DNA of 57,512 nt from Vogesella urethralis (lineage in GTDB: Bacteria; Pseudomonadota; Gammaproteobacteria; Burkholderiales; Chromobacteriaceae), in assembly GCF_007644045.2 (NCBI RefSeq), contig NZ_VMDW02000004.1, positions 1 to 57,512 on the forward strand, read 5' to 3'. Below the pieces are notes generated by a model. It had not been told where the DNA came from. It did not search any database and worked only from the letters and a program-made list of their open reading frames with translations. Position numbers and translations under genes: made by a program. Below are positions 1-57,512 of the stretch, one piece after another. The stretch's first letter is position 1. Each line of letters starts with the position of its first letter.

Positions 1-160
1 GGTTCTGACGACGCTAATGAGCCCAGTTGAAGGCTCCAAAGCCCCCCAAGGGGTTTAGTATTTACGTCGTATAATGTTTATTATGTCAAATTTAGGCAGT
101 TAAATATGCACTATTGACCCCTCTTCAACTGCTATTGCAGTTGCCAGTAATGAGTTCGAA

Positions 161-186
161 CGGCTGCCACTAAATAATGGCAGCCG
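161..186 (-). terminator. Hairpin downstream of recJ
   Basis: A 9-bp perfect stem (CGGCTGCCA / TGGCAGCCG) with an 8-base A/T-rich loop lies directly after the recJ stop. The T-run is weak on either strand (CTTTCTT on plus). A second perfect hairpin, CAACTGC-TATT-GCAGTTG, sits at 126-143, and a C4/G4 hairpin followed by TTT at about 40-58 may terminate a gene off the left edge. No gene is seen in 1-192. Confidence 0.5.
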
Positions 187-192
187 CTTTCT

Positions 193-1881
193 TCAGCCGT
201 TAGCGATGTGCTGCAAATAAATCTGCAGTTCCTTTTTGCCCTGCCACTCGTTGGCGGCCAACTGGTACACCGCATCCACTTCTTCTGGCAGCCAATCCAC
301 GCGATTAAAGATCATGCCATCACATTGCACGCCGTCTTTGGCGAGGCGCAGCTTAAGGTGCTTGTCACCAACCAGGCGCTGACTCAGCACCTGGAACCGG
401 TCGCGAAACGTTGGCGGTGCGAAACCCTGGCCCCAGACCTCGGCGGCCAGGGTTTCCGCCATTTGCAGATTCAACTCCCGTGCGCTGAGGCTGCCATCGG
501 TTTCCAGCGTGCGCGTTAGCGCGTGTTGATCCAGCAGTCCTTGTGCCACCTGCTCGAATGCCTGCTGGAATGCCGCCAGACTAGGCTCGGCGATAGTGAG
601 CCCTGCTGCCATCGCGTGGCCGCCGAATTTGAGGATCATGCCCGGGTGGCGCTTGTACACCAGGTCCAGCGCGTCGCGCAGGTGGAAGCCCGGTATCGAG
701 CGCCCTGACCCCTTGATTTCGCCTTCGTCGCCCGGCGCAAACACGATGGTGGGTCGATGAAAACGTTCTTTCAGGCGCGATGCCACGATGCCGACCACGC
801 CCTGGTGCCAGTCATCGCGGTACAAGGCCAGCGTGTAGCGTTGCGCCGGGTCGAAACTGGACAGAAAAGCCATCGCTTCGTCCTGGATGCCGTGCTCGAT
901 CTGGCGCCGTTCCCGGTTAAGGCGGTCCAGTTCTTGCGCCAGCGACAAGGCTTCGGATTCGCTGCCCGCCAGCAGGCAGGCAATACCCAGGCTCATATCG
1001 TCCAGGCGCCCTGCTGCGTTCAATCTGGGGCCTAGCGTAAAGCCAAGGTCAAAGGTGTTGGCCTTGTGTGCAGCCCGGCCGGCCACCCGGAACAAGGCGG
1101 CAATGCCGGGGGCCATGCGCCCTGCCCGCATTCTTTTCAAGCCGTTATCCACCAAGATGCGATTGTTGCGGTCCAGTCGCACCACATCGGCTACGGTGCC
1201 CAGCGCCACGATGTCCAGCAGTTCGCCCAGGTTGGGCTCGGGCTGACTGGCGAAGCAACCGCGTTGCCGCATTTCTGCCCGCAGCGCCATCAGCACGTAG
1301 AACATCACACCAACACCGGCCAGGTTTTTGGATGGGAAGGTACAACCCGGCTGGTTGGGGTTAACGATCAGGGCGTCCGGCAGTACGTCGCCTGGCAAGT
1401 GGTGGTCGGTAATCAGCACTTCAATACCGCGCGCCTTGGCCGCCTTGACGCCATCTACGCTGGCAATGCCGTTATCGACCGTAATGATGATGTCGGGCTG
1501 GCTTTGTGCGGCCAACTCGACGATTTCCGGCGTCAGGCCGTAACCGTACTCGAAGCGGTTGGGCACGATGAAATCGATGACGGCACCAAGCGCGGCCAAC
1601 CCCCTCACCGCGACGGTACAGGCGGTAGCGCCGTCGGCATCGTAATCGGCCACCACCAGCATGCGTTGGCGTGCCGCAATGGCGTCGGCCAGGCGGCTGG
1701 CCATGGCCGTAATGTTTTTCATGCTCTGATAAGGCAGCAAGCCTTTCAGGGCGTAGTCCACTTCGTCGGCGCTGGCGATGCCGCGTGCGGCGTACAGTCT
1801 GGCCATCAAGGGATGGATACCCTGGGTACACAAGGCTTGCAGCGTTTCCGGCGGTGAGGTGCGGGTCAGTATCTGGGTCAT
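193..1881 (-). CDS. recJ: Single-stranded-DNA-specific exonuclease RecJ
   Basis: RecJ is a cytoplasmic 5'-3' single-strand exonuclease acting in RecF-pathway recombination and mismatch repair. The 562-residue product has the usual length for the family. DHH-phosphoesterase motifs are visible: DYDADG at about residues 79-84, TVDNG near 135, and the DHH triplet at about 159-161 (LITDHHLPGD). A GGHAMAAG motif of the DHHA1 region lies further on. I chose the ATG at 1881 because it overlaps the stop of the upstream gene in an ATGA arrangement, which indicates translational coupling; an upstream in-frame start would extend 32 residues into the neighbour. The pairing with an RpfE-like gene is also known from Xanthomonas. 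Confidence 0.97.
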   Translation of the reverse strand: MTQILTRTSPPETLQALCTQGIHPLMARLYAARGIASADEVDYALKGLLPYQSMKNITAMASRLADAIAARQRMLVVADYDADGATACTVAVRGLAALGAVIDFIVPNRFEYGYGLTPEIVELAAQSQPDIIITVDNGIASVDGVKAAKARGIEVLITDHHLPGDVLPDALIVNPNQPGCTFPSKNLAGVGVMFYVLMALRAEMRQRGCFASQPEPNLGELLDIVALGTVADVVRLDRNNRILVDNGLKRMRAGRMAPGIAALFRVAGRAAHKANTFDLGFTLGPRLNAAGRLDDMSLGIACLLAGSESEALSLAQELDRLNRERRQIEHGIQDEAMAFLSSFDPAQRYTLALYRDDWHQGVVGIVASRLKERFHRPTIVFAPGDEGEIKGSGRSIPGFHLRDALDLVYKRHPGMILKFGGHAMAAGLTIAEPSLAAFQQAFEQVAQGLLDQHALTRTLETDGSLSARELNLQMAETLAAEVWGQGFAPPTFRDRFQVLSQRLVGDKHLKLRLAKDGVQCDGMIFNRVDWLPEEVDAVYQLAANEWQGKKELQIYLQHIANG

Positions 1882-2885
1882 TGCGGGTAGAGCTCGGATA
1901 AGGGTTTGCCGGCTTGCCAGAACTTCCATAGCTGGCGACGCTGCAGCTGCAGCGTAAAGCCAGCCTCGCCATCGCAACTAAGGGTAAGCGTTTGCAACTG
2001 CCCTGCTTTCATGGCTGCCAACAGCGGGGCAAACCAGTCTTGCTCGATGCGCTGCATGGTTTCGCGCCAGCCCCAGGCGTCGCGAAACTGTGCCGGTGCT
2101 TCCAGTGCGTCCAGTACGATCAGCGCATCCTGCGGCGGACAGTCACGAAACAGGTACGGCACGGCTTCGGCTTGGCTATTGCTGGCCCGGGCGAGCGCCT
2201 GATACAGCGGGCTGTCAGCGTACAGCGGCAACTGTGGCGGCTGGGGTGCCGGGCTATCCGCCCCCTGCTCCCCCCACAGCCACAGGCTGTTGACCGGGGT
2301 GTCGCCGCGCAGCTCCCGTGCGTCGTTGGTGGCGTGGGTGTACAGCAGCATCTGCATTTCGTTCAGATAGCGGCTCCAGAGCATGCTTTGCGGGCCGGTA
2401 GGCAGGTGATGGTTGATGTCTTCGCCAATCACGTCCGGTAGCGGCGTGAAGTATGCCTGACTGGCTGCCGGCAGCGACAGGAACCAGCGGTCTGGCGTTG
2501 GTGCATGGAAGGCAAAACCGTCATCGGCAAACAGCTGGTTCAGGCTGGCTACCAGTTGATCAGCTTCGTCCTGCGACAGGTTCATGATGCCGATGTCGCC
2601 CAGCAGCGCCCGGTCACGGTCCACGCGCAGATTGACCGGGTCGGCAATCAGCCAGTGGCGGCCGGCAGTGGCCAGGCCGGCTTGCGCAGCAAGGGTGGCA
2701 GCAATGCTGGCGGCGGGCAGCCGGAAAGTGTGCAGCAGGTGCTGGCTGGGGCGGCTGGGCGTGGCTTGACGTTGGCCGCGCGCCAGCATCAGCGACAGTG
2801 ACGGCATGGGCAGCTCGCGGCAAAGGTCGGGCCCGTCGTACGGGTCGTACCAGCACAGGCCGGGTAAATGCAAAGTGAGGTTCAT
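1878..2885 (-). CDS. RpfE-like conserved protein (COG4255 type)
   Basis: A 335-residue soluble protein with no signal peptide, beginning MNLTLHLPGLCWYDPYDGPD. It resembles the RpfE family, proteins of unresolved biochemical function encoded next to recJ in Xanthomonas and many betaproteobacteria. I see acidic and aromatic motifs (for example DPVNLRVDRD and the W-rich RDAWGWRE) but no catalytic signature I can name. The ATG at 2885 is preferred over an upstream start 32 codons earlier, because the upstream extension is basic and unlike the family start. It overlaps recJ by four bases, so the two form an operon. The assignment rests on neighbourhood and general resemblance. Confidence 0.7.
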   Translation of the reverse strand: MNLTLHLPGLCWYDPYDGPDLCRELPMPSLSLMLARGQRQATPSRPSQHLLHTFRLPAASIAATLAAQAGLATAGRHWLIADPVNLRVDRDRALLGDIGIMNLSQDEADQLVASLNQLFADDGFAFHAPTPDRWFLSLPAASQAYFTPLPDVIGEDINHHLPTGPQSMLWSRYLNEMQMLLYTHATNDARELRGDTPVNSLWLWGEQGADSPAPQPPQLPLYADSPLYQALARASNSQAEAVPYLFRDCPPQDALIVLDALEAPAQFRDAWGWRETMQRIEQDWFAPLLAAMKAGQLQTLTLSCDGEAGFTLQLQRRQLWKFWQAGKPLSELYPQ

Positions 2886-3149
2886 GCGGGTACCGGTCCG
2901 GTCAATTTCGGACAAAAGTTTTCTTGGCGCCAGAACCTTCCCCACTGCCGCACTGTCTGTTGGTGCAGGTTTTCGCGCCAAGCATGACTAATGGTTTGAT
3001 TTGGCACGGATTTTAGGTTGGCGGGCGCCGATGTTTTTTGCTAGCATCGCCTGCTTCGATATTTTCTGCCACAAAGCAACACGCTGCATTGTGGTGGTAC
3101 CCAAGCTGATTCGCCATTCAGGGCGATAGATGCTGCACGAGTCAACGGA

Positions 3150-4484
3150 ATGAAGAATTATCGCAAACTGCTGGCCTTCCCGCAAAAGTGGGTGGCGCGC
3201 CTGATCAACAACCCGATGACCTGGCTAGGTCTGGCGGCCAGCCTGCCGTTCACCGGCGCCCTGACGGCGGTGGCCATTACCCAGCAAACGGCACTGCCGG
3301 AAAAGCCACCGCTGAGCCAGCAGGTTACCGAGGCGTTAAGCTTACCGCCGCTATCGCTCGCCCAGGCCAGCGGTGTGCGCTACTGGCGCGACGAAGCCGT
3401 GCAACGCGGCGACACCATCGCCCGCTTGCTGAACCGGCTGGGCGTGGGGGACGGCGAGGCGACCCGCTTCATTCATTCCAGCCCGTTGTCACGTGACCTG
3501 CTCAAGCTGAAAACCGGCGCCACCCTGTCGGTAGAAGTAAACGACCAGGGCGAGCTGTTTGGCCTGCGCTTTCTCAACGACGACGAGAACGGCGAAAAAG
3601 TGCTGGTGATGCTGGAAAAGCGTAACGGTGAATGGCAGGCCAGCGCTGATGCGCCGCAAACCGACACCATGCAGACAGTACGCTCGGTCGTCATTCGTAC
3701 CAGCGTCAGCGGCGCACTGGCCCAGGCACAAGTGCCGGTGGAGGTGCGTGCCGGCCTTAGCGAGATTTTTGCCGACCAGCTACCGCTGAACAAGCTGCGC
3801 CCGGGCGACAAGATCAATCTGGTATACGAAACGCTGCTCTACAAAGGTGCGCCGCTGGCCACGGGCAACATCTTGGCCGCTGAAGTCCTGCACGATGGCA
3901 AAACCTACCAGGCGTTTTACTTTGCCCACGATGCTGAAGCCGGTGCCTACTACGACGCCGCCGGCAAGCCGCTGAAAAAAGGCTTCGTCATGCAGCCGGT
4001 AAATGCCCGTATCAGCTCGGGCTTCGGCATGCGCTTTCATCCTATTCTGCGCTCGCTGCGCATGCACGAAGGGGTGGATTACGCCGCCGCAGAAGGCACA
4101 CCCATCGTGGCGCCGTCCGACGCCACGGTGAGTAGCGTGTCGCAACAGACCGGTTACGGTAATGTCGTGGTGCTGAAGCACAGCGGCAAGCTGTCCACGC
4201 TGTCCGCGCACATGAGCCGTTTCCAGCCTGGCTTGGCGGCGGGCAGCCGGGTGAAGGCGGGTGACATCATCGGCTTTGTCGGTAGCACTGGGCGCTCTAC
4301 CGGGCCACACCTGCATATGGAAGTGCTCGTCGATGGTCAGCCGGTAGACCCGGCTACCACCGCCCTGCCGGTGCCGGGCCTGTCGGCCAACCAGCGCTTG
4401 GCCTTCCGCGAGGGGAGCGTTAAGCTGGCGGCCAACCTCAAGCTGCTCAGGGATATCCCGGTCAGCGTGGCCCAGCTGGACTGA
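3150..4484 (+). CDS. M23-family murein metalloendopeptidase
   Basis: A 444-residue inner-membrane-anchored or exported peptidoglycan DD-endopeptidase of the MepM/YebA type. Residues about 21-46 form one hydrophobic segment that acts as signal anchor. The middle (about residues 75-125) looks like the OapA/LysM-like domain that precedes M23 domains in this subfamily. The LytM zinc site is intact: H306 and D310 in MHEGVDYA, and H387/H389 in GPHLHMEV, with the typical GYGNVVVLKH and STGRSTG segments between. It is transcribed divergently from rpfE-recJ. The next gene, anmK, recycles muropeptide sugars, which fits a cell-wall theme. The cut bond cannot be read from the sequence. Confidence 0.92.
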   Translation: MKNYRKLLAFPQKWVARLINNPMTWLGLAASLPFTGALTAVAITQQTALPEKPPLSQQVTEALSLPPLSLAQASGVRYWRDEAVQRGDTIARLLNRLGVGDGEATRFIHSSPLSRDLLKLKTGATLSVEVNDQGELFGLRFLNDDENGEKVLVMLEKRNGEWQASADAPQTDTMQTVRSVVIRTSVSGALAQAQVPVEVRAGLSEIFADQLPLNKLRPGDKINLVYETLLYKGAPLATGNILAAEVLHDGKTYQAFYFAHDAEAGAYYDAAGKPLKKGFVMQPVNARISSGFGMRFHPILRSLRMHEGVDYAAAEGTPIVAPSDATVSSVSQQTGYGNVVVLKHSGKLSTLSAHMSRFQPGLAAGSRVKAGDIIGFVGSTGRSTGPHLHMEVLVDGQPVDPATTALPVPGLSANQRLAFREGSVKLAANLKLLRDIPVSVAQLD

Positions 4485-4503
4485 GCCACGATTCCGGCTA
4501 ACC

Positions 4504-4531
4504 GCCCTGGCAGCATTCGCCAGGGCTTTTT
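4504..4531 (+). terminator. Rho-independent terminator ending at the anmK start
   Basis: Perfect 8-bp stem GCCCTGGC / GCCAGGGC with a 7-base loop and a T5 run (4527-4531). The run ends one base before the anmK ATG at 4533. The right arm contains AGGG, the only Shine-Dalgarno-like sequence in front of anmK. Confidence 0.8.
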
Positions 4532-4532
4532 C

Positions 4533-5642
4533 ATGTCTGAAATTTTTATCGGTTTGATGTCCGGCACCAGCCTGGACGGTGTCGATGCGGTGGCGGTGGA
4601 TTTTGCCACCCACCCGATGCGAATCATCGGCGAGGCCTTCGTGCCATACGATGCCGATATTCGCGCGCAAGTACTGTCGCTGCAGGCGGTGGGGCACAAC
4701 GAGCTGGCGCGCAGCGCCATGCTGGCCAATCGCCTGGCGCATTGCTACGCCGATGCCGTGGCCGCCGCCTTGCAGGCCTGCCAGCTGAGTGCTACCGCAG
4801 TGCGCGCCGTGGTGTGCCATGGCCAGACCATCCGGCATGCGCCACAGGATGGTTACACACTGCAGATCGGCAACCTCGCCTTGCTGGCCGAGCTGTGCGG
4901 CATCGACGTCATTGGCGACGTGCGTAGCCGCGACGTGGCTGCCGGTGGCCAGGGCGCACCACTGGTGCCGGCTTTCCACCAGGCGCTGTTTGCCAGCGCC
5001 GAGCTGCCACGCGTCATCCTCAATATCGGCGGCATTGCCAACCTGACCCGGCTCAGCCCGGGCCTGCCGGTAATCGGCTTCGATACCGGCCCCGGCAACA
5101 TGCTGCTGGATGCCTGGATTCGTCGCCATCAAGGCCTGGACTACGATGATGGTGGTACCTGGGCGGCCAGCGGCCATTGCCAGCCGGCCCTGCTGGCACG
5201 GCTGCTGGAGGAGCCCTATTTTGCCGCCAGCTTACCCAAGAGCACCGGCCGCGACCTGTTCGATCTGCCGTGGCTGGAAGCCCACCTGGACGCGCACAGC
5301 CGCCAGCATGGCGCCATAGCGGCAGCAGATGTACAAGCCACGCTGCTGATGCTGACCGCCTGCAGCATCGCCGACGCCATCCGTAGCTGTGCCGCAGAAT
5401 GCCGCGAAATCTACGTCTGTGGTGGTGGCGCTCGCAACCCCGCGCTGATGCAGGCACTGGCGCAGCAATTGCCGTCCACGCGCATCGATACCACCGCCAG
5501 CCTGGGCCTGCCGCCACAGCAAGTAGAAGCGGCCGCGTTTGCCTGGCTGGGTTGGTGCTTCAGTCAGCGGCGTGCGGCCAACCTGCCCGAGGTAACCGGT
5601 GCCCGCGGTTTCCGCCTGCTGGGTGCTTTGTATCCATGCTAA
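4533..5642 (+). CDS. anmK: Anhydro-N-acetylmuramic acid kinase
   Basis: AnmK phosphorylates 1,6-anhydro-MurNAc with ring opening to give MurNAc-6-phosphate, a cytoplasmic step of peptidoglycan recycling. The 369-residue product has the family length and begins with the signature GLMSGTSLDGVDAV. Further conserved pieces are VCHGQTIRH, LNIGGIANLT, GFDTGPGNMLLDAW and the late CGGGARN nucleotide-binding motif. The start at 4533 is unusual: its only ribosome-binding-like sequence (AGGG) lies in the 3' arm of a terminator hairpin. The gene follows an M23 endopeptidase gene; both act on peptidoglycan, but the terminator suggests they are not simply co-expressed. Confidence 0.96.
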   Translation: MSEIFIGLMSGTSLDGVDAVAVDFATHPMRIIGEAFVPYDADIRAQVLSLQAVGHNELARSAMLANRLAHCYADAVAAALQACQLSATAVRAVVCHGQTIRHAPQDGYTLQIGNLALLAELCGIDVIGDVRSRDVAAGGQGAPLVPAFHQALFASAELPRVILNIGGIANLTRLSPGLPVIGFDTGPGNMLLDAWIRRHQGLDYDDGGTWAASGHCQPALLARLLEEPYFAASLPKSTGRDLFDLPWLEAHLDAHSRQHGAIAAADVQATLLMLTACSIADAIRSCAAECREIYVCGGGARNPALMQALAQQLPSTRIDTTASLGLPPQQVEAAAFAWLGWCFSQRRAANLPEVTGARGFRLLGALYPC

Positions 5643-5680
5643 TTTGCGTCATGTCGATAAAATATCAGCAGAATTGCCGA

Positions 5681-5686
5681 TATAAT
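5681..5686 (+). promoter_or_regulatory. -10 box upstream of ftsK
   Basis: A perfect TATAAT within GATATAATGCCCGG, 30 bases before the ftsK ATG. No good -35 hexamer is found at 16-18 bp. The same TATAATGCCCGG string occurs before psd. Confidence 0.5.
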
Positions 5687-5715
5687 GCCCGGCTGACCTC
5701 ATACATTACATAACA

Positions 5716-8016
5716 ATGCGCCTGTTCAAGCGTAAAGCTGCTGTCCGTAATACCCAACCCATGCCACCCAAGCTGGCCGCCTTGTTGCGGGAAGCGTGGT
5801 GGCTGCTCATGGCCGTCACGGCCGTCTACCTGGTCATCACGCTGGCCAGCTTTCACCCGTCCGACCCCAGTTGGTCGCACAGTTCTGCCGATACCCAGGT
5901 ACGCAACTACGGCGGCGCCTTTGGCGCCTGGCTGTCCGATATCCTGCTGTACCTGTTCGGCTACTCGGCCTGGCTGATGGTGGGCTTCTGCCTGTTTGCC
6001 ATTGCCTGGGGTTACCGCAAGATCGAGCAGACCGATTTCCAGACCGGCCCGATGACCTGGGTGGCGTTGCTGGGCTTTCTGCTGACGCTGATTTGTACTG
6101 CCAGCCTGGAGGCATTGATCCTGGGCAGCAAAGCGCTGTTACTGCCAGCCGGCGCAGGCGGCATGCTGGGCAAATCGCTGGGAACCTTATGCGCGCACGC
6201 ATTTGGCGGCACCGGCGCCGGCCTGTTGCTGCTGGTGCTGGCGGCGATTGGCATTTCACTGTTTACCGGCCTGTCCTGGCTGAGTCTGATGGAAAACCTG
6301 GGCGGCAAAATCGAAGACGCTACCGTGGGGGCCTGGCAAGCGTGGCAAGCCAGCCGCGACCGCGAGATCGGTCGCGAAGTTGCCAAGCAGCGCGAAGAGA
6401 AAGTGGTCCAGGAAAAGAAAAAGATCGAAGAGAAACCGCCGGTACGCATTGAAGCGCCAGTACTGGAAGTGCCGCTATCGCCCAAGGCAGTGAAGCCGGT
6501 GCAACAATCGCTGTTTGCCGCACCGGGTGATGATGCCCTGCCCGGCTTGCCGTTACTGGCACCCCCAAAAGAACAAGGCGAGCCCGTTTCGGCAGAGACG
6601 GTGGAATACACTTCGCGCCTGATCGAACGCAAGCTGGCCGACTTTGGCGTGGATGTGAAAGTGATTGCCGCCTACCCCGGCCCGGTGATTACCCGCTACG
6701 AGATCGAACCCGCGGTAGGTGTCAAGGGCGCGCAAATCGTCAACCTGATGAAGGATCTGGCGCGCGCCTTGAGCCTGGTCTCCATTCGCGTGGTTGAGAC
6801 CATTCCCGGCAAGACCTATATGGGCCTGGAGCTGCCCAACCCGAAGCGCCAGATCGTGCGGCTATCGGAGATCATCGGCTCCGAAGGCTACCAGAACATG
6901 TCGTCCCGTCTCACCATGGCGCTGGGCAAAGACATCGCCGGCCAGCCGGTTTCCGCCGACCTGGCCAAGATGCCGCACGTGCTGGTAGCAGGCACCACTG
7001 GCTCCGGCAAATCGGTTGCCATCAACGCGATGATCCTGTCGGTGCTGTACAAGGCCACGCCACAGGAAGCCCGTCTGATCATGGTAGACCCGAAAATGCT
7101 GGAACTATCGGTCTACGAAGGCATTCCGCACCTGCTGGCGCCGGTAGTGACCGACATGAAGCAGGCGGCCAATGCGCTGAACTGGTGTGTTGGTGAAATG
7201 GAACGCCGTTACCGGCTGATGTCCAAGCTGGGCGTGCGCAACCTGGCAGGCTTCAATCAGAAGATCCGCGAGGCCGAAAAAGCCGGCGAGAAGATCCCCA
7301 ACCCGTTCAGCCTGACACCGGAAACCCCAGAGCCGCTGGAAGCACTGCCGCTGATTGTGGTGGTCATCGACGAACTGGCCGACCTGATGATGGTGGCGGG
7401 CAAGAAAATCGAAGAACTGATCGCGCGGCTGGCGCAAAAAGCCCGCGCTGCCGGCATTCACTTGATCCTGGCTACCCAGCGCCCCTCGGTGGATGTGATT
7501 ACCGGCCTGATCAAGGCCAACATCCCGACGCGCATCGCCTTTCAGGTGTCCAGCAAGATCGACAGTCGTACCATTCTGGACCAGATGGGCGCGGAAACGC
7601 TGCTGGGCCAGGGTGACATGCTGTACCAGCCCCCAGGCACCAATTACCCACTGCGGGTACATGGCGCCTTTGTGGCGGATGACGAAGTGCATCAGGTGGT
7701 GGAGTTCCTCAAGACAACCGGCGAGCCGGACTATATCGAAGGCATCCTCACCGGCGCGGCCGAAGGCGAAGACAGCGCTAGCGGCGACTTCACCGCCAGC
7801 GGCAGCAGCGATGCCGAGGCCGACCCGCTGTACGATGAAGCGGTCGCCATCGTGCTGAAAACGCGCAAGGCGTCCATCTCGTCGGTACAGCGCCACTTAC
7901 GCATCGGCTACAACCGTGCGGCCCGCCTGATCGAGCAAATGGAAGCTGCCGGTGTGGTATCAGCCATGGAAACCAATGGCAACCGGACGGTGCTAGCGCC
8001 GGCTCGCGAAGACTGA
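5716..8016 (+). CDS. ftsK: DNA translocase FtsK (short-linker form)
   Basis: FtsK anchors at the division septum, pumps chromosomal DNA and activates XerCD at dif. The 766-residue protein has four predicted membrane helices in roughly the first 190 residues, a charged linker of only about 100 residues ([15 protein letters not shown] region), and the RecA-like motor. Walker A is GTTGSGKS at about residues 426-433; Walker B is VVVIDELAD at about 548-556. The C-terminal winged-helix gamma domain (about 705-766, with [20 protein letters not shown]) recognises KOPS sites. Length and layout match the SpoIIIE/FtsK forms of betaproteobacteria rather than the long E. coli protein. A strong terminator follows. 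Confidence 0.97.
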
Positions 8017-8050
8017 CGCTGCTGCGGCCAACCTTATATGTTCCTGTTCC

Positions 8051-8084
8051 AAAGCAATGGCTGCCACGGCAGCCATTGCTTTTT
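8051..8084 (+). terminator. Strong terminator after ftsK
   Basis: A 14-bp perfect stem (AAAGCAATGGCTGC / GCAGCCATTGCTTT) with a 4-base loop, ending in TTTT. It lies inside an upstream extension of the hemH frame, which supports the later hemH start at 8133. Confidence 0.85.
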
Positions 8085-8132
8085 GCCGTAAGCCGGTTAA
8101 GCTTGCGCCACCTGTTTTGTACTGGACAAATC

Positions 8133-9218
8133 ATGCCTGCCCTACTGCAAGAACCCGCGTTCCGCCACGACTACACCCCGAAAACCGGCGTCCTGCTGAT
8201 CAATCTGGGTACGCCCGCTGCCCCCACCGCCAAGGCGCTGCGGCCTTACCTCAAACAGTTTCTGTCCGACAGCCGCGTTATCGAGATTCCGAAAGCGGTC
8301 TGGTGGTTCATTCTGAACGGCATCATCCTGAATGTGCGCCCGCGCAAAAGCGCGGCCAAGTACGCGTCGATCTGGACCAAAGACGGCTCCCCATTGCTGG
8401 ATCACACCCGTAAACAGGCTTCGCTGTTGAAAGGCCTGCTGGGCGAGCAAGGCCACCGCAACCTGGTGGTGGAGTACGCCATGCGCTATGGCCAGCCGTC
8501 GGTTGAGCAAACCTTGGTAAAAATGCGCGAAGCCGGCGTCGAACGCCTGCTGGTGGTGCCGCTGTATCCGCAGTACGCCGGCTCGTCCAGCGCCACCGCA
8601 CTGGACGATGTCTTCCGGACGCTGATGAGGATGCGGAACATGCCCGAGGTGCGCACGGTCCGCCATTTTCACGATCATCCCGGCTACATCCAGGCACTGG
8701 CGCAGAATGTGCGTGAGTTCTGGCGCGTCAATGGCCGTGGCGACAAGCTGGTGATGAGCTTTCACGGCGTGCCGCGCTTTACGCTGGACAAAGGCGACCC
8801 GTACCACTGCGAATGCCTGAAGACCGGTCGCTTGCTGGCCGAGGCACTCGGCCTTGGCAAAGACGAGTACGTCGTCAGCTTCCAGAGCCGCTTCGGCAAG
8901 GCTGAGTGGATCAAGCCCTACACGACCGAAGTGCTGACCGGACTGGCCAACGCCGGTGTAGCGAAAGTGGACATCCTGTGTCCGGGTTTTGTCAGCGACT
9001 GCCTGGAAACGCTGGAAGAGATTGCCATGGAAGGAAAAGAGGATTTCCTGACCCACGGTGGCAAGGAGTACCGCTACATCCCTTGCCTGAACGAACACCC
9101 AGCATGGATTTCAGCCCTGTCCGAGCTGGTTGCGGCCAACCTTGGTGGCTGGATAACAACAGTAGATGATGCAGAAATGCGACAGCAACGCGCCCTGAAC
9201 TGTGGCGCAAAAAGCTAG
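8133..9218 (+). CDS. hemH: Ferrochelatase
   Basis: HemH inserts ferrous iron into protoporphyrin IX, the last step of protoheme synthesis, at the cytoplasmic face of the membrane. The 361-residue product has the typical bacterial length. The family start [12 protein letters not shown] follows a short N-terminal tail. SFHGVPR at about residue 209 carries the conserved metal-site histidine, and [11 protein letters not shown] the second conserved block. I placed the start at ATG 8133 because the 19 extra codons upstream run through the ftsK terminator. A terminator at 9240 separates it from the next gene. Confidence 0.95.
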
Positions 9219-9239
9219 AAAAACCCTAAATTTTTTTCC

Positions 9240-9269
9240 AAAGGCGCACCTGAATGGTGCGCCTTTGTT
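9240..9269 (+). terminator. Terminator after hemH
   Basis: An 11-bp perfect stem AAAGGCGCACC / GGTGCGCCTTT with loop TGAAT, then GTT. Confidence 0.85.
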
Positions 9270-9374
9270 CATTTGTGAAAAAACCATTCAATAAAGCCAT
9301 GCTGCAACACACCATAACGAGGCAGGGCTCAAAATCGTGTCAGACAATATTCAGGACATTGTTGGCGACCCGCG

Positions 9375-9404
9375 TTGACACTGCAAGAAACGGCTCCGCA
9401 TAAT
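9375..9404 (+). promoter_or_regulatory. Sigma70 promoter of first LivJ-like gene
   Basis: TTGACA (9375-9380), 18-bp spacer, CATAAT (9399-9404). It predicts a transcript start near 9411 and a leader of about 70 bases that ends in a good ribosome site (AGGGGA at about 9464). Confidence 0.75.
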
Positions 9405-9480
9405 CCTCGCCATCTGCTCATCCAAAAGATGTAAGGCAGGTTTACCAAAGTCACAGACTTAAGATCAGGGGAAACACAAG

Positions 9481-10707
9481 ATGAATAAATTTGCTCGTCT
9501 GAGCCTTTTCGCGGCTGCTGCCATTGCACTCACTGCTTGCGGCAACAAGGAAGAAAAACCGGCTGGCGAAGCATCCGCTGCAGCGGCTGATAGCGCTGGC
9601 GGTGAAGTGGTTGTCAAGATCGGCCAGGTATCGCCGCTGACCGGCCCGATCGCCCACCTGGGCAAGGACAACGAACTGGGCGCCAAACTGGCCATTGAAG
9701 ACCTGAATGCCGAAGGCGTTGAGATCGGTGGCAAGAAAGTGAAGTTCGAGCTGGTATCCGAGGATGACCAGGCCGACCCGAAAATCGGTACCCAGGTTGC
9801 CCAGCGTCTGGTTGACGCCGGTGTTGTTGGCGTTGTCGGTCACCTGAACTCTGGCACCACTATCCCGGCTTCCAAGATCTACTCCGACGCCGGCATCCCG
9901 CAGATCTCCCCGTCTGCTACCAACCCCGACTACACCAAGCAAGGCTACAAGACTACCTTCCGCGTGATCGCCAACGATGTTCAACAAGGCAAGGCGCTGG
10001 GTGAGTTTGCGGTTGACGGCCTGAAAGCCAAGAAAGTCGCCATCATCGACGACCGTACCGCTTACGGCCAAGGTCTGGCTGACGAATTCGAAAAAGCGAT
10101 CAAAGCCAAAGGTGGCACCATCGTTAAGCGCGAATTCACCACCAACACCGCTACCGACTTCAACGCCATCCTGACCTCGATCAAAGGTTCGGCTCCGGAC
10201 GTGATCTTCTACGGCGGCATGGATGCACAAGCCGGCCCGCTGGCCAAGCAGATGCAGCGTCTGGGCATCAAGGCCAAACTGATGGGTGGCGATGGCTGGC
10301 AGACCCCGGAGTTCATCAAACTGGCTGGCGAAGCTTCCGAAGGTCAGTACTCCTCCAGCTGCGGTATGCCGCGTGACAAGATGCCTGGCTTCGCTGCTTT
10401 CAACGACAAGTTCAAAGCCAAGTACAACACCGAAGTACAGATCTACGCACCGTACGAGTACGATGCAGTTCGCGTTCTGGTTGAAGCCATGAAACGTGCT
10501 GGCTCTACCGACCCGAAAACCTACCTGGCTGAAGTTGGCAAAACCAACTACACCGGCGTAACCGGCCCGATCGCCTTTGATGAAAAAGGTGACATCAAAG
10601 ACGGCGCGGTAACCGTTTACCAGGTTAAAGGTGGTAAGTGGGAAGTGGTCTCCACTGTTGGCGGCCCGGCAGCTGCTGCAGCTCCGGCAGCCAGCGCTGC
10701 CCAGTAA
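9481..10707 (+). CDS. Branched-chain amino acid-type solute-binding lipoprotein (LivJ family)
   Basis: A 408-residue periplasmic binding protein of fold type I, Leu/Ile/Val family (Peripla_BP_6). The N-terminus is a lipoprotein signal with lipobox LTAC|GN at about residues 17-20, so it is probably tethered to a membrane. The domain starts with VVKIGQVSPLTGPIAHLGKD; VSEDDQADPK and IIDDRTAYGQGLAD are typical family blocks. The C-terminus is an Ala/Pro tail. A consensus promoter and a strong ribosome site suggest high expression. No LivHMGF membrane or ATPase genes are nearby. The downstream gene is a clear paralog. The ligand cannot be read from the sequence. Confidence 0.93.
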   Translation: MNKFARLSLFAAAAIALTACGNKEEKPAGEASAAAADSAGGEVVVKIGQVSPLTGPIAHLGKDNELGAKLAIEDLNAEGVEIGGKKVKFELVSEDDQADPKIGTQVAQRLVDAGVVGVVGHLNSGTTIPASKIYSDAGIPQISPSATNPDYTKQGYKTTFRVIANDVQQGKALGEFAVDGLKAKKVAIIDDRTAYGQGLADEFEKAIKAKGGTIVKREFTTNTATDFNAILTSIKGSAPDVIFYGGMDAQAGPLAKQMQRLGIKAKLMGGDGWQTPEFIKLAGEASEGQYSSSCGMPRDKMPGFAAFNDKFKAKYNTEVQIYAPYEYDAVRVLVEAMKRAGSTDPKTYLAEVGKTNYTGVTGPIAFDEKGDIKDGAVTVYQVKGGKWEVVSTVGGPAAAAAPAASAAQ

Positions 10708-10725
10708 GCTGTAGTTATCGCTACC

Positions 10726-10752
10726 AAACGGCACCCTCGGGTGCCGTTTTTT
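10726..10752 (+). terminator. Terminator after first LivJ-like gene
   Basis: AAACGGCACC / GGTGCCGTTT stem followed by T6. It separates the two paralogous binding-protein genes, so each has its own transcript. Confidence 0.88.
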
Positions 10753-10978
10753 ATTGCACTTGCACAATAAGACTGCGCTGGCTAAGATGGCTGGCTCGCA
10801 GTGACGATTGTATCCTTTCGCCACTTCACTCTGTTCTGCCAATGCACCGCCACCCTTGGTGCAGCCCAGAACATCTGCAGTTTTGCTCTCCCGCACCCCG
10901 GGCTGGGTAATCACGCCAAAAAACCACCTGCTTTTATCAAAAAAATGCCCCCGCGCAGGGGCAGGGACAAGCTTTACC

Positions 10979-12184
10979 ATGAACAAAATCATCAATGCTT
11001 CGCTGATTGCAGCCGCTGCTGCCTCGCTGGTTGCCTGCGGCGGCCATGACCAACCTGCTGCAGAAAGCAGTGCTGCTGCCGCCACCGCCGCCAGTGGTGA
11101 CCTTACCGTCAAGATCGGCTCCGCCAACCCGCTGACCGGCCCGTTTGCCCACTGGGGCCGCGATGCCGACAATGGCGTGCAGTTGGCAGTGGAAGAAGCC
11201 AACGCCAGTGGCGTAACACTGGGCGGCCAGAAAGTGAAGTTCGAAGTCGTATCGGAAGACGACCAGGCCGATCCGAAAACCGCCACCCAAGTGGCACAAC
11301 GCTTCATCGATAGCGGTGTCGTTGCCGTTGTAGGCCACCTGACCTCCGGCGCAGCCATCCCGGCCTCCCGCATTTACAGCGACGCCGGCGTGCCTATGGT
11401 TGCCGGCTCGGTTACCAGCCCCAAATTTACCCAGCAGGGCTACAACAATACCTTCCGCATCATTGCCAACGATCTGCAACAGGGTCAGGCACTGGCCAAG
11501 TTTGCCGTGGGGCAACTGAAGGCACAGCGCATTGCCGTCATCGACGACCGCACCACCTACGGCCAGGGCCTGGCCGATGACTTTGCCAAGTCGGTTGAGG
11601 TGGCAGGCGGCAAGGTGGTCAAGCGCGAGTACACCACCAATAGCGCTACCGACTTCATGGCCATCCTGACCTCGCTGAAAGGCCAGAATCCGGACCTGGT
11701 TTTCTACGGCGGCATGGATGCGCAGGCGGGTCCGATGGTGAAACAGCTGCGTAAACTGGGTATCAAGGCCGCGTTCATGGGCGCCGATGGCGTCAATACG
11801 CCGGAGTTTGCCAAACTGGGTGGCAAAGATGCTGAAGGCGCGTACGCGTCCAGCGCTGGCGCCCCCAAGGAAGCAATGCCGGGTTTTGCCAGCTTCAACG
11901 ATAAATTCAAGGCCCGCTTCAAGACCGACATCCAGGCCTACGCACCGTACACCTACGATGCAGCACGGGTGCTGATTGACGCCATGAAGCGTGCAGACTC
12001 GGCCGATCCGAAGAAATTCCTGCCGGAAATCGGCAAAACCCAGTTGCAAGGCGTGACCGGCGCTATCGCTTTTGAACCGAACGGCGACATCAAGAACGGC
12101 GCTGTCAGCTTGTACCAGCTGCAGGCTGGTGCCTGGAAGGGCCTAACCGCGGCCGCACCGGCGCAAGCCTCTGCCGCCCAGTAA
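10979..12184 (+). CDS. Second LivJ-family solute-binding lipoprotein (tandem paralog)
   Basis: A 401-residue paralog of the preceding binding protein. Lipobox LVAC|GG ends the signal at about residue 19. Blocks VKIGSANPLTGPFAHWGRD, VSEDDQADPKTATQVAQRF and VIDDRTTYGQGLADDF align directly with the first copy, and the Ala-rich tail is shared (ASAAQ end). The start at ATG 10979 gives the correct lipoprotein signal; an in-frame start at 10808 would place 57 unrelated residues before it. A hairpin TGCCCC-CGCGCA-GGGGCA lies at 10947-10964, just upstream of the weak ribosome site AGGGA. The pair arose by duplication, and differing ligand residues may give different specificities. Confidence 0.92.
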   Translation: MNKIINASLIAAAAASLVACGGHDQPAAESSAAAATAASGDLTVKIGSANPLTGPFAHWGRDADNGVQLAVEEANASGVTLGGQKVKFEVVSEDDQADPKTATQVAQRFIDSGVVAVVGHLTSGAAIPASRIYSDAGVPMVAGSVTSPKFTQQGYNNTFRIIANDLQQGQALAKFAVGQLKAQRIAVIDDRTTYGQGLADDFAKSVEVAGGKVVKREYTTNSATDFMAILTSLKGQNPDLVFYGGMDAQAGPMVKQLRKLGIKAAFMGADGVNTPEFAKLGGKDAEGAYASSAGAPKEAMPGFASFNDKFKARFKTDIQAYAPYTYDAARVLIDAMKRADSADPKKFLPEIGKTQLQGVTGAIAFEPNGDIKNGAVSLYQLQAGAWKGLTAAAPAQASAAQ

Positions 12185-12204
12185 GCAAAGCTGAACCAGC
12201 CATC

Positions 12205-12230
12205 AAAAGCGCCTTTCGGGGCGCTTTTTT
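12205..12230 (+). terminator. Terminator after second LivJ-like gene
   Basis: AAAAGCGCC / GGCGCTTTT stem followed by a T6 run (12225-12230). Confidence 0.88.
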
Positions 12231-12266
12231 CATGCCCAGGATTGGCTGCCTACTGATGGGCCGGCC

Positions 12267-12295
12267 TTGTCGCCATCAGGCAAGTTACGTAGAAT
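12267..12295 (+). promoter_or_regulatory. Sigma70 promoter of BMP-family gene
   Basis: TTGTCG (12267-12272), 17-bp spacer, TAGAAT (12290-12295). The predicted start near 12302 puts a 9-bp hairpin (12309-12317 with 12327-12335) at the very 5' end of the message. Confidence 0.6.
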
Positions 12296-12363
12296 GCCGG
12301 CTATTTATCTTCCTTGGAAGTAACATCCAAGGAAGCAACATTAAGATTTTTTTCGGAGCCCGC

Positions 12364-13356
12364 ATGATGCCACGCCAACTGACCGCCCTCGCCTTCACCC
12401 TGACACTCGCCACGACGGCACACGCTTTTACCCCTGCGGTCATTTACGGTTCGTCTGGCAAATTCGACAAGAGCTTCAATGAGGCGGCCTTTCAGGGCGC
12501 CGAGCGTTTCAAGAAAGCTACCGGCATCAGCTACCGCGAGGGCCAGGTCAATAACGACGCCCAGCGCGAGCAAGTGCTGCGTAATCTGGCACGCCGCAAT
12601 GTCGATCTGGTGGTGGCCGTAGGCTTTGCCTTTACCCAGCCGGTACAAGCCGTGGCGCCGGAATTTCCCAAGGTCAAGTTCGTGATCGTCGATGACGTCG
12701 CCAAGGGTGGCAACATTCAGTCCATCGCCTTCCGCGAGCACGAAGGTGCCTACCTGGGCGGGATGGCTGCAGCCCTGGCATCCAAGACTGGCAAGGTTGG
12801 CTTTATCGGCGGCATGGATGCGCCGCTAATCCGCAACTTTGGTTGCGGCTTTGCCCAGGGGGCCAAAGCCGCCAAAGCGGCTACCGTGGTATACAGCAAT
12901 ATGACCGGCACCACCTCCGCAGCCTTCAACGACCCGGCACGCGGCGGCGAGTTGGCACTTAGCCAGTTTGATCGTGGCGCAGACGTGATTTTCCATGCGG
13001 CAGCAGGCACAGGTTTGGGCGTGCTGCAGGCTGCAAAAGATCGCAACAAACTTGCCATCGGGGTCGACAGCAACCAGAACCACCTGTTCCCGGGCCGGGT
13101 GCTGACCTCGGTGGTGAAGCGCGTCGACAATGTGGTGTATCAGGTAATGATGGATGCCAAGCAAGGCAAATGGCAGCCTGGCGTGGTGTCGATGGGGCTG
13201 AAGGAAGGCGGCATGGACTGGACGCTGGACCAGCACAATCGCGCACTGATTACGCCCGCCATGGAAAAGCAGATCAACCAGGCAAAGCAGGCCATCATTG
13301 CAGGCAAGGTCAAGGTCTCTGACTACCGCGTGGCCAACAGCTGCCCGGTGAAGTAA
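12364..13356 (+). CDS. BMP-family periplasmic binding protein (Med/PnrA type)
   Basis: A 330-residue exported protein with a classical signal peptide (cleavage after AHA at about residue 20). It belongs to the basic membrane protein family (PnrA/TmpC/Med), whose known members bind purine nucleosides. Family blocks: GSSGKFDKSFNEAAFQGAERF, VGFAFTQPVQAVAPEFPKVKF, FREHEGAYLGGMAAALASKTG, AAAGTGLGVLQAA and IGVDSNQNHLFPG. The start at 12364 has GGAG six bases upstream. It has its own promoter and no adjacent permease or ATPase genes. A nucleoside ligand is likely from family knowledge but not shown. Confidence 0.88.
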   Translation: MMPRQLTALAFTLTLATTAHAFTPAVIYGSSGKFDKSFNEAAFQGAERFKKATGISYREGQVNNDAQREQVLRNLARRNVDLVVAVGFAFTQPVQAVAPEFPKVKFVIVDDVAKGGNIQSIAFREHEGAYLGGMAAALASKTGKVGFIGGMDAPLIRNFGCGFAQGAKAAKAATVVYSNMTGTTSAAFNDPARGGELALSQFDRGADVIFHAAAGTGLGVLQAAKDRNKLAIGVDSNQNHLFPGRVLTSVVKRVDNVVYQVMMDAKQGKWQPGVVSMGLKEGGMDWTLDQHNRALITPAMEKQINQAKQAIIAGKVKVSDYRVANSCPVK

Positions 13357-13374
13357 GGCAGTAGGCAAGCAGCA

Positions 13375-13404
13375 ACAAGGCCGCCCCATGCGGGGCGGCC
13401 TTGT
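13375..13404. terminator. Bidirectional terminator between BMP gene and psd
   Basis: A 13-bp perfect GC-rich stem ACAAGGCCGCCCC / GGGGCGGCCTTGT with loop ATGC between convergent genes. T-runs are poor on both sides. Confidence 0.7.
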
Positions 13405-13421
13405 GTGCTTCAGGCAAGCGA

Positions 13422-14288
13422 TCAGCGCGGGAGCTGCTGCGCCATCGCTTCGCCCAGGCGTACCGGTTTGGCCGGCGCCCAATCGCTATTGAAGCGCACG
13501 CTGTCTTTGGGGTAGAGCAAGACCACGGTAGAGCCCAGCAGGAAGCGCCCCATCTCGTCGCCTTTTTTCAGCACGATGTGTTGATCGTCGTAACGCCATT
13601 CGCGCACCTCGCCACTGCGCGGCGGGTTCACCACGCCGTGCCACACGGTTGCCATGCTGCCCACTATGGTGGCGCCTACCAGCACCAGAACGAACGGGCC
13701 GTTATCGGTAGCAAATTCGCACACCACGCGCTCGTTGCGCGCAAACAGACCAGGCACGCCGCGGGCAGTGGTGGGGTTGACCGAAAACAACTCACCCGGT
13801 ACGTGGATCATGCGCAGCAGTCGGCCGTCGGCCGGCATGTGGATGCGGTGATAGTCACGCGGGCTGAGGTAAATGGTAGCAAAGTGGCCGTTTTCAAACT
13901 GTGCGGCCAACTGGCGGTCACCACCCACCAGCGCGGTGGTGCTGTAGCTATGGCCTTTGGCCTGGAAGATCTGGTCTTGCTCGATGGCGCCAAACTGGCT
14001 GATGGCGCCATCCACCGGGCACACATAGTCGGCATTCGCCAGCGGGCGTGCACCGGGCTTGAGCTCACGGGTAAAAAAACTGTTGAAGGTGGGGTAGCTG
14101 GCCGGGTCCGGGTTGGCCGCCTCCGCCATGTTTACCTTGTAGCGTCGGATGAAACGCTCGATCAGGCGCGTGGTGGCTTCACCGCCGGCCTTGTTGGCAA
14201 TGCGGCCAGCCAGTTCGGTCAGTGCCTGTTTGGGTAGCAGGTATTGCGGCAGCACAGCAAGACGATAGCGCACGGTTGCACCTTCCAT
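13422..14288 (-). CDS. psd: Phosphatidylserine decarboxylase proenzyme
   Basis: Psd makes phosphatidylethanolamine from phosphatidylserine at the inner membrane. The proenzyme self-cleaves at a LGST motif to create the pyruvoyl cofactor; here the motif is in GRFLLGSTVVLL near the C-terminus. The 288-residue length, NSFFTRELKPGARP near residue 70 and the DYHRIHMP block are typical of the long proteobacterial form. The ATG at 14288 gives the family-like start, but a TATAAT box at 14304-14309 (minus strand) leaves a leader of only about ten bases, so initiation may use a very short leader or the GTG at 14273. Confidence 0.95.
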   Translation of the reverse strand: MEGATVRYRLAVLPQYLLPKQALTELAGRIANKAGGEATTRLIERFIRRYKVNMAEAANPDPASYPTFNSFFTRELKPGARPLANADYVCPVDGAISQFGAIEQDQIFQAKGHSYSTTALVGGDRQLAAQFENGHFATIYLSPRDYHRIHMPADGRLLRMIHVPGELFSVNPTTARGVPGLFARNERVVCEFATDNGPFVLVLVGATIVGSMATVWHGVVNPPRSGEVREWRYDDQHIVLKKGDEMGRFLLGSTVVLLYPKDSVRFNSDWAPAKPVRLGEAMAQQLPR

Positions 14289-14303
14289 ATTGGCAAACCG
14301 GGC

Positions 14304-14309
14304 ATTATA
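14304..14309 (-). promoter_or_regulatory. -10 box upstream of psd
   Basis: TATAAT on the minus strand within GTATAATGCCCGG, 16 bases from the psd ATG. No -35 is visible. The short distance decides how much leader the psd message can have. Confidence 0.45.
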
Positions 14310-14340
14310 CCAGCGCACCCGCTGCCGCGGCAGCCTGGCA

Positions 14341-16251
14341 TCAGGGGCGGGGCAACTGCCGTAGCGCTTGCCAGGCCGCATCGATGGCGGCGTCCGTGTA
14401 TGCTCTGCCAGTACTATCGGTGCCGGCCATCACGATGCGACCCAGCGGCCGCGCCGCCAGTGTGTGTGCCGGTTCACCCTGGTACTGGGCATCTTCCCAG
14501 GTGTAACCATGCGCCCAGCGGTTGACGGTGATGGCCGCAATGTCGCGCTTGGCGTCAAAGCCATGGGCGCCGTACATGGCCTGCAGCTGCTGCCGCACCT
14601 GGTTTTCGTAGCTGGCAAAGTCAGCGCCCAGCAGCTCGGCCCGGCCTTGACGCAGCAAGTCGGGCGCCTCGCCCTCGCCCAACGGTGGGCAGGGCATGCG
14701 GATCATCAGCAGCACCACTGGCTGATCAGTGTTTGCTGGCGGCGCCACCGCCGCCATGCGCACCGGGAAATCCAGCTGCACAAACTGAAAGAAACTGCCC
14801 GGGCAATACGCGGCGGCGACGCCGGCACGCTGAAGGGCAGGCCAGCGGCGCAGTGCCACCTGCACGTAAACCAGCGGCAACTTCAAGTTGGCGCGCATGG
14901 CCGCTTTCTGGCTGGCGGGCAGCTCGGGCAAGATGTGTGCGGCCAACATGTGCCAACCCGCCATCACGCTGTGCCGTGCAGTGGCCTCGTACAACTTGCC
15001 GTCGCGCAGGTAGCGCACTCGCACGCCCTGCCCTTGGTTGACCGCCTCCACCGCCAGACTGCGCAGCCGCAGCCGCACCGGGCTGTCAGCCTGGTCCAGC
15101 TTGCGGTAGTCGAATGCGGCGGCCACCGACTGCACCGGGTTCGTCACCTTGGCCACTGTGGGGATCAGGCGCTGTACCAACAGGCGAGCCAGCGTGGCGT
15201 TGCCATCCGGAAAATGATGAACGTAAAGCGCGTCACCTTCTGCATCGTCTTCTGTCTCATCCTCCGTTGGCAACAAGCTGTCGTCATCCAGCCAGTCCGC
15301 CAGGCGGGCTGCTGATGGCAAGCCCAGCAAGCCGCCCTCCAGCGCCAGCGGCAACGTGATGGCATTGCCGCCCAAGGCGGCATCTTCTGCCAGCGGCATG
15401 CTCAACAGCAGTAGCAAGGCCGTATCGCGGATACCGTACACCTCGCGCAGCAAATCGGTGTAGCGCAACTGCTCGAAGCGCGGCGCCCGTTTGCCGTCGC
15501 GCAGCCAGGCGGCCAAAGCCGGCTGCGCCCCGCCAGCCAGCACGGCCTGCAGTTGCCGGCGCTGCGCGGCATTGAGTGGCGCCCGCGCCAGCGTATCGGC
15601 AAAACGCGGCGCATCCAGCATCCCAGGTAGCCAGGCAGCTGCCTGCGCGGAAGGGGCATCGGTGGTGGGCTGCGCACTGCGCAGCAGTACGTTGCGACCA
15701 AAATGTGCGGCATCGTAAAACACGCCGCTGCTCATGCCGTGACGTTGAAAGTGTTGCAGGTCGTAGGCTTGCGCCAGCGCGGGCAGGTCGATACCGAGCT
15801 CGCGCAATAGCTTGCTAGCCACCTTGCTGTAAGACCCAGGGTGATCGAACGACTGCGTCCCGCCGTAGCTGATCAGCGTTTTGCCGCCAACGCTGAACTC
15901 GTTGCGGCGCGCATGGCCGCCAAAGTCGTCGTGATTGTCCAGCAGCAACACCTTGGCAGCCGGGTATTGCTGGCGGTAAAAATACGCTGACGCCAAGCCG
16001 CTGATGCCGGCGCCAATCACCACCAGATCGTACTGTTCTGCCGGCGCAACCGGCTTGCCGGCTGGCCGCTGGCCACCCCATGCCAACTGGTGCGCCTGCT
16101 CGTAGGCGCCAGGGTGGCTACCGCGCAAGCCGGTGAGCGCTGGCGGATACACCCCCGGTGATGCGGCCAGCACCACGCTGGCAGGTAGCGTGGCGGCAGC
16201 GCCGGTAAAGGCCAGGCCATTCAGAAAATCGCGGCGGCTGATGTCGGGCAT
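14341..16251 (-). CDS. Tat-exported FAD-dependent amine oxidoreductase, spermidine dehydrogenase-like
   Basis: A 636-residue flavoprotein. The N-terminus carries a twin-arginine signal (SRRDFLNGLAFTGAAATLPA), so it is folded in the cytoplasm and exported. A Rossmann FAD motif follows at about residue 77 (LVVIGAGISGLASAYFY), with DNHDDFGGHARRNEF after it. The segment YPPALTGLRGSHPG and the overall layout resemble spermidine dehydrogenases (SpdH of Pseudomonas, Citrobacter), which oxidise spermidine in the periplasm. An acidic insert (EDETEDDAEGDA) lies near the middle. The ATG at 16251 has GGAG five bases upstream; a start six codons earlier has none. Substrate is inferred; other amines are possible. 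Confidence 0.7.
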   Translation of the reverse strand: MPDISRRDFLNGLAFTGAAATLPASVVLAASPGVYPPALTGLRGSHPGAYEQAHQLAWGGQRPAGKPVAPAEQYDLVVIGAGISGLASAYFYRQQYPAAKVLLLDNHDDFGGHARRNEFSVGGKTLISYGGTQSFDHPGSYSKVASKLLRELGIDLPALAQAYDLQHFQRHGMSSGVFYDAAHFGRNVLLRSAQPTTDAPSAQAAAWLPGMLDAPRFADTLARAPLNAAQRRQLQAVLAGGAQPALAAWLRDGKRAPRFEQLRYTDLLREVYGIRDTALLLLLSMPLAEDAALGGNAITLPLALEGGLLGLPSAARLADWLDDDSLLPTEDETEDDAEGDALYVHHFPDGNATLARLLVQRLIPTVAKVTNPVQSVAAAFDYRKLDQADSPVRLRLRSLAVEAVNQGQGVRVRYLRDGKLYEATARHSVMAGWHMLAAHILPELPASQKAAMRANLKLPLVYVQVALRRWPALQRAGVAAAYCPGSFFQFVQLDFPVRMAAVAPPANTDQPVVLLMIRMPCPPLGEGEAPDLLRQGRAELLGADFASYENQVRQQLQAMYGAHGFDAKRDIAAITVNRWAHGYTWEDAQYQGEPAHTLAARPLGRIVMAGTDSTGRAYTDAAIDAAWQALRQLPRP

Positions 16252-16342
16252 GATGACTCCAAGGCTCATGGACTGCAGTCACCTTAGCAAAGCCACCCGC
16301 ACACCGCCGCTTGCGATAAGTTTGGCACCGCCGATGTGTGGC

Positions 16343-17362
16343 TTAGTCGTCAAAACCGGCCAGCACCACCTTACCGGTCACGGCATTGCTTTCCAGCAGC
16401 GCGTGAGCACGACACAGGTTGGCCGCATTAATGCTGCCCAGCTGTGCCGCCAGCGTGCTGCGAATGCGCCCGGCGTCGACCATGTCGGCCACCTTCTGCA
16501 GCAGCTGATGCTGCGCCACCATGTCGCCGGTGGCGTACAGCGAACGGGTAAACATCAGTTCCCAGTGCAGCGACAGGCTTTTGCGCTTCAACAGGCGCAC
16601 GTCGATCGGCTCCGGGTCGTCGATCAGCGCCAGCTTGCCTTGCGGCTTCAGTACCTTGACGATCTCTTCGAAGTGGCGGTCGGTCTGGTTCAGGCTGATC
16701 ACGTAATCCACCTCCGCCACACCCAGCGCGTCCAGCCCTGCCGACAGCGGCTGCTGATGGTTGATAACCTGCTGCGCCCCCAACTCGCGCACCCATGCCT
16801 GGCTTTCCGGGCGCGACGCGGTGGCAATCACCTGCAGACCGGTTAGCGCACGCGCCAGCTGGATCAGGATGGAGCCCACCCCGCCGGCAGCACCCACAAT
16901 CAGCAAGCGCTCGCCGTGATGGCCGCCCTGGTGCAGGCCCAGCCGGTCAAACAGCAGCTCCCACGCGGTAATGGCCGTCAGCGGCAAGGCGGCAGCCGCA
17001 GCAAAGTCCAGCGTTGCCGGCATGCGGCCAACCAGACGCTCGTCCACCAGCTGGTATTCACAATTGCTGCCATCACGTTGAATGGCCCCGGCGTACCAGA
17101 CGCGATCGCCAGGCTGGAACAGTGTCACCTGCTCTCCCACCGCCTCTACCACGCCAGCAGCGTCCCAGCCCAGCACACGGGGCGTTTCCTGCGGGGTGGC
17201 GGGCAAGCTGCGGCGAATCTTGGTATCCACCGGGTTGACCGAAATGGCGTGAACGCGCACCAGCAGGTCATGGCCATGGGCGACCGGGGTGGGCAAGGTA
17301 ATGTCCTGCAGCGACTGTGGGTGGTCGGCTGGCAGGCCAGCAAAGGCGGCGATGGCTTTCAT
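16343..17362 (-). CDS. Zinc-type alcohol dehydrogenase-like / quinone oxidoreductase-family protein
   Basis: A 339-residue NADPH-dependent MDR-superfamily oxidoreductase of the zinc-type alcohol-dehydrogenase-like group, which usually lacks catalytic zinc. Visible parts: GroES-like N-terminus with ISVNPVDTKIRRSLP and LGWDAAGVVEAVG, the nucleotide motif GAAGGVGSILIQLARA, and RMPATLDFAAAAALPLTAITAWE. The ATG at 17362 has AGGA seven bases upstream and is preferred over a TTG five codons earlier. It is co-directional with a small ABM monooxygenase 18 bases upstream and divergent from a LysR regulator. Together these suggest a regulated quinone or aldehyde detoxification unit; the substrate is unknown. 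Confidence 0.85.
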   Translation of the reverse strand: MKAIAAFAGLPADHPQSLQDITLPTPVAHGHDLLVRVHAISVNPVDTKIRRSLPATPQETPRVLGWDAAGVVEAVGEQVTLFQPGDRVWYAGAIQRDGSNCEYQLVDERLVGRMPATLDFAAAAALPLTAITAWELLFDRLGLHQGGHHGERLLIVGAAGGVGSILIQLARALTGLQVIATASRPESQAWVRELGAQQVINHQQPLSAGLDALGVAEVDYVISLNQTDRHFEEIVKVLKPQGKLALIDDPEPIDVRLLKRKSLSLHWELMFTRSLYATGDMVAQHQLLQKVADMVDAGRIRSTLAAQLGSINAANLCRAHALLESNAVTGKVVLAGFDD

Positions 17363-17380
17363 CGGTATTCCTTTCAAGGA

Positions 17381-17665
17381 TTAGAGCGGTTGCAGCAAGC
17401 GGATGTCGAGACTGGCCAGCAACGGTGCGGCCTGCTCGCGAAACTGCTGAAAATGGGGGCTGGCGGTGTGCGCGTCCAGCGCAGCCTGGTCTTGCCAGGC
17501 CTCGACCATCACCACGCAGTCGGGTGCGGATGGGTCGAGATTGGGCACGTATTGCAGGCAGCCCGGCTCATGCAAGGTGGCCCGGCGCAAGGCATCCAGC
17601 AGCGGCAGCAAGGCGGCGCGCTGGCCGGGTTGGCAACCCAGGGTGGCAATCACGGTAATGGACAT
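17381..17665 (-). CDS. ABM-domain (YgiN-type) monooxygenase
   Basis: A 94-residue single-domain protein of the antibiotic biosynthesis monooxygenase superfamily, a ferredoxin-like dimeric fold with members such as YgiN that oxidise quinols. The family pattern is clear: a strand start ITVIATLGCQPGQ, HEPGCLQYVPNLDP in the middle, VVMVEAWQDQAALDAHTASPHF and a C-terminal strand. AAGGAAACCGC before the ATG is a good ribosome site. It is the first gene of a two-gene operon with an MDR oxidoreductase and faces a LysR regulator gene across about 105 bases. Confidence 0.85.
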   Translation of the reverse strand: MSITVIATLGCQPGQRAALLPLLDALRRATLHEPGCLQYVPNLDPSAPDCVVMVEAWQDQAALDAHTASPHFQQFREQAAPLLASLDIRLLQPL

Positions 17666-17709
17666 GCGGTTTCCTTGGTGACTTGTCTATGCCAGCCAGT
17701 GTGCCGCCA

Positions 17710-17763
17710 TTGGATTAAATTGATTAGCCGCTATAATCCGGAAAGACTATCCGTCATTACGGA
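17710..17763 (+). promoter_or_regulatory. LysR-gene promoter with inverted repeat
   Basis: TTGGAT (17710-17715), 16-bp spacer, TATAAT (17732-17737). An inverted repeat TCCGT-CATT-ACGGA (17750-17763) lies just past the predicted start. It is a plausible operator for the LysR-type regulator encoded next to it. Confidence 0.55.
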
Positions 17764-17771
17764 CAATAAGC

Positions 17772-18659
17772 ATGAAACTGGACGCCATGGCGCTGTTTGC
17801 GCTGGTTGCCCGCGAAGGCAGCTTTACCGCCGCGGCACGCGTTAGCGGGCTGCCCAAATCGACGGTGAGCCAGCGGGTGGCCGAGCTGGAGAATCTGCTG
17901 GGGGTGCGGCTGCTGCACCGCAGCACCCGCCGCCTCACCCTCAGCGAGGCCGGCCAGGTCTATCTGCAGCATTGTCAGGTAATGCTGGATGCCGCCAGCG
18001 CGGCCGACGCAGCATTATCGCGGCTGCGCGATGCGCCAGCCGGCACCTTGCGCATTACCGCGCCGGAAGCCTCCGGCACGCTGCTATTGCCGGGTTTGCT
18101 GGCGGCGTTTCAGCAGCGCCATCCGGCGGTAACGGTGGAATGCGTGATCAGCGATGCGCAACTGGACCTGATCGCCGAGCGTATTGACCTGGCGTTACGC
18201 ACCGGCCAGCTGGCCGATTCCTGTTTCGTGTCACGCCGCATCGGGCCGGTAGGCCGCGTGCTGGTGGCGTCGCCAGCGTATCTGGCACGGGAAGGTTGGC
18301 CGCAGACCCCTGACGAACTGGCAGGCCACCGGCTACTGATGCACGGGGTACTGCCACAGTGGCCGCTGCAACAAGCGGGGGATGTAATACGGGTAGACGC
18401 CAGCCACGCCAGGCTGCGCGCCAACAATCTGAACACCTTGCGCCAGTTGGCCGTCGCCGGTGCCGGCATTGCCCTGCTGCCACGCTTCATGGTGCGTGAC
18501 GCGCTGGCCGACGGCAGCCTGCAGCGCCTGCTGCCGGACCACCCGCCGCCGGACAATCATTATTACGCAGTCTACCCCAGCCGCAGCCACCGCCCGGCGG
18601 CACTGACGGCGTTGCTGGATTTCATCGACGAGTACGGGCTGGCGACGCAACTGGCGTGA
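17772..18659 (+). CDS. LysR-family transcriptional regulator
   Basis: A 295-residue LysR-type regulator. The winged helix-turn-helix is at about residues 3-62 (MALFALVAREGSFTAAARVS, SKTVSQR-like SGLPKSTVSQRVAELE, LLHRSTRRLTLSEAG). The effector domain follows from about residue 90 (GTLRITAPEASGTLLLPGLL) and is of the CrgA/AaeR-like group. It is transcribed away from the ABM/oxidoreductase operon, the classical LysR arrangement, so it probably controls that operon and itself. Its last 38 bases overlap the end of the convergent metal-efflux gene. Confidence 0.93.
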   Translation: MKLDAMALFALVAREGSFTAAARVSGLPKSTVSQRVAELENLLGVRLLHRSTRRLTLSEAGQVYLQHCQVMLDAASAADAALSRLRDAPAGTLRITAPEASGTLLLPGLLAAFQQRHPAVTVECVISDAQLDLIAERIDLALRTGQLADSCFVSRRIGPVGRVLVASPAYLAREGWPQTPDELAGHRLLMHGVLPQWPLQQAGDVIRVDASHARLRANNLNTLRQLAVAGAGIALLPRFMVRDALADGSLQRLLPDHPPPDNHYYAVYPSRSHRPAALTALLDFIDEYGLATQLA

Positions 18660-19608
18660 TGCGCGCCGCCCTAACGGTTGGCCGCAGGCGGCGACGCAGC
18701 TCTACGCTGAGGTGCTGCACACCGGCCAGCGGCGCCAACTGGCGATGCACCGCCTCCACGCTAAGCTGGCCGTCGTGCTCCAGCACCACGATACAGGCGT
18801 GACTGTTGCGGCCAACCCGCCACAGGTGCAGGTCTGCGACCGCGGCCGGTTGCGGCAAGCCGGCTAGCGCCTCACGCACTTGCGCGGTCAGCGGGCCATC
18901 CATCTCGGCGTCTAACAGCACCCGGCCGCTATCCTGCAGCAGACCCTTGGCCCAGCTGGCGACCAACACCGCACCAACCATGCCCATCAGCGGGTCCATC
19001 CAGTCCGCCCCCCACCATTTGCCAGCCAGCAAGGCCACAATGGCCAAGGCCGAGGTGGCCGCATCGGCCAGCACATGCAGGAAGGCCGCGCGCTGGTTCA
19101 GGTCGTGGTGGTCATGATGATCGTGATGATGGTGGCCATGATCATGCCCGTGATGGTGGTGGTGATCGTGGCCATCGTGCAGCAGCCACGCACACAGCAG
19201 GTTCACCAGCAGACCCACCACCGCGAGCGCGATGGCCTGGTCGTAGTGAATGGGGCCCGGCTGTAACAGGCGCGCCAGCGACTGCACCAGCATCAGGCCA
19301 GCCACTCCCAGTAGCAGTAACGCGCTGCTGTAGCCGCCCAGCGTTTCCATCTTCCAGGTGCCAAAAGCAAAACGGCCATCTGCCGCATAGCGGCGGGCAG
19401 CGGCGTAGCTGAACAGCGCCAACCCCAGGGCCAGGGCGTGCGAGCTCATGTGCCAGCCATCTGCCAGCAACGCCATCGAGTTGTACCACCAGCCACCGCT
19501 GATTTCAGCCACCATCATGGCGACGGTCAAGGCGACCGCCCAGCGGGTACGCCGCTCGGCCATCGGGTTGCCCTGATCAAAATGGTGATGGTGTACCCAG
19601 GCAGACAT
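18622..19608 (-). CDS. dmeF: Cation diffusion facilitator, DmeF type (Co/Ni efflux)
   Basis: A 328-residue inner-membrane CDF antiporter. Six helices are visible from about residue 20, with metal-site motifs LADGWHMSSHA in helix 2 and LADAATSA in helix 5. Between helices 4 and 5 is a histidine/aspartate-rich cytoplasmic loop (HDGHDHHHHHGHDHG and more), typical of DmeF/ZitB-like exporters. The N-terminal HHHHFDQG stretch also fits DmeF. AAGGA lies seven bases before the ATG. It is divergent from a DUF156 regulator gene with two RcnR-type operators between, as in rhizobial dmeRF systems, which favours cobalt/nickel over zinc. The metal itself is inferred. Confidence 0.85.
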   Translation of the reverse strand: MSAWVHHHHFDQGNPMAERRTRWAVALTVAMMVAEISGGWWYNSMALLADGWHMSSHALALGLALFSYAAARRYAADGRFAFGTWKMETLGGYSSALLLLGVAGLMLVQSLARLLQPGPIHYDQAIALAVVGLLVNLLCAWLLHDGHDHHHHHGHDHGHHHHDHHDHHDLNQRAAFLHVLADAATSALAIVALLAGKWWGADWMDPLMGMVGAVLVASWAKGLLQDSGRVLLDAEMDGPLTAQVREALAGLPQPAAVADLHLWRVGRNSHACIVVLEHDGQLSVEAVHRQLAPLAGVQHLSVELRRRLRPTVRAARITPVASPARTRR

Positions 19609-19629
19609 GGCGGTTTCCTTGCGGTGTTA

Positions 19630-19679
19630 TACTGGGTGGCAGTATACGCATGCCCCTGTTTTTATACTACCCCCCAGTA
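19630..19679. promoter_or_regulatory. Two RcnR/DmeR-type operators between dmeF and dmeR
   Basis: Site 1 (19630-19644, plus) reads TACT-GGGTGG-C-AGTA. Site 2 (19665-19679, minus) reads TACT-GGGGGG-T-AGTA. The published E. coli RcnR site is TACT-G6-N-AGTA; site 2 matches it fully and site 1 differs at one G. The sites cover a TATACT box (19663-19668) facing dmeR and a TATAAC box (19626-19631, minus) facing dmeF, so binding would block both promoters. Confidence 0.85.
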
Positions 19680-19692
19680 TATGGAGTGCCCG

Positions 19693-19968
19693 ATGGCCCA
19701 CACGACTGCCCAACAAAAGCCGCTACTTACCCGCGTACGCCGCATCAAGGGGCAAGCCGAAGCGCTGGAAAAAGCCTTACAGGAAGGTCAGGACTGCATG
19801 GCCGTATTGCAGCAGATTGCCGCCATCCGCGGCGCCGTCAACGGCCTGATGACCCAGGTACTGGAAGGCCACATCCGCGAGCACGTTGGCGCGCCAGACT
19901 TGCCCCAGGCGCAGCGAGAGGCCGAGGTGGCGCAGTTGCTGACCATTTTGCGCTCCTACCTCAAGTAA
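19693..19968 (+). CDS. dmeR: Metal-sensing repressor of the RcnR/CsoR (DUF156) family
   Basis: A 91-residue all-helical metal-sensor repressor. The family core is clear: RVRRIKGQAEALEKALQEG, DCMAVLQQIAAIRGAVNGLM and GHIREHVGAP. A conserved Cys (in QDCMAVL) and histidines in GHIREH are placed as in RcnR/DmeR Ni/Co sensors. GGAG lies six bases before the ATG at 19693; an ATG four codons earlier overlaps that site and is less likely. Family members release DNA when metal binds. The flanking operators and divergent CDF gene make autoregulation and control of the exporter very likely. Confidence 0.88.
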   Translation: MAHTTAQQKPLLTRVRRIKGQAEALEKALQEGQDCMAVLQQIAAIRGAVNGLMTQVLEGHIREHVGAPDLPQAQREAEVAQLLTILRSYLK

Positions 19969-19973
19969 AACCC

Positions 19974-21047
19974 TTAGCGCAACAAGGGAGCGAACGAAAA
20001 GCCATACTGCTTTAGCGCCGGGTTCAGCACCCGGCTGTAAAGGCGGAAATCGATACTGGAAAAATCGGCGCCCTTGAAACGCTGCATGAAGCGCCTGGCA
20101 GTGCGAGCATCGAACAGCATGATTACCGGCAACGTCTGTTCCAGCCCCAGGTCGGCAAAATCCTTGCCGCGCCAATGGTCATGCAGCATGACAAGCGCAA
20201 TGGCGCCGGTCATGAAGTGGCCGCCAGCCAATGCGGCCAACTTGCCATCCGCCAGCGCCTGCAAGGCTTGATCAGAAGTATTGATGGCGCCGAATAACGG
20301 CGGCTGGCCGCGTGCCAGACAACACTCCGCCCATGCCTGCATGGCACCAAAGGCCATCAGGTCATTGCCAGCCCATAGCATGTCTGGTGCCGGATGCCGC
20401 TGAAACAGCCAGCTCGCCTGCTGCTGCGCACGAGCCTGATCCCAGACAGCGTAGACTTCGGTGACGAGTTCGACATCCGCGGCCTCACTCGCAGCACGGC
20501 GCATGCCGTCGCTACGCCGTACCGAGGATGGCGTGAGCGGGTCACCACCGATAGCCAGCAGCTCATACCGGCCCGCATCGGGTCGGCGCGCCCGGGCCTG
20601 CTGGATCAGCGCTTTTGTCGTGAGGTAGCCAGCCTGCTCTGCATCCGGGTCCAGCGAACCTAGCCAGTGCCGATAACGCTGCCGCGGCGAGCCAATATTC
20701 TGGTCGCTGCCGCGTCCGCTGAAAGCCATGAAAGTCTTGATTCCCGCACCGTCAAGAATCGGCAGCAGCTCGGCCCCCAAGGCGAAGTCGTTGGAAAAAA
20801 TCACGTAATCGGGCCGTTTGCTGGCAGGCCTGGCTGCCAAAGCCTGCGCCGCCGCCAGCATGCGCTGCTGCTTGCGCTCGGCATAACTCACCTCCAGTTT
20901 GATGCCAAGATCTGCAGCCGCCGCCTGCATGGCGCGACTGGCACTGTGCCAGTAGGCTTCCTCCTTCTTGCCGTAGTTCAGGAATGCGACGTTCATGGCC
21001 ATGACAGGCGCCATCCACAGACAGCCAATTACGATTGCCAGCTTCAT
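19974..21047 (-). CDS. Orphan periplasmic sugar-binding-type (PBP1) protein
   Basis: A 357-residue exported protein with a short signal peptide (about residues 1-17, cut after VMA). The rest is a type I periplasmic binding fold of the RbsB/LuxP-like group: MNVAFLNYGKKEEAYW, PDYVIFSNDF, RHWLGSLDPDAEQAGYLTTKAL, and GNDLMAFGAMQAWAE. No ABC permease, ATPase or kinase gene flanks it; the neighbours are dmeR (convergent, 5 bases away) and an unknown gene (divergent). In other bacteria such stand-alone proteins serve as ligand sensors for membrane receptors. The ligand is unknown. Confidence 0.8.
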   Translation of the reverse strand: MKLAIVIGCLWMAPVMAMNVAFLNYGKKEEAYWHSASRAMQAAAADLGIKLEVSYAERKQQRMLAAAQALAARPASKRPDYVIFSNDFALGAELLPILDGAGIKTFMAFSGRGSDQNIGSPRQRYRHWLGSLDPDAEQAGYLTTKALIQQARARRPDAGRYELLAIGGDPLTPSSVRRSDGMRRAASEAADVELVTEVYAVWDQARAQQQASWLFQRHPAPDMLWAGNDLMAFGAMQAWAECCLARGQPPLFGAINTSDQALQALADGKLAALAGGHFMTGAIALVMLHDHWRGKDFADLGLEQTLPVIMLFDARTARRFMQRFKGADFSSIDFRLYSRVLNPALKQYGFSFAPLLR

Positions 21048-21341
21048 GTTTCCCTCCCCGCTACCAGTTGGTTAGCAAGGGGCAGTATGGGCAGTGGCCG
21101 CGAGTGGCCACAACAGATGCCATGCACTAGTCATGAAAACCTACAGAAAAAGTTGATTCAAGCGATGTGATAAATGTCGAATGCGTAGTATTTTTGCCAT
21201 CCAAACATTCGTTGCCATCCTACAAGAATCAATGCAGGCTTATTGAAGTGGCACTGCCTATGTGCAGCATTGCTTATGGCATTAAAGTTTTCACTGTCAG
21301 TATCTGATAATGATGCCATCAGGTCTTGCAAGGAAAACATC

Positions 21342-21980
21342 ATGGATCGTATTCGACGCAAACTGATCACCCCCGCCAACGCATATGGTTGGCCGCAAGC
21401 GCCTTCCCGGCGTGACACTCCGCCTGCAAGCAATAGCGATGACCGACAATCGCTGGCCAGTGAGTACCAAGACTGGGCACGCTGGCTGGACGGTCTGCGC
21501 CAGGCGGCAGCCGGCGGCGAGATGGCGCATTTGCGGGCACTGGCACATGGCAAGCTGCGATTCTTGCTGCGTCGCAGCCTGCTGCTACGCGATAACACCA
21601 TGCTGGGCATCCGCCATCACGCCCAACTGGGCGAAGCGGGCAGCTTGATAAAAGAGTTCGAGCAACTGATCGGCGAGCTGACCGGCAGAGCCGCTACGGC
21701 AGAAGACGAATGGCCGCTGCCAAGCCGCTTGTACGAACCTCCCGTCAACAGCAGCCAAGGCGGCCGCCTGCCGGGAGAGCGCCGCCAACAGCCCGGCAGA
21801 CAAAACCGGCTGGACGGCGTCAGCCTGGATCTGGCGCTGCAGGTTCACAACAACCTGCAGCTGACTTTACGACTGCTGCAGCAGCACGGCAGCCTGGCGG
21901 GCAGCCCGCAGATGCAACAGGCCGCGGCCACGCTGTCTGCCACGGCGCAGCTGGGGCACTTGCTGCACGACAGTGCCTGA
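21342..21980 (+). CDS. Hypothetical protein
   Basis: A 212-residue protein I do not recognise. It is charged and largely helical, with no signal peptide or membrane segment. Residues about 40-110 (QDWARWLDGLRQAAAGG, LRFLLRRSLLLRDNTML) look like a helical bundle; a Pro/Arg/Gln-rich stretch follows, and the end is again helical (LALQVHNNLQLTLRLLQQHG). The ATG at 21342 has AAGGA eight bases upstream and is preferred over two earlier in-frame ATGs. The downstream HD-domain gene starts 53 bases later and may be co-transcribed. Confidence 0.7.
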   Translation: MDRIRRKLITPANAYGWPQAPSRRDTPPASNSDDRQSLASEYQDWARWLDGLRQAAAGGEMAHLRALAHGKLRFLLRRSLLLRDNTMLGIRHHAQLGEAGSLIKEFEQLIGELTGRAATAEDEWPLPSRLYEPPVNSSQGGRLPGERRQQPGRQNRLDGVSLDLALQVHNNLQLTLRLLQQHGSLAGSPQMQQAAATLSATAQLGHLLHDSA

Positions 21981-22033
21981 CACTATCGGGTGCCTGCGCT
22001 AAAATCGCGGCCAGCCAACTTTCTGGACGCATC

Positions 22034-22612
22034 ATGCAGCAGATCATCGATTTCATTCTGGAGCTGGACAAGCTCAAGGGCGTTACCCGCAAAACGCGCC
22101 CACTGGGGCTGGATCGCCAGGAAAACTCCGCTGAACACAGCTGGCAAATCGCCATGCTGGCTGCCTCGCTGGCGCCTTACGCGCCGCAAGCGGTGGATAT
22201 CCAGCGCGTCATCGCCATGCTGCTGGTGCATGACATCGGCGAGATCGATACCGGCGACACTATTGTGTACGCCACCGAAGGCTGGGAAGAACGCAAAGCC
22301 GCCGAGCTGGTTGCCGTGAAGCGCATATTCGGCTTGCTACCAGCCCAACAAGGCGATGCTTTCCTCGCGCTGTGGCAGGAATTCGAAGCCGCCGAAACCG
22401 CCGAGGCCCGTTTCGCCAACGCCGCCGATCGCGCCATGCCGGTGCTGCTGAACCTGGCCAATAACGGGCAGAGCTGGCGGGAAAACGGCATCAGTTACGA
22501 GCGCGTGGTTGACCGCATCCGGGAACCGATCGAAGCCGGCTGTCCGGCACTCTGGGCCTATCTGCAAGAGCGCCTCGCCTTCGCGCGGACGCAACACTGG
22601 TTTGGAGCCTAA
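22034..22612 (+). CDS. HD-domain phosphohydrolase (YfbR-like)
   Basis: A 192-residue metal-dependent phosphohydrolase of the HD superfamily, close to the YfbR/COG1896 group, some of which are 5'-deoxynucleotidases. The metal ligands are visible: His in NSAEHSWQIAML, HD in LLVHDIGEIDTGDT, and a late Asp in ANAADRAMPVLLN. The family start (QIIDFILELDKLKGVTRKT) supports ATG 22034. A strong terminator follows at 22620. Nucleotide substrate is inferred. Confidence 0.88.
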   Translation: MQQIIDFILELDKLKGVTRKTRPLGLDRQENSAEHSWQIAMLAASLAPYAPQAVDIQRVIAMLLVHDIGEIDTGDTIVYATEGWEERKAAELVAVKRIFGLLPAQQGDAFLALWQEFEAAETAEARFANAADRAMPVLLNLANNGQSWRENGISYERVVDRIREPIEAGCPALWAYLQERLAFARTQHWFGA

Positions 22613-22619
22613 GCGCCAC

Positions 22620-22651
22620 AAAAAAGCCGCCCAACCCGGGCGGCTTTTTTT
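22620..22651 (+). terminator. Terminator after HD-domain gene
   Basis: AAAAAAGCCGCCC / GGGCGGCTTTTTT perfect 13-bp stem, T7 run. Confidence 0.92.
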
Positions 22652-22664
22652 CAGGTGATGGTCA

Positions 22665-23588
22665 TCAAGGCACAATCGCCAACCCCACCAGCGCTTGCCC
22701 CTGATCGATACGCCCCAGCCGGGTCGCCCTGCCAGTTTGCAAATTGACTTCATACAGCTGGCTACCGCCCAGCTTTTGTCTTGCCGCCAGCATGGCGACG
22801 TTCTTCACGTCGGAAATGTCAAATGCCGCCTGCTGGATGGCGCCATACCCCTGCCCGCCCCGCTGCAGACCTACCAGGTCCCACCCCGGCAGCAACAGGC
22901 TACCCACCGTGCGCAGGCTGCCCTTGTCTGGCGACACAAAAGGGGTTTCATTCTCGTGCGATCCTTGCATTACCAGCGTGCCACCTTCGGCATCAATGCC
23001 GTATAGCGTGGTGATTTTGTCATTGCGGGCATTGTAGGTGTAGGCCACCGCTACCACGGCAGCCTGCTTGCCGGCGGCGACGTCACCTGCCACGTACTGC
23101 AAAGGGCTGTCGCTTTGAACGCCGTCAACGGCCGCGTTGCCATCGATTGCCTTGCCGGTATCCGGGTGCAGGCGCATATTGCCGCCCAGGTCACTGACGA
23201 CGCGGATGCGATCCACTGTCGGATTGAAATCGATATCGTAGCGCTTGCCCGCCACCAGCGTGGCACCCTGCTCGGCAACCGCACGCGCCTGACCGCTGTC
23301 GGGGTCGATGGTATATAGCCGCCCCTGGCTGCCAAGCCCGTACAACACGCCCCGCGCAACGCGATAGTCGATACTGAGCAGCTGCTCGCCCGCCGCCAAG
23401 CCACGCACCGGCACCCGTGCCCGTGGCTGTGACGGCTGCCGTGCCGTGATATGCAGCAAGGTCATACCGGCGTCCAGCGCCAGCAGTTGCTCGCTACGCA
23501 ACTGGCCGGGAGGCTCGGGTGGCAAAGTACTACAGGCAGCAAGCGTGCCGCACAGCACGGCAACGGTGGCGAAGGGATGACGGGACAT
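22665..23588 (-). CDS. DUF4394-containing lipoprotein
   Basis: A 307-residue predicted lipoprotein (lipobox LAAC|ST at about residue 19). The body is a DUF4394 beta-propeller-like domain with repeated strands: GRLYTIDPDSGQARAV, YDIDFNPTVDRIRVVSD, MRLHPDTGKAIDGN, ITTLYGIDAEGGTLVMQG, and LYEVNLQTGRATRLGRID. DUF4394 proteins are extracytoplasmic and of unknown function, often attached to the cell surface. The gene stands alone between convergent terminators. Confidence 0.85.
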   Translation of the reverse strand: MSRHPFATVAVLCGTLAACSTLPPEPPGQLRSEQLLALDAGMTLLHITARQPSQPRARVPVRGLAAGEQLLSIDYRVARGVLYGLGSQGRLYTIDPDSGQARAVAEQGATLVAGKRYDIDFNPTVDRIRVVSDLGGNMRLHPDTGKAIDGNAAVDGVQSDSPLQYVAGDVAAGKQAAVVAVAYTYNARNDKITTLYGIDAEGGTLVMQGSHENETPFVSPDKGSLRTVGSLLLPGWDLVGLQRGGQGYGAIQQAAFDISDVKNVAMLAARQKLGGSQLYEVNLQTGRATRLGRIDQGQALVGLAIVP

Positions 23589-23663
23589 GGCGTTTCCTTA
23601 CTGAAGATTGGTGTTCAGTATAAACAGCCAATAATGACCGGCGCACACGGAAAGACAGCAGGC

Positions 23664-23702
23664 AAAAAAATAACCTCCTGAATCGTCACAAATCAGGAGG
23701 TT
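23664..23702 (-). terminator. Terminator downstream of dusC
   Basis: On the minus strand a 10-bp stem AACCTCCTGA / TCAGGAGGTT with an 11-base loop is followed by a T-rich run (ATTTTTTT). It lies about 115 bases beyond the dusC stop. Confidence 0.8.
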
Positions 23703-23815
23703 TTGTAAGGTCGGGCCTGCGGCCCGCTTCAGAACTGTCTGCGAGGAAAGCAGGGCATTCAGAAGATGATTCAATGATATAGCCTGCAACGTGCTGCGGC
23801 TATGCGTAAAAATAC

Positions 23816-24778
23816 CTACAAGGCGTTCCTGCGCTGCAAAAAGAGTGCGTCCAGCGATGTAAAGTCATTCAACTGCCTGATTTCACTAAAGAAAATTTCC
23901 GCCTCGCCATAGCTGCGCTGCAGCATTTTCACCCACTGCTTGGTGCGGCTTACCGCATAGTTGCCGCCCTCAGCACGCAACTGACATTGTTGCGCCAGGT
24001 CATGCACCCAGCCCAGCACCACCTGCCATGGCGCCTGCTGTTGTACCTCACCGGTTTGCTGCCAATGCCGGATGCGCGCGCCAAGATCGGGGCACGACAC
24101 CAGACCGCGGCCGATCATCACCGTGTCACAGCCGCTGATGTCGCGAATGGTGCGGTAGTCTTCCAGTGTCCACACTTCGCCGTTGGCGACCACCGGAATG
24201 GTCACTGCCTCGCGGATACGCGCCAGCCATTCCCAGTGCGCCGGGGGGCGATACCCTTCCACCTTGGTGCGGGCGTGCACGCACAACTCTTGCGCACCAC
24301 CACGCTGAATAGCATCGGCGCACGCCAGCGTCAGGCTGGTATCTTCGTAGCCCAGGCGCATTTTGGCCGTCACAGGCACGTTGTCGGGTACCGCCGCGCG
24401 TACCGCCTGCACAATGCTATAAAGTACTTCAGGCTCCTTCAGCAACACAGCGCCGCCACGGTGGCGATTGACAGTCGGCGCCGGGCAGCCGAAATTCAGA
24501 TCCACCCCGGCAGCACCCAGTTCGGCAGCGCGTATGGCGTTCTCGGCCAACCAGCCAGGTTCCGAACCCAGTAGCTGCACCCGTACCGGCACGCCGCAGC
24601 GGGTAGCCGAAGCATGGGCCAGCTCGGGTGCCAGCCGCTCGAAGGTGCGCACCGGCAGCAGCGAATTGGTGACGCGGACAAACTCGGTCACGCACAGATC
24701 GATACCGCCGACACGCGTCAAGACGTCACGCATGACGTCATCGACCAGGCCTTCCATCGGGGCCAGTACAATTTTCAT
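23816..24778 (-). CDS. dusC: tRNA-dihydrouridine(16) synthase DusC
   Basis: A 320-residue FMN-dependent tRNA dihydrouridine synthase. The TIM-barrel start KIVLAPMEGLVDDVMRDVLT, NFGCPAPTVNRHRGGAVLL with the catalytic cysteine, TAKMRLGYED, CVHARTKVEGY and GRGLVSCPDLG all match; MEGLVD and the KVEGY ending are characteristic of DusC, which modifies U16. The ATG at 24778 overlaps the beginning of an open frame on the other strand; the acetyltransferase gene there probably starts later, at TTG 24807. Confidence 0.93.
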   Translation of the reverse strand: MKIVLAPMEGLVDDVMRDVLTRVGGIDLCVTEFVRVTNSLLPVRTFERLAPELAHASATRCGVPVRVQLLGSEPGWLAENAIRAAELGAAGVDLNFGCPAPTVNRHRGGAVLLKEPEVLYSIVQAVRAAVPDNVPVTAKMRLGYEDTSLTLACADAIQRGGAQELCVHARTKVEGYRPPAHWEWLARIREAVTIPVVANGEVWTLEDYRTIRDISGCDTVMIGRGLVSCPDLGARIRHWQQTGEVQQQAPWQVVLGWVHDLAQQCQLRAEGGNYAVSRTKQWVKMLQRSYGEAEIFFSEIRQLNDFTSLDALFLQRRNAL

Positions 24779-24806
24779 GATTTCACCACAACAAGGGAGC
24801 AGCGCA

Positions 24807-25292
24807 TTGTATACAAGCCCGCCAGACGGCACCACGCCCCACGAAATCTTGCTGCGCCAGGGCGGCGTGGCCGACATCGACGCCATGCTGCCACTGCTGG
24901 TGGCCTATCGCCGCTTTTACGGCCTGGAAAGCGACACGGCCACGCTGCAACCTTACCTGCACGCGCGCCTGCAGCAGTCGGAAGCCAGCTTGTGGCTGGC
25001 ACTGCACCATGGCGACGTGATTGCCTTTGCGCTGTGCTATCACGGCCACTCCACGTTGACGCTGCAGCGTAACGACCTGCTGCACGATCTGTACGTTGCG
25101 CCGGCATGGCGTCGCCATGGCGTGGCTGCCCGGCTGCTGCAAAGCATCCAGTACGCGCTGCCACCAGGTGCCACGCTATGGCTGGAAACCGCCCACGACA
25201 ACCTGCCGGCGCAGGCTTTGTATCGCCGGCTGGGGTTTGTCCGCGACGAAGTCTTCCTCACCATGGCCTGGCAGCGGCCAGCAGATTTGTGA
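24807..25292 (+). CDS. GNAT-family N-acetyltransferase, TTG start
   Basis: A 161-residue acetyl-CoA-dependent acetyltransferase of the GNAT superfamily. Visible: ILLRQGGVADIDAMLPLL at the start, the acetyl-CoA loop LYVAPAWRRHGVAARLL at about residues 97-113, and the C-terminal ALYRRLGFVRDE. The start is chosen at TTG 24807, since AAGGGAG (24793-24799) lies seven bases upstream; an ATG at 24777 is in frame but has no ribosome site and overlaps the dusC start. Close spacing links it to the DUF1653, deacetylase and msrA genes. The acceptor is unknown. Confidence 0.85.
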   Translation: MYTSPPDGTTPHEILLRQGGVADIDAMLPLLVAYRRFYGLESDTATLQPYLHARLQQSEASLWLALHHGDVIAFALCYHGHSTLTLQRNDLLHDLYVAPAWRRHGVAARLLQSIQYALPPGATLWLETAHDNLPAQALYRRLGFVRDEVFLTMAWQRPADL

Positions 25293-25342
25293 AGCCGACG
25301 GCCACACGGCACAATGCGCAGCCTTTCATCAGGAGAACCGGC

Positions 25343-25570
25343 ATGACACCGCCCAGTATCACCCCCGGCCGTTACCGGCACTACAAGGGCAATGAATACC
25401 AACTGATCGACGTGGCGCGTCACAGCGAAAGCGGCGAGTGGATGGCGCTGTACCGCCCGTTGTACGGCGAACAGGGGCTGTGGGTGCGCCCGCTCGCCAT
25501 GTTCTGCGAAACGGTCATCATTGATGGCATCGCCCAGCCGCGCTTTGCTCTGCTGGAGGCCGCGTGCTGA
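25343..25570 (+). CDS. DUF1653 small protein
   Basis: A 75-residue protein matching DUF1653 (COG4728 type): PGRYRHYKGNEYQLIDVARH, EWMALYRPLYGEQGLWVRPL, MFCETV. The fold is a small beta-barrel of unknown function, frequent next to housekeeping genes. AGGAGA lies six bases before the ATG. The stop overlaps the following GTG start by seven bases, pointing to coupled translation. Confidence 0.88.
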   Translation: MTPPSITPGRYRHYKGNEYQLIDVARHSESGEWMALYRPLYGEQGLWVRPLAMFCETVIIDGIAQPRFALLEAAC

Positions 25571-26469
25571 TCTTCCGCACCGACCAGTTCGCCCTGCCCT
25601 TGCCTGCCGGCCACCGCTTTCCCGCCGAAAAGTACGGCATGCTCGGCCAGGCCGTGGCGGCAATGGCGCCTGATCGCCTGGCTGAAGCGCCAGCTGCCAC
25701 CCCGGCAGAGCTGGTGCTGGCGCATCACCCCGACTACGTTGGCCGCATGCTGGATGGCAGCATCAGCCCCGCCATCATGCGTGAGATCGGCCTGCCGTGG
25801 AGTGCGGCGCTGGTGGAGCGCAGCCGCCGCTCGGTGGGCGCCACGCTGGCCGCGGCACGCAGTGCACTGCACTACGGCTGCGGCATCAACCTTGCTGGCG
25901 GCACCCATCATGCCGCCCACGCCAAGGGCGGGGGCTTCTGTGTGTTCAACGACGTGGCTGTCAGCATTCGCGTGTTGCAACAGGAGGGCCTGATCCGGCG
26001 CGCCGCCGTCATCGACCTGGACGTACACCAGGGCAACGGCACCGCCGAGCTGTTTGCCGGTGATAGCAGCGTGTTCACGTTATCGCTACACGGCGAAAAG
26101 AACTTCCCCTTCCGTCGCGTGGCTTCTACGCTGGATGTAGACCTGCCGGACGACACCGGCGATCACGCCTATCTTGCGGCGTTGGCCAACGCGCTGGATA
26201 CCCTGCAACAACGCTTCCAGCCCGACATGGTGTTCTATCTGGCCGGTGCCGACCCCTATAGCGGCGACCGGCTGGGCCGCCTGCAACTGAGCATGCAGGG
26301 CCTGGCACAGCGAGACGAGCAGGTTTTCGCGCTGTGCGAACAACGGCAATGGCCACTGGTGGTCACCATGGCCGGTGGCTACGCCGTGCCGATTGACGAC
26401 ACCGTCGCCATCCATTGCCAGACCGTGCGCGCCTTGCTGGCGCGCCATCACCTGAAAGGAGCATTCTGA
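25564..26469 (+). CDS. Histone deacetylase-family zinc hydrolase, GTG start
   Basis: A 301-residue arginase/deacetylase-fold enzyme of the HDAC superfamily, nearest the class IV/HDAC11-like bacterial group. The catalytic His pair is in GGTHHAAHAKGGGFCVFND, zinc ligands in IDLDVHQGNGT and in YLAGADPYSGDRLG, and the late glycine-rich loop in VTMAGGYA. The GTG at 25564 has GGAGG four bases upstream and overlaps the DUF1653 stop; the stop overlaps the msrA start by one base. The substrate could be an acetylated protein lysine or small amine; an acetyltransferase lies two genes upstream. Confidence 0.9.
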   Translation: MLIFRTDQFALPLPAGHRFPAEKYGMLGQAVAAMAPDRLAEAPAATPAELVLAHHPDYVGRMLDGSISPAIMREIGLPWSAALVERSRRSVGATLAAARSALHYGCGINLAGGTHHAAHAKGGGFCVFNDVAVSIRVLQQEGLIRRAAVIDLDVHQGNGTAELFAGDSSVFTLSLHGEKNFPFRRVASTLDVDLPDDTGDHAYLAALANALDTLQQRFQPDMVFYLAGADPYSGDRLGRLQLSMQGLAQRDEQVFALCEQRQWPLVVTMAGGYAVPIDDTVAIHCQTVRALLARHHLKGAF

Positions 26470-27011
26470 TGGATACTGCCAAAGCCACCCTGGCCGGAGG
26501 GTGTTTCTGGTGCACCGAAGCGGTGTTCCGCCAGCTGGACGGTGTGCTGGATATCGTACCGGGCTATATCGACGGCCACCTGCCGGACCCGGATTACGAA
26601 AGCGTTTGCCGTGGCGACAGTGGCCACGCCGAGGCAATCGAAATCACCTACCAGCCGGAACGCGTCAGCTACACCACCCTGCTGCAGGTTTTTTTCCTGA
26701 CTCACGACCCCACCACGCTGAACCGTCAGGGTCACGATGTCGGCAGTCAGTACCGTTCCGGCATTTACACCCATGGTGACGAACAGCATGCTGCCGCCCT
26801 CGCCTGCCTGCGCGAGCTGGAGGCGGCCGCCGTCTACGACAGCGCCATCGTGACCGAAGTAAAACCGGCCAGCCGGTTTTATCCGGCCGAGCACTATCAT
26901 CACGACTACTATGCCCGCAACCAGAACGCCGGTTACTGCCAGGCCGTGATCGCGCCCAAGCTGCATAAACTGTATCGTCACCTGCCCGCTTTACTGAAAA
27001 ACCGGGCCTAA
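26469..27011 (+). CDS. msrA: Peptide methionine-S-sulfoxide reductase MsrA
   Basis: A 180-residue reductase of methionine-S-sulfoxide in proteins. The catalytic motif GGCFWCTEAVF is at about residues 10-20, with the catalytic Cys first in CFWC. The family blocks GYIDGHLPDPDYESVCRGDSGHAEAIEI, FFLTHDPTTLNRQGHDVGSQYRSGIY and FYPAEHYHHDYY are present in order, each truncated or extended only slightly. It starts inside the preceding deacetylase stop (TGATG), so it ends a tightly packed operon. Confidence 0.95.
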   Translation: MDTAKATLAGGCFWCTEAVFRQLDGVLDIVPGYIDGHLPDPDYESVCRGDSGHAEAIEITYQPERVSYTTLLQVFFLTHDPTTLNRQGHDVGSQYRSGIYTHGDEQHAAALACLRELEAAAVYDSAIVTEVKPASRFYPAEHYHHDYYARNQNAGYCQAVIAPKLHKLYRHLPALLKNRA

Positions 27012-27021
27012 CGTGCCACCA

Positions 27022-27050
27022 GGCGGCATGGCCACTACAGTCATGCCGCC
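27022..27050 (+). terminator. Hairpin after msrA
   Basis: Perfect 9-bp stem GGCGGCATG / CATGCCGCC with an 11-base loop, eleven bases after the msrA stop. No T-run follows, so termination is uncertain. Confidence 0.45.
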
Positions 27051-27098
27051 CGGATGCGTTACAATTGCCGTCCCCTGACACCTGCCGCCACGGCCACC

Positions 27099-29393
27099 AT
27101 GCGCGCCCGCGACTCCCTTCCTGCCAGTACCGGCCTGTTCCGCTTCCGCCAATGGCCCCAGATGGTCCGTGAGCTGCCATGGCGTGTCCGGGTCAGCTTT
27201 CTGCTGCTGTGGGCCTTGTTGTCGATTGCCATTCTGGTGGCCGCTATCCTGCTCACCGAAGAAAGCCGTCAGCAGCAATTTGATGCCACCACGCTGCACA
27301 TCAAGAAAACGCTGGAAGAGCGTTTGCTGATCTGCGAAACCGCTGTCTACGGCTTTTCCGAGCTCTCTGCGGCCAACTACGGCATGGACAGGCAGCGTTT
27401 CCGGCAGTATGCCCAAGGTATCGGGTCGCGCTACCCCTATATCTACCTGATGGGCTTTCAGCCCAAGGTAAGCCTGGCGGAGCGCGAAAATTTCGAAGCC
27501 TCGATCAGCTTTCAGCGCTACCAGCCCTTCTTCATCAAGGATTATCAAAGCGATAGCGATAACGGCTGGCTGGACAACCAGTTGTGGCGCCCCGCCACTG
27601 CCCGGCCTTTTTATGTCCCCCTGATCAACGCCGAGCCTGCCGCTGCCAACCGCTACGCCTTCATGCAGGGCCTGGATATCCTGCAGGATCGTCTGCTGGG
27701 GCCGGCCGTACAGCGTGCCATGCGCAGCACCGACATCGAAATCACCCGCCCCTACCGCATGCGGGACGGCGGTCACGGCTTTGGCTTTGTCAAGGCCATC
27801 TATGCGGAAGGCATTCCGCCAACCTCGCCAGAAGAACGCATGGCCGCAGCCATCGGCATCATCACCGTCGGCGTTCGTGCAGAAGCCTTGCTGGCCATGC
27901 AAGACAGCTCGATGCAACCTTATGGTATTCGTTTGCTGCCCGCCACACCCGGCAGCCAGGTACCCGCCATCGTGCTGCAGCAATCGGCGGCCGATAGCGA
28001 ACCGGCCGGCGCCATTGCCCGGCGGCTGTTTCCACCGCGGCAAAGCGAGCTATCGATCGAGCGCGACTACTTCCCGTACAAATTGTCGGTGTCGCGCCCC
28101 AGTTCCCCCGGCCACATTCCCTGGTACCTGTATGGCCTGGCTGCCGGCGCCTCGGCACTGATCAATGCGCTGCTGCTGCTGATTGCGGCCTCGCAACACA
28201 ATGAACGCATGCAACGCGACCGTTATCACGACGCGCTGAACCGCGAGCGGCAACAGGCAATGATTACCCTGGAAAGCATCGACGACGCCGTACTGGTGAC
28301 CAACCGTGAGCTGCAGGTGGAATACCTGAACCCCAAGGCGGCGTTGCTACTGAACACCCATGGCCCCAGCGCCGTCGGCTGCCAGCTGAGCGAACTGTGG
28401 CAACTGCGCTTTGACCTGGCGCGCGAAGCGGTGCTGGACCCGTTGCAAACCTGCCTGCGTAGCGGCCAACAGGTGACGCTGCCGGAGAACGCCTACATCG
28501 AACAAGGCGGCAAGGTGTTTTACGTGGAAGGCACGATTTCGCCGCTACCGGACCAGGGCGGTGCGTTGCGCGGGCTGGTCATTACCTTCCGTGACATGGC
28601 GCCACTGCGGCAGCGCATGGCCGAAGCGCTGGAACGCAGCGAGGCCAGGCTCAAACAGCACCAGGCTGAGCTGGCACGGGTGGCACGTATCAACACATTG
28701 GGCGAGATGACCTCCGGCATTGCCCACGAGATCAACCAGCCACTATCGGCGATTGTCAGTTACAACGAGGCCTGCCTCGGCTTGCTGGAAGACGAAGAGC
28801 CGGACCGCATCCTGCTGATCAGCGCGCTGCGCTCGTCGGTCAAGCAAGCGCAACGGGCTGGGCATATCGTCAAAAAACTAAGAGAATTCGTGGCCAGCAA
28901 ACAAGCCGACCTGGTACCGGTGGACCTGAACCAGGCGGTGCTGAACGTGGTGACGCTGATCGAGCCCGAGTTGCGCGACCACCAGGTGCAGGTCAAAACC
29001 GATCTGGCCGCCAGCCTGCCGCTGGTTTTTGCCGATACCATCCAGGTAGAGCAAGTGATCCTGAACCTGTGCAAGAACGCCATGGAAGCCATGATGGACC
29101 AGCCAGGCGAACACCGACTTTTCCTGTACAGCGAGCTGCGCGGCAGTCGGGTACGGGTAGGCGTGCGTGACAACGGCCCCGGCATGAGCGAAGAAGTACT
29201 GGGCCGTATCTTCCAGCCCTTTTTCAGCTCCAAGGCCCAGGGCATGGGGCTGGGCCTGACCATCAGTCACACCATTATCGAAAACATGGACGGGGTGCTC
29301 AGTGCGAGCAACCTGCCCACCGGCGGCGCAGAGTTTTACTTCGAACTGCCGGTCATGAACAGTAGCTATGAAAGCGAAGGAGTGAGTGCATAA
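27099..29393 (+). CDS. CHASE-PAS sensor histidine kinase
   Basis: A 764-residue membrane histidine kinase. A helix at about residues 32-52 precedes a periplasmic CHASE domain (about 75-270; YPYIYLMGFQPKVSLAERENF is the characteristic part). A second helix lies at about 335-360. Then come a PAS domain (about 385-500, SIDDAVLVTNRELQVEYLN), a HisKA dimerisation domain with phospho-acceptor H543 in GIAHEINQPLSAI, and the HATPase domain (NLCKNAMEAM, DNGPGMSEE, GMGLGLTIS). The H-box is of the FixL/TodS-like type. ATG 27099 is preferred over one 15 codons upstream. It is directly followed by a FixJ-type regulator. The ligand is unknown. Confidence 0.93.
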   Translation: MRARDSLPASTGLFRFRQWPQMVRELPWRVRVSFLLLWALLSIAILVAAILLTEESRQQQFDATTLHIKKTLEERLLICETAVYGFSELSAANYGMDRQRFRQYAQGIGSRYPYIYLMGFQPKVSLAERENFEASISFQRYQPFFIKDYQSDSDNGWLDNQLWRPATARPFYVPLINAEPAAANRYAFMQGLDILQDRLLGPAVQRAMRSTDIEITRPYRMRDGGHGFGFVKAIYAEGIPPTSPEERMAAAIGIITVGVRAEALLAMQDSSMQPYGIRLLPATPGSQVPAIVLQQSAADSEPAGAIARRLFPPRQSELSIERDYFPYKLSVSRPSSPGHIPWYLYGLAAGASALINALLLLIAASQHNERMQRDRYHDALNRERQQAMITLESIDDAVLVTNRELQVEYLNPKAALLLNTHGPSAVGCQLSELWQLRFDLAREAVLDPLQTCLRSGQQVTLPENAYIEQGGKVFYVEGTISPLPDQGGALRGLVITFRDMAPLRQRMAEALERSEARLKQHQAELARVARINTLGEMTSGIAHEINQPLSAIVSYNEACLGLLEDEEPDRILLISALRSSVKQAQRAGHIVKKLREFVASKQADLVPVDLNQAVLNVVTLIEPELRDHQVQVKTDLAASLPLVFADTIQVEQVILNLCKNAMEAMMDQPGEHRLFLYSELRGSRVRVGVRDNGPGMSEEVLGRIFQPFFSSKAQGMGLGLTISHTIIENMDGVLSASNLPTGGAEFYFELPVMNSSYESEGVSA

Positions 29394-30029
29394 ATGGCAT
29401 CCATGACCCCGACGATATTTGTCATCGATGACGACCCGGCAGTACGCGACTCGCTAGCCTTGCTGATCGGCACCCAGGGGCTGCGCGTGCAGACCTTCGA
29501 GCACGCCGAGGCCTTCCTGCAGCACTTCCGCCCCGACGAAATCGGCTGCCTGGTGCTGGACATCCGCATGCCGCAAACATCGGGCCTGGCACTGCAGGAC
29601 ATGCTGAACCTGCAGAACATCCAGATGCCCATCATCTTCGTTACCGGCCACGGCGACCTGGAAGAATGCCGTCGCGCCTTCCGTGGTGGCGCCGTCGACT
29701 TTCTGACCAAGCCGGTGAATTCGGTTCAGTTACTGGAAAGCCTGAAGAAGGCCATCCGCATCAGCATCCAGCAGCAGAAGCAGGAAGCGGAAACCCAGGA
29801 AGTGCGCCAGAAACTGGAACGCATTACCGAGCGTGAACGCATGATCCTGCGCTACGTGGCCGAAGGCCGTTCCAGCAAGGAAATCGCCCGCGAGCTGGAC
29901 TTGTCGCCGCGCACGGTGGAGGCACACCGCGCCAAGCTGTTCGAGAAGCTGGAAATCAACTCGCTGGCCGAGCTGGTCCGTTTTTACCTTAAAGCGCTGG
30001 ACGCGGCCCCGCCGGCCCAGCCCAACTGA
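29394..30029 (+). CDS. FixJ/NarL-type response regulator
   Basis: A 211-residue two-component regulator. The receiver domain occupies about residues 1-125: acidic pocket FVIDDDPAVRDS, phospho-acceptor Asp in CLVLDIRMP, and conserved Lys in DFLTKPV. A LuxR-type helix-turn-helix follows (about 145-205: ITERERMILRYVAEGRSSKE, SPRTVEAHRAKLFEKL). It starts with no gap after the kinase stop, so the two form a partner pair. Such pairs (FixLJ, StySR, TodST-like) usually activate a pathway, but no obvious target operon is adjacent; nadK follows nine bases later. Confidence 0.93.
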   Translation: MASMTPTIFVIDDDPAVRDSLALLIGTQGLRVQTFEHAEAFLQHFRPDEIGCLVLDIRMPQTSGLALQDMLNLQNIQMPIIFVTGHGDLEECRRAFRGGAVDFLTKPVNSVQLLESLKKAIRISIQQQKQEAETQEVRQKLERITERERMILRYVAEGRSSKEIARELDLSPRTVEAHRAKLFEKLEINSLAELVRFYLKALDAAPPAQPN

Positions 30030-30037
30030 GCGACGCC

Positions 30038-30913
30038 ATGACACGCTTATTCAACAAGATCGGCCTGGTGGCCCGCCACAGCAAACCGCAGATCATCGAA
30101 TCGCTGATGAGCCTGGCCGCCCACCTGACCGGCCGCGGCTTTCACATCGTGGTAGACGCCGACAGCTGCGCCGACCTGCCCGGTGGCCAGTACCCGGTGG
30201 TCGAGCGCGTCGACCTGGGCAAGCTGGCCGACCTGGTCATCGTCCTGGGCGGTGACGGCACAATGCTGTCGGTGGCGCGCATGCTGGCCCCGTACCGCGT
30301 CCCGCTGGTGGGGATCAACCAAGGGCGTCTCGGTTTCATGACCGACATCCCGCTGCACGAGATGCTGGACGCCATCGATCGCATTCTGGACGGCCAGTTC
30401 GTCCCCGAAGAGCGCATCCTGCTACAGGCTTCGGTTATCCGCGAAGACGCCGAAATCGCCAGCGCACTGGCGTTCAACGACGTGGTGATCAGCCGCGGTG
30501 CGCTGGGCGCTATGATCGAGTTCGAGGTCTTCATCGACAACCAGTTCGTCTACAGCCAGCGCTCGGATGGCCTGATCATCAGCACGCCCACCGGCTCTAC
30601 CGCCTACTCGTTGGCCTCCGGCGGCCCCATCCTGCACCCCACCCTGCAAGCGGTGGCGCTGGTGCCGATCTGCCCGCAGTCGCTGAACAACCGCCCGATC
30701 GCGGTCAGCAACAGCTGCGAGGTGGAGTTCATGCTGACGCGCGGCCTGGACGCGCGCGTGCACTTTGACGGCCAGTCGCACTGCGACCTGATGGAAATGG
30801 ACCGGGTCATCATCCGCAGCTACCGCAATACGCTGAAGCTGCTGCACCCGGTGGGTTACAACTACTACGACATGCTGCGCCACAAGCTCCACTGGGGCGA
30901 GCGCCTGCTCTGA
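30038..30913 (+). CDS. nadK: NAD kinase
   Basis: A 291-residue enzyme that phosphorylates NAD to NADP. The motif VLGGDGTMLSVAR (GGDG) and the second block NDVVISRG, followed by STPTGSTAYSLASGGPI, are diagnostic. Length fits the proteobacterial form. It lies between the response regulator and recN with gaps of about ten bases, so the string kinase-regulator-nadK-recN may be one transcript. The nadK-recN order is widespread in proteobacteria. Confidence 0.97.
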   Translation: MTRLFNKIGLVARHSKPQIIESLMSLAAHLTGRGFHIVVDADSCADLPGGQYPVVERVDLGKLADLVIVLGGDGTMLSVARMLAPYRVPLVGINQGRLGFMTDIPLHEMLDAIDRILDGQFVPEERILLQASVIREDAEIASALAFNDVVISRGALGAMIEFEVFIDNQFVYSQRSDGLIISTPTGSTAYSLASGGPILHPTLQAVALVPICPQSLNNRPIAVSNSCEVEFMLTRGLDARVHFDGQSHCDLMEMDRVIIRSYRNTLKLLHPVGYNYYDMLRHKLHWGERLL

Positions 30914-30924
30914 GGCATCTAGCC

Positions 30925-32586
30925 ATGCTGCTGACGCTACACGTCAAAGACTTTGTCATCGTTGACCAGCTACAGCTGGAATTTTCCCCGGGCTTTACCG
31001 TGCTCACCGGCGAAACCGGCGCCGGTAAATCCATCATTCTGGACGCTCTGGGCCTGCTGCTGGGCGACCGCGCCGAGATCGCGCAGATCCGCGAAGGCGC
31101 CGACCGCGCCGAGATCAGCGCCAGCCTGGATATCCAGCGCCTACCCGACCTCAAGGCCTGGCTTAGTGACAACGCGCTGTCCGGCGACGACGGCGAGCTG
31201 CTGATCCGCCGCCTGATCGACCGCAGCGGCCGCTCGCGCAGTTTCATCAACGGCCAGCAAGCCACCCAGGCGCAGCTGAAAACGCTGGGCGAATATCTGG
31301 TCGACATCCATGGCCAGCACGCGCACCAGTCGCTGGTGCGCCCCGACACCCAGCGCGGCCTGCTGGACGCTTACGCCGGCGCCACCCAGCTGGCGCGGGA
31401 CGTGCGTGCTGCCTGGCAAGACTGGCAACAGGCGCGTAAGGCGCGCGAGGATGCCGAGAAACGCCTGCGCGAATCCGAGGTGGAGCGCGAACGCTTGACC
31501 TGGCAGATCGGCGAACTGAGCGAACTCAACCTGCAAGCAGACGAATGGCCGCAACTGAACCAGCAGCATTCGCGGCTGGCCAACGCGGCCGAGCTGGCAC
31601 AGTCGGCACAAGCGGCGGTGGATGTACTGTCCGACATGGACGGCAACTGCCTGTCGCTGCTGTCACAGGTACAAAACCGGCTGGGCAAGCTGTCCGGCTT
31701 TGATACGCGTCTGGCCGAGTCGCTGGCACTGCTGGATTCGGTCGACGCCGAGCTGCGCGAGGTGGTGTACAGCCTGCGCGACTACGGCAGCAGTTTCGAT
31801 GACGACCCGCAGCAACTGGTGGAGGTAGAGGCCCGTATCGATGCGCTGATGGGCATGGCGCGCAAATACCGCTGCCAGCCGGAAGACCTGCCGAAAAAGC
31901 TGCAAGACTGGCAAGCACAGTTGGCCGCACTGGAAGCCGCTACCGATCAGGACGCACTGGCCGTGGCCGAATCCGCCGCATTGGCCCGCTACCGGGCGCA
32001 GGCGGAAAGCCTGTCCGGCAAGCGCCGCCAGGCGGCCAGCGAGCTGTCGGCACGCATCAGCACCGAAATGCAACGCCTGGCGATGGAAGGCGCCCGCTTT
32101 GCCATCGAGCTGTCTGCCGCCAGCGAGCCGACGGCGCACGGTCTGGAAACCATCGAGTACCTGGTGGCGGCCAACCAGGGCAGCACGCTGCGCCCGCTGG
32201 CCAAAGTGGCGTCCGGCGGCGAGCTGTCGCGCATCAGCCTGGCCATGCAGGTGGTGATCAGCCAGGTGGCCAGCGTGCCGACGCTGATTTTTGACGAAGT
32301 GGACGTCGGCATTGGCGGGCGCGTAGCCGAAGTGGTGGGCAAGCTGCTGAAACAGCTGGGCGAACGCTACCAGGTGCTGTGCGTGACGCACCTGCCGCAG
32401 GTGGCGTCCTGCGGCGACCAGCATTGGCGGGTCAGCAAGTCCAGCAACGATGGCCGCACCGTCAGCCGCATTGCGCCGCTGAACGCCGAAGGCCGGGTGC
32501 TGGAAATTGCCCGCATGCTAGGCGGCGAAGACATCACCGCCACCACGCGCCAGCACGCCAGCGAGATGCTGTCCAATAACGCCTGA
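30925..32586 (+). CDS. recN: DNA repair protein RecN
   Basis: A 553-residue SMC-like ATPase that acts early in double-strand-break repair. The N-terminal Walker A is GETGAGKS at residues 29-36 and the C-terminal Walker B lies in PTLIFDEVDVGIGG. The ABC signature is VASGGELSRISLAMQ, and a long coiled-coil-forming middle (about 150-380) separates the two halves. HLPQVASCGDQHW near the end is conserved. RecN genes are commonly SOS-regulated; I find no LexA box in the 11-base gap before it. Confidence 0.96.
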   Translation: MLLTLHVKDFVIVDQLQLEFSPGFTVLTGETGAGKSIILDALGLLLGDRAEIAQIREGADRAEISASLDIQRLPDLKAWLSDNALSGDDGELLIRRLIDRSGRSRSFINGQQATQAQLKTLGEYLVDIHGQHAHQSLVRPDTQRGLLDAYAGATQLARDVRAAWQDWQQARKAREDAEKRLRESEVERERLTWQIGELSELNLQADEWPQLNQQHSRLANAAELAQSAQAAVDVLSDMDGNCLSLLSQVQNRLGKLSGFDTRLAESLALLDSVDAELREVVYSLRDYGSSFDDDPQQLVEVEARIDALMGMARKYRCQPEDLPKKLQDWQAQLAALEAATDQDALAVAESAALARYRAQAESLSGKRRQAASELSARISTEMQRLAMEGARFAIELSAASEPTAHGLETIEYLVAANQGSTLRPLAKVASGGELSRISLAMQVVISQVASVPTLIFDEVDVGIGGRVAEVVGKLLKQLGERYQVLCVTHLPQVASCGDQHWRVSKSSNDGRTVSRIAPLNAEGRVLEIARMLGGEDITATTRQHASEMLSNNA

Positions 32587-32603
32587 GGCCACTAACGCCA
32601 TAG

Positions 32604-32641
32604 ACAAGGGCCTGTCGCCAGCGACAGGCCCTTGTGCTTTT
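32604..32641. terminator. Bidirectional terminator between recN and convergent gene
   Basis: A 15-bp perfect stem ACAAGGGCCTGTCGC / GCGACAGGCCCTTGT, followed on plus by GCTTTT. Confidence 0.85.
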
Positions 32642-32655
32642 CAGATCATGGCCAA

Positions 32656-34560
32656 TCAGGCGGCAGGTTGCGCGGCCGGCAGCAAGGGCACCACCACGGC
32701 GGCGGCCTTGCGCAACTGTTGCTCGGCCAGCGCCGGCTGCCGGCTTAGCTGGTAGAAGCGTGCCAGACGGGTGGTGCAGCTGACACTCAGCGCCAGAATC
32801 TGCGCATCGCGCCCGTCGCTGGCGGTCAGGCCCGCAGCCACCCGCTGCTGGTACTCGGCAGCCGATGCCGGTTGACCACTCGCGGCCGCCAGCAAGGCCA
32901 GGCTACTGTACAACAAGGGCTGCAGGTTGGCCGCTTGCGCCGGCACCAGCGCCGCCAGTTGCGGCAGCAAGGTAGTGATGTCGATATCGCCAACATGGTC
33001 GGCCAGTTGCTGCAACTGCAAGGAAGGGTCACCACTACGCACCGCCTGCAAGGCCTGGCTGGCCAGCTGTTGGCGCAGTGGCTCTGCCGTGGCCGCATCA
33101 CCCAGCGCCGTGGCCGCTTGCAAACGCAGCGCGCTCGCTACCAGGCCAGGGTTGGCCGCCGCCCACTTTTGCAAGTCACTCCCCTGCTCGCGCGCGGCCT
33201 GCCAGCGCCCCTTGGCTGCGTTTACCTGCAGGGCGTTGAGCAGTGTCTGACCATACCAGCGTTGCAACTGGCTGCCAGCGTAGTCGCGCATCACGCCGGC
33301 AGGCAGCTGTTGCCACAGCTTGCCGGCACTTTCAAGCCACGCTTGCCATTGCGCTGGCGGCAGGGCCGCACTGCCGGCCAGTACGGCCGCCATGCGCGCT
33401 GCTACCGGCACTGCCTGCGCCGGCGGCAGCTTGGCCAGCAGCGCGGCTTGCTCGTCCAGTGCCGGCTTCCCCAGGCCGCCTGGCCGCTGCACCAGCAGCC
33501 AAGTGGCTGCCAGCATCTCGTCCGGCAGCGCCAGCTCTGCCTGGTAGCCAGGCGTTGCCTGCAGCCGTTGCAGCAACTCGCTTGCCCGCTGCGCCTGGCC
33601 GGCTTCTGCCAGCGCCACCACCAGCGCGAGCGTCAGCCGTTGTTTTTCTCCCAGTCCGGCACCTTGGCTGCTGCGTTCCTTCTGCAAGCTGGCTGCTACC
33701 GACTGCCATTCGGCACCGGCAGGTGTGGCGCCGGGCTGTAGCAAGGAGTCGGCACTGCCAGCCGCCAGCGCAGCGCCGGCCGGCGACTGGGCGAAGGCTT
33801 CCGGGTCCATGGCCTGCCCTTGCAGGCCACCAGCCATCACTGCGCCCAGCGTCCCCTGCGCCAGCAGCGCCTGCTGCGCAGGGTTCAGACTGCCCGGCAG
33901 CGACCCCAGGTGGTGCCCGCCCCAGAAAGCCAGCCCCAGCATGCTCACCACCACGCCGACACGAACCGCGCCGCGGGTACCACGAAAAAAGGCCCGCCAC
34001 GGCTGATGCAAGCCCAGCTCGCGCTCCAGTTCGGCGCGGATGCGGTTGCGCAACGCGCGCTCACTGTCTTCTTGCTGCTGCTGACTGGCCAGCTCGCCTT
34101 CGCGCTGCAGGCGAGCGTTGAGTTTGCGCAGCTCCTCGTCGCGTATCTGTTTCTGGCGCAGTTTGTCGCGGTCGATCTTGTCCAGAAAAATGCCGCAGTG
34201 CGGACACTGCCGCTGCGGCGTGGGCCGCATCATGCGCTTGCAGCCCGGACATTCGCTATCAGCAACGACGGCATCTTTGGCCAGCAGGGCCAACACAGCC
34301 TTGATTTCCACTTCAAGGCCGGCAGCCTGAAAGCTAGCAGCGGCCATGTCGGCCTCGTCCTTGCTGACCTCGCGTCGTACACGGCTGGCACCGTGATTGA
34401 TAAGGTGCTGCAGCAACTGTTCGGCCTTTACCGGGTTCAAACCCAGTGACTGCAGCAGGGGCTGGCGCAAGGTGGCGGGGTCCACCCCTTCTGGCAGGCG
34501 CACAATCAGGTCGTAACGGCTATCGGGGGTGGCGGAAAGCTTGTCGGGCTGGTCAGTCAT
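32656..34560 (-). CDS. Zinc-ribbon membrane protein with long helical C-terminus, unknown function
   Basis: A 634-residue protein I cannot name. Residues about 15-95 look like a small alpha/beta domain (YDLIVRLPEGVDPATLRQPL, EADMAAASFQAAGLEVEIK) reminiscent of the L7/L12 C-terminal fold. Then two CxxC pairs form a zinc ribbon (ECPGCKRMMRP, CPHCGIFLDKI, about residues 105-130), followed by a charged coiled coil (DKLRQKQIRDEELRKLNARL) and one membrane helix (about 200-222). The C-terminal 400 residues are Ala/Leu/Gln-rich helical repeats, probably TPR-like and periplasmic. A TACAAT box just before favours the ATG at 34560 over one ten codons upstream. Confidence 0.75.
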   Translation of the reverse strand: MTDQPDKLSATPDSRYDLIVRLPEGVDPATLRQPLLQSLGLNPVKAEQLLQHLINHGASRVRREVSKDEADMAAASFQAAGLEVEIKAVLALLAKDAVVADSECPGCKRMMRPTPQRQCPHCGIFLDKIDRDKLRQKQIRDEELRKLNARLQREGELASQQQQEDSERALRNRIRAELERELGLHQPWRAFFRGTRGAVRVGVVVSMLGLAFWGGHHLGSLPGSLNPAQQALLAQGTLGAVMAGGLQGQAMDPEAFAQSPAGAALAAGSADSLLQPGATPAGAEWQSVAASLQKERSSQGAGLGEKQRLTLALVVALAEAGQAQRASELLQRLQATPGYQAELALPDEMLAATWLLVQRPGGLGKPALDEQAALLAKLPPAQAVPVAARMAAVLAGSAALPPAQWQAWLESAGKLWQQLPAGVMRDYAGSQLQRWYGQTLLNALQVNAAKGRWQAAREQGSDLQKWAAANPGLVASALRLQAATALGDAATAEPLRQQLASQALQAVRSGDPSLQLQQLADHVGDIDITTLLPQLAALVPAQAANLQPLLYSSLALLAAASGQPASAAEYQQRVAAGLTASDGRDAQILALSVSCTTRLARFYQLSRQPALAEQQLRKAAAVVVPLLPAAQPAA

Positions 34561-34632
34561 GGCGTAGGCATGGCGGTTGTTTGCCAGCATTGTAACGAAT
34601 GTCGCACCAGCCCGTACATGCGGCCTGCATCG

Positions 34633-36000
34633 TCAGCTCAGCGCTACCGCAGCGGCAAAGTCACTCACTGCTTGTACCAGCCTGTCGACATCCGTGGCAC
34701 GGGTATCCGGGCAGACCAGGATCATGTTGTGGAAGGGCGTAATCAGCAGGCCGCGATTCAACAGGAACAGGTGCACGATATGCTCCAGCTCGCCGTCCAG
34801 GATGCGGTCGGCCTCACTGCCGTTACGCGGCGGCACTGACGTGAACTGGAACTCGGTACGCGCCCCCACCTGCGTCACGCACCACGGCAGGCGGTGGCGG
34901 GCAATGACCTCGCGCAGGCCGGCGGCCAACCTTTCGGCCAGGCCGAACATGTGCTGATAAGCGGCGTCGGTCATCACCTCGGCCAGGTTGGCGCGCATGG
35001 CGGCCATGGCCAGCAGGTTGGCCGTGAGTGTGGTGCCAATGCCGCTATGCCCCGGCGGTGCGTGGCGCTTGGCATCTTCGGCGCGGCGTGCCACCTCTTC
35101 GGTAAAGCCGTACACGGCGCACGGCACACCGCCCGCCACCGGCTTGCCCACCACGAACAAGTCCGGCTGCAGGCCGTGGGCGGCGGTATAGCCACCGGGC
35201 CCGCTGCTGATGGTGTGGGTTTCATCGATCAGCAGCAGCGTACCGTATTGGCGGCACAGTGCCTGCGCCTGCTGCCAGAAACCGGGCTCGGGCAGCACCA
35301 TGCCGATATTGGTCATCGCCGGCTCGGCCAGCAGGCAGGCCACCTGCCCGTCCTGCAGCGCGGCTTCCAGCGCTGCCAGATCGTTGAATTCGATACTGCG
35401 CGTATGCCGGGTAATGTCGTACACCTGCCCCAGCAGGCTGTCACGGGTTTGCGGCTGGCCATCCACCAGATCGACGAACACGTCGTCCACCGTGCCGTGG
35501 TAACAGCCGTTAAAGATCAGCACTTTGCTGCGCCCGGTGATGGCGCGCGCCCAGCGAATGGCAAAGCGGTTGGCGTCGGACGCCGACAACGCAAACTGCC
35601 AGTACGGCATGCCGAAGCGCCGCGCCAACTCTTCTGCCACCCATACGCCGTCGGCGCTGGGCAACATGGCGGTGTAGCCGCGCTGCGCCTGGCGGGCGAT
35701 TGCGTCGGCCACCGGCTGCGGGCTGTGGCCGAACATGGCGCCGGTATCGCCCAGGCAGAAATCCACGTACTCGTGGCCGTCCACGTCGCGGAAACGAGCG
35801 CCGCGCGCTTGGTCCACATACAGCGAAAACGGCGTCGACCAGTCGTTCATCCAGTGCAGCGGCACCCCGAACAGCAGATGGTTGGCCGCATCGGCCGACA
35901 GCGCGCGCGAGCGCGGCATGCGGCTGATGAAGGTGTCGCGTTCGGCGGCCATCAGGGCCTGGGCCTTGTCCCAGTCTATGCCGTGGCGTGCGGTGGTCAT
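34633..36000 (-). CDS. Class III aminotransferase (glutamate-1-semialdehyde aminotransferase-like)
   Basis: A 455-residue PLP-dependent class III aminotransferase. Visible: GARFRDVDGHEYVDFCLGDTGAMFGH near residue 70 in two parts, FNGCYHGTVDD, the cofactor-binding LLIDETHTI, and the Schiff-base lysine in LFVVGKPVAGGVPC. It resembles GSA aminotransferase in fold but is not HemL. The preceding glutamine-synthetase-like gene in the same operon suggests an amine or polyamine catabolic route of Puu type, where a glutamylated amine is transaminated. AAAGGAG lies before the ATG at 36000. Both genes probably answer to the divergent GntR regulator. Confidence 0.85.
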   Translation of the reverse strand: MTTARHGIDWDKAQALMAAERDTFISRMPRSRALSADAANHLLFGVPLHWMNDWSTPFSLYVDQARGARFRDVDGHEYVDFCLGDTGAMFGHSPQPVADAIARQAQRGYTAMLPSADGVWVAEELARRFGMPYWQFALSASDANRFAIRWARAITGRSKVLIFNGCYHGTVDDVFVDLVDGQPQTRDSLLGQVYDITRHTRSIEFNDLAALEAALQDGQVACLLAEPAMTNIGMVLPEPGFWQQAQALCRQYGTLLLIDETHTISSGPGGYTAAHGLQPDLFVVGKPVAGGVPCAVYGFTEEVARRAEDAKRHAPPGHSGIGTTLTANLLAMAAMRANLAEVMTDAAYQHMFGLAERLAAGLREVIARHRLPWCVTQVGARTEFQFTSVPPRNGSEADRILDGELEHIVHLFLLNRGLLITPFHNMILVCPDTRATDVDRLVQAVSDFAAAVALS

Positions 36001-36077
36001 GGTGTGCTCCTTTGTATGGCACGGCTGCGGCCAACCCTGGCAGGCAGCGCGGGCTCTTTTATCGATATCGTAAAGTG

Positions 36078-37415
36078 TCAAACGTGCAGCTGCAGGTGCT
36101 CGCGCTCCCAGGCGGTGATGGCGCGGTTGAAAGTTTCAAACTCCTTCTCTTTTACCGCACAGAAGGCCTGCACGAACTCCTCGCCCAGAATGTCGGCCAG
36201 CTCAGGGCAGGCCTGCATCAGCTCGACCGCGTCTTCCAGGCTGCGCGGCAACTCGTAGTCCATGTCGTAGGCGCTGTCGTCCATTGGCGCCGACGGCTCG
36301 ATGGCGTTGACCATGCCGAGGTAGCCACAGGCCAGCGTGGCTGCCATCGCCAGGTAAGGGTTAACGTCCACGCCGGGCACGCGGTTTTCCAGCCGGCGCG
36401 CCGCCGGGCCGGACGGCGGAATACGGATGCCGCAGGTGCGGTTGTCGTAGCCCCAGCGCACATTGATCGGCGCGGCAGTGTGGCGGCTGAGGCGGCGGTA
36501 GCTGTTAACGTACGGGGCAAACATCGGCATGGCCTGCGGCAGGTAGCGCTGCATGCCGCCGATGTGGTGGAAGAACAGCGGGCTGGGGCCGCCGTCCGGC
36601 AGCGAGAAGATGTTGTCGCCGGTGCGGGTACTCACGATGCTCTGGTGAATGTGCATGGCGCTGCCCGGCTCGCCTTCCATCGGCTTGGCCATGAAAGTGG
36701 CGAAAATGTTGTGACGGTAAGCGGTTTCACGCACCGCGCGCTTGAACAGGAACACCTGATCGGCCAGCGACATGGCGTCGCCGTGGGTGAAGTTGATCTC
36801 CATCTGCGCGGCGCCTACTTCATGGATCAGCGTTTCCACGTTGAGCTCGGCCGCCTGGCAGAAGGCGGACAGCTCCTGGAAGAAGGGGTCGAAGTCGTTG
36901 ACCGCATCGATGGAAAACGACTGCCGCCCCACCTCGGAGCGCCCTGCCCGGCCTGACGGCGGGCGCAGTGGCTCGTGCGGGTTGTTGTTCTGGCGGATCA
37001 GGTAGAACTCCATCTCTGGCGCCACTACCGGGCGCCAGCCCTTGTCCTCGTACAGCTTCAGCACCTTGCGCAGCACGGCCCGCGGCGAGATGCCTACCGG
37101 CTTGCCGTCGAAATCCTCGCAATCGTGAATCACCACCGCCACCGGCTCGATGGCCCACGGCACCAGGCGGATGGTGGCCGGGTCCGGCCGGCACACCATG
37201 TCCGGGTCGTTGGCGCCGGCAAAGCGCTCGAACTCGGCAAATTCGCCGTTGACGGTGATGGTGAGCACCGCCTTGGACATCTTCATGCTGTCTTCGGCCA
37301 GAAACAGGTTTTTGGGCACGATCTTGCCGCGCGCCACGCCGGTCATGTCCGGAATCACGCATTCGATTTCGTGGATCTGGTGCTGGCGGATAAATGCAGC
37401 CAATCGGTCGTTCAT
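36078..37415 (-). CDS. Glutamine synthetase-family enzyme (gamma-glutamyl-amine ligase type)
   Basis: A 445-residue member of the glutamine synthetase superfamily, closer to PuuA/SpuB-type gamma-glutamylpolyamine ligases than to GlnA. It has the short N-terminal domain (IECVIPDMTGVARGKIVPK), the metal-site block APEMEFYL, the nucleotide-site region AMHIHQSIV and the late NRTCGIRIPPSGPAARRLEN. The GlnA adenylylation loop is absent. GAGGAG precedes the ATG at 37415. It is the first gene of a unit with a class III aminotransferase and lies opposite a GntR-FCD gene. The amine substrate (polyamine, ethanolamine or other) is not determined by sequence. Confidence 0.88.
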   Translation of the reverse strand: MNDRLAAFIRQHQIHEIECVIPDMTGVARGKIVPKNLFLAEDSMKMSKAVLTITVNGEFAEFERFAGANDPDMVCRPDPATIRLVPWAIEPVAVVIHDCEDFDGKPVGISPRAVLRKVLKLYEDKGWRPVVAPEMEFYLIRQNNNPHEPLRPPSGRAGRSEVGRQSFSIDAVNDFDPFFQELSAFCQAAELNVETLIHEVGAAQMEINFTHGDAMSLADQVFLFKRAVRETAYRHNIFATFMAKPMEGEPGSAMHIHQSIVSTRTGDNIFSLPDGGPSPLFFHHIGGMQRYLPQAMPMFAPYVNSYRRLSRHTAAPINVRWGYDNRTCGIRIPPSGPAARRLENRVPGVDVNPYLAMAATLACGYLGMVNAIEPSAPMDDSAYDMDYELPRSLEDAVELMQACPELADILGEEFVQAFCAVKEKEFETFNRAITAWEREHLQLHV

Positions 37416-37567
37416 GGTGGTTCTCCTCGTATTCGGCGCCTGCAGGTGGAGCGTAGCGGCAACACGGCACTGCCGGGTGATTCGCCGCTGCATGGGCGGG
37501 TGGCCAAGCTGACAGGCAGCCCCCCATCCCGGACAACACTCGCCATGACGCAGGCCGGATAAGGCGC

Positions 37568-37610
37568 ACTGTAAATTTGATCAAATATTAATGTCAACAT
37601 TTGATCAAAT
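37568..37610. promoter_or_regulatory. Tandem palindromic operator in the GS / GntR divergent promoter region
   Basis: The perfect palindrome ATTTGATCAAAT occurs twice, at 37575-37586 and 37599-37610, with centres 24 bp apart. A minus-strand promoter is visible: TTGACA (37597-37592) and TACAGT (37573-37568) with an 18-bp spacer. Palindrome 1 fills the spacer and palindrome 2 abuts the -35, so a bound repressor would block transcription of the GS operon. The divergently encoded FCD-type GntR protein is the obvious candidate. Confidence 0.82.
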
Positions 37611-37674
37611 GCATGGCGCGCAGCATGTTGTGTTTCTGCTATGCTGGCGGGCGCCCCATACCTGCCTTTGTACG

Positions 37675-38328
37675 ATGAAGACCGCTACCGCCTCTACCCT
37701 GCAAGATGAAACCTACGACACCCTGCGCCACTGGCTGATGCTGGGCCGCTGGCTGCCCGGCGAACGGCTGAAGATCAAGCACCTGGCCGACGAAATGGGC
37801 GTCAGCCAGATGCCGGTTCGGGCGGCGCTGCAAAGGTTGGCCGCCGAAAAGGCGCTGGTGAACATTCCCAACTGCGGCGTGGCGGTGCCACAACTGACCA
37901 TCAGCCAGTTTGACGACATCCTGCTCAACCGTATCCTGCTGGAAGGCCAGGCGGCCTGGCTGGGTGCCCGCCACCTGGACGCCGGTGGCCGCGCCGGTTT
38001 GGCGGCCTTGTGCCAGGCCATGGACGCCGCCATCGTCGCCGATGACGTCAAAGCCTATCTGGATGCCAACGAACAGTTCCACTTGCAGCTGTACCAGGCC
38101 AGTGGCTCGCCGGTGCTGTTGTCGCTGATCGAAACGGTGTGGCTATACGTCGGCCCCATTTCCAACCAGTTGCACCAGGACCTGGCCGTCTGGAAAACCA
38201 TGAATGATGCTCACACCGCCCTGCTGCAGGCATTGCAAGCCGGCGATGCCGACGGGGTACGTGCCGCCATCGAGCAAGACCTGCGCACAGCAGGTAGTTA
38301 CCTGAGGCAGCTATGTCGCGCTAGCTAG
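37675..38328 (+). CDS. GntR-family regulator, FCD subfamily
   Basis: A 217-residue regulator. The N-terminal winged helix (about residues 10-75) contains GRWLPGERLKIKHLADEMGV and SQMPVRAALQRLAAEKALV. The C-terminal FCD ligand domain (about 85-210) is all helical with conserved acidic and histidine metal ligands (DANEQFHLQLYQASG, MNDAHTALLQAL). The start at ATG 37675 gives the usual short N-terminus; an earlier ATG at 37591 would lie within the operator. It faces the GS/aminotransferase operon and probably represses it until an amine-related effector binds. Confidence 0.92.
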   Translation: MKTATASTLQDETYDTLRHWLMLGRWLPGERLKIKHLADEMGVSQMPVRAALQRLAAEKALVNIPNCGVAVPQLTISQFDDILLNRILLEGQAAWLGARHLDAGGRAGLAALCQAMDAAIVADDVKAYLDANEQFHLQLYQASGSPVLLSLIETVWLYVGPISNQLHQDLAVWKTMNDAHTALLQALQAGDADGVRAAIEQDLRTAGSYLRQLCRAS

Positions 38329-38407
38329 CGGTTGTCGGGCAGCGTGTCATCGACGATTGCATAGCGTTAGCTTATCATTGCCAAATCCGGCTTAAAGCAG
38401 ATAGCAC

Positions 38408-39580
38408 ATGTCCCTGCATCTTGGCACGCTGTACGTCGTTCAACTCACCACGTTTTCATTGCTGACACTGGCCGTGCTGCTGATGGGTCTGCGCTATCCG
38501 CAAGAGCGGGCGCTACGTCATTGGGGTGCGGGCGGCATCCTGGCCAGTGTCAGCATGTTGCTGATCGCCCTGCGCCCGGTACTGCCAGCCTGGCTGTCGG
38601 TTGACGTCGCCAATATCATTCTTTTTGTCGCGCTAGGCCTGACCTGGAGTGGCGCACTGGCACTGGAGCAACGCCAGGTACCGTGGCGCCTGCTGGGCGG
38701 GTTGGTAGCCCTCGCCAGCGGCGTGCTGCTGGCCATCTCTTCCGCGCCGGCTTACTTCGAGCTGCGCGCCGCCTTGTACAGCACTACCTACATCCTGTTC
38801 AACCTGCTCACGCTGCAGGTGTTCGCCAATAGTGCCCATCGTCAGCGCCTGGGCTACCGGCTGCTGTGCAGTCTCATCCTGCTGCTGCTGCTGGGTCAGG
38901 TGGCACGCATCACGCTGGCCATGCATGACAGCCAGGGCGCGCTGGCCAGCTCGCCACACTTTGCGATGGCCAATTTCGGGCTGATCATGCTGGAGTTTGC
39001 CAAGATTCTGGCTTTCATTTTCGTCTGCTTCGAATCGCTGGAAATCCGGCTCTACCAGCTGGCCATGCGTGACCCGCTGACCGGGCTGTATAACCGGCGC
39101 GCGTTTCATGACCGCGCCAGAGCGCAGCTTGCCGCCAACCCTGACATACCACTGGCGCTGTTGGTCATGGATCTGGATCACTTCAAACGCGTCAACGATG
39201 TGTACGGCCACCTGGCTGGCGATGACGTACTGGCCCATCTTGGCCGCCTGCTGCGTAATCAGCTGGCCCCGTTCGATGCCTTGTACGCACGTAGTGGTGG
39301 TGAAGAGTTTGTGGTGTTGCTCAGTGGCCATGCGGCCAACCACGCCACGCTGATTGCAGAGAACCTGCGCCTGGCCCTGGCAAGCCAGCCCATCCAGAGC
39401 AGTGACGGCCAGCGTTTGCAGCAAACATGCAGCATCGGCGTCAGCCACGGCACCAGCGGCGACTGCGACCTGCGGCAATTGATGATGGAAGCCGATATGG
39501 CGCTGTATCAGGCCAAGGAGCAAGGGCGCAACCGGGTTTGCGCCGCCGGTCAGGACATGCCACTCAATACGGCAAACTGA
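38408..39580 (+). CDS. Membrane diguanylate cyclase (GGDEF)
   Basis: A 390-residue protein with six or seven hydrophobic helices in the first 210 residues and a cytoplasmic GGDEF domain (about 220-385). The domain starts with DPLTGLYNRRAFHDR and carries MDLDHFKRVNDVYGHLAGDD and the active-site GGEEF (in ARSGGEEFVVLL), so c-di-GMP synthesis is expected. There is no RxxD inhibitory site at the usual five-residue distance before GGEEF, so product inhibition of the usual kind is unlikely. A flagellin gene and, further on, an HD-GYP phosphodiesterase lie next to it. Confidence 0.92.
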   Translation: MSLHLGTLYVVQLTTFSLLTLAVLLMGLRYPQERALRHWGAGGILASVSMLLIALRPVLPAWLSVDVANIILFVALGLTWSGALALEQRQVPWRLLGGLVALASGVLLAISSAPAYFELRAALYSTTYILFNLLTLQVFANSAHRQRLGYRLLCSLILLLLLGQVARITLAMHDSQGALASSPHFAMANFGLIMLEFAKILAFIFVCFESLEIRLYQLAMRDPLTGLYNRRAFHDRARAQLAANPDIPLALLVMDLDHFKRVNDVYGHLAGDDVLAHLGRLLRNQLAPFDALYARSGGEEFVVLLSGHAANHATLIAENLRLALASQPIQSSDGQRLQQTCSIGVSHGTSGDCDLRQLMMEADMALYQAKEQGRNRVCAAGQDMPLNTAN

Positions 39581-39582
39581 CA

Positions 39583-39608
39583 CCCCTGCCGTAACTGTAC
39601 GGCAGGGG
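39583..39608. terminator. Hairpin between GGDEF gene and convergent flagellin gene
   Basis: An 11-bp perfect stem CCCCTGCCGTA / TACGGCAGGGG with loop ACTG. No T-run on plus; on minus, purine-rich sequence precedes it. Position between convergent genes supports a shared terminator. Confidence 0.6.
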
Positions 39609-39626
39609 CCAAAGAAATAATGCCGG

Positions 39627-40469
39627 CTAACGCAACAGGCTGGCCGCATATTGCGGCGTCAGGTTGGCTTGCGCCTGCACCGCGACACTGCTGTTGCTCA
39701 GGATCTGCTGGCGGGCCAGCTCGGCCGAAGCGGCGGCGTAATCGGCGTCCTGGATGCGGCTACGCGACGCCTCGGCATTGATCGACGACGTGGTCAGATT
39801 ATCGATGGCGGTGCCGAAGCGGTTGCTGGCGGCGCCCAGGTCGGCACGGCTATTGCCCAGTTGCTTCAGGTCGGCCTGAATCTGCGACAAAGCGGCCGAC
39901 GGATTGGACAGGTCGATGGTACCGGTTGCATTGGCGTTGGCGTTGTAGCCATTCAGCGCGGTACTGCCCGACGTCAGGTTGGGCGCGGTAACGCTGACCT
40001 GGGCCTCGCTACTGCCATTGGCCCCCACCTGGAAGGTGGTATTGCTGCCGCCGTTGAACAAGGCAGTGCCGTTGTAGTTGGTACTCTGGATGATCTGCGA
40101 ATTGGCCTGCGTCAGCTGATCCACTTCTTTCTGCAGCGCCTCGCGGTCGCTGGCACTCAACGTGCCGTTGCCTGCCTGCACCGCCAGCTCCTCGATACGC
40201 TGGCTGTTCTGGGTAAGCTGCGACAGCGCCCCGTCTGCGGTCTGGGTCAGCGACACCCCATCCACCGCGTTGCGGATTGCCTGGTTGTCACCGCTGACCT
40301 GGCTGCGTAACGATTCCGCCACTGCCAGCCCCGCAGCATTGTCTGCGGCGCTGTTGACGGCTTTGCCGGAGGCCAGCTGCGCCAACACCTGGCGTTTGGC
40401 TTGGTCGGTCTGTCTAAGCTGCGCTTGGTTGTTCAGCGCATTCAGGTTGCTGTTGATGGTCAGGGCCAT
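39627..40469 (-). CDS. Short flagellin, isolated gene
   Basis: A 280-residue flagellin. The conserved N-terminal D0/D1 (about residues 1-135: LTINSNLNALNNQAQLRQTD, ADNAAGLAVAESLRSQV, DREALQKEVDQL) and C-terminal D1/D0 (about 195-280: SRIQDADYAAASAELARQQI, ending in PQYAASLLR) are intact, while the variable D2/D3 region is reduced to about 60 residues. GGGAG lies eight bases before the ATG at 40469. No fliD, fliS or other flagellar genes are near, so this is a lone flagellin locus; I found no convincing sigma28 box. It may be an extra filament subunit. Confidence 0.9.
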   Translation of the reverse strand: MALTINSNLNALNNQAQLRQTDQAKRQVLAQLASGKAVNSAADNAAGLAVAESLRSQVSGDNQAIRNAVDGVSLTQTADGALSQLTQNSQRIEELAVQAGNGTLSASDREALQKEVDQLTQANSQIIQSTNYNGTALFNGGSNTTFQVGANGSSEAQVSVTAPNLTSGSTALNGYNANANATGTIDLSNPSAALSQIQADLKQLGNSRADLGAASNRFGTAIDNLTTSSINAEASRSRIQDADYAAASAELARQQILSNSSVAVQAQANLTPQYAASLLR

Positions 40470-40586
40470 GATGCCTACTCCCGAAACTGACAATTCAGTT
40501 TAGCCCAATCGCCATCCCATTCAATAGAACAACAGAGAAAGCCGGCATTTTTCTTTGTACATCATGCAGATAGCCACAGTGCCTGC

Positions 40587-40636
40587 TTGCTTGCGACAGC
40601 CAATCGGCGCTATAAAGGCATTGTGCAGTGCACAAT
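40587..40636 (+). promoter_or_regulatory. Promoter with 17-bp palindrome before unknown gene
   Basis: TTGCTT (40587-40592), 18-bp spacer, TATAAA (40611-40616), then the perfect palindrome ATTGTGCA-G-TGCACAAT (40620-40636) at the expected start point. The ribosome site AAGGAG follows immediately at 40637. A repressor at this palindrome, or a hairpin in the leader, would silence the gene. Confidence 0.6.
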
Positions 40637-40648
40637 AAGGAGCTGGTT

Positions 40649-41020
40649 ATGGATTCGCCTCCGCTGAACCACGGCACCCGCCCGGCGCTGGAACATGCCT
40701 GGCACACCCACCGCATCTGGCTGAGCGCCATGGTGCAGCAGCCGCTGCGACTTGTCGGCCTGTATTTGCGCGAAGATGCCAGCCAGAGCGGTCTCTACCG
40801 GCGCTTGCTGCTGAGAATGATGGCCGATCATGCCGCACTGGGTTATGACGCCCTCGACCTGTTGCAATGTTACGAAACGGCGTGGCAAGACCTGAGTGGC
40901 AATCGGCATCCGGAATGGTGGTACTGGCAGCGCAGTCAGCACCAGCGCCAGCAGCGTTTGCTGCTGCTACTGACTCGCAGCGCTTTGCAGCAATGTCAGC
41001 TGCGGCTAGCCAGCCGCTGA
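40649..41020 (+). CDS. Hypothetical protein, 123 residues
   Basis: An unrecognised soluble protein. It is rich in Leu, Gln, Arg and Trp, and appears all helical: HAWHTHRIWLSAMVQQPLRL, YRRLLLRMMADHAALGYDAL, WQDLSGNRHPEWWYWQRSQ. The C-terminal helix (QRQQRLLLLLTRSALQQCQL) is amphipathic. AAGGAG six bases before the ATG and a clear promoter make it a real gene. It lies between a flagellin (divergent) and an HD-GYP regulator (convergent). Confidence 0.75.
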   Translation: MDSPPLNHGTRPALEHAWHTHRIWLSAMVQQPLRLVGLYLREDASQSGLYRRLLLRMMADHAALGYDALDLLQCYETAWQDLSGNRHPEWWYWQRSQHQRQQRLLLLLTRSALQQCQLRLASR

Positions 41021-41035
41021 CCCGGCGCCGGGTCA
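41018..41035. terminator. Palindrome at convergent gene ends
   Basis: A perfect 18-bp palindrome TGACCCGGCGCCGGGTCA overlaps the last codon of the plus-strand gene and ends seven bases before the HD-GYP stop. It has no T-run. Confidence 0.45.
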
Positions 41036-41041
41036 CGCAGG

Positions 41042-42028
41042 CTAGTCGCGCAACCGGCGCTGGATGTCCAGCACCTGCTCCAGACTGTCCAGGAAGGCGT
41101 CCAGCACCTGCGGGTCAAAGTGCATGCCGCGCTGGGCGCGCATGAAATCCAGCGCCCGATCGATTTCCCACGCCGGCTTGTACGGCCGCGACGACGTCAG
41201 CGCATCAAACACGTCGGCCACCGCTACAATGCGCGCCGCCATCGGAATGGCATCGCCCGCCAGGCCCGCCGGATAACCACTGCCGTCGTACTTTTCGTGG
41301 TGCCCCAGCGCAATATCGTGCGCCATTTGCAGCAAGGGTAGCTCGCTGCCTTGCAGAAAATCGGCGCCACGGGCAGCGTGGGTTTTCATGATGTCGAACT
41401 CTTCCGGCGTCAGCTTGCCCGGTTTGAGCAGGATGTGGTCGGGGATGGCAACCTTGCCAATGTCGTGCATCGGCGCCGCCAGGAAAATGCGCTCCTCGAT
41501 TTCCGGGCCCAGGCCGAGCTTGGTGGCAATGATCTGCGCATAGAACGCCATGCGTTCGATGTGCTTGCCGGTTTCCGGGTCGCGCGATTCGGCGATGTGA
41601 GACAGCCGGATTACCAAGTCCTGGGCTGCCACCTCGCGCAGCTGACGCTGCGCGCGGCGCAGTTTCAACAGGTTCTGGATGCGGGCACGGGTTTCTGCCG
41701 GGTCTACCGGCTTGGCCAGAAAGTCGGTGGCGCCGCCTTCCAGCGCATTCTGCCGCACTTCTTTCATGTCGCTGGTCGTGACCATGATCACCGGAATATC
41801 CTGGATGTGCGGCAGCTCGCGCAGCGCTTTGACCATACTCAGGCCGTCCATGCCCGGCATCATGTAATCGGTCAGGATCAGGTCCGGCGTGTTGTGCTGG
41901 CACCAGAGCAGCGCATCCTCAGCGCTATTCATTGTCAACGGCTCGCAGTTATCCATGCGGCCAACCAGATGCCGCAGCACCATCAGGTTGGTCGGATTGT
42001 CATCGACAATCAAAACACTCATTTTCAT
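41042..42028 (-). CDS. HD-GYP response regulator (c-di-GMP phosphodiesterase)
   Basis: A 328-residue cytoplasmic two-domain protein. The receiver (about residues 1-120) has the acidic pair in LIVDDNPTN, phospho-acceptor Asp in LILTDYMMPGMDG and Lys in DFLAKPVDP. The HD-GYP domain (about 135-325) shows the HD pair in APMHDIGKVAIPDHILLKPG and the GYP motif in DGSGYPAGLAGDAI. RpfG-like enzymes of this layout hydrolyse c-di-GMP. No histidine kinase partner is directly adjacent, but a hybrid kinase is transcribed divergently about 0.8 kb away. Confidence 0.93.
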   Translation of the reverse strand: MKMSVLIVDDNPTNLMVLRHLVGRMDNCEPLTMNSAEDALLWCQHNTPDLILTDYMMPGMDGLSMVKALRELPHIQDIPVIMVTTSDMKEVRQNALEGGATDFLAKPVDPAETRARIQNLLKLRRAQRQLREVAAQDLVIRLSHIAESRDPETGKHIERMAFYAQIIATKLGLGPEIEERIFLAAPMHDIGKVAIPDHILLKPGKLTPEEFDIMKTHAARGADFLQGSELPLLQMAHDIALGHHEKYDGSGYPAGLAGDAIPMAARIVAVADVFDALTSSRPYKPAWEIDRALDFMRAQRGMHFDPQVLDAFLDSLEQVLDIQRRLRD

Positions 42029-42296
42029 AGCTTCACCGCAGCCAAAATTATCGAAATCACCATACTTGCCAAGATATACCGATGCGCTCGCATGTCAATC
42101 CAGCCACTGCTCATCCGGCGTTTTCCGTCTGACTATACTGTGCAAGAAAATGATGACAAAAGAAGCTTATATGCCATTCTGTCAACAGTAGCACCCTGCC
42201 GGCAGCAGATTCCGTCTTTATCACCGTCAGCACACCTTGCTACCGAATATTTCAGTTCATAATGAAGTGATGATTTGAAACCAAAGGAGTATGAGC

Positions 42297-42800
42297 ATGC
42301 TGAAACTTGTCCGCCATATCGTCGCTGCAACCCTGATACTGGGCGCGGCCAGCCCTGCACTGGCACTGGACGCCGCCACCGGGCGCCCGATCCTGACCGT
42401 TTCCGGACAAATCGCCAACAAGAATGCCGGCAATGACGCCCAGTTTGACGCCGCCATGCTGGACAAGCTGCCGCAGCAGAAACTGACAGTGGAAACGCCC
42501 TGGTACAAGGAAGCCCAGACATTCGAAGGCCCGCTGTTCCGCGATGTGATCAAGCAAGTCGGCATCAAGGGCAAAAAACTGTACGTCGTGGCGCTGAATG
42601 ACTATGCGGCCGAAATTCCGCTGTCCGACCTGGAAAAATACGATGTGGTGCTGGCACGCAAGATCAACGGCAAGGTACTTAACGTGCGCGACAAGGGCCC
42701 GCTGTTCATCATCTACCCGTTCGACAAGAAGCCCGAACTGCGCACCAAGGAGATTTACTCCCGCTGCGTATGGCAGGTAAACCGCATCCGCGTTGAATAA
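42297..42800 (+). CDS. Periplasmic oxidoreductase molybdopterin-binding-like protein
   Basis: A 167-residue exported protein with a signal peptide cut after ALA at about residue 24. The rest resembles a single small sulfite-oxidase-type molybdopterin-binding fold (COG3915 type): [78 protein letters not shown]. The cysteine that binds molybdenum in true enzymes is not evident, so it is probably a ligand-binding relative. GGAG lies seven bases before the ATG at 42297. A hybrid histidine kinase starts 17 bases after its stop, suggesting it feeds a signal to that kinase. Confidence 0.8.
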
Positions 42801-42817
42801 CACAGACCGGAACCCAC

Positions 42818-45445
<2,628 letters not shown>

Positions 45446-45508
45446 ACCGGGCCGGCCACGCCATCACGGCAAAGCGCCCCGTGGGCAGCATCCGGCCTCC
45501 GCGCCGAT

Positions 45509-48397
45509 TTAGTCCCCGACGTACACGAACGGTGCCCAGAAAAACGGGTGCGCCCGGCTCATCGCCACGCCTTGCTGCTGCCACTGGCTGGCTCGCAATG
45601 CATCACGCGCCGCTTCGATGGCGCGCGCACTCTCCTGCCCCTGCTGCAACTGGGCAAAGGTTGACACCATCAGTTCCTGCGTGGCCTGGCTTTCTACCGC
45701 CCAGTGGCTCACCAGCAAGCCGTGGGCGCCGGCGTACATGAACGCGCGCGCCAGGCCGGCAAAGCCCTCGCCACTGCCGGCCGCCTGCTGCTCGCCGGCG
45801 GTATTGCAGGCGGACAGCACCACCAGCTGGGCAGACAGCCGCAGGTGTTCGGCCACCTCGCCCATGGTCAGCAGGCCGTCCTCGCCGCGCAACTCGCCAC
45901 TAAGCGACAACAGCAATGCCGGCTGGGGCCGCTGCACGGCCGCCGCTTCGGCGCCGTCGAGCGCGGTTTTCACTGCTGCAAATTCCCCACCCAACAAACC
46001 ATGGGTAGCAAAGTGCAGATAGCGGGTGTGCGACAGGTCCAGCTGCTTCAGCGTGTACTCCTGCGCGTCCTGCGCCAGATAAACCCGGCTGCGGCCGCCC
46101 AGCAAGGCGGCAATGCTGCGGGCCTCTTGTGCGGTTTCCGGCAGGCGCGGAATCTCGATGTTTTGCTTGGCCTTGCGATAGCTGCGTGACAACACCGTGT
46201 CCAGCCAGCTGCCACCCGCCGGTTGCGTCAGCTCGAACTGCGGGTCGGCAAACGTCACCAGGCTGGTGGTGTACGCCGGCGGTGCCGGCTGGTAAAGCCG
46301 CTTGGATACCAGCGTCGACAGGCTGGGCAGATAGGCAAAATGGTAGCGGGCCTGCAGGTACGGCAAGGTGCCAAACTCGCCCAGTAACGGCCCTTGCGTC
46401 CGGGCAACGGCAAATGCCTGACGGTCGGCGTCGTCCCAGCGGGTAACCAGCATCTCCAGCGGCAAGGTATGCAAGGCACCATCGCCCACCACCAGAACGC
46501 GACCGCCGGCAGGCAGCGCGCTTTCCAGCGGCTGTATCAGTTGGCGGTAGGCCTGGTGCAACAGCGCCGGGTCCAGTTGCCGTAGCGCCGCCAGGCTATC
46601 ACCGCCCGCCTCTTCCGGCTGCCGGATGGCGCCGACCAGCTTGCCGACAGCGTCACGCCCCAGCGGCAGATTGAACAGCTGGAAGCGGTCGCGGCCAACC
46701 ACAAAGGCTAGCGTGCGATCCGGCAGCAAGGCGTAGCTGAGCAAGGCCTCGTTGTCACGCAGTACCCGCTGCTGCAATTCGTCGACAGTCACCGCCCGCG
46801 GCTGCGCCAGGTCCATGATGCGGGGGTAACTGGCCCACAGCTGCTGCTGCACGCTGTCGAGCTCGGTCTGTACCGCCAACAGTGCCTGCAAGGCCTGCAC
46901 CCGGCTGGGCGGCGCCGCGGTGGTGTCGGGCGGGGCTGTCGCCGCTTCGTCATCGTCGGCGTCCACTTCGTCCAGCCCGCCAGTATTGGCCAGCTGCAGG
47001 CGCAAGGCCTGCAAGCGCCCCTGTGCCTGGGCCTGGCGCTGCAACAAGGCCTGGTAGCCGGGTTCGGCCGACAGCCGGCCGGCATCGGCCTGGCGCATCA
47101 GCTCGCTGAACAGACGGCTTTGCGTGCGCGACACCACGGCTAGCATCTGGCGATCGTACCCCTGCTGCGGCTGGCTGGCGTGCAGCGCGGCCAACAGGTT
47201 CAGCGTACGGATATAGAACGGCCCGTAACGCTGGATGAAGCCTTCCCGCAGTCCATCGTCCAGCCCGCGCGTTTGCACGAACAGTTTGTCGATGGCGTCC
47301 AGCCCCTTGTAGGCCTGCGTCAAGGCTTGCTGCTGACGGCCGCCCTGTTGCTGCAGCTGCAGTAGCAGATCGGCGGTATCGATATAGGACGCCAGGCTGC
47401 CCAGCCGTTCGTGCTGCGGCAAGGCCTGCTGCAACAGCGGCTCGGCGGCGCGGGCCTGCCCGGCCAGCAACAGGCCGCGCGCCAGATTGGTGGCGGCATC
47501 GGCGGTGATCGGGTTGGCCGCACCAAAGTGGCGATTGCCCAGCTGGTAGGCCGCTTGCAGCAGCGGCAAGGCCTGTTCCGGCTTGCCCTGGCGCTGCCAT
47601 ACGTCGGCCAGCGCGGTCTGGGTACTGATGATATCGCCGGGGCGCAGCGGCTGGGCAGCAAGGTTGGCCGCCAGCGTGGCCGACAGGGCCTGGCGCGACT
47701 CGTCCAGCCGGCCCAGGCCGCGCAGGCACAAACCACGCTGGTACTGGGTTTCCCGCCGCGCTCGCGCTACCCAGGCTTCGCCGGAGCGGTTGTCATCCGG
47801 GTCGATCGGCGCGGCAACCACCGGATAAGCCGCCGCTTTGTCCAGAATGGCCAGCGCCTGCGCCGGCTGCCCCAGCTGGCGCAGCACCTTGGCCTGCACG
47901 TTCCACAGATCCAGCATGCCCACGCGGTCGGGGCCCAATTGCTGCATGCGCACCAAAGCGTCGTCGATCAGGCGCATGGCTTCGCCGTACCGGTTTTGCC
48001 TTACCAGCAGGCTGATCAGGTTCTGCTGCGCGTGCACCACCGGGCGCGAAATGCGGCCATGGGCTTTTTCCACCATCGGCAAGGCCTGGCGGGTGGCCAG
48101 CTCTGCCTCTACCAGCTTGCCCTGCTTGGTCAGAACGGAGCCCAGATTACGGTAGGCGTTGCCGATGGCGCGGTTGCGGCCGGTCTCCAGACTGAGGCGC
48201 AAGCGCTCGCGGGCCAGGCTTTCTGCCCGGTCGAAATCTTCTTCCAGCAAAGCGCGGTTGAATGCCGCACCAATCGCCGTCAGCGTGCCGCCCTGGTTGG
48301 GCGGTTTGGTCTGGGCCACAGCACCATGGGCAAGCGCGGCCAACAGCAGCGCCAGCAACCACGGCCGCCGGCGATAGCGAGGGATGGGGTGGGACAT
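45509..48397 (-). CDS. Exported TPR-CHAT protease-like protein
   Basis: A 962-residue secreted protein: signal peptide (cut after AVA at about residue 28), TPR repeats over about residues 40-400, a coiled-coil stretch near 440-540 with an acidic insert (DEVDADDDEAATAPPD), and a C-terminal CHAT domain (about 640-962). CHAT is a caspase-fold peptidase domain; its dyad is visible as H799 in YLHFATHGLLGGE and C864 in LVVLSACNTAGE. The end HPFFWAPFVYVGD is typical. It is the last gene of a unit with an OmpA-like protein, a metacaspase and a small exported protein, overlapping the latter by one base. Substrates are unknown. Confidence 0.9.
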   Translation of the reverse strand: MSHPIPRYRRRPWLLALLLAALAHGAVAQTKPPNQGGTLTAIGAAFNRALLEEDFDRAESLARERLRLSLETGRNRAIGNAYRNLGSVLTKQGKLVEAELATRQALPMVEKAHGRISRPVVHAQQNLISLLVRQNRYGEAMRLIDDALVRMQQLGPDRVGMLDLWNVQAKVLRQLGQPAQALAILDKAAAYPVVAAPIDPDDNRSGEAWVARARRETQYQRGLCLRGLGRLDESRQALSATLAANLAAQPLRPGDIISTQTALADVWQRQGKPEQALPLLQAAYQLGNRHFGAANPITADAATNLARGLLLAGQARAAEPLLQQALPQHERLGSLASYIDTADLLLQLQQQGGRQQQALTQAYKGLDAIDKLFVQTRGLDDGLREGFIQRYGPFYIRTLNLLAALHASQPQQGYDRQMLAVVSRTQSRLFSELMRQADAGRLSAEPGYQALLQRQAQAQGRLQALRLQLANTGGLDEVDADDDEAATAPPDTTAAPPSRVQALQALLAVQTELDSVQQQLWASYPRIMDLAQPRAVTVDELQQRVLRDNEALLSYALLPDRTLAFVVGRDRFQLFNLPLGRDAVGKLVGAIRQPEEAGGDSLAALRQLDPALLHQAYRQLIQPLESALPAGGRVLVVGDGALHTLPLEMLVTRWDDADRQAFAVARTQGPLLGEFGTLPYLQARYHFAYLPSLSTLVSKRLYQPAPPAYTTSLVTFADPQFELTQPAGGSWLDTVLSRSYRKAKQNIEIPRLPETAQEARSIAALLGGRSRVYLAQDAQEYTLKQLDLSHTRYLHFATHGLLGGEFAAVKTALDGAEAAAVQRPQPALLLSLSGELRGEDGLLTMGEVAEHLRLSAQLVVLSACNTAGEQQAAGSGEGFAGLARAFMYAGAHGLLVSHWAVESQATQELMVSTFAQLQQGQESARAIEAARDALRASQWQQQGVAMSRAHPFFWAPFVYVGD

Positions 48398-48855
48398 CAG
48401 GATTTGCGCTTGAGCAGGATGCGGTCGATCACCGCATTGCCCTGGTTATCTTTGTGGTAGTAGACGGTGGCATCGTACTGGCGCGCCTGGGCATTCATCA
48501 GCGCTTCGCGCGCCTCGCTGACCATGTTGTAAACCATCGGCAGCAAGGCAAACAGGCTGCGCTGGCTCAGGCGCGGCGGTTCGGGCGTTTCCTGCAGGGC
48601 CAGGGTGCCGCTTTCGCCGATGATGCTCATCCAGCGGTCAAGCCGTGGCGAGAACTGGGTCAGGGTCATGGTGCCCGGCACCACGATTTCCAGCCGCTCG
48701 GGCTTGCGTGACAGCTCGTTGTACAGCTGGCCGTCAAACAGGCGCGAGTCGAAAAAAGTGAGCTGGCGCGCCTCCGGTGCCGGCGCGGCCAACTCCTGGG
48801 CAGTAGCAAGGCCGGCCATCAGCAGCAAGCCGGCCACAAACAGGCGGGTTTTCAT
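48397..48855 (-). CDS. Small exported protein, unknown function
   Basis: A 152-residue protein with a signal peptide cut after ATA or AQE at about residue 19. The mature part has no motif I recognise: LTFFDSRLFDGQLYNELSRK, LEIVVPGTMTLTQFSPRLD, IIGESGTLALQETPEPP, MVYNMVSEAREALMNAQA, and a basic tail KNQG-like ending in LLKRKS. It lies 11 bases after the metacaspase gene and its stop overlaps the CHAT start (TGATG), so it is translated in a fixed ratio with two caspase-fold proteins. It could be an inhibitor, chaperone or substrate; nothing in the sequence decides this. Confidence 0.8.
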   Translation of the reverse strand: MKTRLFVAGLLLMAGLATAQELAAPAPEARQLTFFDSRLFDGQLYNELSRKPERLEIVVPGTMTLTQFSPRLDRWMSIIGESGTLALQETPEPPRLSQRSLFALLPMVYNMVSEAREALMNAQARQYDATVYYHKDNQGNAVIDRILLKRKS

Positions 48856-48866
48856 GGTATCGGGCC

Positions 48867-50357
48867 TCAGGGTTGTTCGCGGATAGTCAGCAAGGCCGCA
48901 GCAAAACTATCGCTGCAACCGCGGCCAACTTGCAGATTGCGCCGCGTCTGGTCTGGCACGCACTTGCCACGGCCAAGCGTTTGCTGCAGCAGCGAACGCC
49001 CTTCGCCATCCAGCAAGGTATGCATGAACGGGCCGGCGCTATCGCCTTTCAGCGCGGCCGTATCGCGCGGGGTATCGCTAAGCAGCACCAGCAAAGTGTT
49101 GTCGCCGGCCGGGCCGCCGGCGGTAATGCGCCAGCTGGCACGGGGCAAATCGATCGTCTTGCCCGCTTGCACGCGGTTGTCGCCATCCAGCTGGTTCGGG
49201 TATAGCAGGTACAAGCTTTCGCCGTCCGACCCGGCCATCGCCAGGTAAAGATAGCCATCGCGGTCCGGTGTGATGTGCAGCTGTAAGGCATCCTTGCCGA
49301 TGCTGAGCGCGTTCTTGTCCGGCACCACCGTCAATTGGCGCCGGCCATCGCGCTGGGCGTGGACCTCGCCCAGCAGGGCTGCCGGCGCAAGGGGCTTGGC
49401 CGCCTCCGGCGTCGGCGTGGCCGGGGCGGTAAACGCCGCCTTGATCCAGGCGGGCACAAACTGCTGGTTACCCCCCAGCGTCATGTGCTGGCCCAGCACA
49501 CCCGACACGTTGGCCAGGTTACTGTCCAGCCGGGTTTGGGCGCAGCGGGTGATCTCGTCGACGGTGATGGCACCGCTGCCATCCAGGTCCTGTGCTTCAC
49601 CCAGCAGACAGTCGCGCCAGGCGGTGGTGGCCAGCCCGCCTTCCTTGCTATTGTCGAACGACACTTCATCCGGCCGGCTGGCCGCAATATGCACCACGTT
49701 TTGCGGCACGCTGCCCTGCTGTTGCAGGGCGGTGCTCAGCGAGCGGGTGCGGAAGTTACTGGGCTGGAAGCAGGCGTCGGCGCTGCCTTTGCTCACCACC
49801 TTGGGCGTGAGGTTGGCCGCACCCAGCTTCAGCGAACGGGTGAGGAACGGTTTGCCCGCCACGCCGCCAGAAAAGCAGGCGTCGTAAAACACCATCATCT
49901 TGTCGGCTTTGGCAGCGACCGGCGCCAGCAGCTGGCTGATCATCTTGTTGCTCAGCACCTGGCCATCGGTGGCCACCAGGCCTTCGGTGCACACGCCGTC
50001 CGGCGCGTCCGGCTCGTGCCAGCGGGTGCCATGACCGGAGTAGTACACGAAGACGCGATCACCCGGCTGCAGCCGCTGGTCTAGCGCCTTGATCTGGGCG
50101 GTCATTTCGTCCACTGTGGCCGCCGCATCGCGCACAAAGTGCATGTTCTGCGGCGGAATGCCCATGCTTTGCGCCATGCGCCGTGCGCTGTCCATGTCGT
50201 GCTGTACGCCGGCCAGCGAAGTGATGGCGGCATTGCTGTACTGCCCGATGCCGATGATCAATGCGTGCCGGCTGGCCGCAGCATCCTGCCCCAGCGCCGA
50301 CAGCGGCAGCGCCGCTACCAACAGCGAGCCTGCCAGCGTGATGATACGATGCTTCAT
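48867..50357 (-). CDS. Exported metacaspase (peptidase C14) with EF-hand-like loop and DUF4384
   Basis: A 496-residue protein. After a signal peptide (about 1-23, cut after ALG) comes the caspase p20-like domain: RHALIIGIGQYSNAAI at 30-45, catalytic H109 in YYSGHGTRW and C161 in FYDACFSGG. Residues 257-268 (DLDGSGAITVDE) form a canonical EF-hand calcium loop. A DUF4384-like domain (about 345-440; LQLHITPDRDGYLYL, LYLLYPNQLDGDNRV) follows, then a Cys-containing tail. AGGAG seven bases before ATG 50357 sets the start. It lies between OmpA-like and small exported genes in one operon. Arg/Lys specificity would be expected from metacaspases but is not shown. Confidence 0.92.
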   Translation of the reverse strand: MKHRIITLAGSLLVAALPLSALGQDAAASRHALIIGIGQYSNAAITSLAGVQHDMDSARRMAQSMGIPPQNMHFVRDAAATVDEMTAQIKALDQRLQPGDRVFVYYSGHGTRWHEPDAPDGVCTEGLVATDGQVLSNKMISQLLAPVAAKADKMMVFYDACFSGGVAGKPFLTRSLKLGAANLTPKVVSKGSADACFQPSNFRTRSLSTALQQQGSVPQNVVHIAASRPDEVSFDNSKEGGLATTAWRDCLLGEAQDLDGSGAITVDEITRCAQTRLDSNLANVSGVLGQHMTLGGNQQFVPAWIKAAFTAPATPTPEAAKPLAPAALLGEVHAQRDGRRQLTVVPDKNALSIGKDALQLHITPDRDGYLYLAMAGSDGESLYLLYPNQLDGDNRVQAGKTIDLPRASWRITAGGPAGDNTLLVLLSDTPRDTAALKGDSAGPFMHTLLDGEGRSLLQQTLGRGKCVPDQTRRNLQVGRGCSDSFAAALLTIREQP

Positions 50358-50374
50358 GCGCCTACTCCTGTCTG

Positions 50375-51046
50375 TCACGGTGCCAGATTAACAATGCGTA
50401 CCCGGCGGTTTTCTGCCGCAAACGGCTGCGACGGCAGCGCCAGCTGGCTGGCCCCCATGCCGATACTGCTCAGCCGCGCGGCGGCCACGCCCTGGGCAAC
50501 CAGCAGCTGACGCACTTCGTCGGCGCGGGCTTGCGACAGCTTGCGGTTGTAACCAGCCTGCCCCTTGGCGTCGGTGTGGCCTTCGATACGGAAACGGTAC
50601 GCGGCCAACTCCGGCGACAGCAGCGCCTGTGCCAGCTGCTGCAGTGTTTGGCGGCTGGCGGCGCTGACGCGGGCGGAGTTGTATTCGAACTGGATGGCCA
50701 GCGAGACGCTCGGCGCGTCGGCGGCAACTTCGGTAGCGGGGGCTGGCGAAGGCGAGACGGCTGGCGCAGACGGTGCCGGCTGCGCGATAACAGGTGGCGA
50801 CACCGGCGCTACCTGCACCGCTGGCGGCGTAACTGTCGCAGGTGGCGTGGGTTCAGGCACAGCAGCAGGCGGTGCCACCGGCACAGCGGGGGCGGCCGGC
50901 GGCACGGCTTGCACCGTGAGGTTACGCAGGCCGCGGGTCGTGCCGGGTTTCAGCAACCGGATCAGCGCCTCGGCGTCGGGTTCGGCCTGGGCGTACGCCA
51001 GCGAGGGCAGCAGCATGGCCAGCAACAGACAGACGGTTTTTTTCAT
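50375..51046 (-). CDS. OmpA-family peptidoglycan-binding protein with Pro/Ala linker
   Basis: A 223-residue exported protein: signal peptide (cut after AYA, about residue 19), a short segment containing IRLLKPGTTRGLRNLTV, a Pro/Ala/Val-rich linker (about 45-105), and an OmpA C-terminal domain (about 110-223) with IQFEYNSARVSAASRQTL, RIEGHTDAKGQAGYN and NRRVRIVNL. Such domains bind diaminopimelate in peptidoglycan. An upstream reading frame extends far past the ATG at 51046 but into the neighbouring gene region. It is the first gene of the caspase/CHAT operon, 17 bases before the metacaspase, and could hold the complex at the cell wall. Confidence 0.88.
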   Translation of the reverse strand: MKKTVCLLLAMLLPSLAYAQAEPDAEALIRLLKPGTTRGLRNLTVQAVPPAAPAVPVAPPAAVPEPTPPATVTPPAVQVAPVSPPVIAQPAPSAPAVSPSPAPATEVAADAPSVSLAIQFEYNSARVSAASRQTLQQLAQALLSPELAAYRFRIEGHTDAKGQAGYNRKLSQARADEVRQLLVAQGVAAARLSSIGMGASQLALPSQPFAAENRRVRIVNLAP

Positions 51047-51156
51047 GTTTGCGGGAACCTTATCGAATACCCGCATGGTAGCAGAGACAGCACCGACATT
51101 GCCGTGTCGCCTTGCAGGCGGCTCGTTTTCACTGCCCGGCGTGCCACAGCGCGCAC

Positions 51157-51945
51157 TCAGGCCAGCACATGCCCCAGTTTCAGCAGCATGATTACCGCCA
51201 CCAGCAGTACCAGCACGGCAAACAGGCGGCGCAGCAACGCACGCGGCAGACGCTGCGCCGGACGGCGCAGCAGCAGATAGCTGGCCAGCGCCCCGCCGGC
51301 AAACGGCAGCGCCACCGCCCACGCAATCTGCCCGTTCCACACCGCGTGGGCGGTGGCGCTGGCCGAGACTAGCGCAATCACCGCCAGTGAAGTGGCCTGG
51401 ATATTGTCCCAAGGCAGGTTGCTGTAGCGCGCCAGCGACGGCACGATGACAAAACCGCCGCCTACCCCGACCAGACCGCTGAAAAAGCCGGAAACGGCGC
51501 CGGTCAGCGCCAGCGCCCGCGCACAGGCCGACGTCCACTGCAGGCGTCCGCACCACGGCTGGGTGACACAGGGCAAATCGGCCCGGGTAACGGCCTGCGG
51601 ATCGCTTCGCCATTGCCGCCACGCCAGCATCAGCATCAGTACCGCAAAGCCGCCCAATAGCCAGGCTTGCGACAGCAGCCCGGCAACATGGCTACCCAGC
51701 GGCGCCATTAGCGTGCCGGCACAGCCAATCAGTAACGCCGCGCGATAGCGTACGATGCCCTGACGCAAGCCCAGCAAAGCACCCACTGCCGAAACCAGCC
51801 CCACCACCAGCAGCGCCGTCGGCGCCGCCTGCTGCATCGGCAAATGCAACGCCATTACCAGCATCGGCACCGCAAGAATGCCGCCACCCGCGCCGGTCAG
51901 GGCCAGTACCGTACCGATGACGGCACCCAGCAAGGCGGCCAGCAT
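51157..51945 (-). CDS. TauE/SafE (TSUP) family permease
   Basis: A 262-residue inner-membrane protein with about eight hydrophobic helices. The two TSUP repeats start with ALTGAGGGILAVPMLVMAL and SGLVGVGGGFVIVPSLARY. Family members export sulfite, sulfoacetate or related sulfur compounds. The ATG at 51945 has AAGGGG six bases upstream and gives the usual length; an ATG at 52017 would add 24 hydrophilic residues and fits better with a promoter in the AT-rich palindrome at 52074-52107, so the start is uncertain. It diverges from a persulfide-dioxygenase-like gene, as in BigR-controlled sulfide detoxification operons. Confidence 0.85.
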   Translation of the reverse strand: MLAALLGAVIGTVLALTGAGGGILAVPMLVMALHLPMQQAAPTALLVVGLVSAVGALLGLRQGIVRYRAALLIGCAGTLMAPLGSHVAGLLSQAWLLGGFAVLMLMLAWRQWRSDPQAVTRADLPCVTQPWCGRLQWTSACARALALTGAVSGFFSGLVGVGGGFVIVPSLARYSNLPWDNIQATSLAVIALVSASATAHAVWNGQIAWAVALPFAGGALASYLLLRRPAQRLPRALLRRLFAVLVLLVAVIMLLKLGHVLA

Positions 51946-52073
51946 CAGCAGCCCCTTGCCGGCAGACCCGACGCCTGCGGGCCTGCGCCCCGACCTGGTA
52001 CGGGCATGCTCTTCCATGCCTGCAACAGACCGGCCGGTAAAATCACACGGATGTGCATCGCGCCTCCGAACAA

Positions 52074-52107
52074 TATATAAAATTCTAATATTTAAGTTTA
52101 TTATATA
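52074..52107. promoter_or_regulatory. AT-rich palindrome between TauE-like and MBL genes
   Basis: TATATAA (52074-52080) and TTATATA (52101-52107) frame a 20-base AT-rich core in otherwise GC-rich DNA. The arms can act as -10 boxes in both directions. AT-rich inverted repeats of this sort are the targets of BigR/SqrR-type sulfide sensors; no such regulator gene is in the window. Confidence 0.6.
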
Positions 52108-52141
52108 CATATTCGATTGCGACACAACGATTGGAGCCAGC

Positions 52142-53005
52142 ATGACCGTGCATGTCGAGCCCTTCTTTGACCCGACCACCTTCACCTGCAGCTATGTCGT
52201 CAGCGACCCGCTCAGCCGGCAATGCGCCATCATCGACCCGGTACTGGACTACGACCCGGCCTCCGGCCGTACGCAGCACCAGCATGCCGACAAGATGCTG
52301 GCCTACGTGCGCCAACAGCAGCTGCAGACCGAGTGGCTGCTGGAAACCCATGTCCATGCCGATCACCTGTCGGCCGCGCCCTACTTGCAGCAGCAACTGG
52401 GCGGGCGGCTCGCTATCGGCGCCGGCATCACCCGGGTGCAGGAAACCTTCGGCCAGCTGTTCAACGCAGGCAGCGGCTTTGCCACCGACGGCAGCCAGTT
52501 CGACCACCTGTTCCACGATGGCGAACGCTTCCAGTTAGGTACCCTGAGCGCAGAAGCCCTGCATACCCCCGGCCACACCCCGGCCTGCATCAGCTACCGC
52601 ATCGGCGACGCCGTGTTCGTCGGCGATACCTTGTTCATGCCCGACTATGGCACGGCGCGTTGCGACTTCCCCGGCGGCGACGCCGCCACGCTGTACCGCT
52701 CGATCCAGAAACTGTTCGCCCTGCCAGACGACACCCGGCTGTTCCTGTGCCACGACTACAAGGCCCCCGGCCGGGATCACTACGCGTGGCAGACCACCGT
52801 GGGCGAGCAACGGCAGCACAATGTGCACGTGCGTGACGGCATCAGCGAACAGGCCTTCGTCAGCCTGCGGCGCGCCCGCGACGCCACCCTGGCCATGCCG
52901 GCGCTGATGTTGCCATCGGTACAGGTGAACATGCGCGGCGGCCAACTGCCCGCCGCCGAAGACAATGGCGTGCGCTACCTGAAGATTCCGCTGAACACGC
53001 TATAA
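52142..53005 (+). CDS. Metallo-beta-lactamase-fold hydrolase, persulfide dioxygenase-like
   Basis: A 287-residue metallohydrolase of the ETHE1/Blh group. The metal motif THVHADHLSAAPYL (HxHxDH) is at about residues 65-78, with HTPGHTPACISY and VGDTLFMPDYGTARCDFPGG following and CHDY near residue 203. Family members oxidise glutathione persulfide or act in biofilm-linked sulfide detoxification. GGAG lies five bases before the ATG. It is divergent from a TauE/SafE permease across an AT-rich palindrome; the pair suggests persulfide oxidation coupled to sulfite export. It is the last chromosomal gene before the integrated element. Confidence 0.9.
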   Translation: MTVHVEPFFDPTTFTCSYVVSDPLSRQCAIIDPVLDYDPASGRTQHQHADKMLAYVRQQQLQTEWLLETHVHADHLSAAPYLQQQLGGRLAIGAGITRVQETFGQLFNAGSGFATDGSQFDHLFHDGERFQLGTLSAEALHTPGHTPACISYRIGDAVFVGDTLFMPDYGTARCDFPGGDAATLYRSIQKLFALPDDTRLFLCHDYKAPGRDHYAWQTTVGEQRQHNVHVRDGISEQAFVSLRRARDATLAMPALMLPSVQVNMRGGQLPAAEDNGVRYLKIPLNTL

Positions 53006-53080
53006 ACCCGTGCGGAAACGCCGGCAACCGCGACGGCACAGTGTGTCGACCGATAAACGGCGGCAACTACGCGGGCCGGC

Positions 53081-53102
53081 TTGGGGCATATTTGGGGCAA
53101 AA
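53081..53102 (+). repeat. Tandem TTGGGGCA repeats
   Basis: TTGGGGCA occurs at 53081-53088 and 53092-53099, 11 bp apart, in a gene-free stretch between the metallohydrolase gene and the tRNA-derived site. One-turn spacing suits protein binding; they could be leftover integrase or excisionase sites. Confidence 0.5.
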
Positions 53103-53144
53103 CAAAGCGTGCAAAACAGATTGGCTGTTTCTGAGCCACCATTG

Positions 53145-53209
53145 AAAAACCCCCGCAAACCCTTGCCAGTGCTTGATTTCCCAATACTGGCTTGATGTTT
53201 GCGGGGGTT
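53145..53209 (-). terminator. tRNA-type terminator next to attachment site
   Basis: On the minus strand, 6 bases after the tRNA CCA, a 13-bp perfect stem AACCCCCGCAAAC / GTTTGCGGGGGTT with an inner GCCAGT/ACTGGC stem is followed by T5. It is placed as the terminator of a tRNA gene whose body is now missing here. Confidence 0.75.
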
Positions 53210-53215
53210 GAATTC

Positions 53216-53233
53216 TGGCGGAAGCGGTGAGAT
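53216..53233 (-). other. tRNA-Ser 3'-end fragment, probable attachment site
   Basis: The minus strand reads ATCTCACCGCTTCCGCCA, identical in form to the 3' end of a tRNA-Ser (T-arm side, 7-base acceptor CGCTTCC, discriminator G, CCA). The 5' part of the tRNA is not found at higher coordinates. Such a fragment, followed by the tRNA terminator, is what integration at a tRNA 3' end leaves at the far side of an element. The element therefore lies to the right. Confidence 0.7.
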
Positions 53234-53482
53234 CTGCCCGACTCAGCACCAACCTGCTGTAACCATTTGATTTATTTGCCGATTTCTTCATAAATGGAAG
53301 AGGTCGTGACACCCCAAAGTGAACCACCTGATGTAGTTTATCGGTAGGATCATTATACCCTGTACACATAAGACATCTAGCCGGAGCTGTACCTGGTGAT
53401 CAGGTTTTCTTGCCCCCCAGCAACTGCCTCAACATAGTGCCAAACCCATTCTTGCTACCACGACACCCATCCAATTAACACA
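53234..53482. other. Element end, no gene seen
   Basis: I see no credible gene in these 249 bases. They are less GC-rich than the DNA to the left. A small hairpin (ACCTG-GTGAT-CAGGT then TTTT) lies at about 53391-53409. Confidence 0.5.
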
Positions 53483-54544
53483 CTATCTTCGTCGACGTTC
53501 CTTATGCTCACGCCATGCTTGTTCAACCAGCTCAGGGGTAATGGCGTCCCGAAGAACGCGGTACGCGTTATCAGAGTATCTGGGATGCTTCTGCGACCCA
53601 AACTCAAACACCATGACGTTGGCTGGGTCTTCATCTATTCGCAGGAGGTCGCGTACGGCCTTGGCTTTGTTAACGTTCAGCTCCAGCTTTTCAGCCAAGG
53701 CTCTTGGACTCCAATGATATTTTTTCTGAAGATCCACTTCACGGATGGCAGCCGCTCCCGCAGGATCGTCCCCTGACACATAGCGAATCGCAGGAGCATC
53801 GGCATCTCTAGTGATTCGGACACGAATCGTCGGCCCTTCTCCTTCAATATTTGTCGCCAGAGTTAACAACCGAGGAAACACTTGCTCCACCGGCGTGTCC
53901 GACTTGATAGCCTCTTCAATTCTGTCCAAATCTCTATTGGAAACAGCCACTTCTTCACTGACATGGGCTTCCATTGCTAGTAGTGCCGTGATGCGCCCTC
54001 TGGCCTCGTCTCTCGCTCTGCGCCCTGGTGCAAGCAAGTCCCGAATCTGAGCGTATTCTCGATTCACTAGCATTAAAAAATCAGGGAGAGGCTGGGTAGA
54101 TAGAGGTAGAACCCTCACCGGAAGATTGTCGGCAAGTGCGTCATCGAAATGTTCAGTCAAGATCTCGTCCAAGGTGGTGATCAATGCCCTTGCATTTATG
54201 TAGAGCGTGTCCTCGGGAACCACAATCATCCAATGCTGGGCTTGGTCGCGCATGGCATCAATTACGCGAATTGAACCTGCTTGCGCGGCGTTCATCCAAC
54301 CTTTTGAGCAGGCAACTTTCAATGCCTTCTCGAGACCGATGGAGGTGCCTTTTTCTTTATCGAAGATGTTCTGCCCTTTCTGTAACAGTAATGCTTTGGT
54401 CAGCATTTCACAGGCATGCTGGAGCATGAGCAAGACAGTCTCCGGCCTTCCATCATCGTCGTGGTTATTAAACGCTTCTAGTCCGCGTTTCAGCGATGCG
54501 ATAGCTTTAGCTTTTAGTGTCTTGGCTTCTCTCTTTAACTTCAC
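53483..54544 (-). CDS. DUF3644/HEPN-type protein, putative defence factor, GTG start
   Basis: A 353-residue protein. The N-terminal ~180 residues match the DUF3644 pattern (AKAIASLKRGLEAFNN, ETVLLMLQHACEMLTKALLL, then KGTSIGLEKALKVA), a HEPN-superfamily relative frequent in phage-defence loci. Residues 99-104, RDQAQH, give an R-x4-H motif of the kind HEPN ribonucleases use. The C-terminal part (about 285-350) resembles a helix-turn-helix (HWSPRALAEKLELNVNKAKAV). The GTG at 54544 has GGAGG four bases upstream; an in-frame start at 54757 would overlap the relaxase gene. It is the last gene of the element on this side. Confidence 0.75.
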   Translation of the reverse strand: MKLKREAKTLKAKAIASLKRGLEAFNNHDDDGRPETVLLMLQHACEMLTKALLLQKGQNIFDKEKGTSIGLEKALKVACSKGWMNAAQAGSIRVIDAMRDQAQHWMIVVPEDTLYINARALITTLDEILTEHFDDALADNLPVRVLPLSTQPLPDFLMLVNREYAQIRDLLAPGRRARDEARGRITALLAMEAHVSEEVAVSNRDLDRIEEAIKSDTPVEQVFPRLLTLATNIEGEGPTIRVRITRDADAPAIRYVSGDDPAGAAAIREVDLQKKYHWSPRALAEKLELNVNKAKAVRDLLRIDEDPANVMVFEFGSQKHPRYSDNAYRVLRDAITPELVEQAWREHKERRRR

Positions 54545-54716
54545 AATGCCTCCTACCCATGATGTGCTAATATTTTGCTCAAATCTTACGCGCTCCACGG
54601 CATAGCCGTCCAACTCAAGAAGGTCTTGTTCTGGGCACTTGATCCTTGGGTGGTTGGGAGAGCCGCCAAGGGAATTCGTTTCAATCCCAGCCTCCCTCCC
54701 CAGCGGTATCCACTCG

Positions 54717-56108
54717 CTACTTCTTGAACTTGATTCCCTTCGCCACCTGTTCTTCACCCTGCACAGGTAGTTTCATTTTCTGGGCTTTGAGCTTCACCAA
54801 TTGCTGCTGAAGCTGGAAGATGCGCTGTCTGAGCTTTTCCGCCTGCTCGGGTTTGGCATGACTGAGTTGACCGATAGCTTCGCTCAAGCTGGTTTCCACT
54901 TCAGTGATGGCAATGGTGAGTTCGGCAAAGCCGGTGGTGATCTCGGGAGCAACTCCCCCGAAGGCTTTATCACGAAGTTGGCTGATGGCCTGTATGGATT
55001 TTTTTCTGTCTTTTGCCTGGATGACCTGGACTGGGTGGGCAGGCTGTTGGTGATGTTCTTCCCTGATTTTCTCTCGGGCGATTTTCAATGCCTCCAGAAT
55101 CATGCTTCTGATAACTGGTAAACGGATCGTGGTTTTCATGCTTGGGCTCCTTGTTGTTGGTGTTGTGTTGGCCACGGGGTTGCGGGTGCTAACGGGTCGA
55201 CTTGGCTTTGCCAGTCTGCGTAAGGTTCGGGGTGCAAGGTAGGTTTGTACATTAAGCTGCTCTCGCTCCTGAATGAACTGGTTCAGGCGAGCCTGTTCAG
55301 TTTCAAACTCCTGCTGAGTGAGAAATTTCGGCTGTTTGGCTTGCTTGGATTGTTCCAGCAGATAGCGATAATCGGCATCCTTACCATATAACGCCCCGCG
55401 CAAGCGTTTGGCTTTATTGCCACCGGGGAATTTCACCGATAAGTAATCCTCACCCTGTCGGGTAATCGTGATGCCAAGTTCCTCATCCAGATAACGACAC
55501 AAGTCATCACGGGTCTGAACCTCCCCGTTGGCAACGGCATTCACCAGATGCCTGTGCACCCAGCGTTTATCCGATTGTTCCTTCCTGCCGAACGGGGTTT
55601 TTCTTTCAAAATCGGTGAAGGCCATTTTGAGCGGGTCGGCTACCACCTGGGCATACCCAAGCTTGTGGTTGGTGACACGGGTATAGGCTTCAAAGAACGC
55701 CAGATTGCGTTGACCGGGTGGGTGAATATTCAGACGGCGACCACTGCGGAGTTCCTGAGCGGGGATCACAAAGTGGATCTCGGTGTTGCCCTTGTCCTGA
55801 TGCAAAACGAACAAGCTGTTGAAATGATCGCCATCCAGCCCAGGACAGAACGTGGCTTTGAAATCAGCAATCACTGCCAGCATCTGCTCGCGGGTGGGGT
55901 GTTCACTGTTGCGGAAACTTAAACAACCCGAGGTGTATTTATATTTACGGTTAATGCTGTTGATGATGTCGATGGTGGTCTGCGGATCACCGGCAAGCAC
56001 TTCTGGTTTTACCGCACGAGGCTGCCCCTGATGATCCTTGTCGCCCAACAGATATCTCACGGGGGATTCGCCATTGGAAATGCCGGAGTGGAACAGGCGG
56101 ACGATCAT
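54717..56108 (-). CDS. mobA: ColE1/MbeA-type mobilization relaxase
   Basis: A 463-residue relaxase that nicks oriT and leads transfer when a helper conjugation system is present. It is recognisably MbeA-like: start MIVRLFHSG, SPVRYLLG with Tyr19 at the position of the ColE1 catalytic tyrosine, YTSGCLSF, and LHQDKGNTEIHFVIPAQELR. ColE1 MbeA has Asn where this protein has His112 in the last motif (H103-E110-H112). The C-terminal third is a charged coiled-coil-rich tail ending in KGIKFKK. Its ATG at 56108 overlaps the mobC stop as ATGA, so translation is coupled. No type IV secretion genes are seen, so the element is probably mobilizable only. Confidence 0.92.
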   Translation of the reverse strand: MIVRLFHSGISNGESPVRYLLGDKDHQGQPRAVKPEVLAGDPQTTIDIINSINRKYKYTSGCLSFRNSEHPTREQMLAVIADFKATFCPGLDGDHFNSLFVLHQDKGNTEIHFVIPAQELRSGRRLNIHPPGQRNLAFFEAYTRVTNHKLGYAQVVADPLKMAFTDFERKTPFGRKEQSDKRWVHRHLVNAVANGEVQTRDDLCRYLDEELGITITRQGEDYLSVKFPGGNKAKRLRGALYGKDADYRYLLEQSKQAKQPKFLTQQEFETEQARLNQFIQEREQLNVQTYLAPRTLRRLAKPSRPVSTRNPVANTTPTTRSPSMKTTIRLPVIRSMILEALKIAREKIREEHHQQPAHPVQVIQAKDRKKSIQAISQLRDKAFGGVAPEITTGFAELTIAITEVETSLSEAIGQLSHAKPEQAEKLRQRIFQLQQQLVKLKAQKMKLPVQGEEQVAKGIKFKK

Positions 56109-56512
56109 ACGCCCTCCCATTCATCATTCGGTTCGTCAGGCTTGATTGCCTGCTTCAACACCTGATTCACCATTTCCTGAATCTGGGCAAGCACCAGCAA
56201 GATTTCATCATCGGGTTCATGACCTGCATTCACCTGACGGGCAATCTGGTTAAGGTTGTTGCCAATGCGGTTGATGGCAAACAACCATTCGGATTTTTGC
56301 TTCTGACGGGTGGTGTGTGAAACCAGATACTCACGGCTTAAACCGGCCTCTCTCAGATACTGCGCCAGATTGTGATAGCCCATCTGCTGGGCACGTTGCT
56401 CCAGCTGAGCATACTCTTGCGGGCTGGTTCTGATCTCAATGCGCTTGCTACGCAGATAGCTGTTGCCATCTTCACCAGACTGACCGGCTTTGAATTTGAT
56501 ACGGGTTTCCAT
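56105..56512 (-). CDS. mobC: MobC/MbeC-type relaxosome accessory protein
   Basis: A 135-residue DNA-binding accessory protein. The N-terminal ribbon-helix-helix-like part has SKRIEIRTSPQEYAQLEQRA, and the MobC signature SEWLFAINRIGNNLNQIARQ follows at about residue 80. Such proteins help the relaxase open oriT. Three ATGs lie close together (56524, 56518, 56512); the last has GGAG six bases upstream and is chosen. It is translationally coupled to the relaxase gene, and the oriT is expected just upstream. Confidence 0.88.
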   Translation of the reverse strand: METRIKFKAGQSGEDGNSYLRSKRIEIRTSPQEYAQLEQRAQQMGYHNLAQYLREAGLSREYLVSHTTRQKQKSEWLFAINRIGNNLNQIARQVNAGHEPDDEILLVLAQIQEMVNQVLKQAIKPDEPNDEWEGV

Positions 56513-56943
56513 CTTCATCTCCATGGTTATTGTTGTTATGGGAGACGGGTCAAACACAGAGGGGATTGGGGCAACGCCCCAAAGTAACCATTGCCGAGCT
56601 TCATACGGGCAATGGGTTAACCTTGCTTGCCTTTCGTCTATGTGACTGTTTTACAAAAACAAAAATGAAAATCAAGTCGAAAGCCACATGTTCAAAAAAT
56701 AAAGGGGTTTGATACGGTGGAAGGAAAAGACGGGTGAACCCCAGCCCAAAAATCTAACCGCTAGAAAATCAGACGGGACTAACCAAGGAACTCGGCTGAA
56801 GACCCGAACCCCTCTTCAGACGGCGGAAGGCGTCCGGGCTGTCCAAGCCGTCCGGGTGGTTTTATTAAAAATGTTTGGCGAGCAAAATGGGCTGGGTCAT
56901 TACAGGAGTCCGCTGGAGCGGGAGGCTGCACTTCCCAAATTCT
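56513..56943. other. Intergenic region, candidate oriT
   Basis: About 430 bases without a convincing gene, upstream of mobC where oriT normally lies in ColE1-like elements. It contains an inverted repeat CCATTGCC (56588-56595) / GGCAATGG (56608-56615) with a 12-base loop, a GGGGC-AAC-GCCCC hairpin at about 56568-56580, and later a CGTCCGGG duplication near 56830-56853. I cannot assign the nick site. Confidence 0.4.
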
Positions 56944-56974
56944 AAAAATAAAAAACCCCAGAAAAATGCTGAGG
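56944..56974 (-). terminator. Terminator after hsdR
   Basis: On the minus strand a 6-bp stem CCTCAG / CTGGGG (one G-U pair) with a 7-base loop is followed by T-rich sequence (TTTTTTATTTTTA), about 40 bases after the hsdR stop. Confidence 0.6.
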
Positions 56975-57013
56975 TCCGAAAAAACACATACGCACGAACG
57001 TCCCATCTGTGTG

Positions 57014-57512
57014 TCAAATCTGTCCGCCTACACCCTTGAACTTCTCAACAAAGGCCGCGATCTTCTGAAAGACCGTCTGCTTCTTGGTTTTGAACTCAGG
57101 TTTCAATGGACTCATTTTGGGCAGTACGGCATTGAGCTCGGTGCCGTTTTCGCTGGCGAACTCGCGCTTCAGTGAGTTGGTGATATAGCGCTTGGCGGCC
57201 TCTGCGTTCAGTCCCTCATCGCTAATCAGCTCAGCAGCCTCACGCTGCTGCTCCGCCTGTGCAAAGGTAAAGAAGGTATCGATCACGCTGGCCTTATCGC
57301 CAATCTGATCCAAGTCGGTCTGGTTGATGAAGTCCACCAGCAGGCTCTCTTTGGCCCGGTTGCCAAGACTTGCCCGGATCACCCGACGCACTTCATCCAC
57401 CAGTTCCGACTTGCTCTTGAGCTTCTTGTTGTGTTCAAAGATCAGTTCGAGGATGTAGTCCAGATTGATCTCTTGCGACTTGAGCAGGTCCACCTCAAAG
57501 ACCACGTCATCC
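57014..57512 (-). CDS. hsdR: Type I restriction enzyme HsdR, C-terminal fragment (runs off the window)
   Basis: The last ~165 residues of an open frame that continues past the right edge. The sequence [20 protein letters not shown], then [21 protein letters not shown] and [20 protein letters not shown], matches the C-terminal helical domain of type I HsdR subunits, which contacts the modification complex. The motor and nuclease domains are outside the window, so integrity cannot be judged. Position on the element, next to mob genes and a HEPN protein, makes it accessory defence cargo. Confidence 0.82.

Follow-up and report, generated by a model that had tools for sequence, protein, structure and literature searches.

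To our knowledge, word-specific DNA uptake is known from two bacterial families, the Neisseriaceae and the Pasteurellaceae. The USS of the Pasteurellaceae consists of a core word with AT-rich flanking tracts, and the DNA uptake sequence (DUS) of the Neisseriaceae exists in eight dialects around GCCGTCTGAA. The same two families are named for word-specific uptake in the accessible part of PMC7811141. In the accessible parts of further published accounts, all DUS dialects have a CTG core at positions +6 to +8 and an A at +10 (PMC3630211), the DUS receptor of Neisseria is ComP, whose DD region holds four cysteines and two disulfides and contacts DNA (PMC4906244), and PpdA/ComN is the predicted USS receptor (PMC12616744). 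HIP1 (GCGATCGC) of cyanobacteria is described as a palindrome linked to methyltransferases (PMC4390886, in part).

By comparison of genomes, the word GCGGCCAAC, with its extended form TGCGGCCAACCTT, very probably serves the genus Vogesella as its DNA uptake sequence. No earlier description of GCGGCCAAC was found in open-access papers.

Distribution of GCGGCCAAC in the window and across genomes

The window, i.e. the whole stretch of 57,512 nt that was analysed (61.8% GC), contains 44 exact copies of GCGGCCAAC, 27 on the plus and 17 on the minus strand, and no other 9-mer is as frequent. By chance, 2.02 copies on average and 6 at most were obtained in 100 dinucleotide shuffles, and a second-order Markov model predicts 3.4. 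The first-pass annotation had recognized the repeat, its span of 254..52946 (first copy at 254, last at 52938–52946) and its density of about one per 1.3 kb (measured: one per 1.31 kb), and had slightly undercounted the copies with 41 (26 plus, 15 minus).

Copies of GCGGCCAAC in the window (coordinates, strand, setting)
254..262, +, in recJ-like gene (opposite strand), LAA
1508..1516, +, in recJ-like gene, LAA
1592..1600, +, in recJ-like gene, LAA
2771..2779, -, coding, RGQ
4428..4436, +, coding, AAN
5574..5582, +, coding, AAN
8024..8032, +, intergenic, TGCGGCCAACCTT context, directly past ftsK-like gene
9132..9140, +, coding, AAN
13903..13911, +, coding, LAA
14112..14120, -, coding, AAN
14939..14947, +, coding, LAA
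16418..16426, -, coding, AAN
17024..17032, +, coding, VGR
18295..18303, -, coding, GWP
18677..18685, -, coding, RPT
18808..18816, +, coding, VGR
20233..20241, +, coding, LAA
21388..21396, -, intergenic by gene call; covered by uncalled 150-aa frame
25738..25746, -, coding, VGR
27369..27377, +, coding, AAN
28462..28470, +, coding, SGQ
31920..31928, -, coding, LAA
32167..32175, +, coding, AAN
32926..32934, -, coding, AAN
33151..33159, -, coding, AAN
34922..34930, +, coding, LAA
35881..35889, -, coding, AAN
36027..36035, +, intergenic by gene call; depends on start codon
37836..37844, -, coding, LAA
39332..39340, +, coding, AAN
41957..41965, +, coding, VGR
43514..43522, +, coding, AAN
44341..44349, -, coding, LAA
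45205..45213, -, coding, LAA
46691..46699, +, coding, VGR
47187..47195, +, coding, LAA
47513..47521, -, coding, AAN
47663..47671, -, coding, AAN
48336..48344, +, coding, LAA
48785..48793, +, coding, LAA
48921..48929, +, coding, VGR
49812..49820, -, coding, AAN
50601..50609, +, coding, LAA
52938..52946, +, coding, GGQ

The coding copies span six reading-frame settings (AAN; GGQ/SGQ/RGQ; RPT; VGR; GWP; LAA), all of which had been noticed before. Intergenic copies exist as claimed, and a simple gene caller places three of the 44 there (8024, 21388 and 36027) rather than two; the copy at 21388 lies inside a 150-aa reading frame omitted by this caller and the status of the one at 36027 hinges on the choice of start codon. 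The flank TGCGGCCAACC, previously described as favoured, is present at 15 of the 44 copies.

The genome around the window belongs to Vogesella (Chromobacteriaceae). Throughout this genome (4.03 Mb), GCGGCCAAC occurs 3,461 times (1,716 plus, 1,745 minus) versus 86 times for the reversed word (44 and 42), a forty-fold excess. All 13 Vogesella genomes carry between 2,312 and 3,490 copies each. More than 313 copies were found in none of 137 other relatives and in none of 273 further genomes drawn from the class, one of which overlaps the 137. As a positive control, the identical method was applied to the Neisseriaceae genome G103 (1.8 Mb), where it detected GCCGTCTGAA 1,863 times. A genome-wide count and an inspection of aligned loci had been proposed as checks; the excess holds, and conservation at aligned loci supports a DUS-like reading.

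Dialects in related genera

Sister genera carry other words, TTCGGCCAAC and CTCGGCCAAC, which share the core CGGCCAAC with GCGGCCAAC. At the 5′ end of this core, Vogesella has TG-, genus g4 has CT-, and genera g2, g3, g5 and g10 together with one species of g6 have TT-. The sister dialects form inverted pairs in four of the five sister genera sampled. GCGGCCAAC is one of a family-wide set of dialects with the core CGGCCAAC. This membership had escaped the first-pass annotation, which was right in calling the motif unlike the known dialects: CTG, the core of the published DUS, is absent from both strands of the consensus TGCGGCCAACCTTG. The missing CTG core counts against a DUS reading of GCGGCCAAC.

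ComP and competence genes

A ComP ortholog is encoded in all 13 Vogesella genomes. Its best match among solved structures is ComP 2m3k, its profile matches comprise 2m3k, 2nba and 5hz7, and in a phylogenetic tree it groups with two Neisseriaceae ComP sequences with support of 99/98. The Neisseriaceae sequence from G103 used for comparison is ComP (E 2e-64 to 2m3k). ComEA scored above the cut-off in 13 and ComEC in 11 of the 13 genomes; the two genomes with ComEC below the cut-off are in 330 contigs and 88% complete, respectively. Both the ComP-like minor pilin and the competence genes that the earlier note had recommended looking for are therefore encoded. Around comP, the loci of five Vogesella were compared, and it is these on which the evidence for PilQ and PilP is based: a pilQ-like gene adjoining comP has homologues in all five and a pilP-like gene nearby in three, with AMIN/STN and PilP domains detected in one representative each. 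The accessible parts of the open-access literature yielded no account of natural competence for Vogesella.

Vogesella ComP is devoid of the four-cysteine DD region. Eleven of the 13 proteins have two cysteines, and the extra two in those of G001 and G010 sit in the N-terminal helix. Moreover, the net charge is zero or negative in nine of the 13. These predicted properties were counted against a DUS reading. ComP homologs are also encoded where no uptake word is visible, namely in the genera g6 (except for one species), g7 and g8; having ComP is thus not enough to predict the word. A loop motif, N[T/A/V]Dx[G/D], is present in 22 of 23 ComP sequences from genomes bearing a CGGCCAAC-type word, and in none of six from word-less genomes and neither of the two Neisseriaceae ComP.

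Without the Neisseria-type DD region in Vogesella ComP, the uptake word might be read by another minor pilin, such as a GspH/FimT-like protein beside comP. Of the five Vogesella loci compared, three have a homologue of a GspH-family pilin upstream of comP, the Pfam GspH match itself belonging to the homologue from genus g3, and DNA uptake elsewhere involves the pilin FimT (PMC8897410, in part). We regard this alternative as unlikely, since the DUS receptor described for Neisseria is ComP, whose orthologs occur in every Vogesella genome, and since the ComP loop motif follows the CGGCCAAC-type word. The best reading of the sequences is a separate, CTG-free DUS family in the Chromobacteriaceae, with ComP orthologs devoid of the two-disulfide DD region as the putative readers. 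For the fuller proposal, that the Chromobacteriaceae have a DUS family of their own in which the core CGGCCAAC lacks CTG, the 5′ end comes in three or more dialects and a ComP without DD region reads the core chiefly via one loop, we see an even chance. If so, the CTG rule would be the property of one branch, and word and receptor loop would have changed together.

Spacing, orientation and low-GC DNA

Copies of GCGGCCAAC are on average 1,136 and 1,173 nt apart in two genomes; about 1,150 nt is given for the meningococcal DUS (PMC2397512, in part). They are spaced more evenly than at random, with variance-to-mean ratios of 0.49 and 0.73 per 5 kb in windows of at least 58% GC. Neighbouring copies no more than 40 nt apart are inverted in 54 of 55 pairs. 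In DUS systems of the Neisseriaceae type, such pairs function as terminators. Folding of six hand-picked inverted pairs surpassed shuffles in five cases (z -3.4 to -8.3) and weakly in the sixth (z -1.8). Of 41 inverted pairs located in spacers, only 8 have a run of T or A close by (TTTT/AAAA within 12 nt), which was counted against a DUS reading.

The low-GC second contig of G004 has 7 copies in 160 kb (0.044/kb) compared with 177 in 200 kb (0.885/kb) on its main contig. In G001, 11 of the 15 5-kb windows below 61% GC, one of them mostly masked, are devoid of GCGGCCAAC, as opposed to none of 65 above 61%. Low-GC windows of G000 contain fewer copies, yet none is empty. Taking low-GC stretches as acquired on the basis of their GC, the word is scarce in horizontally acquired DNA, as expected of a DUS.

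The imbalance between the G004 contigs would also suit a chromosome-maintenance site (Chi, KOPS or SMC/nucleoid-binding). However, the strong replichore orientation of Chi and KOPS is not seen, as 127 of 272 copies are on the leading orientation (p = 0.30; 117 of 258, p = 0.15, without the zero-skew stretch), and neither inverted pairs nor dialects per genus are expected of such sites, which renders this explanation very improbable. Equally improbable is an orphan methyltransferase or a restriction system causing its target to accumulate. Dispersed high-copy words confined to a lineage are known, HIP1 of cyanobacteria being the example (PMC4390886, in part), but GCGGCCAAC is not palindromic, restriction usually depletes its target, and neither the low copy number in islands nor the correspondence with ComP orthologs would be accounted for. 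Chromosome organisation and restriction avoidance, the alternatives offered by the first-pass annotation, are disfavoured because replication-strand bias is lacking and the word is over- rather than under-represented.

Codon usage and spacer enrichment

In synonymous shuffles of two species, 39.1 (sd 7.6) and 22.0 (sd 4.5) coding copies were retained versus 298, counted in an 11% sample, and 163 observed. Spacers of the two species contain 96 and 108 copies versus 2.0 and 2.6 expected, i.e. 1.95 and 1.48/kb compared with 0.74 and 0.50/kb in genes (2.6-fold in the first species), with the highest density in convergent spacers (3.1/kb). Although most copies are coding and the AAN and LAA settings lead with 109 and 91 of 298, the idea that codon usage, Ala-Ala motifs or terminators alone generate GCGGCCAAC as a by-product can practically be dismissed, because synonymous shuffles lose the excess, spacers are denser than coding DNA and the majority of copies are single, outside close pairs. 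The earlier statement that protein conservation alone does not explain the copies and the intergenic excess it called for are thereby borne out.

A candidate uptake system and its relation to known ones

The genomes contain the word with its distribution and dialects and the genes for ComP, ComEA, ComEC and PilQ/PilP-like proteins. From these, uptake via a DUS might proceed as follows. A type IV competence pilus would bear the minor pilin ComP, which would bind double-stranded DNA carrying GCGGCCAAC; the retracting pilus would draw the bound DNA through PilQ, ComEA and ComEC would take it further inward, and homologous recombination would exchange it for the local segment. Word-bearing DNA would enter more often than foreign DNA, and GCGGCCAAC would therefore spread until about one copy is present per conversion tract. 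The initial guess of a DUS-like motif in a relative of the Neisseriales gains support from the genome-wide excess, shuffles, spacers, aligned loci, ComP and competence genes, from which we infer the function.

A third lineage, in which the word differs and the receptor is orthologous, would offer natural variation in both partners. Two questions would then be open to experiment: the identity of the word-reading ComP residues, and the way in which word and receptor can change jointly without loss of function. GCGGCCAAC may also help to recognize foreign DNA and islands in the genomes concerned; added to donor DNA, it may aid the genetics of freshwater bacteria.

Like HIP1, GCGGCCAAC is a short, highly iterated word confined to a lineage; unlike HIP1, it is non-palindromic and co-occurs with competence genes. 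With the Pasteurellaceae USS it would share the role of a genome-wide self label for competence, and we take the letters TGCGG to be common to GCGGCCAAC and the Haemophilus USS core. It differs from the USS in its bacterial hosts, the predicted receptor and its flanks, in which no AT-rich tract was found. The Neisseriaceae DUS is set apart by its CTG, missing from the Chromobacteriaceae core CGGCCAAC, and by a ComP with two disulfides in the DD region, whereas the Vogesella orthologs are without this region and in nine of 13 the net charge is not positive. In other respects GCGGCCAAC resembles the Neisseriaceae DUS: it occurs about once per kb on both strands, forms close inverted pairs, is scarce in DNA taken as acquired and varies between dialects at the 5′ end, and a ComP ortholog, ComEA and ComEC are encoded alongside it.

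Over-representation of the 9-mer across Vogesella

The over-representation of GCGGCCAAC, proposed as a DNA uptake sequence (DUS), is real and strong. It is the commonest 9-mer of the window, with 44 copies (27 plus, 17 minus), while 100 dinucleotide shuffles gave a mean of 2.0 and a maximum of 6. The excess described in the first-pass annotation was thus reproduced, and its figure of 41 copies proved a slight undercount. In the complete V. urethralis assembly (G000; 4.03 Mb, 157 contigs) 1,716 and 1,745 copies were present on the two strands, compared with 44 and 42 copies of a reversed control word.

Vogesella belongs to the Chromobacteriaceae, Neisseriales, according to the NCBI taxonomy. 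All 13 Vogesella genomes carried 2,312 to 3,490 copies, and counts in 137 other relatives did not exceed 313 (48 genomes of the same family) or 222 (89 of the same order), so that the excess is a property of the genus. Among 273 other genomes spread evenly over the class, with G108 also being one of the 137 relatives, the maximum was 222. Two genes of the window were read as follows:

193-1881: RecJ-like gene
5716-8016: FtsK-like gene

Both are ordinary neighbours and provide no evidence on the role of the motif.

Coding context and conservation

A simple gene caller based on dicodons was applied to the window plus three contig stretches of G000 (454.6 kb in all) and to 400 kb (20 evenly spaced stretches) of G001, a one-contig Vogesella relative. 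In the G000 sample, 298 copies were coding (0.735/kb) and 96 lay in spacers (1.947/kb). In G001, 163 copies were found in genes (0.498/kb), one more straddled a boundary, and 108 were in spacers (1.480/kb), a spacer count that may take in missed genes because the caller left 18% of this sample uncalled. Synonymous-codon shuffling within genes left 39.1 of the 298 copies (sd 7.6, largest 65, 50 shuffles) and 22.0 of the 163 (sd 4.5, largest 35), and a more stringent shuffle preserving codon context (30 rounds) left 48.4 and 29.0, respectively. A second-order model predicted 2.0 spacer copies in G000 and 2.6 in G001. Coding copies therefore exceed both kinds of synonymous shuffle and spacer copies exceed the model, which rules out codon usage or Ala-Ala context, the source that the first-pass annotation had wanted checked.

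Conservation at aligned loci, suggested there as well, turned out to be real, not extreme. Pairwise alignments of G000 with 12 other Vogesella genomes (179 kb, 79% identity, both directions counted) left 164 of 302 aligned copies unchanged. The pooled rate over all 9-mers was 22%, and the average over 434 frequent 9-mers was 34%; the sets are not independent. The word ranked 34th of these 434, some of the higher-ranked ones overlapping it. This supports upkeep of GCGGCCAAC across Vogesella.

Anatomy, orientation and spacing of the copies

Sequence information was centred on T-GCGGCCAAC-C-T-T, with T at position -1 in 97% of the G001 spacer copies, and was lost within about four bases of flank, which rules out a longer repeat family or mobile element. 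One-base variants reached at most 2.1 times expectation versus 14 times for the word itself, demonstrating that it is sharply defined.

Neighbouring copies up to 40 nt apart were inverted in 54 of 55 pairs (p = 3e-15), 44 of these in spacers; no such inverted pair lay inside the window. Spacer density was highest between convergent genes (3.1 to 3.2 copies/kb), intermediate where neighbouring genes are in tandem (2.0 to 2.1) and lowest where they diverge (1.0 to 1.3). Hairpin folding of six hand-picked inverted pairs placed five well beyond shuffles and the sixth weakly so. As a close T or A run accompanied only 8 of 41 spacer pairs, the predicted terminator function is likely for some pairs and possible for the others.

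Spacing was more even than random (variance/mean per 5 kb, over windows with GC no lower than 58%: 0.49 and 0.73). A Chi or KOPS reading is made unlikely by the strand balance along the G001 replichores, where 127 of 272 copies were on the leading side (p = 0.30). Five-kb windows devoid of the word were found in G001 at 11 of 15 positions below 61% GC (one non-empty window of the 15 being mostly masked, 3,878 N) and at 0 of 65 above. The G000 sample had no empty window, with approx. 4.7 copies per 5 kb in 74 windows of at least 61% GC, 3.0 in another 10 and 2.0 in 6 windows below 58%.

In the two-contig genome G004, the 3.7 Mb contig displayed 177 copies in ten 20-kb stretches and the 164.5 kb contig 7 copies in 160 kb. 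This second, nearly word-free contig (G004:C2, L201-L208; 52% GC) encodes an ArdC-N-type protein, has few genes whose codon usage resembles that of the host, and looks plasmid- or phage-like. The low-GC stretch L042 (G001:C1:621001-641000) with a single copy encodes large unknown proteins; judged by eye, two readings are ParB-like and one is recombinase-like, and the stretch looks like an integrated island.

Related words in sister genera

Nine further genera of the family (g2 to g10) were each sampled through 40 kb of one genome. The top 10-mer contained the Vogesella core in five of them, namely the TT- dialect TTCGGCCAAC in g2, g3, g5 and g10 and the CT- dialect CTCGGCCAAC in g4. No such 10-mer headed the samples of g6 to g9 (40 kb, one genome each, plus dialect counts), a scale at which a rare or degenerate word could escape. 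Whole-genome counts of TTCGGCCAAC were 1,104, 893 and 183 in g2, 2,168 and 579 in g3, 1,245 in g5 and 1,851 in g10. CTCGGCCAAC, counted for family members up to G042 (30 of the 48 outside Vogesella), occurred 1,590 and 1,940 times in g4. The 13 Vogesella genomes contained 8 to 34 copies of TTCGGCCAAC and 14 to 40 of CTCGGCCAAC.

Inverted dialect pairs were present in the samples of g2, g3, g4 and g5 and absent from those of g10 and of G017, a g6 genome. Of 18 aligned sister-dialect sites, 3 coincided with a copy in Vogesella; in the reverse direction the figure was 3 of 21, indicating that most sites are not common to the dialects. The Neisseriaceae DUS GCCGTCTGAA was at background in all 61 genomes of the family (f1) searched, which excludes this known dialect for the Chromobacteriaceae.

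Within g6, TTCGGCCAAC occurred 1,368 times in G017 versus 11 to 36 times in nine congeners. G017 is the only one of the ten genomes with an uptake-like word and also has an NTDxG loop in its ComP, the minor pilin that serves as DUS receptor in Neisseria; this loop is absent from the three congeners examined. The contrast offers a natural experiment on how such a word is gained or lost.

Further words were seen in 40-kb samples. In G021 (g10; L156-L157) the palindrome GCTTAAGC was over-represented beside the uptake-like word, with 15 copies of GCTTAAGCA (0.25 expected) and 10 of TGCTTAAGCA over both strands. The palindrome TGCCGGCCGGCA occurred 8 times over both strands in G010 (L174-L175; 0.18 expected). 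TTTTCTATTA, found 9 times in G075 from another family (L160-L161; 0.13 expected), is possibly another dispersed word.

A ComP-like minor pilin in all Vogesella genomes

Since the Pfam family ComP_DUS matched 56 of 61 relatives and is unspecific, a Vogesella-only profile and a tree were used instead. A pilin of 138-144 aa, initially detected in 12 of 13 Vogesella genomes, had an ortholog in all 13 according to profile A1 (E 8e-54 to 4e-73; next family members 4e-35 or weaker). Searching genome contigs with the minor-pilin profile matched nine records, all of them genomes of the genus: V. aquatica, V. margarita, V. indigofera DSM 3303, V. alkaliphila, V. fluminis, V. oryzae, two Neisseriaceae bins and 'Beta proteobacterium L13'. 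Of these, V. indigofera is an environmental species in which genetic manipulation is established (PMC12826045).

Among solved structures, the profile matched ComP 2m3k best (E 2e-11), followed closely by a geopilin chain, whose match was confined to the N-terminal helix, and by 2nba and 5hz7; the published structures 2m3k, 2nba and 5hz7 show ComP from N. meningitidis and N. subflava (PMC12061091, PMC4906244). In G103, a Neisseriaceae control with 1,863 copies of GCCGTCTGAA, the best match (75 bits, next 52) was ComP itself (E 2e-64 to 2m3k). In a phylogeny of 67 pilins, 31 ComP candidates, including two from Neisseriaceae, clustered together (99/98), separate from the remaining 36. Those of Vogesella formed one group (98/96); finer placement is unsure because several long branches meet at the ComP group. 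The predicted model had a mean pLDDT of 83.8. Assignment of the Vogesella pilin to the ComP family rests on sequence, profile and tree.

The putative comP faced aroB, aroK and pilQ in all five Vogesella loci compared (L096, L080, L084, L086, L195; aroB and aroK read by eye), with a GspH-like pilin gene ahead of it in three. In several sister genera (L180-L182, L186, L187) it lies within or behind a run of pilin-related genes, which points to a gene that has moved. ComEA scored above cut-off in 13 of 13 Vogesella genomes and ComEC in 11, the two misses being an assembly in 330 contigs and another that is 88% complete.

Co-occurrence of word and putative receptor

ComP of the ten dialect-bearing genomes outside Vogesella matched the Vogesella profile with E 4e-26 or better, compared with 2e-25 at best for the 38 without a dialect, a thin margin with kinship uncontrolled and the CT word counted in only 30 of the 48. 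The loop N[T/A/V]Dx[G/D] was present in 22 of 23 ComP sequences from word-bearing genomes (exception G021), in 0 of 6 from genomes without a word and in 0 of 2 from Neisseriaceae. As the pattern was found by looking, we treat its association with the word as a hypothesis, for which G017 and its three congeners provide the sole kinship-controlled contrast. The loop aligned by profile with 'IARGALDSKF' of Neisseria ComP and was taken for the beta1-beta2 loop. N. subflava ComP is reported to contact DNA through this loop and the DD region (PMC4906244). The second disulfide is absent from Vogesella ComP, and we infer that the protein, if it reads the word, would have to rely more heavily on the loop.

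Comparison with known DNA uptake sequences

Frye et al. (2013) described eight DUS dialects, all with CTG at positions +6 to +8, and reported no obvious DUS in five genomes, those of Laribacter, Lutiella, Pseudogulbenkiania and two Chromobacterium (PMC3630211). Their Supplementary Table S1D covers over-represented 10-mers of these five; if TTCGGCCAAC stands there, the word is already in print without a DUS label. A modelling paper from 2025 likewise gives CTG as common to all eight dialects (PMC12061091). The open-access journal papers among the matches listed contained no report of the Vogesella word or of any Chromobacteriaceae DUS and no description of a CTG-free dialect set in this family; the sole core match in a DUS paper among them was a cloning primer.

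Taken as a whole, the results make GCGGCCAAC very probably the uptake sequence of Vogesella, within a CTG-free set of Chromobacteriaceae dialects. It would work like the DUS of the Neisseriaceae, and its mean spacing of 1,136 and 1,173 nt resembles the approx. 1,150 nt reported for meningococci (PMC2397512). In contrast to the Neisseriaceae system with its CTG core and ComP DD region, Vogesella lacks both, and its word is therefore better classed as a variant of its own than as a further Neisseria dialect.
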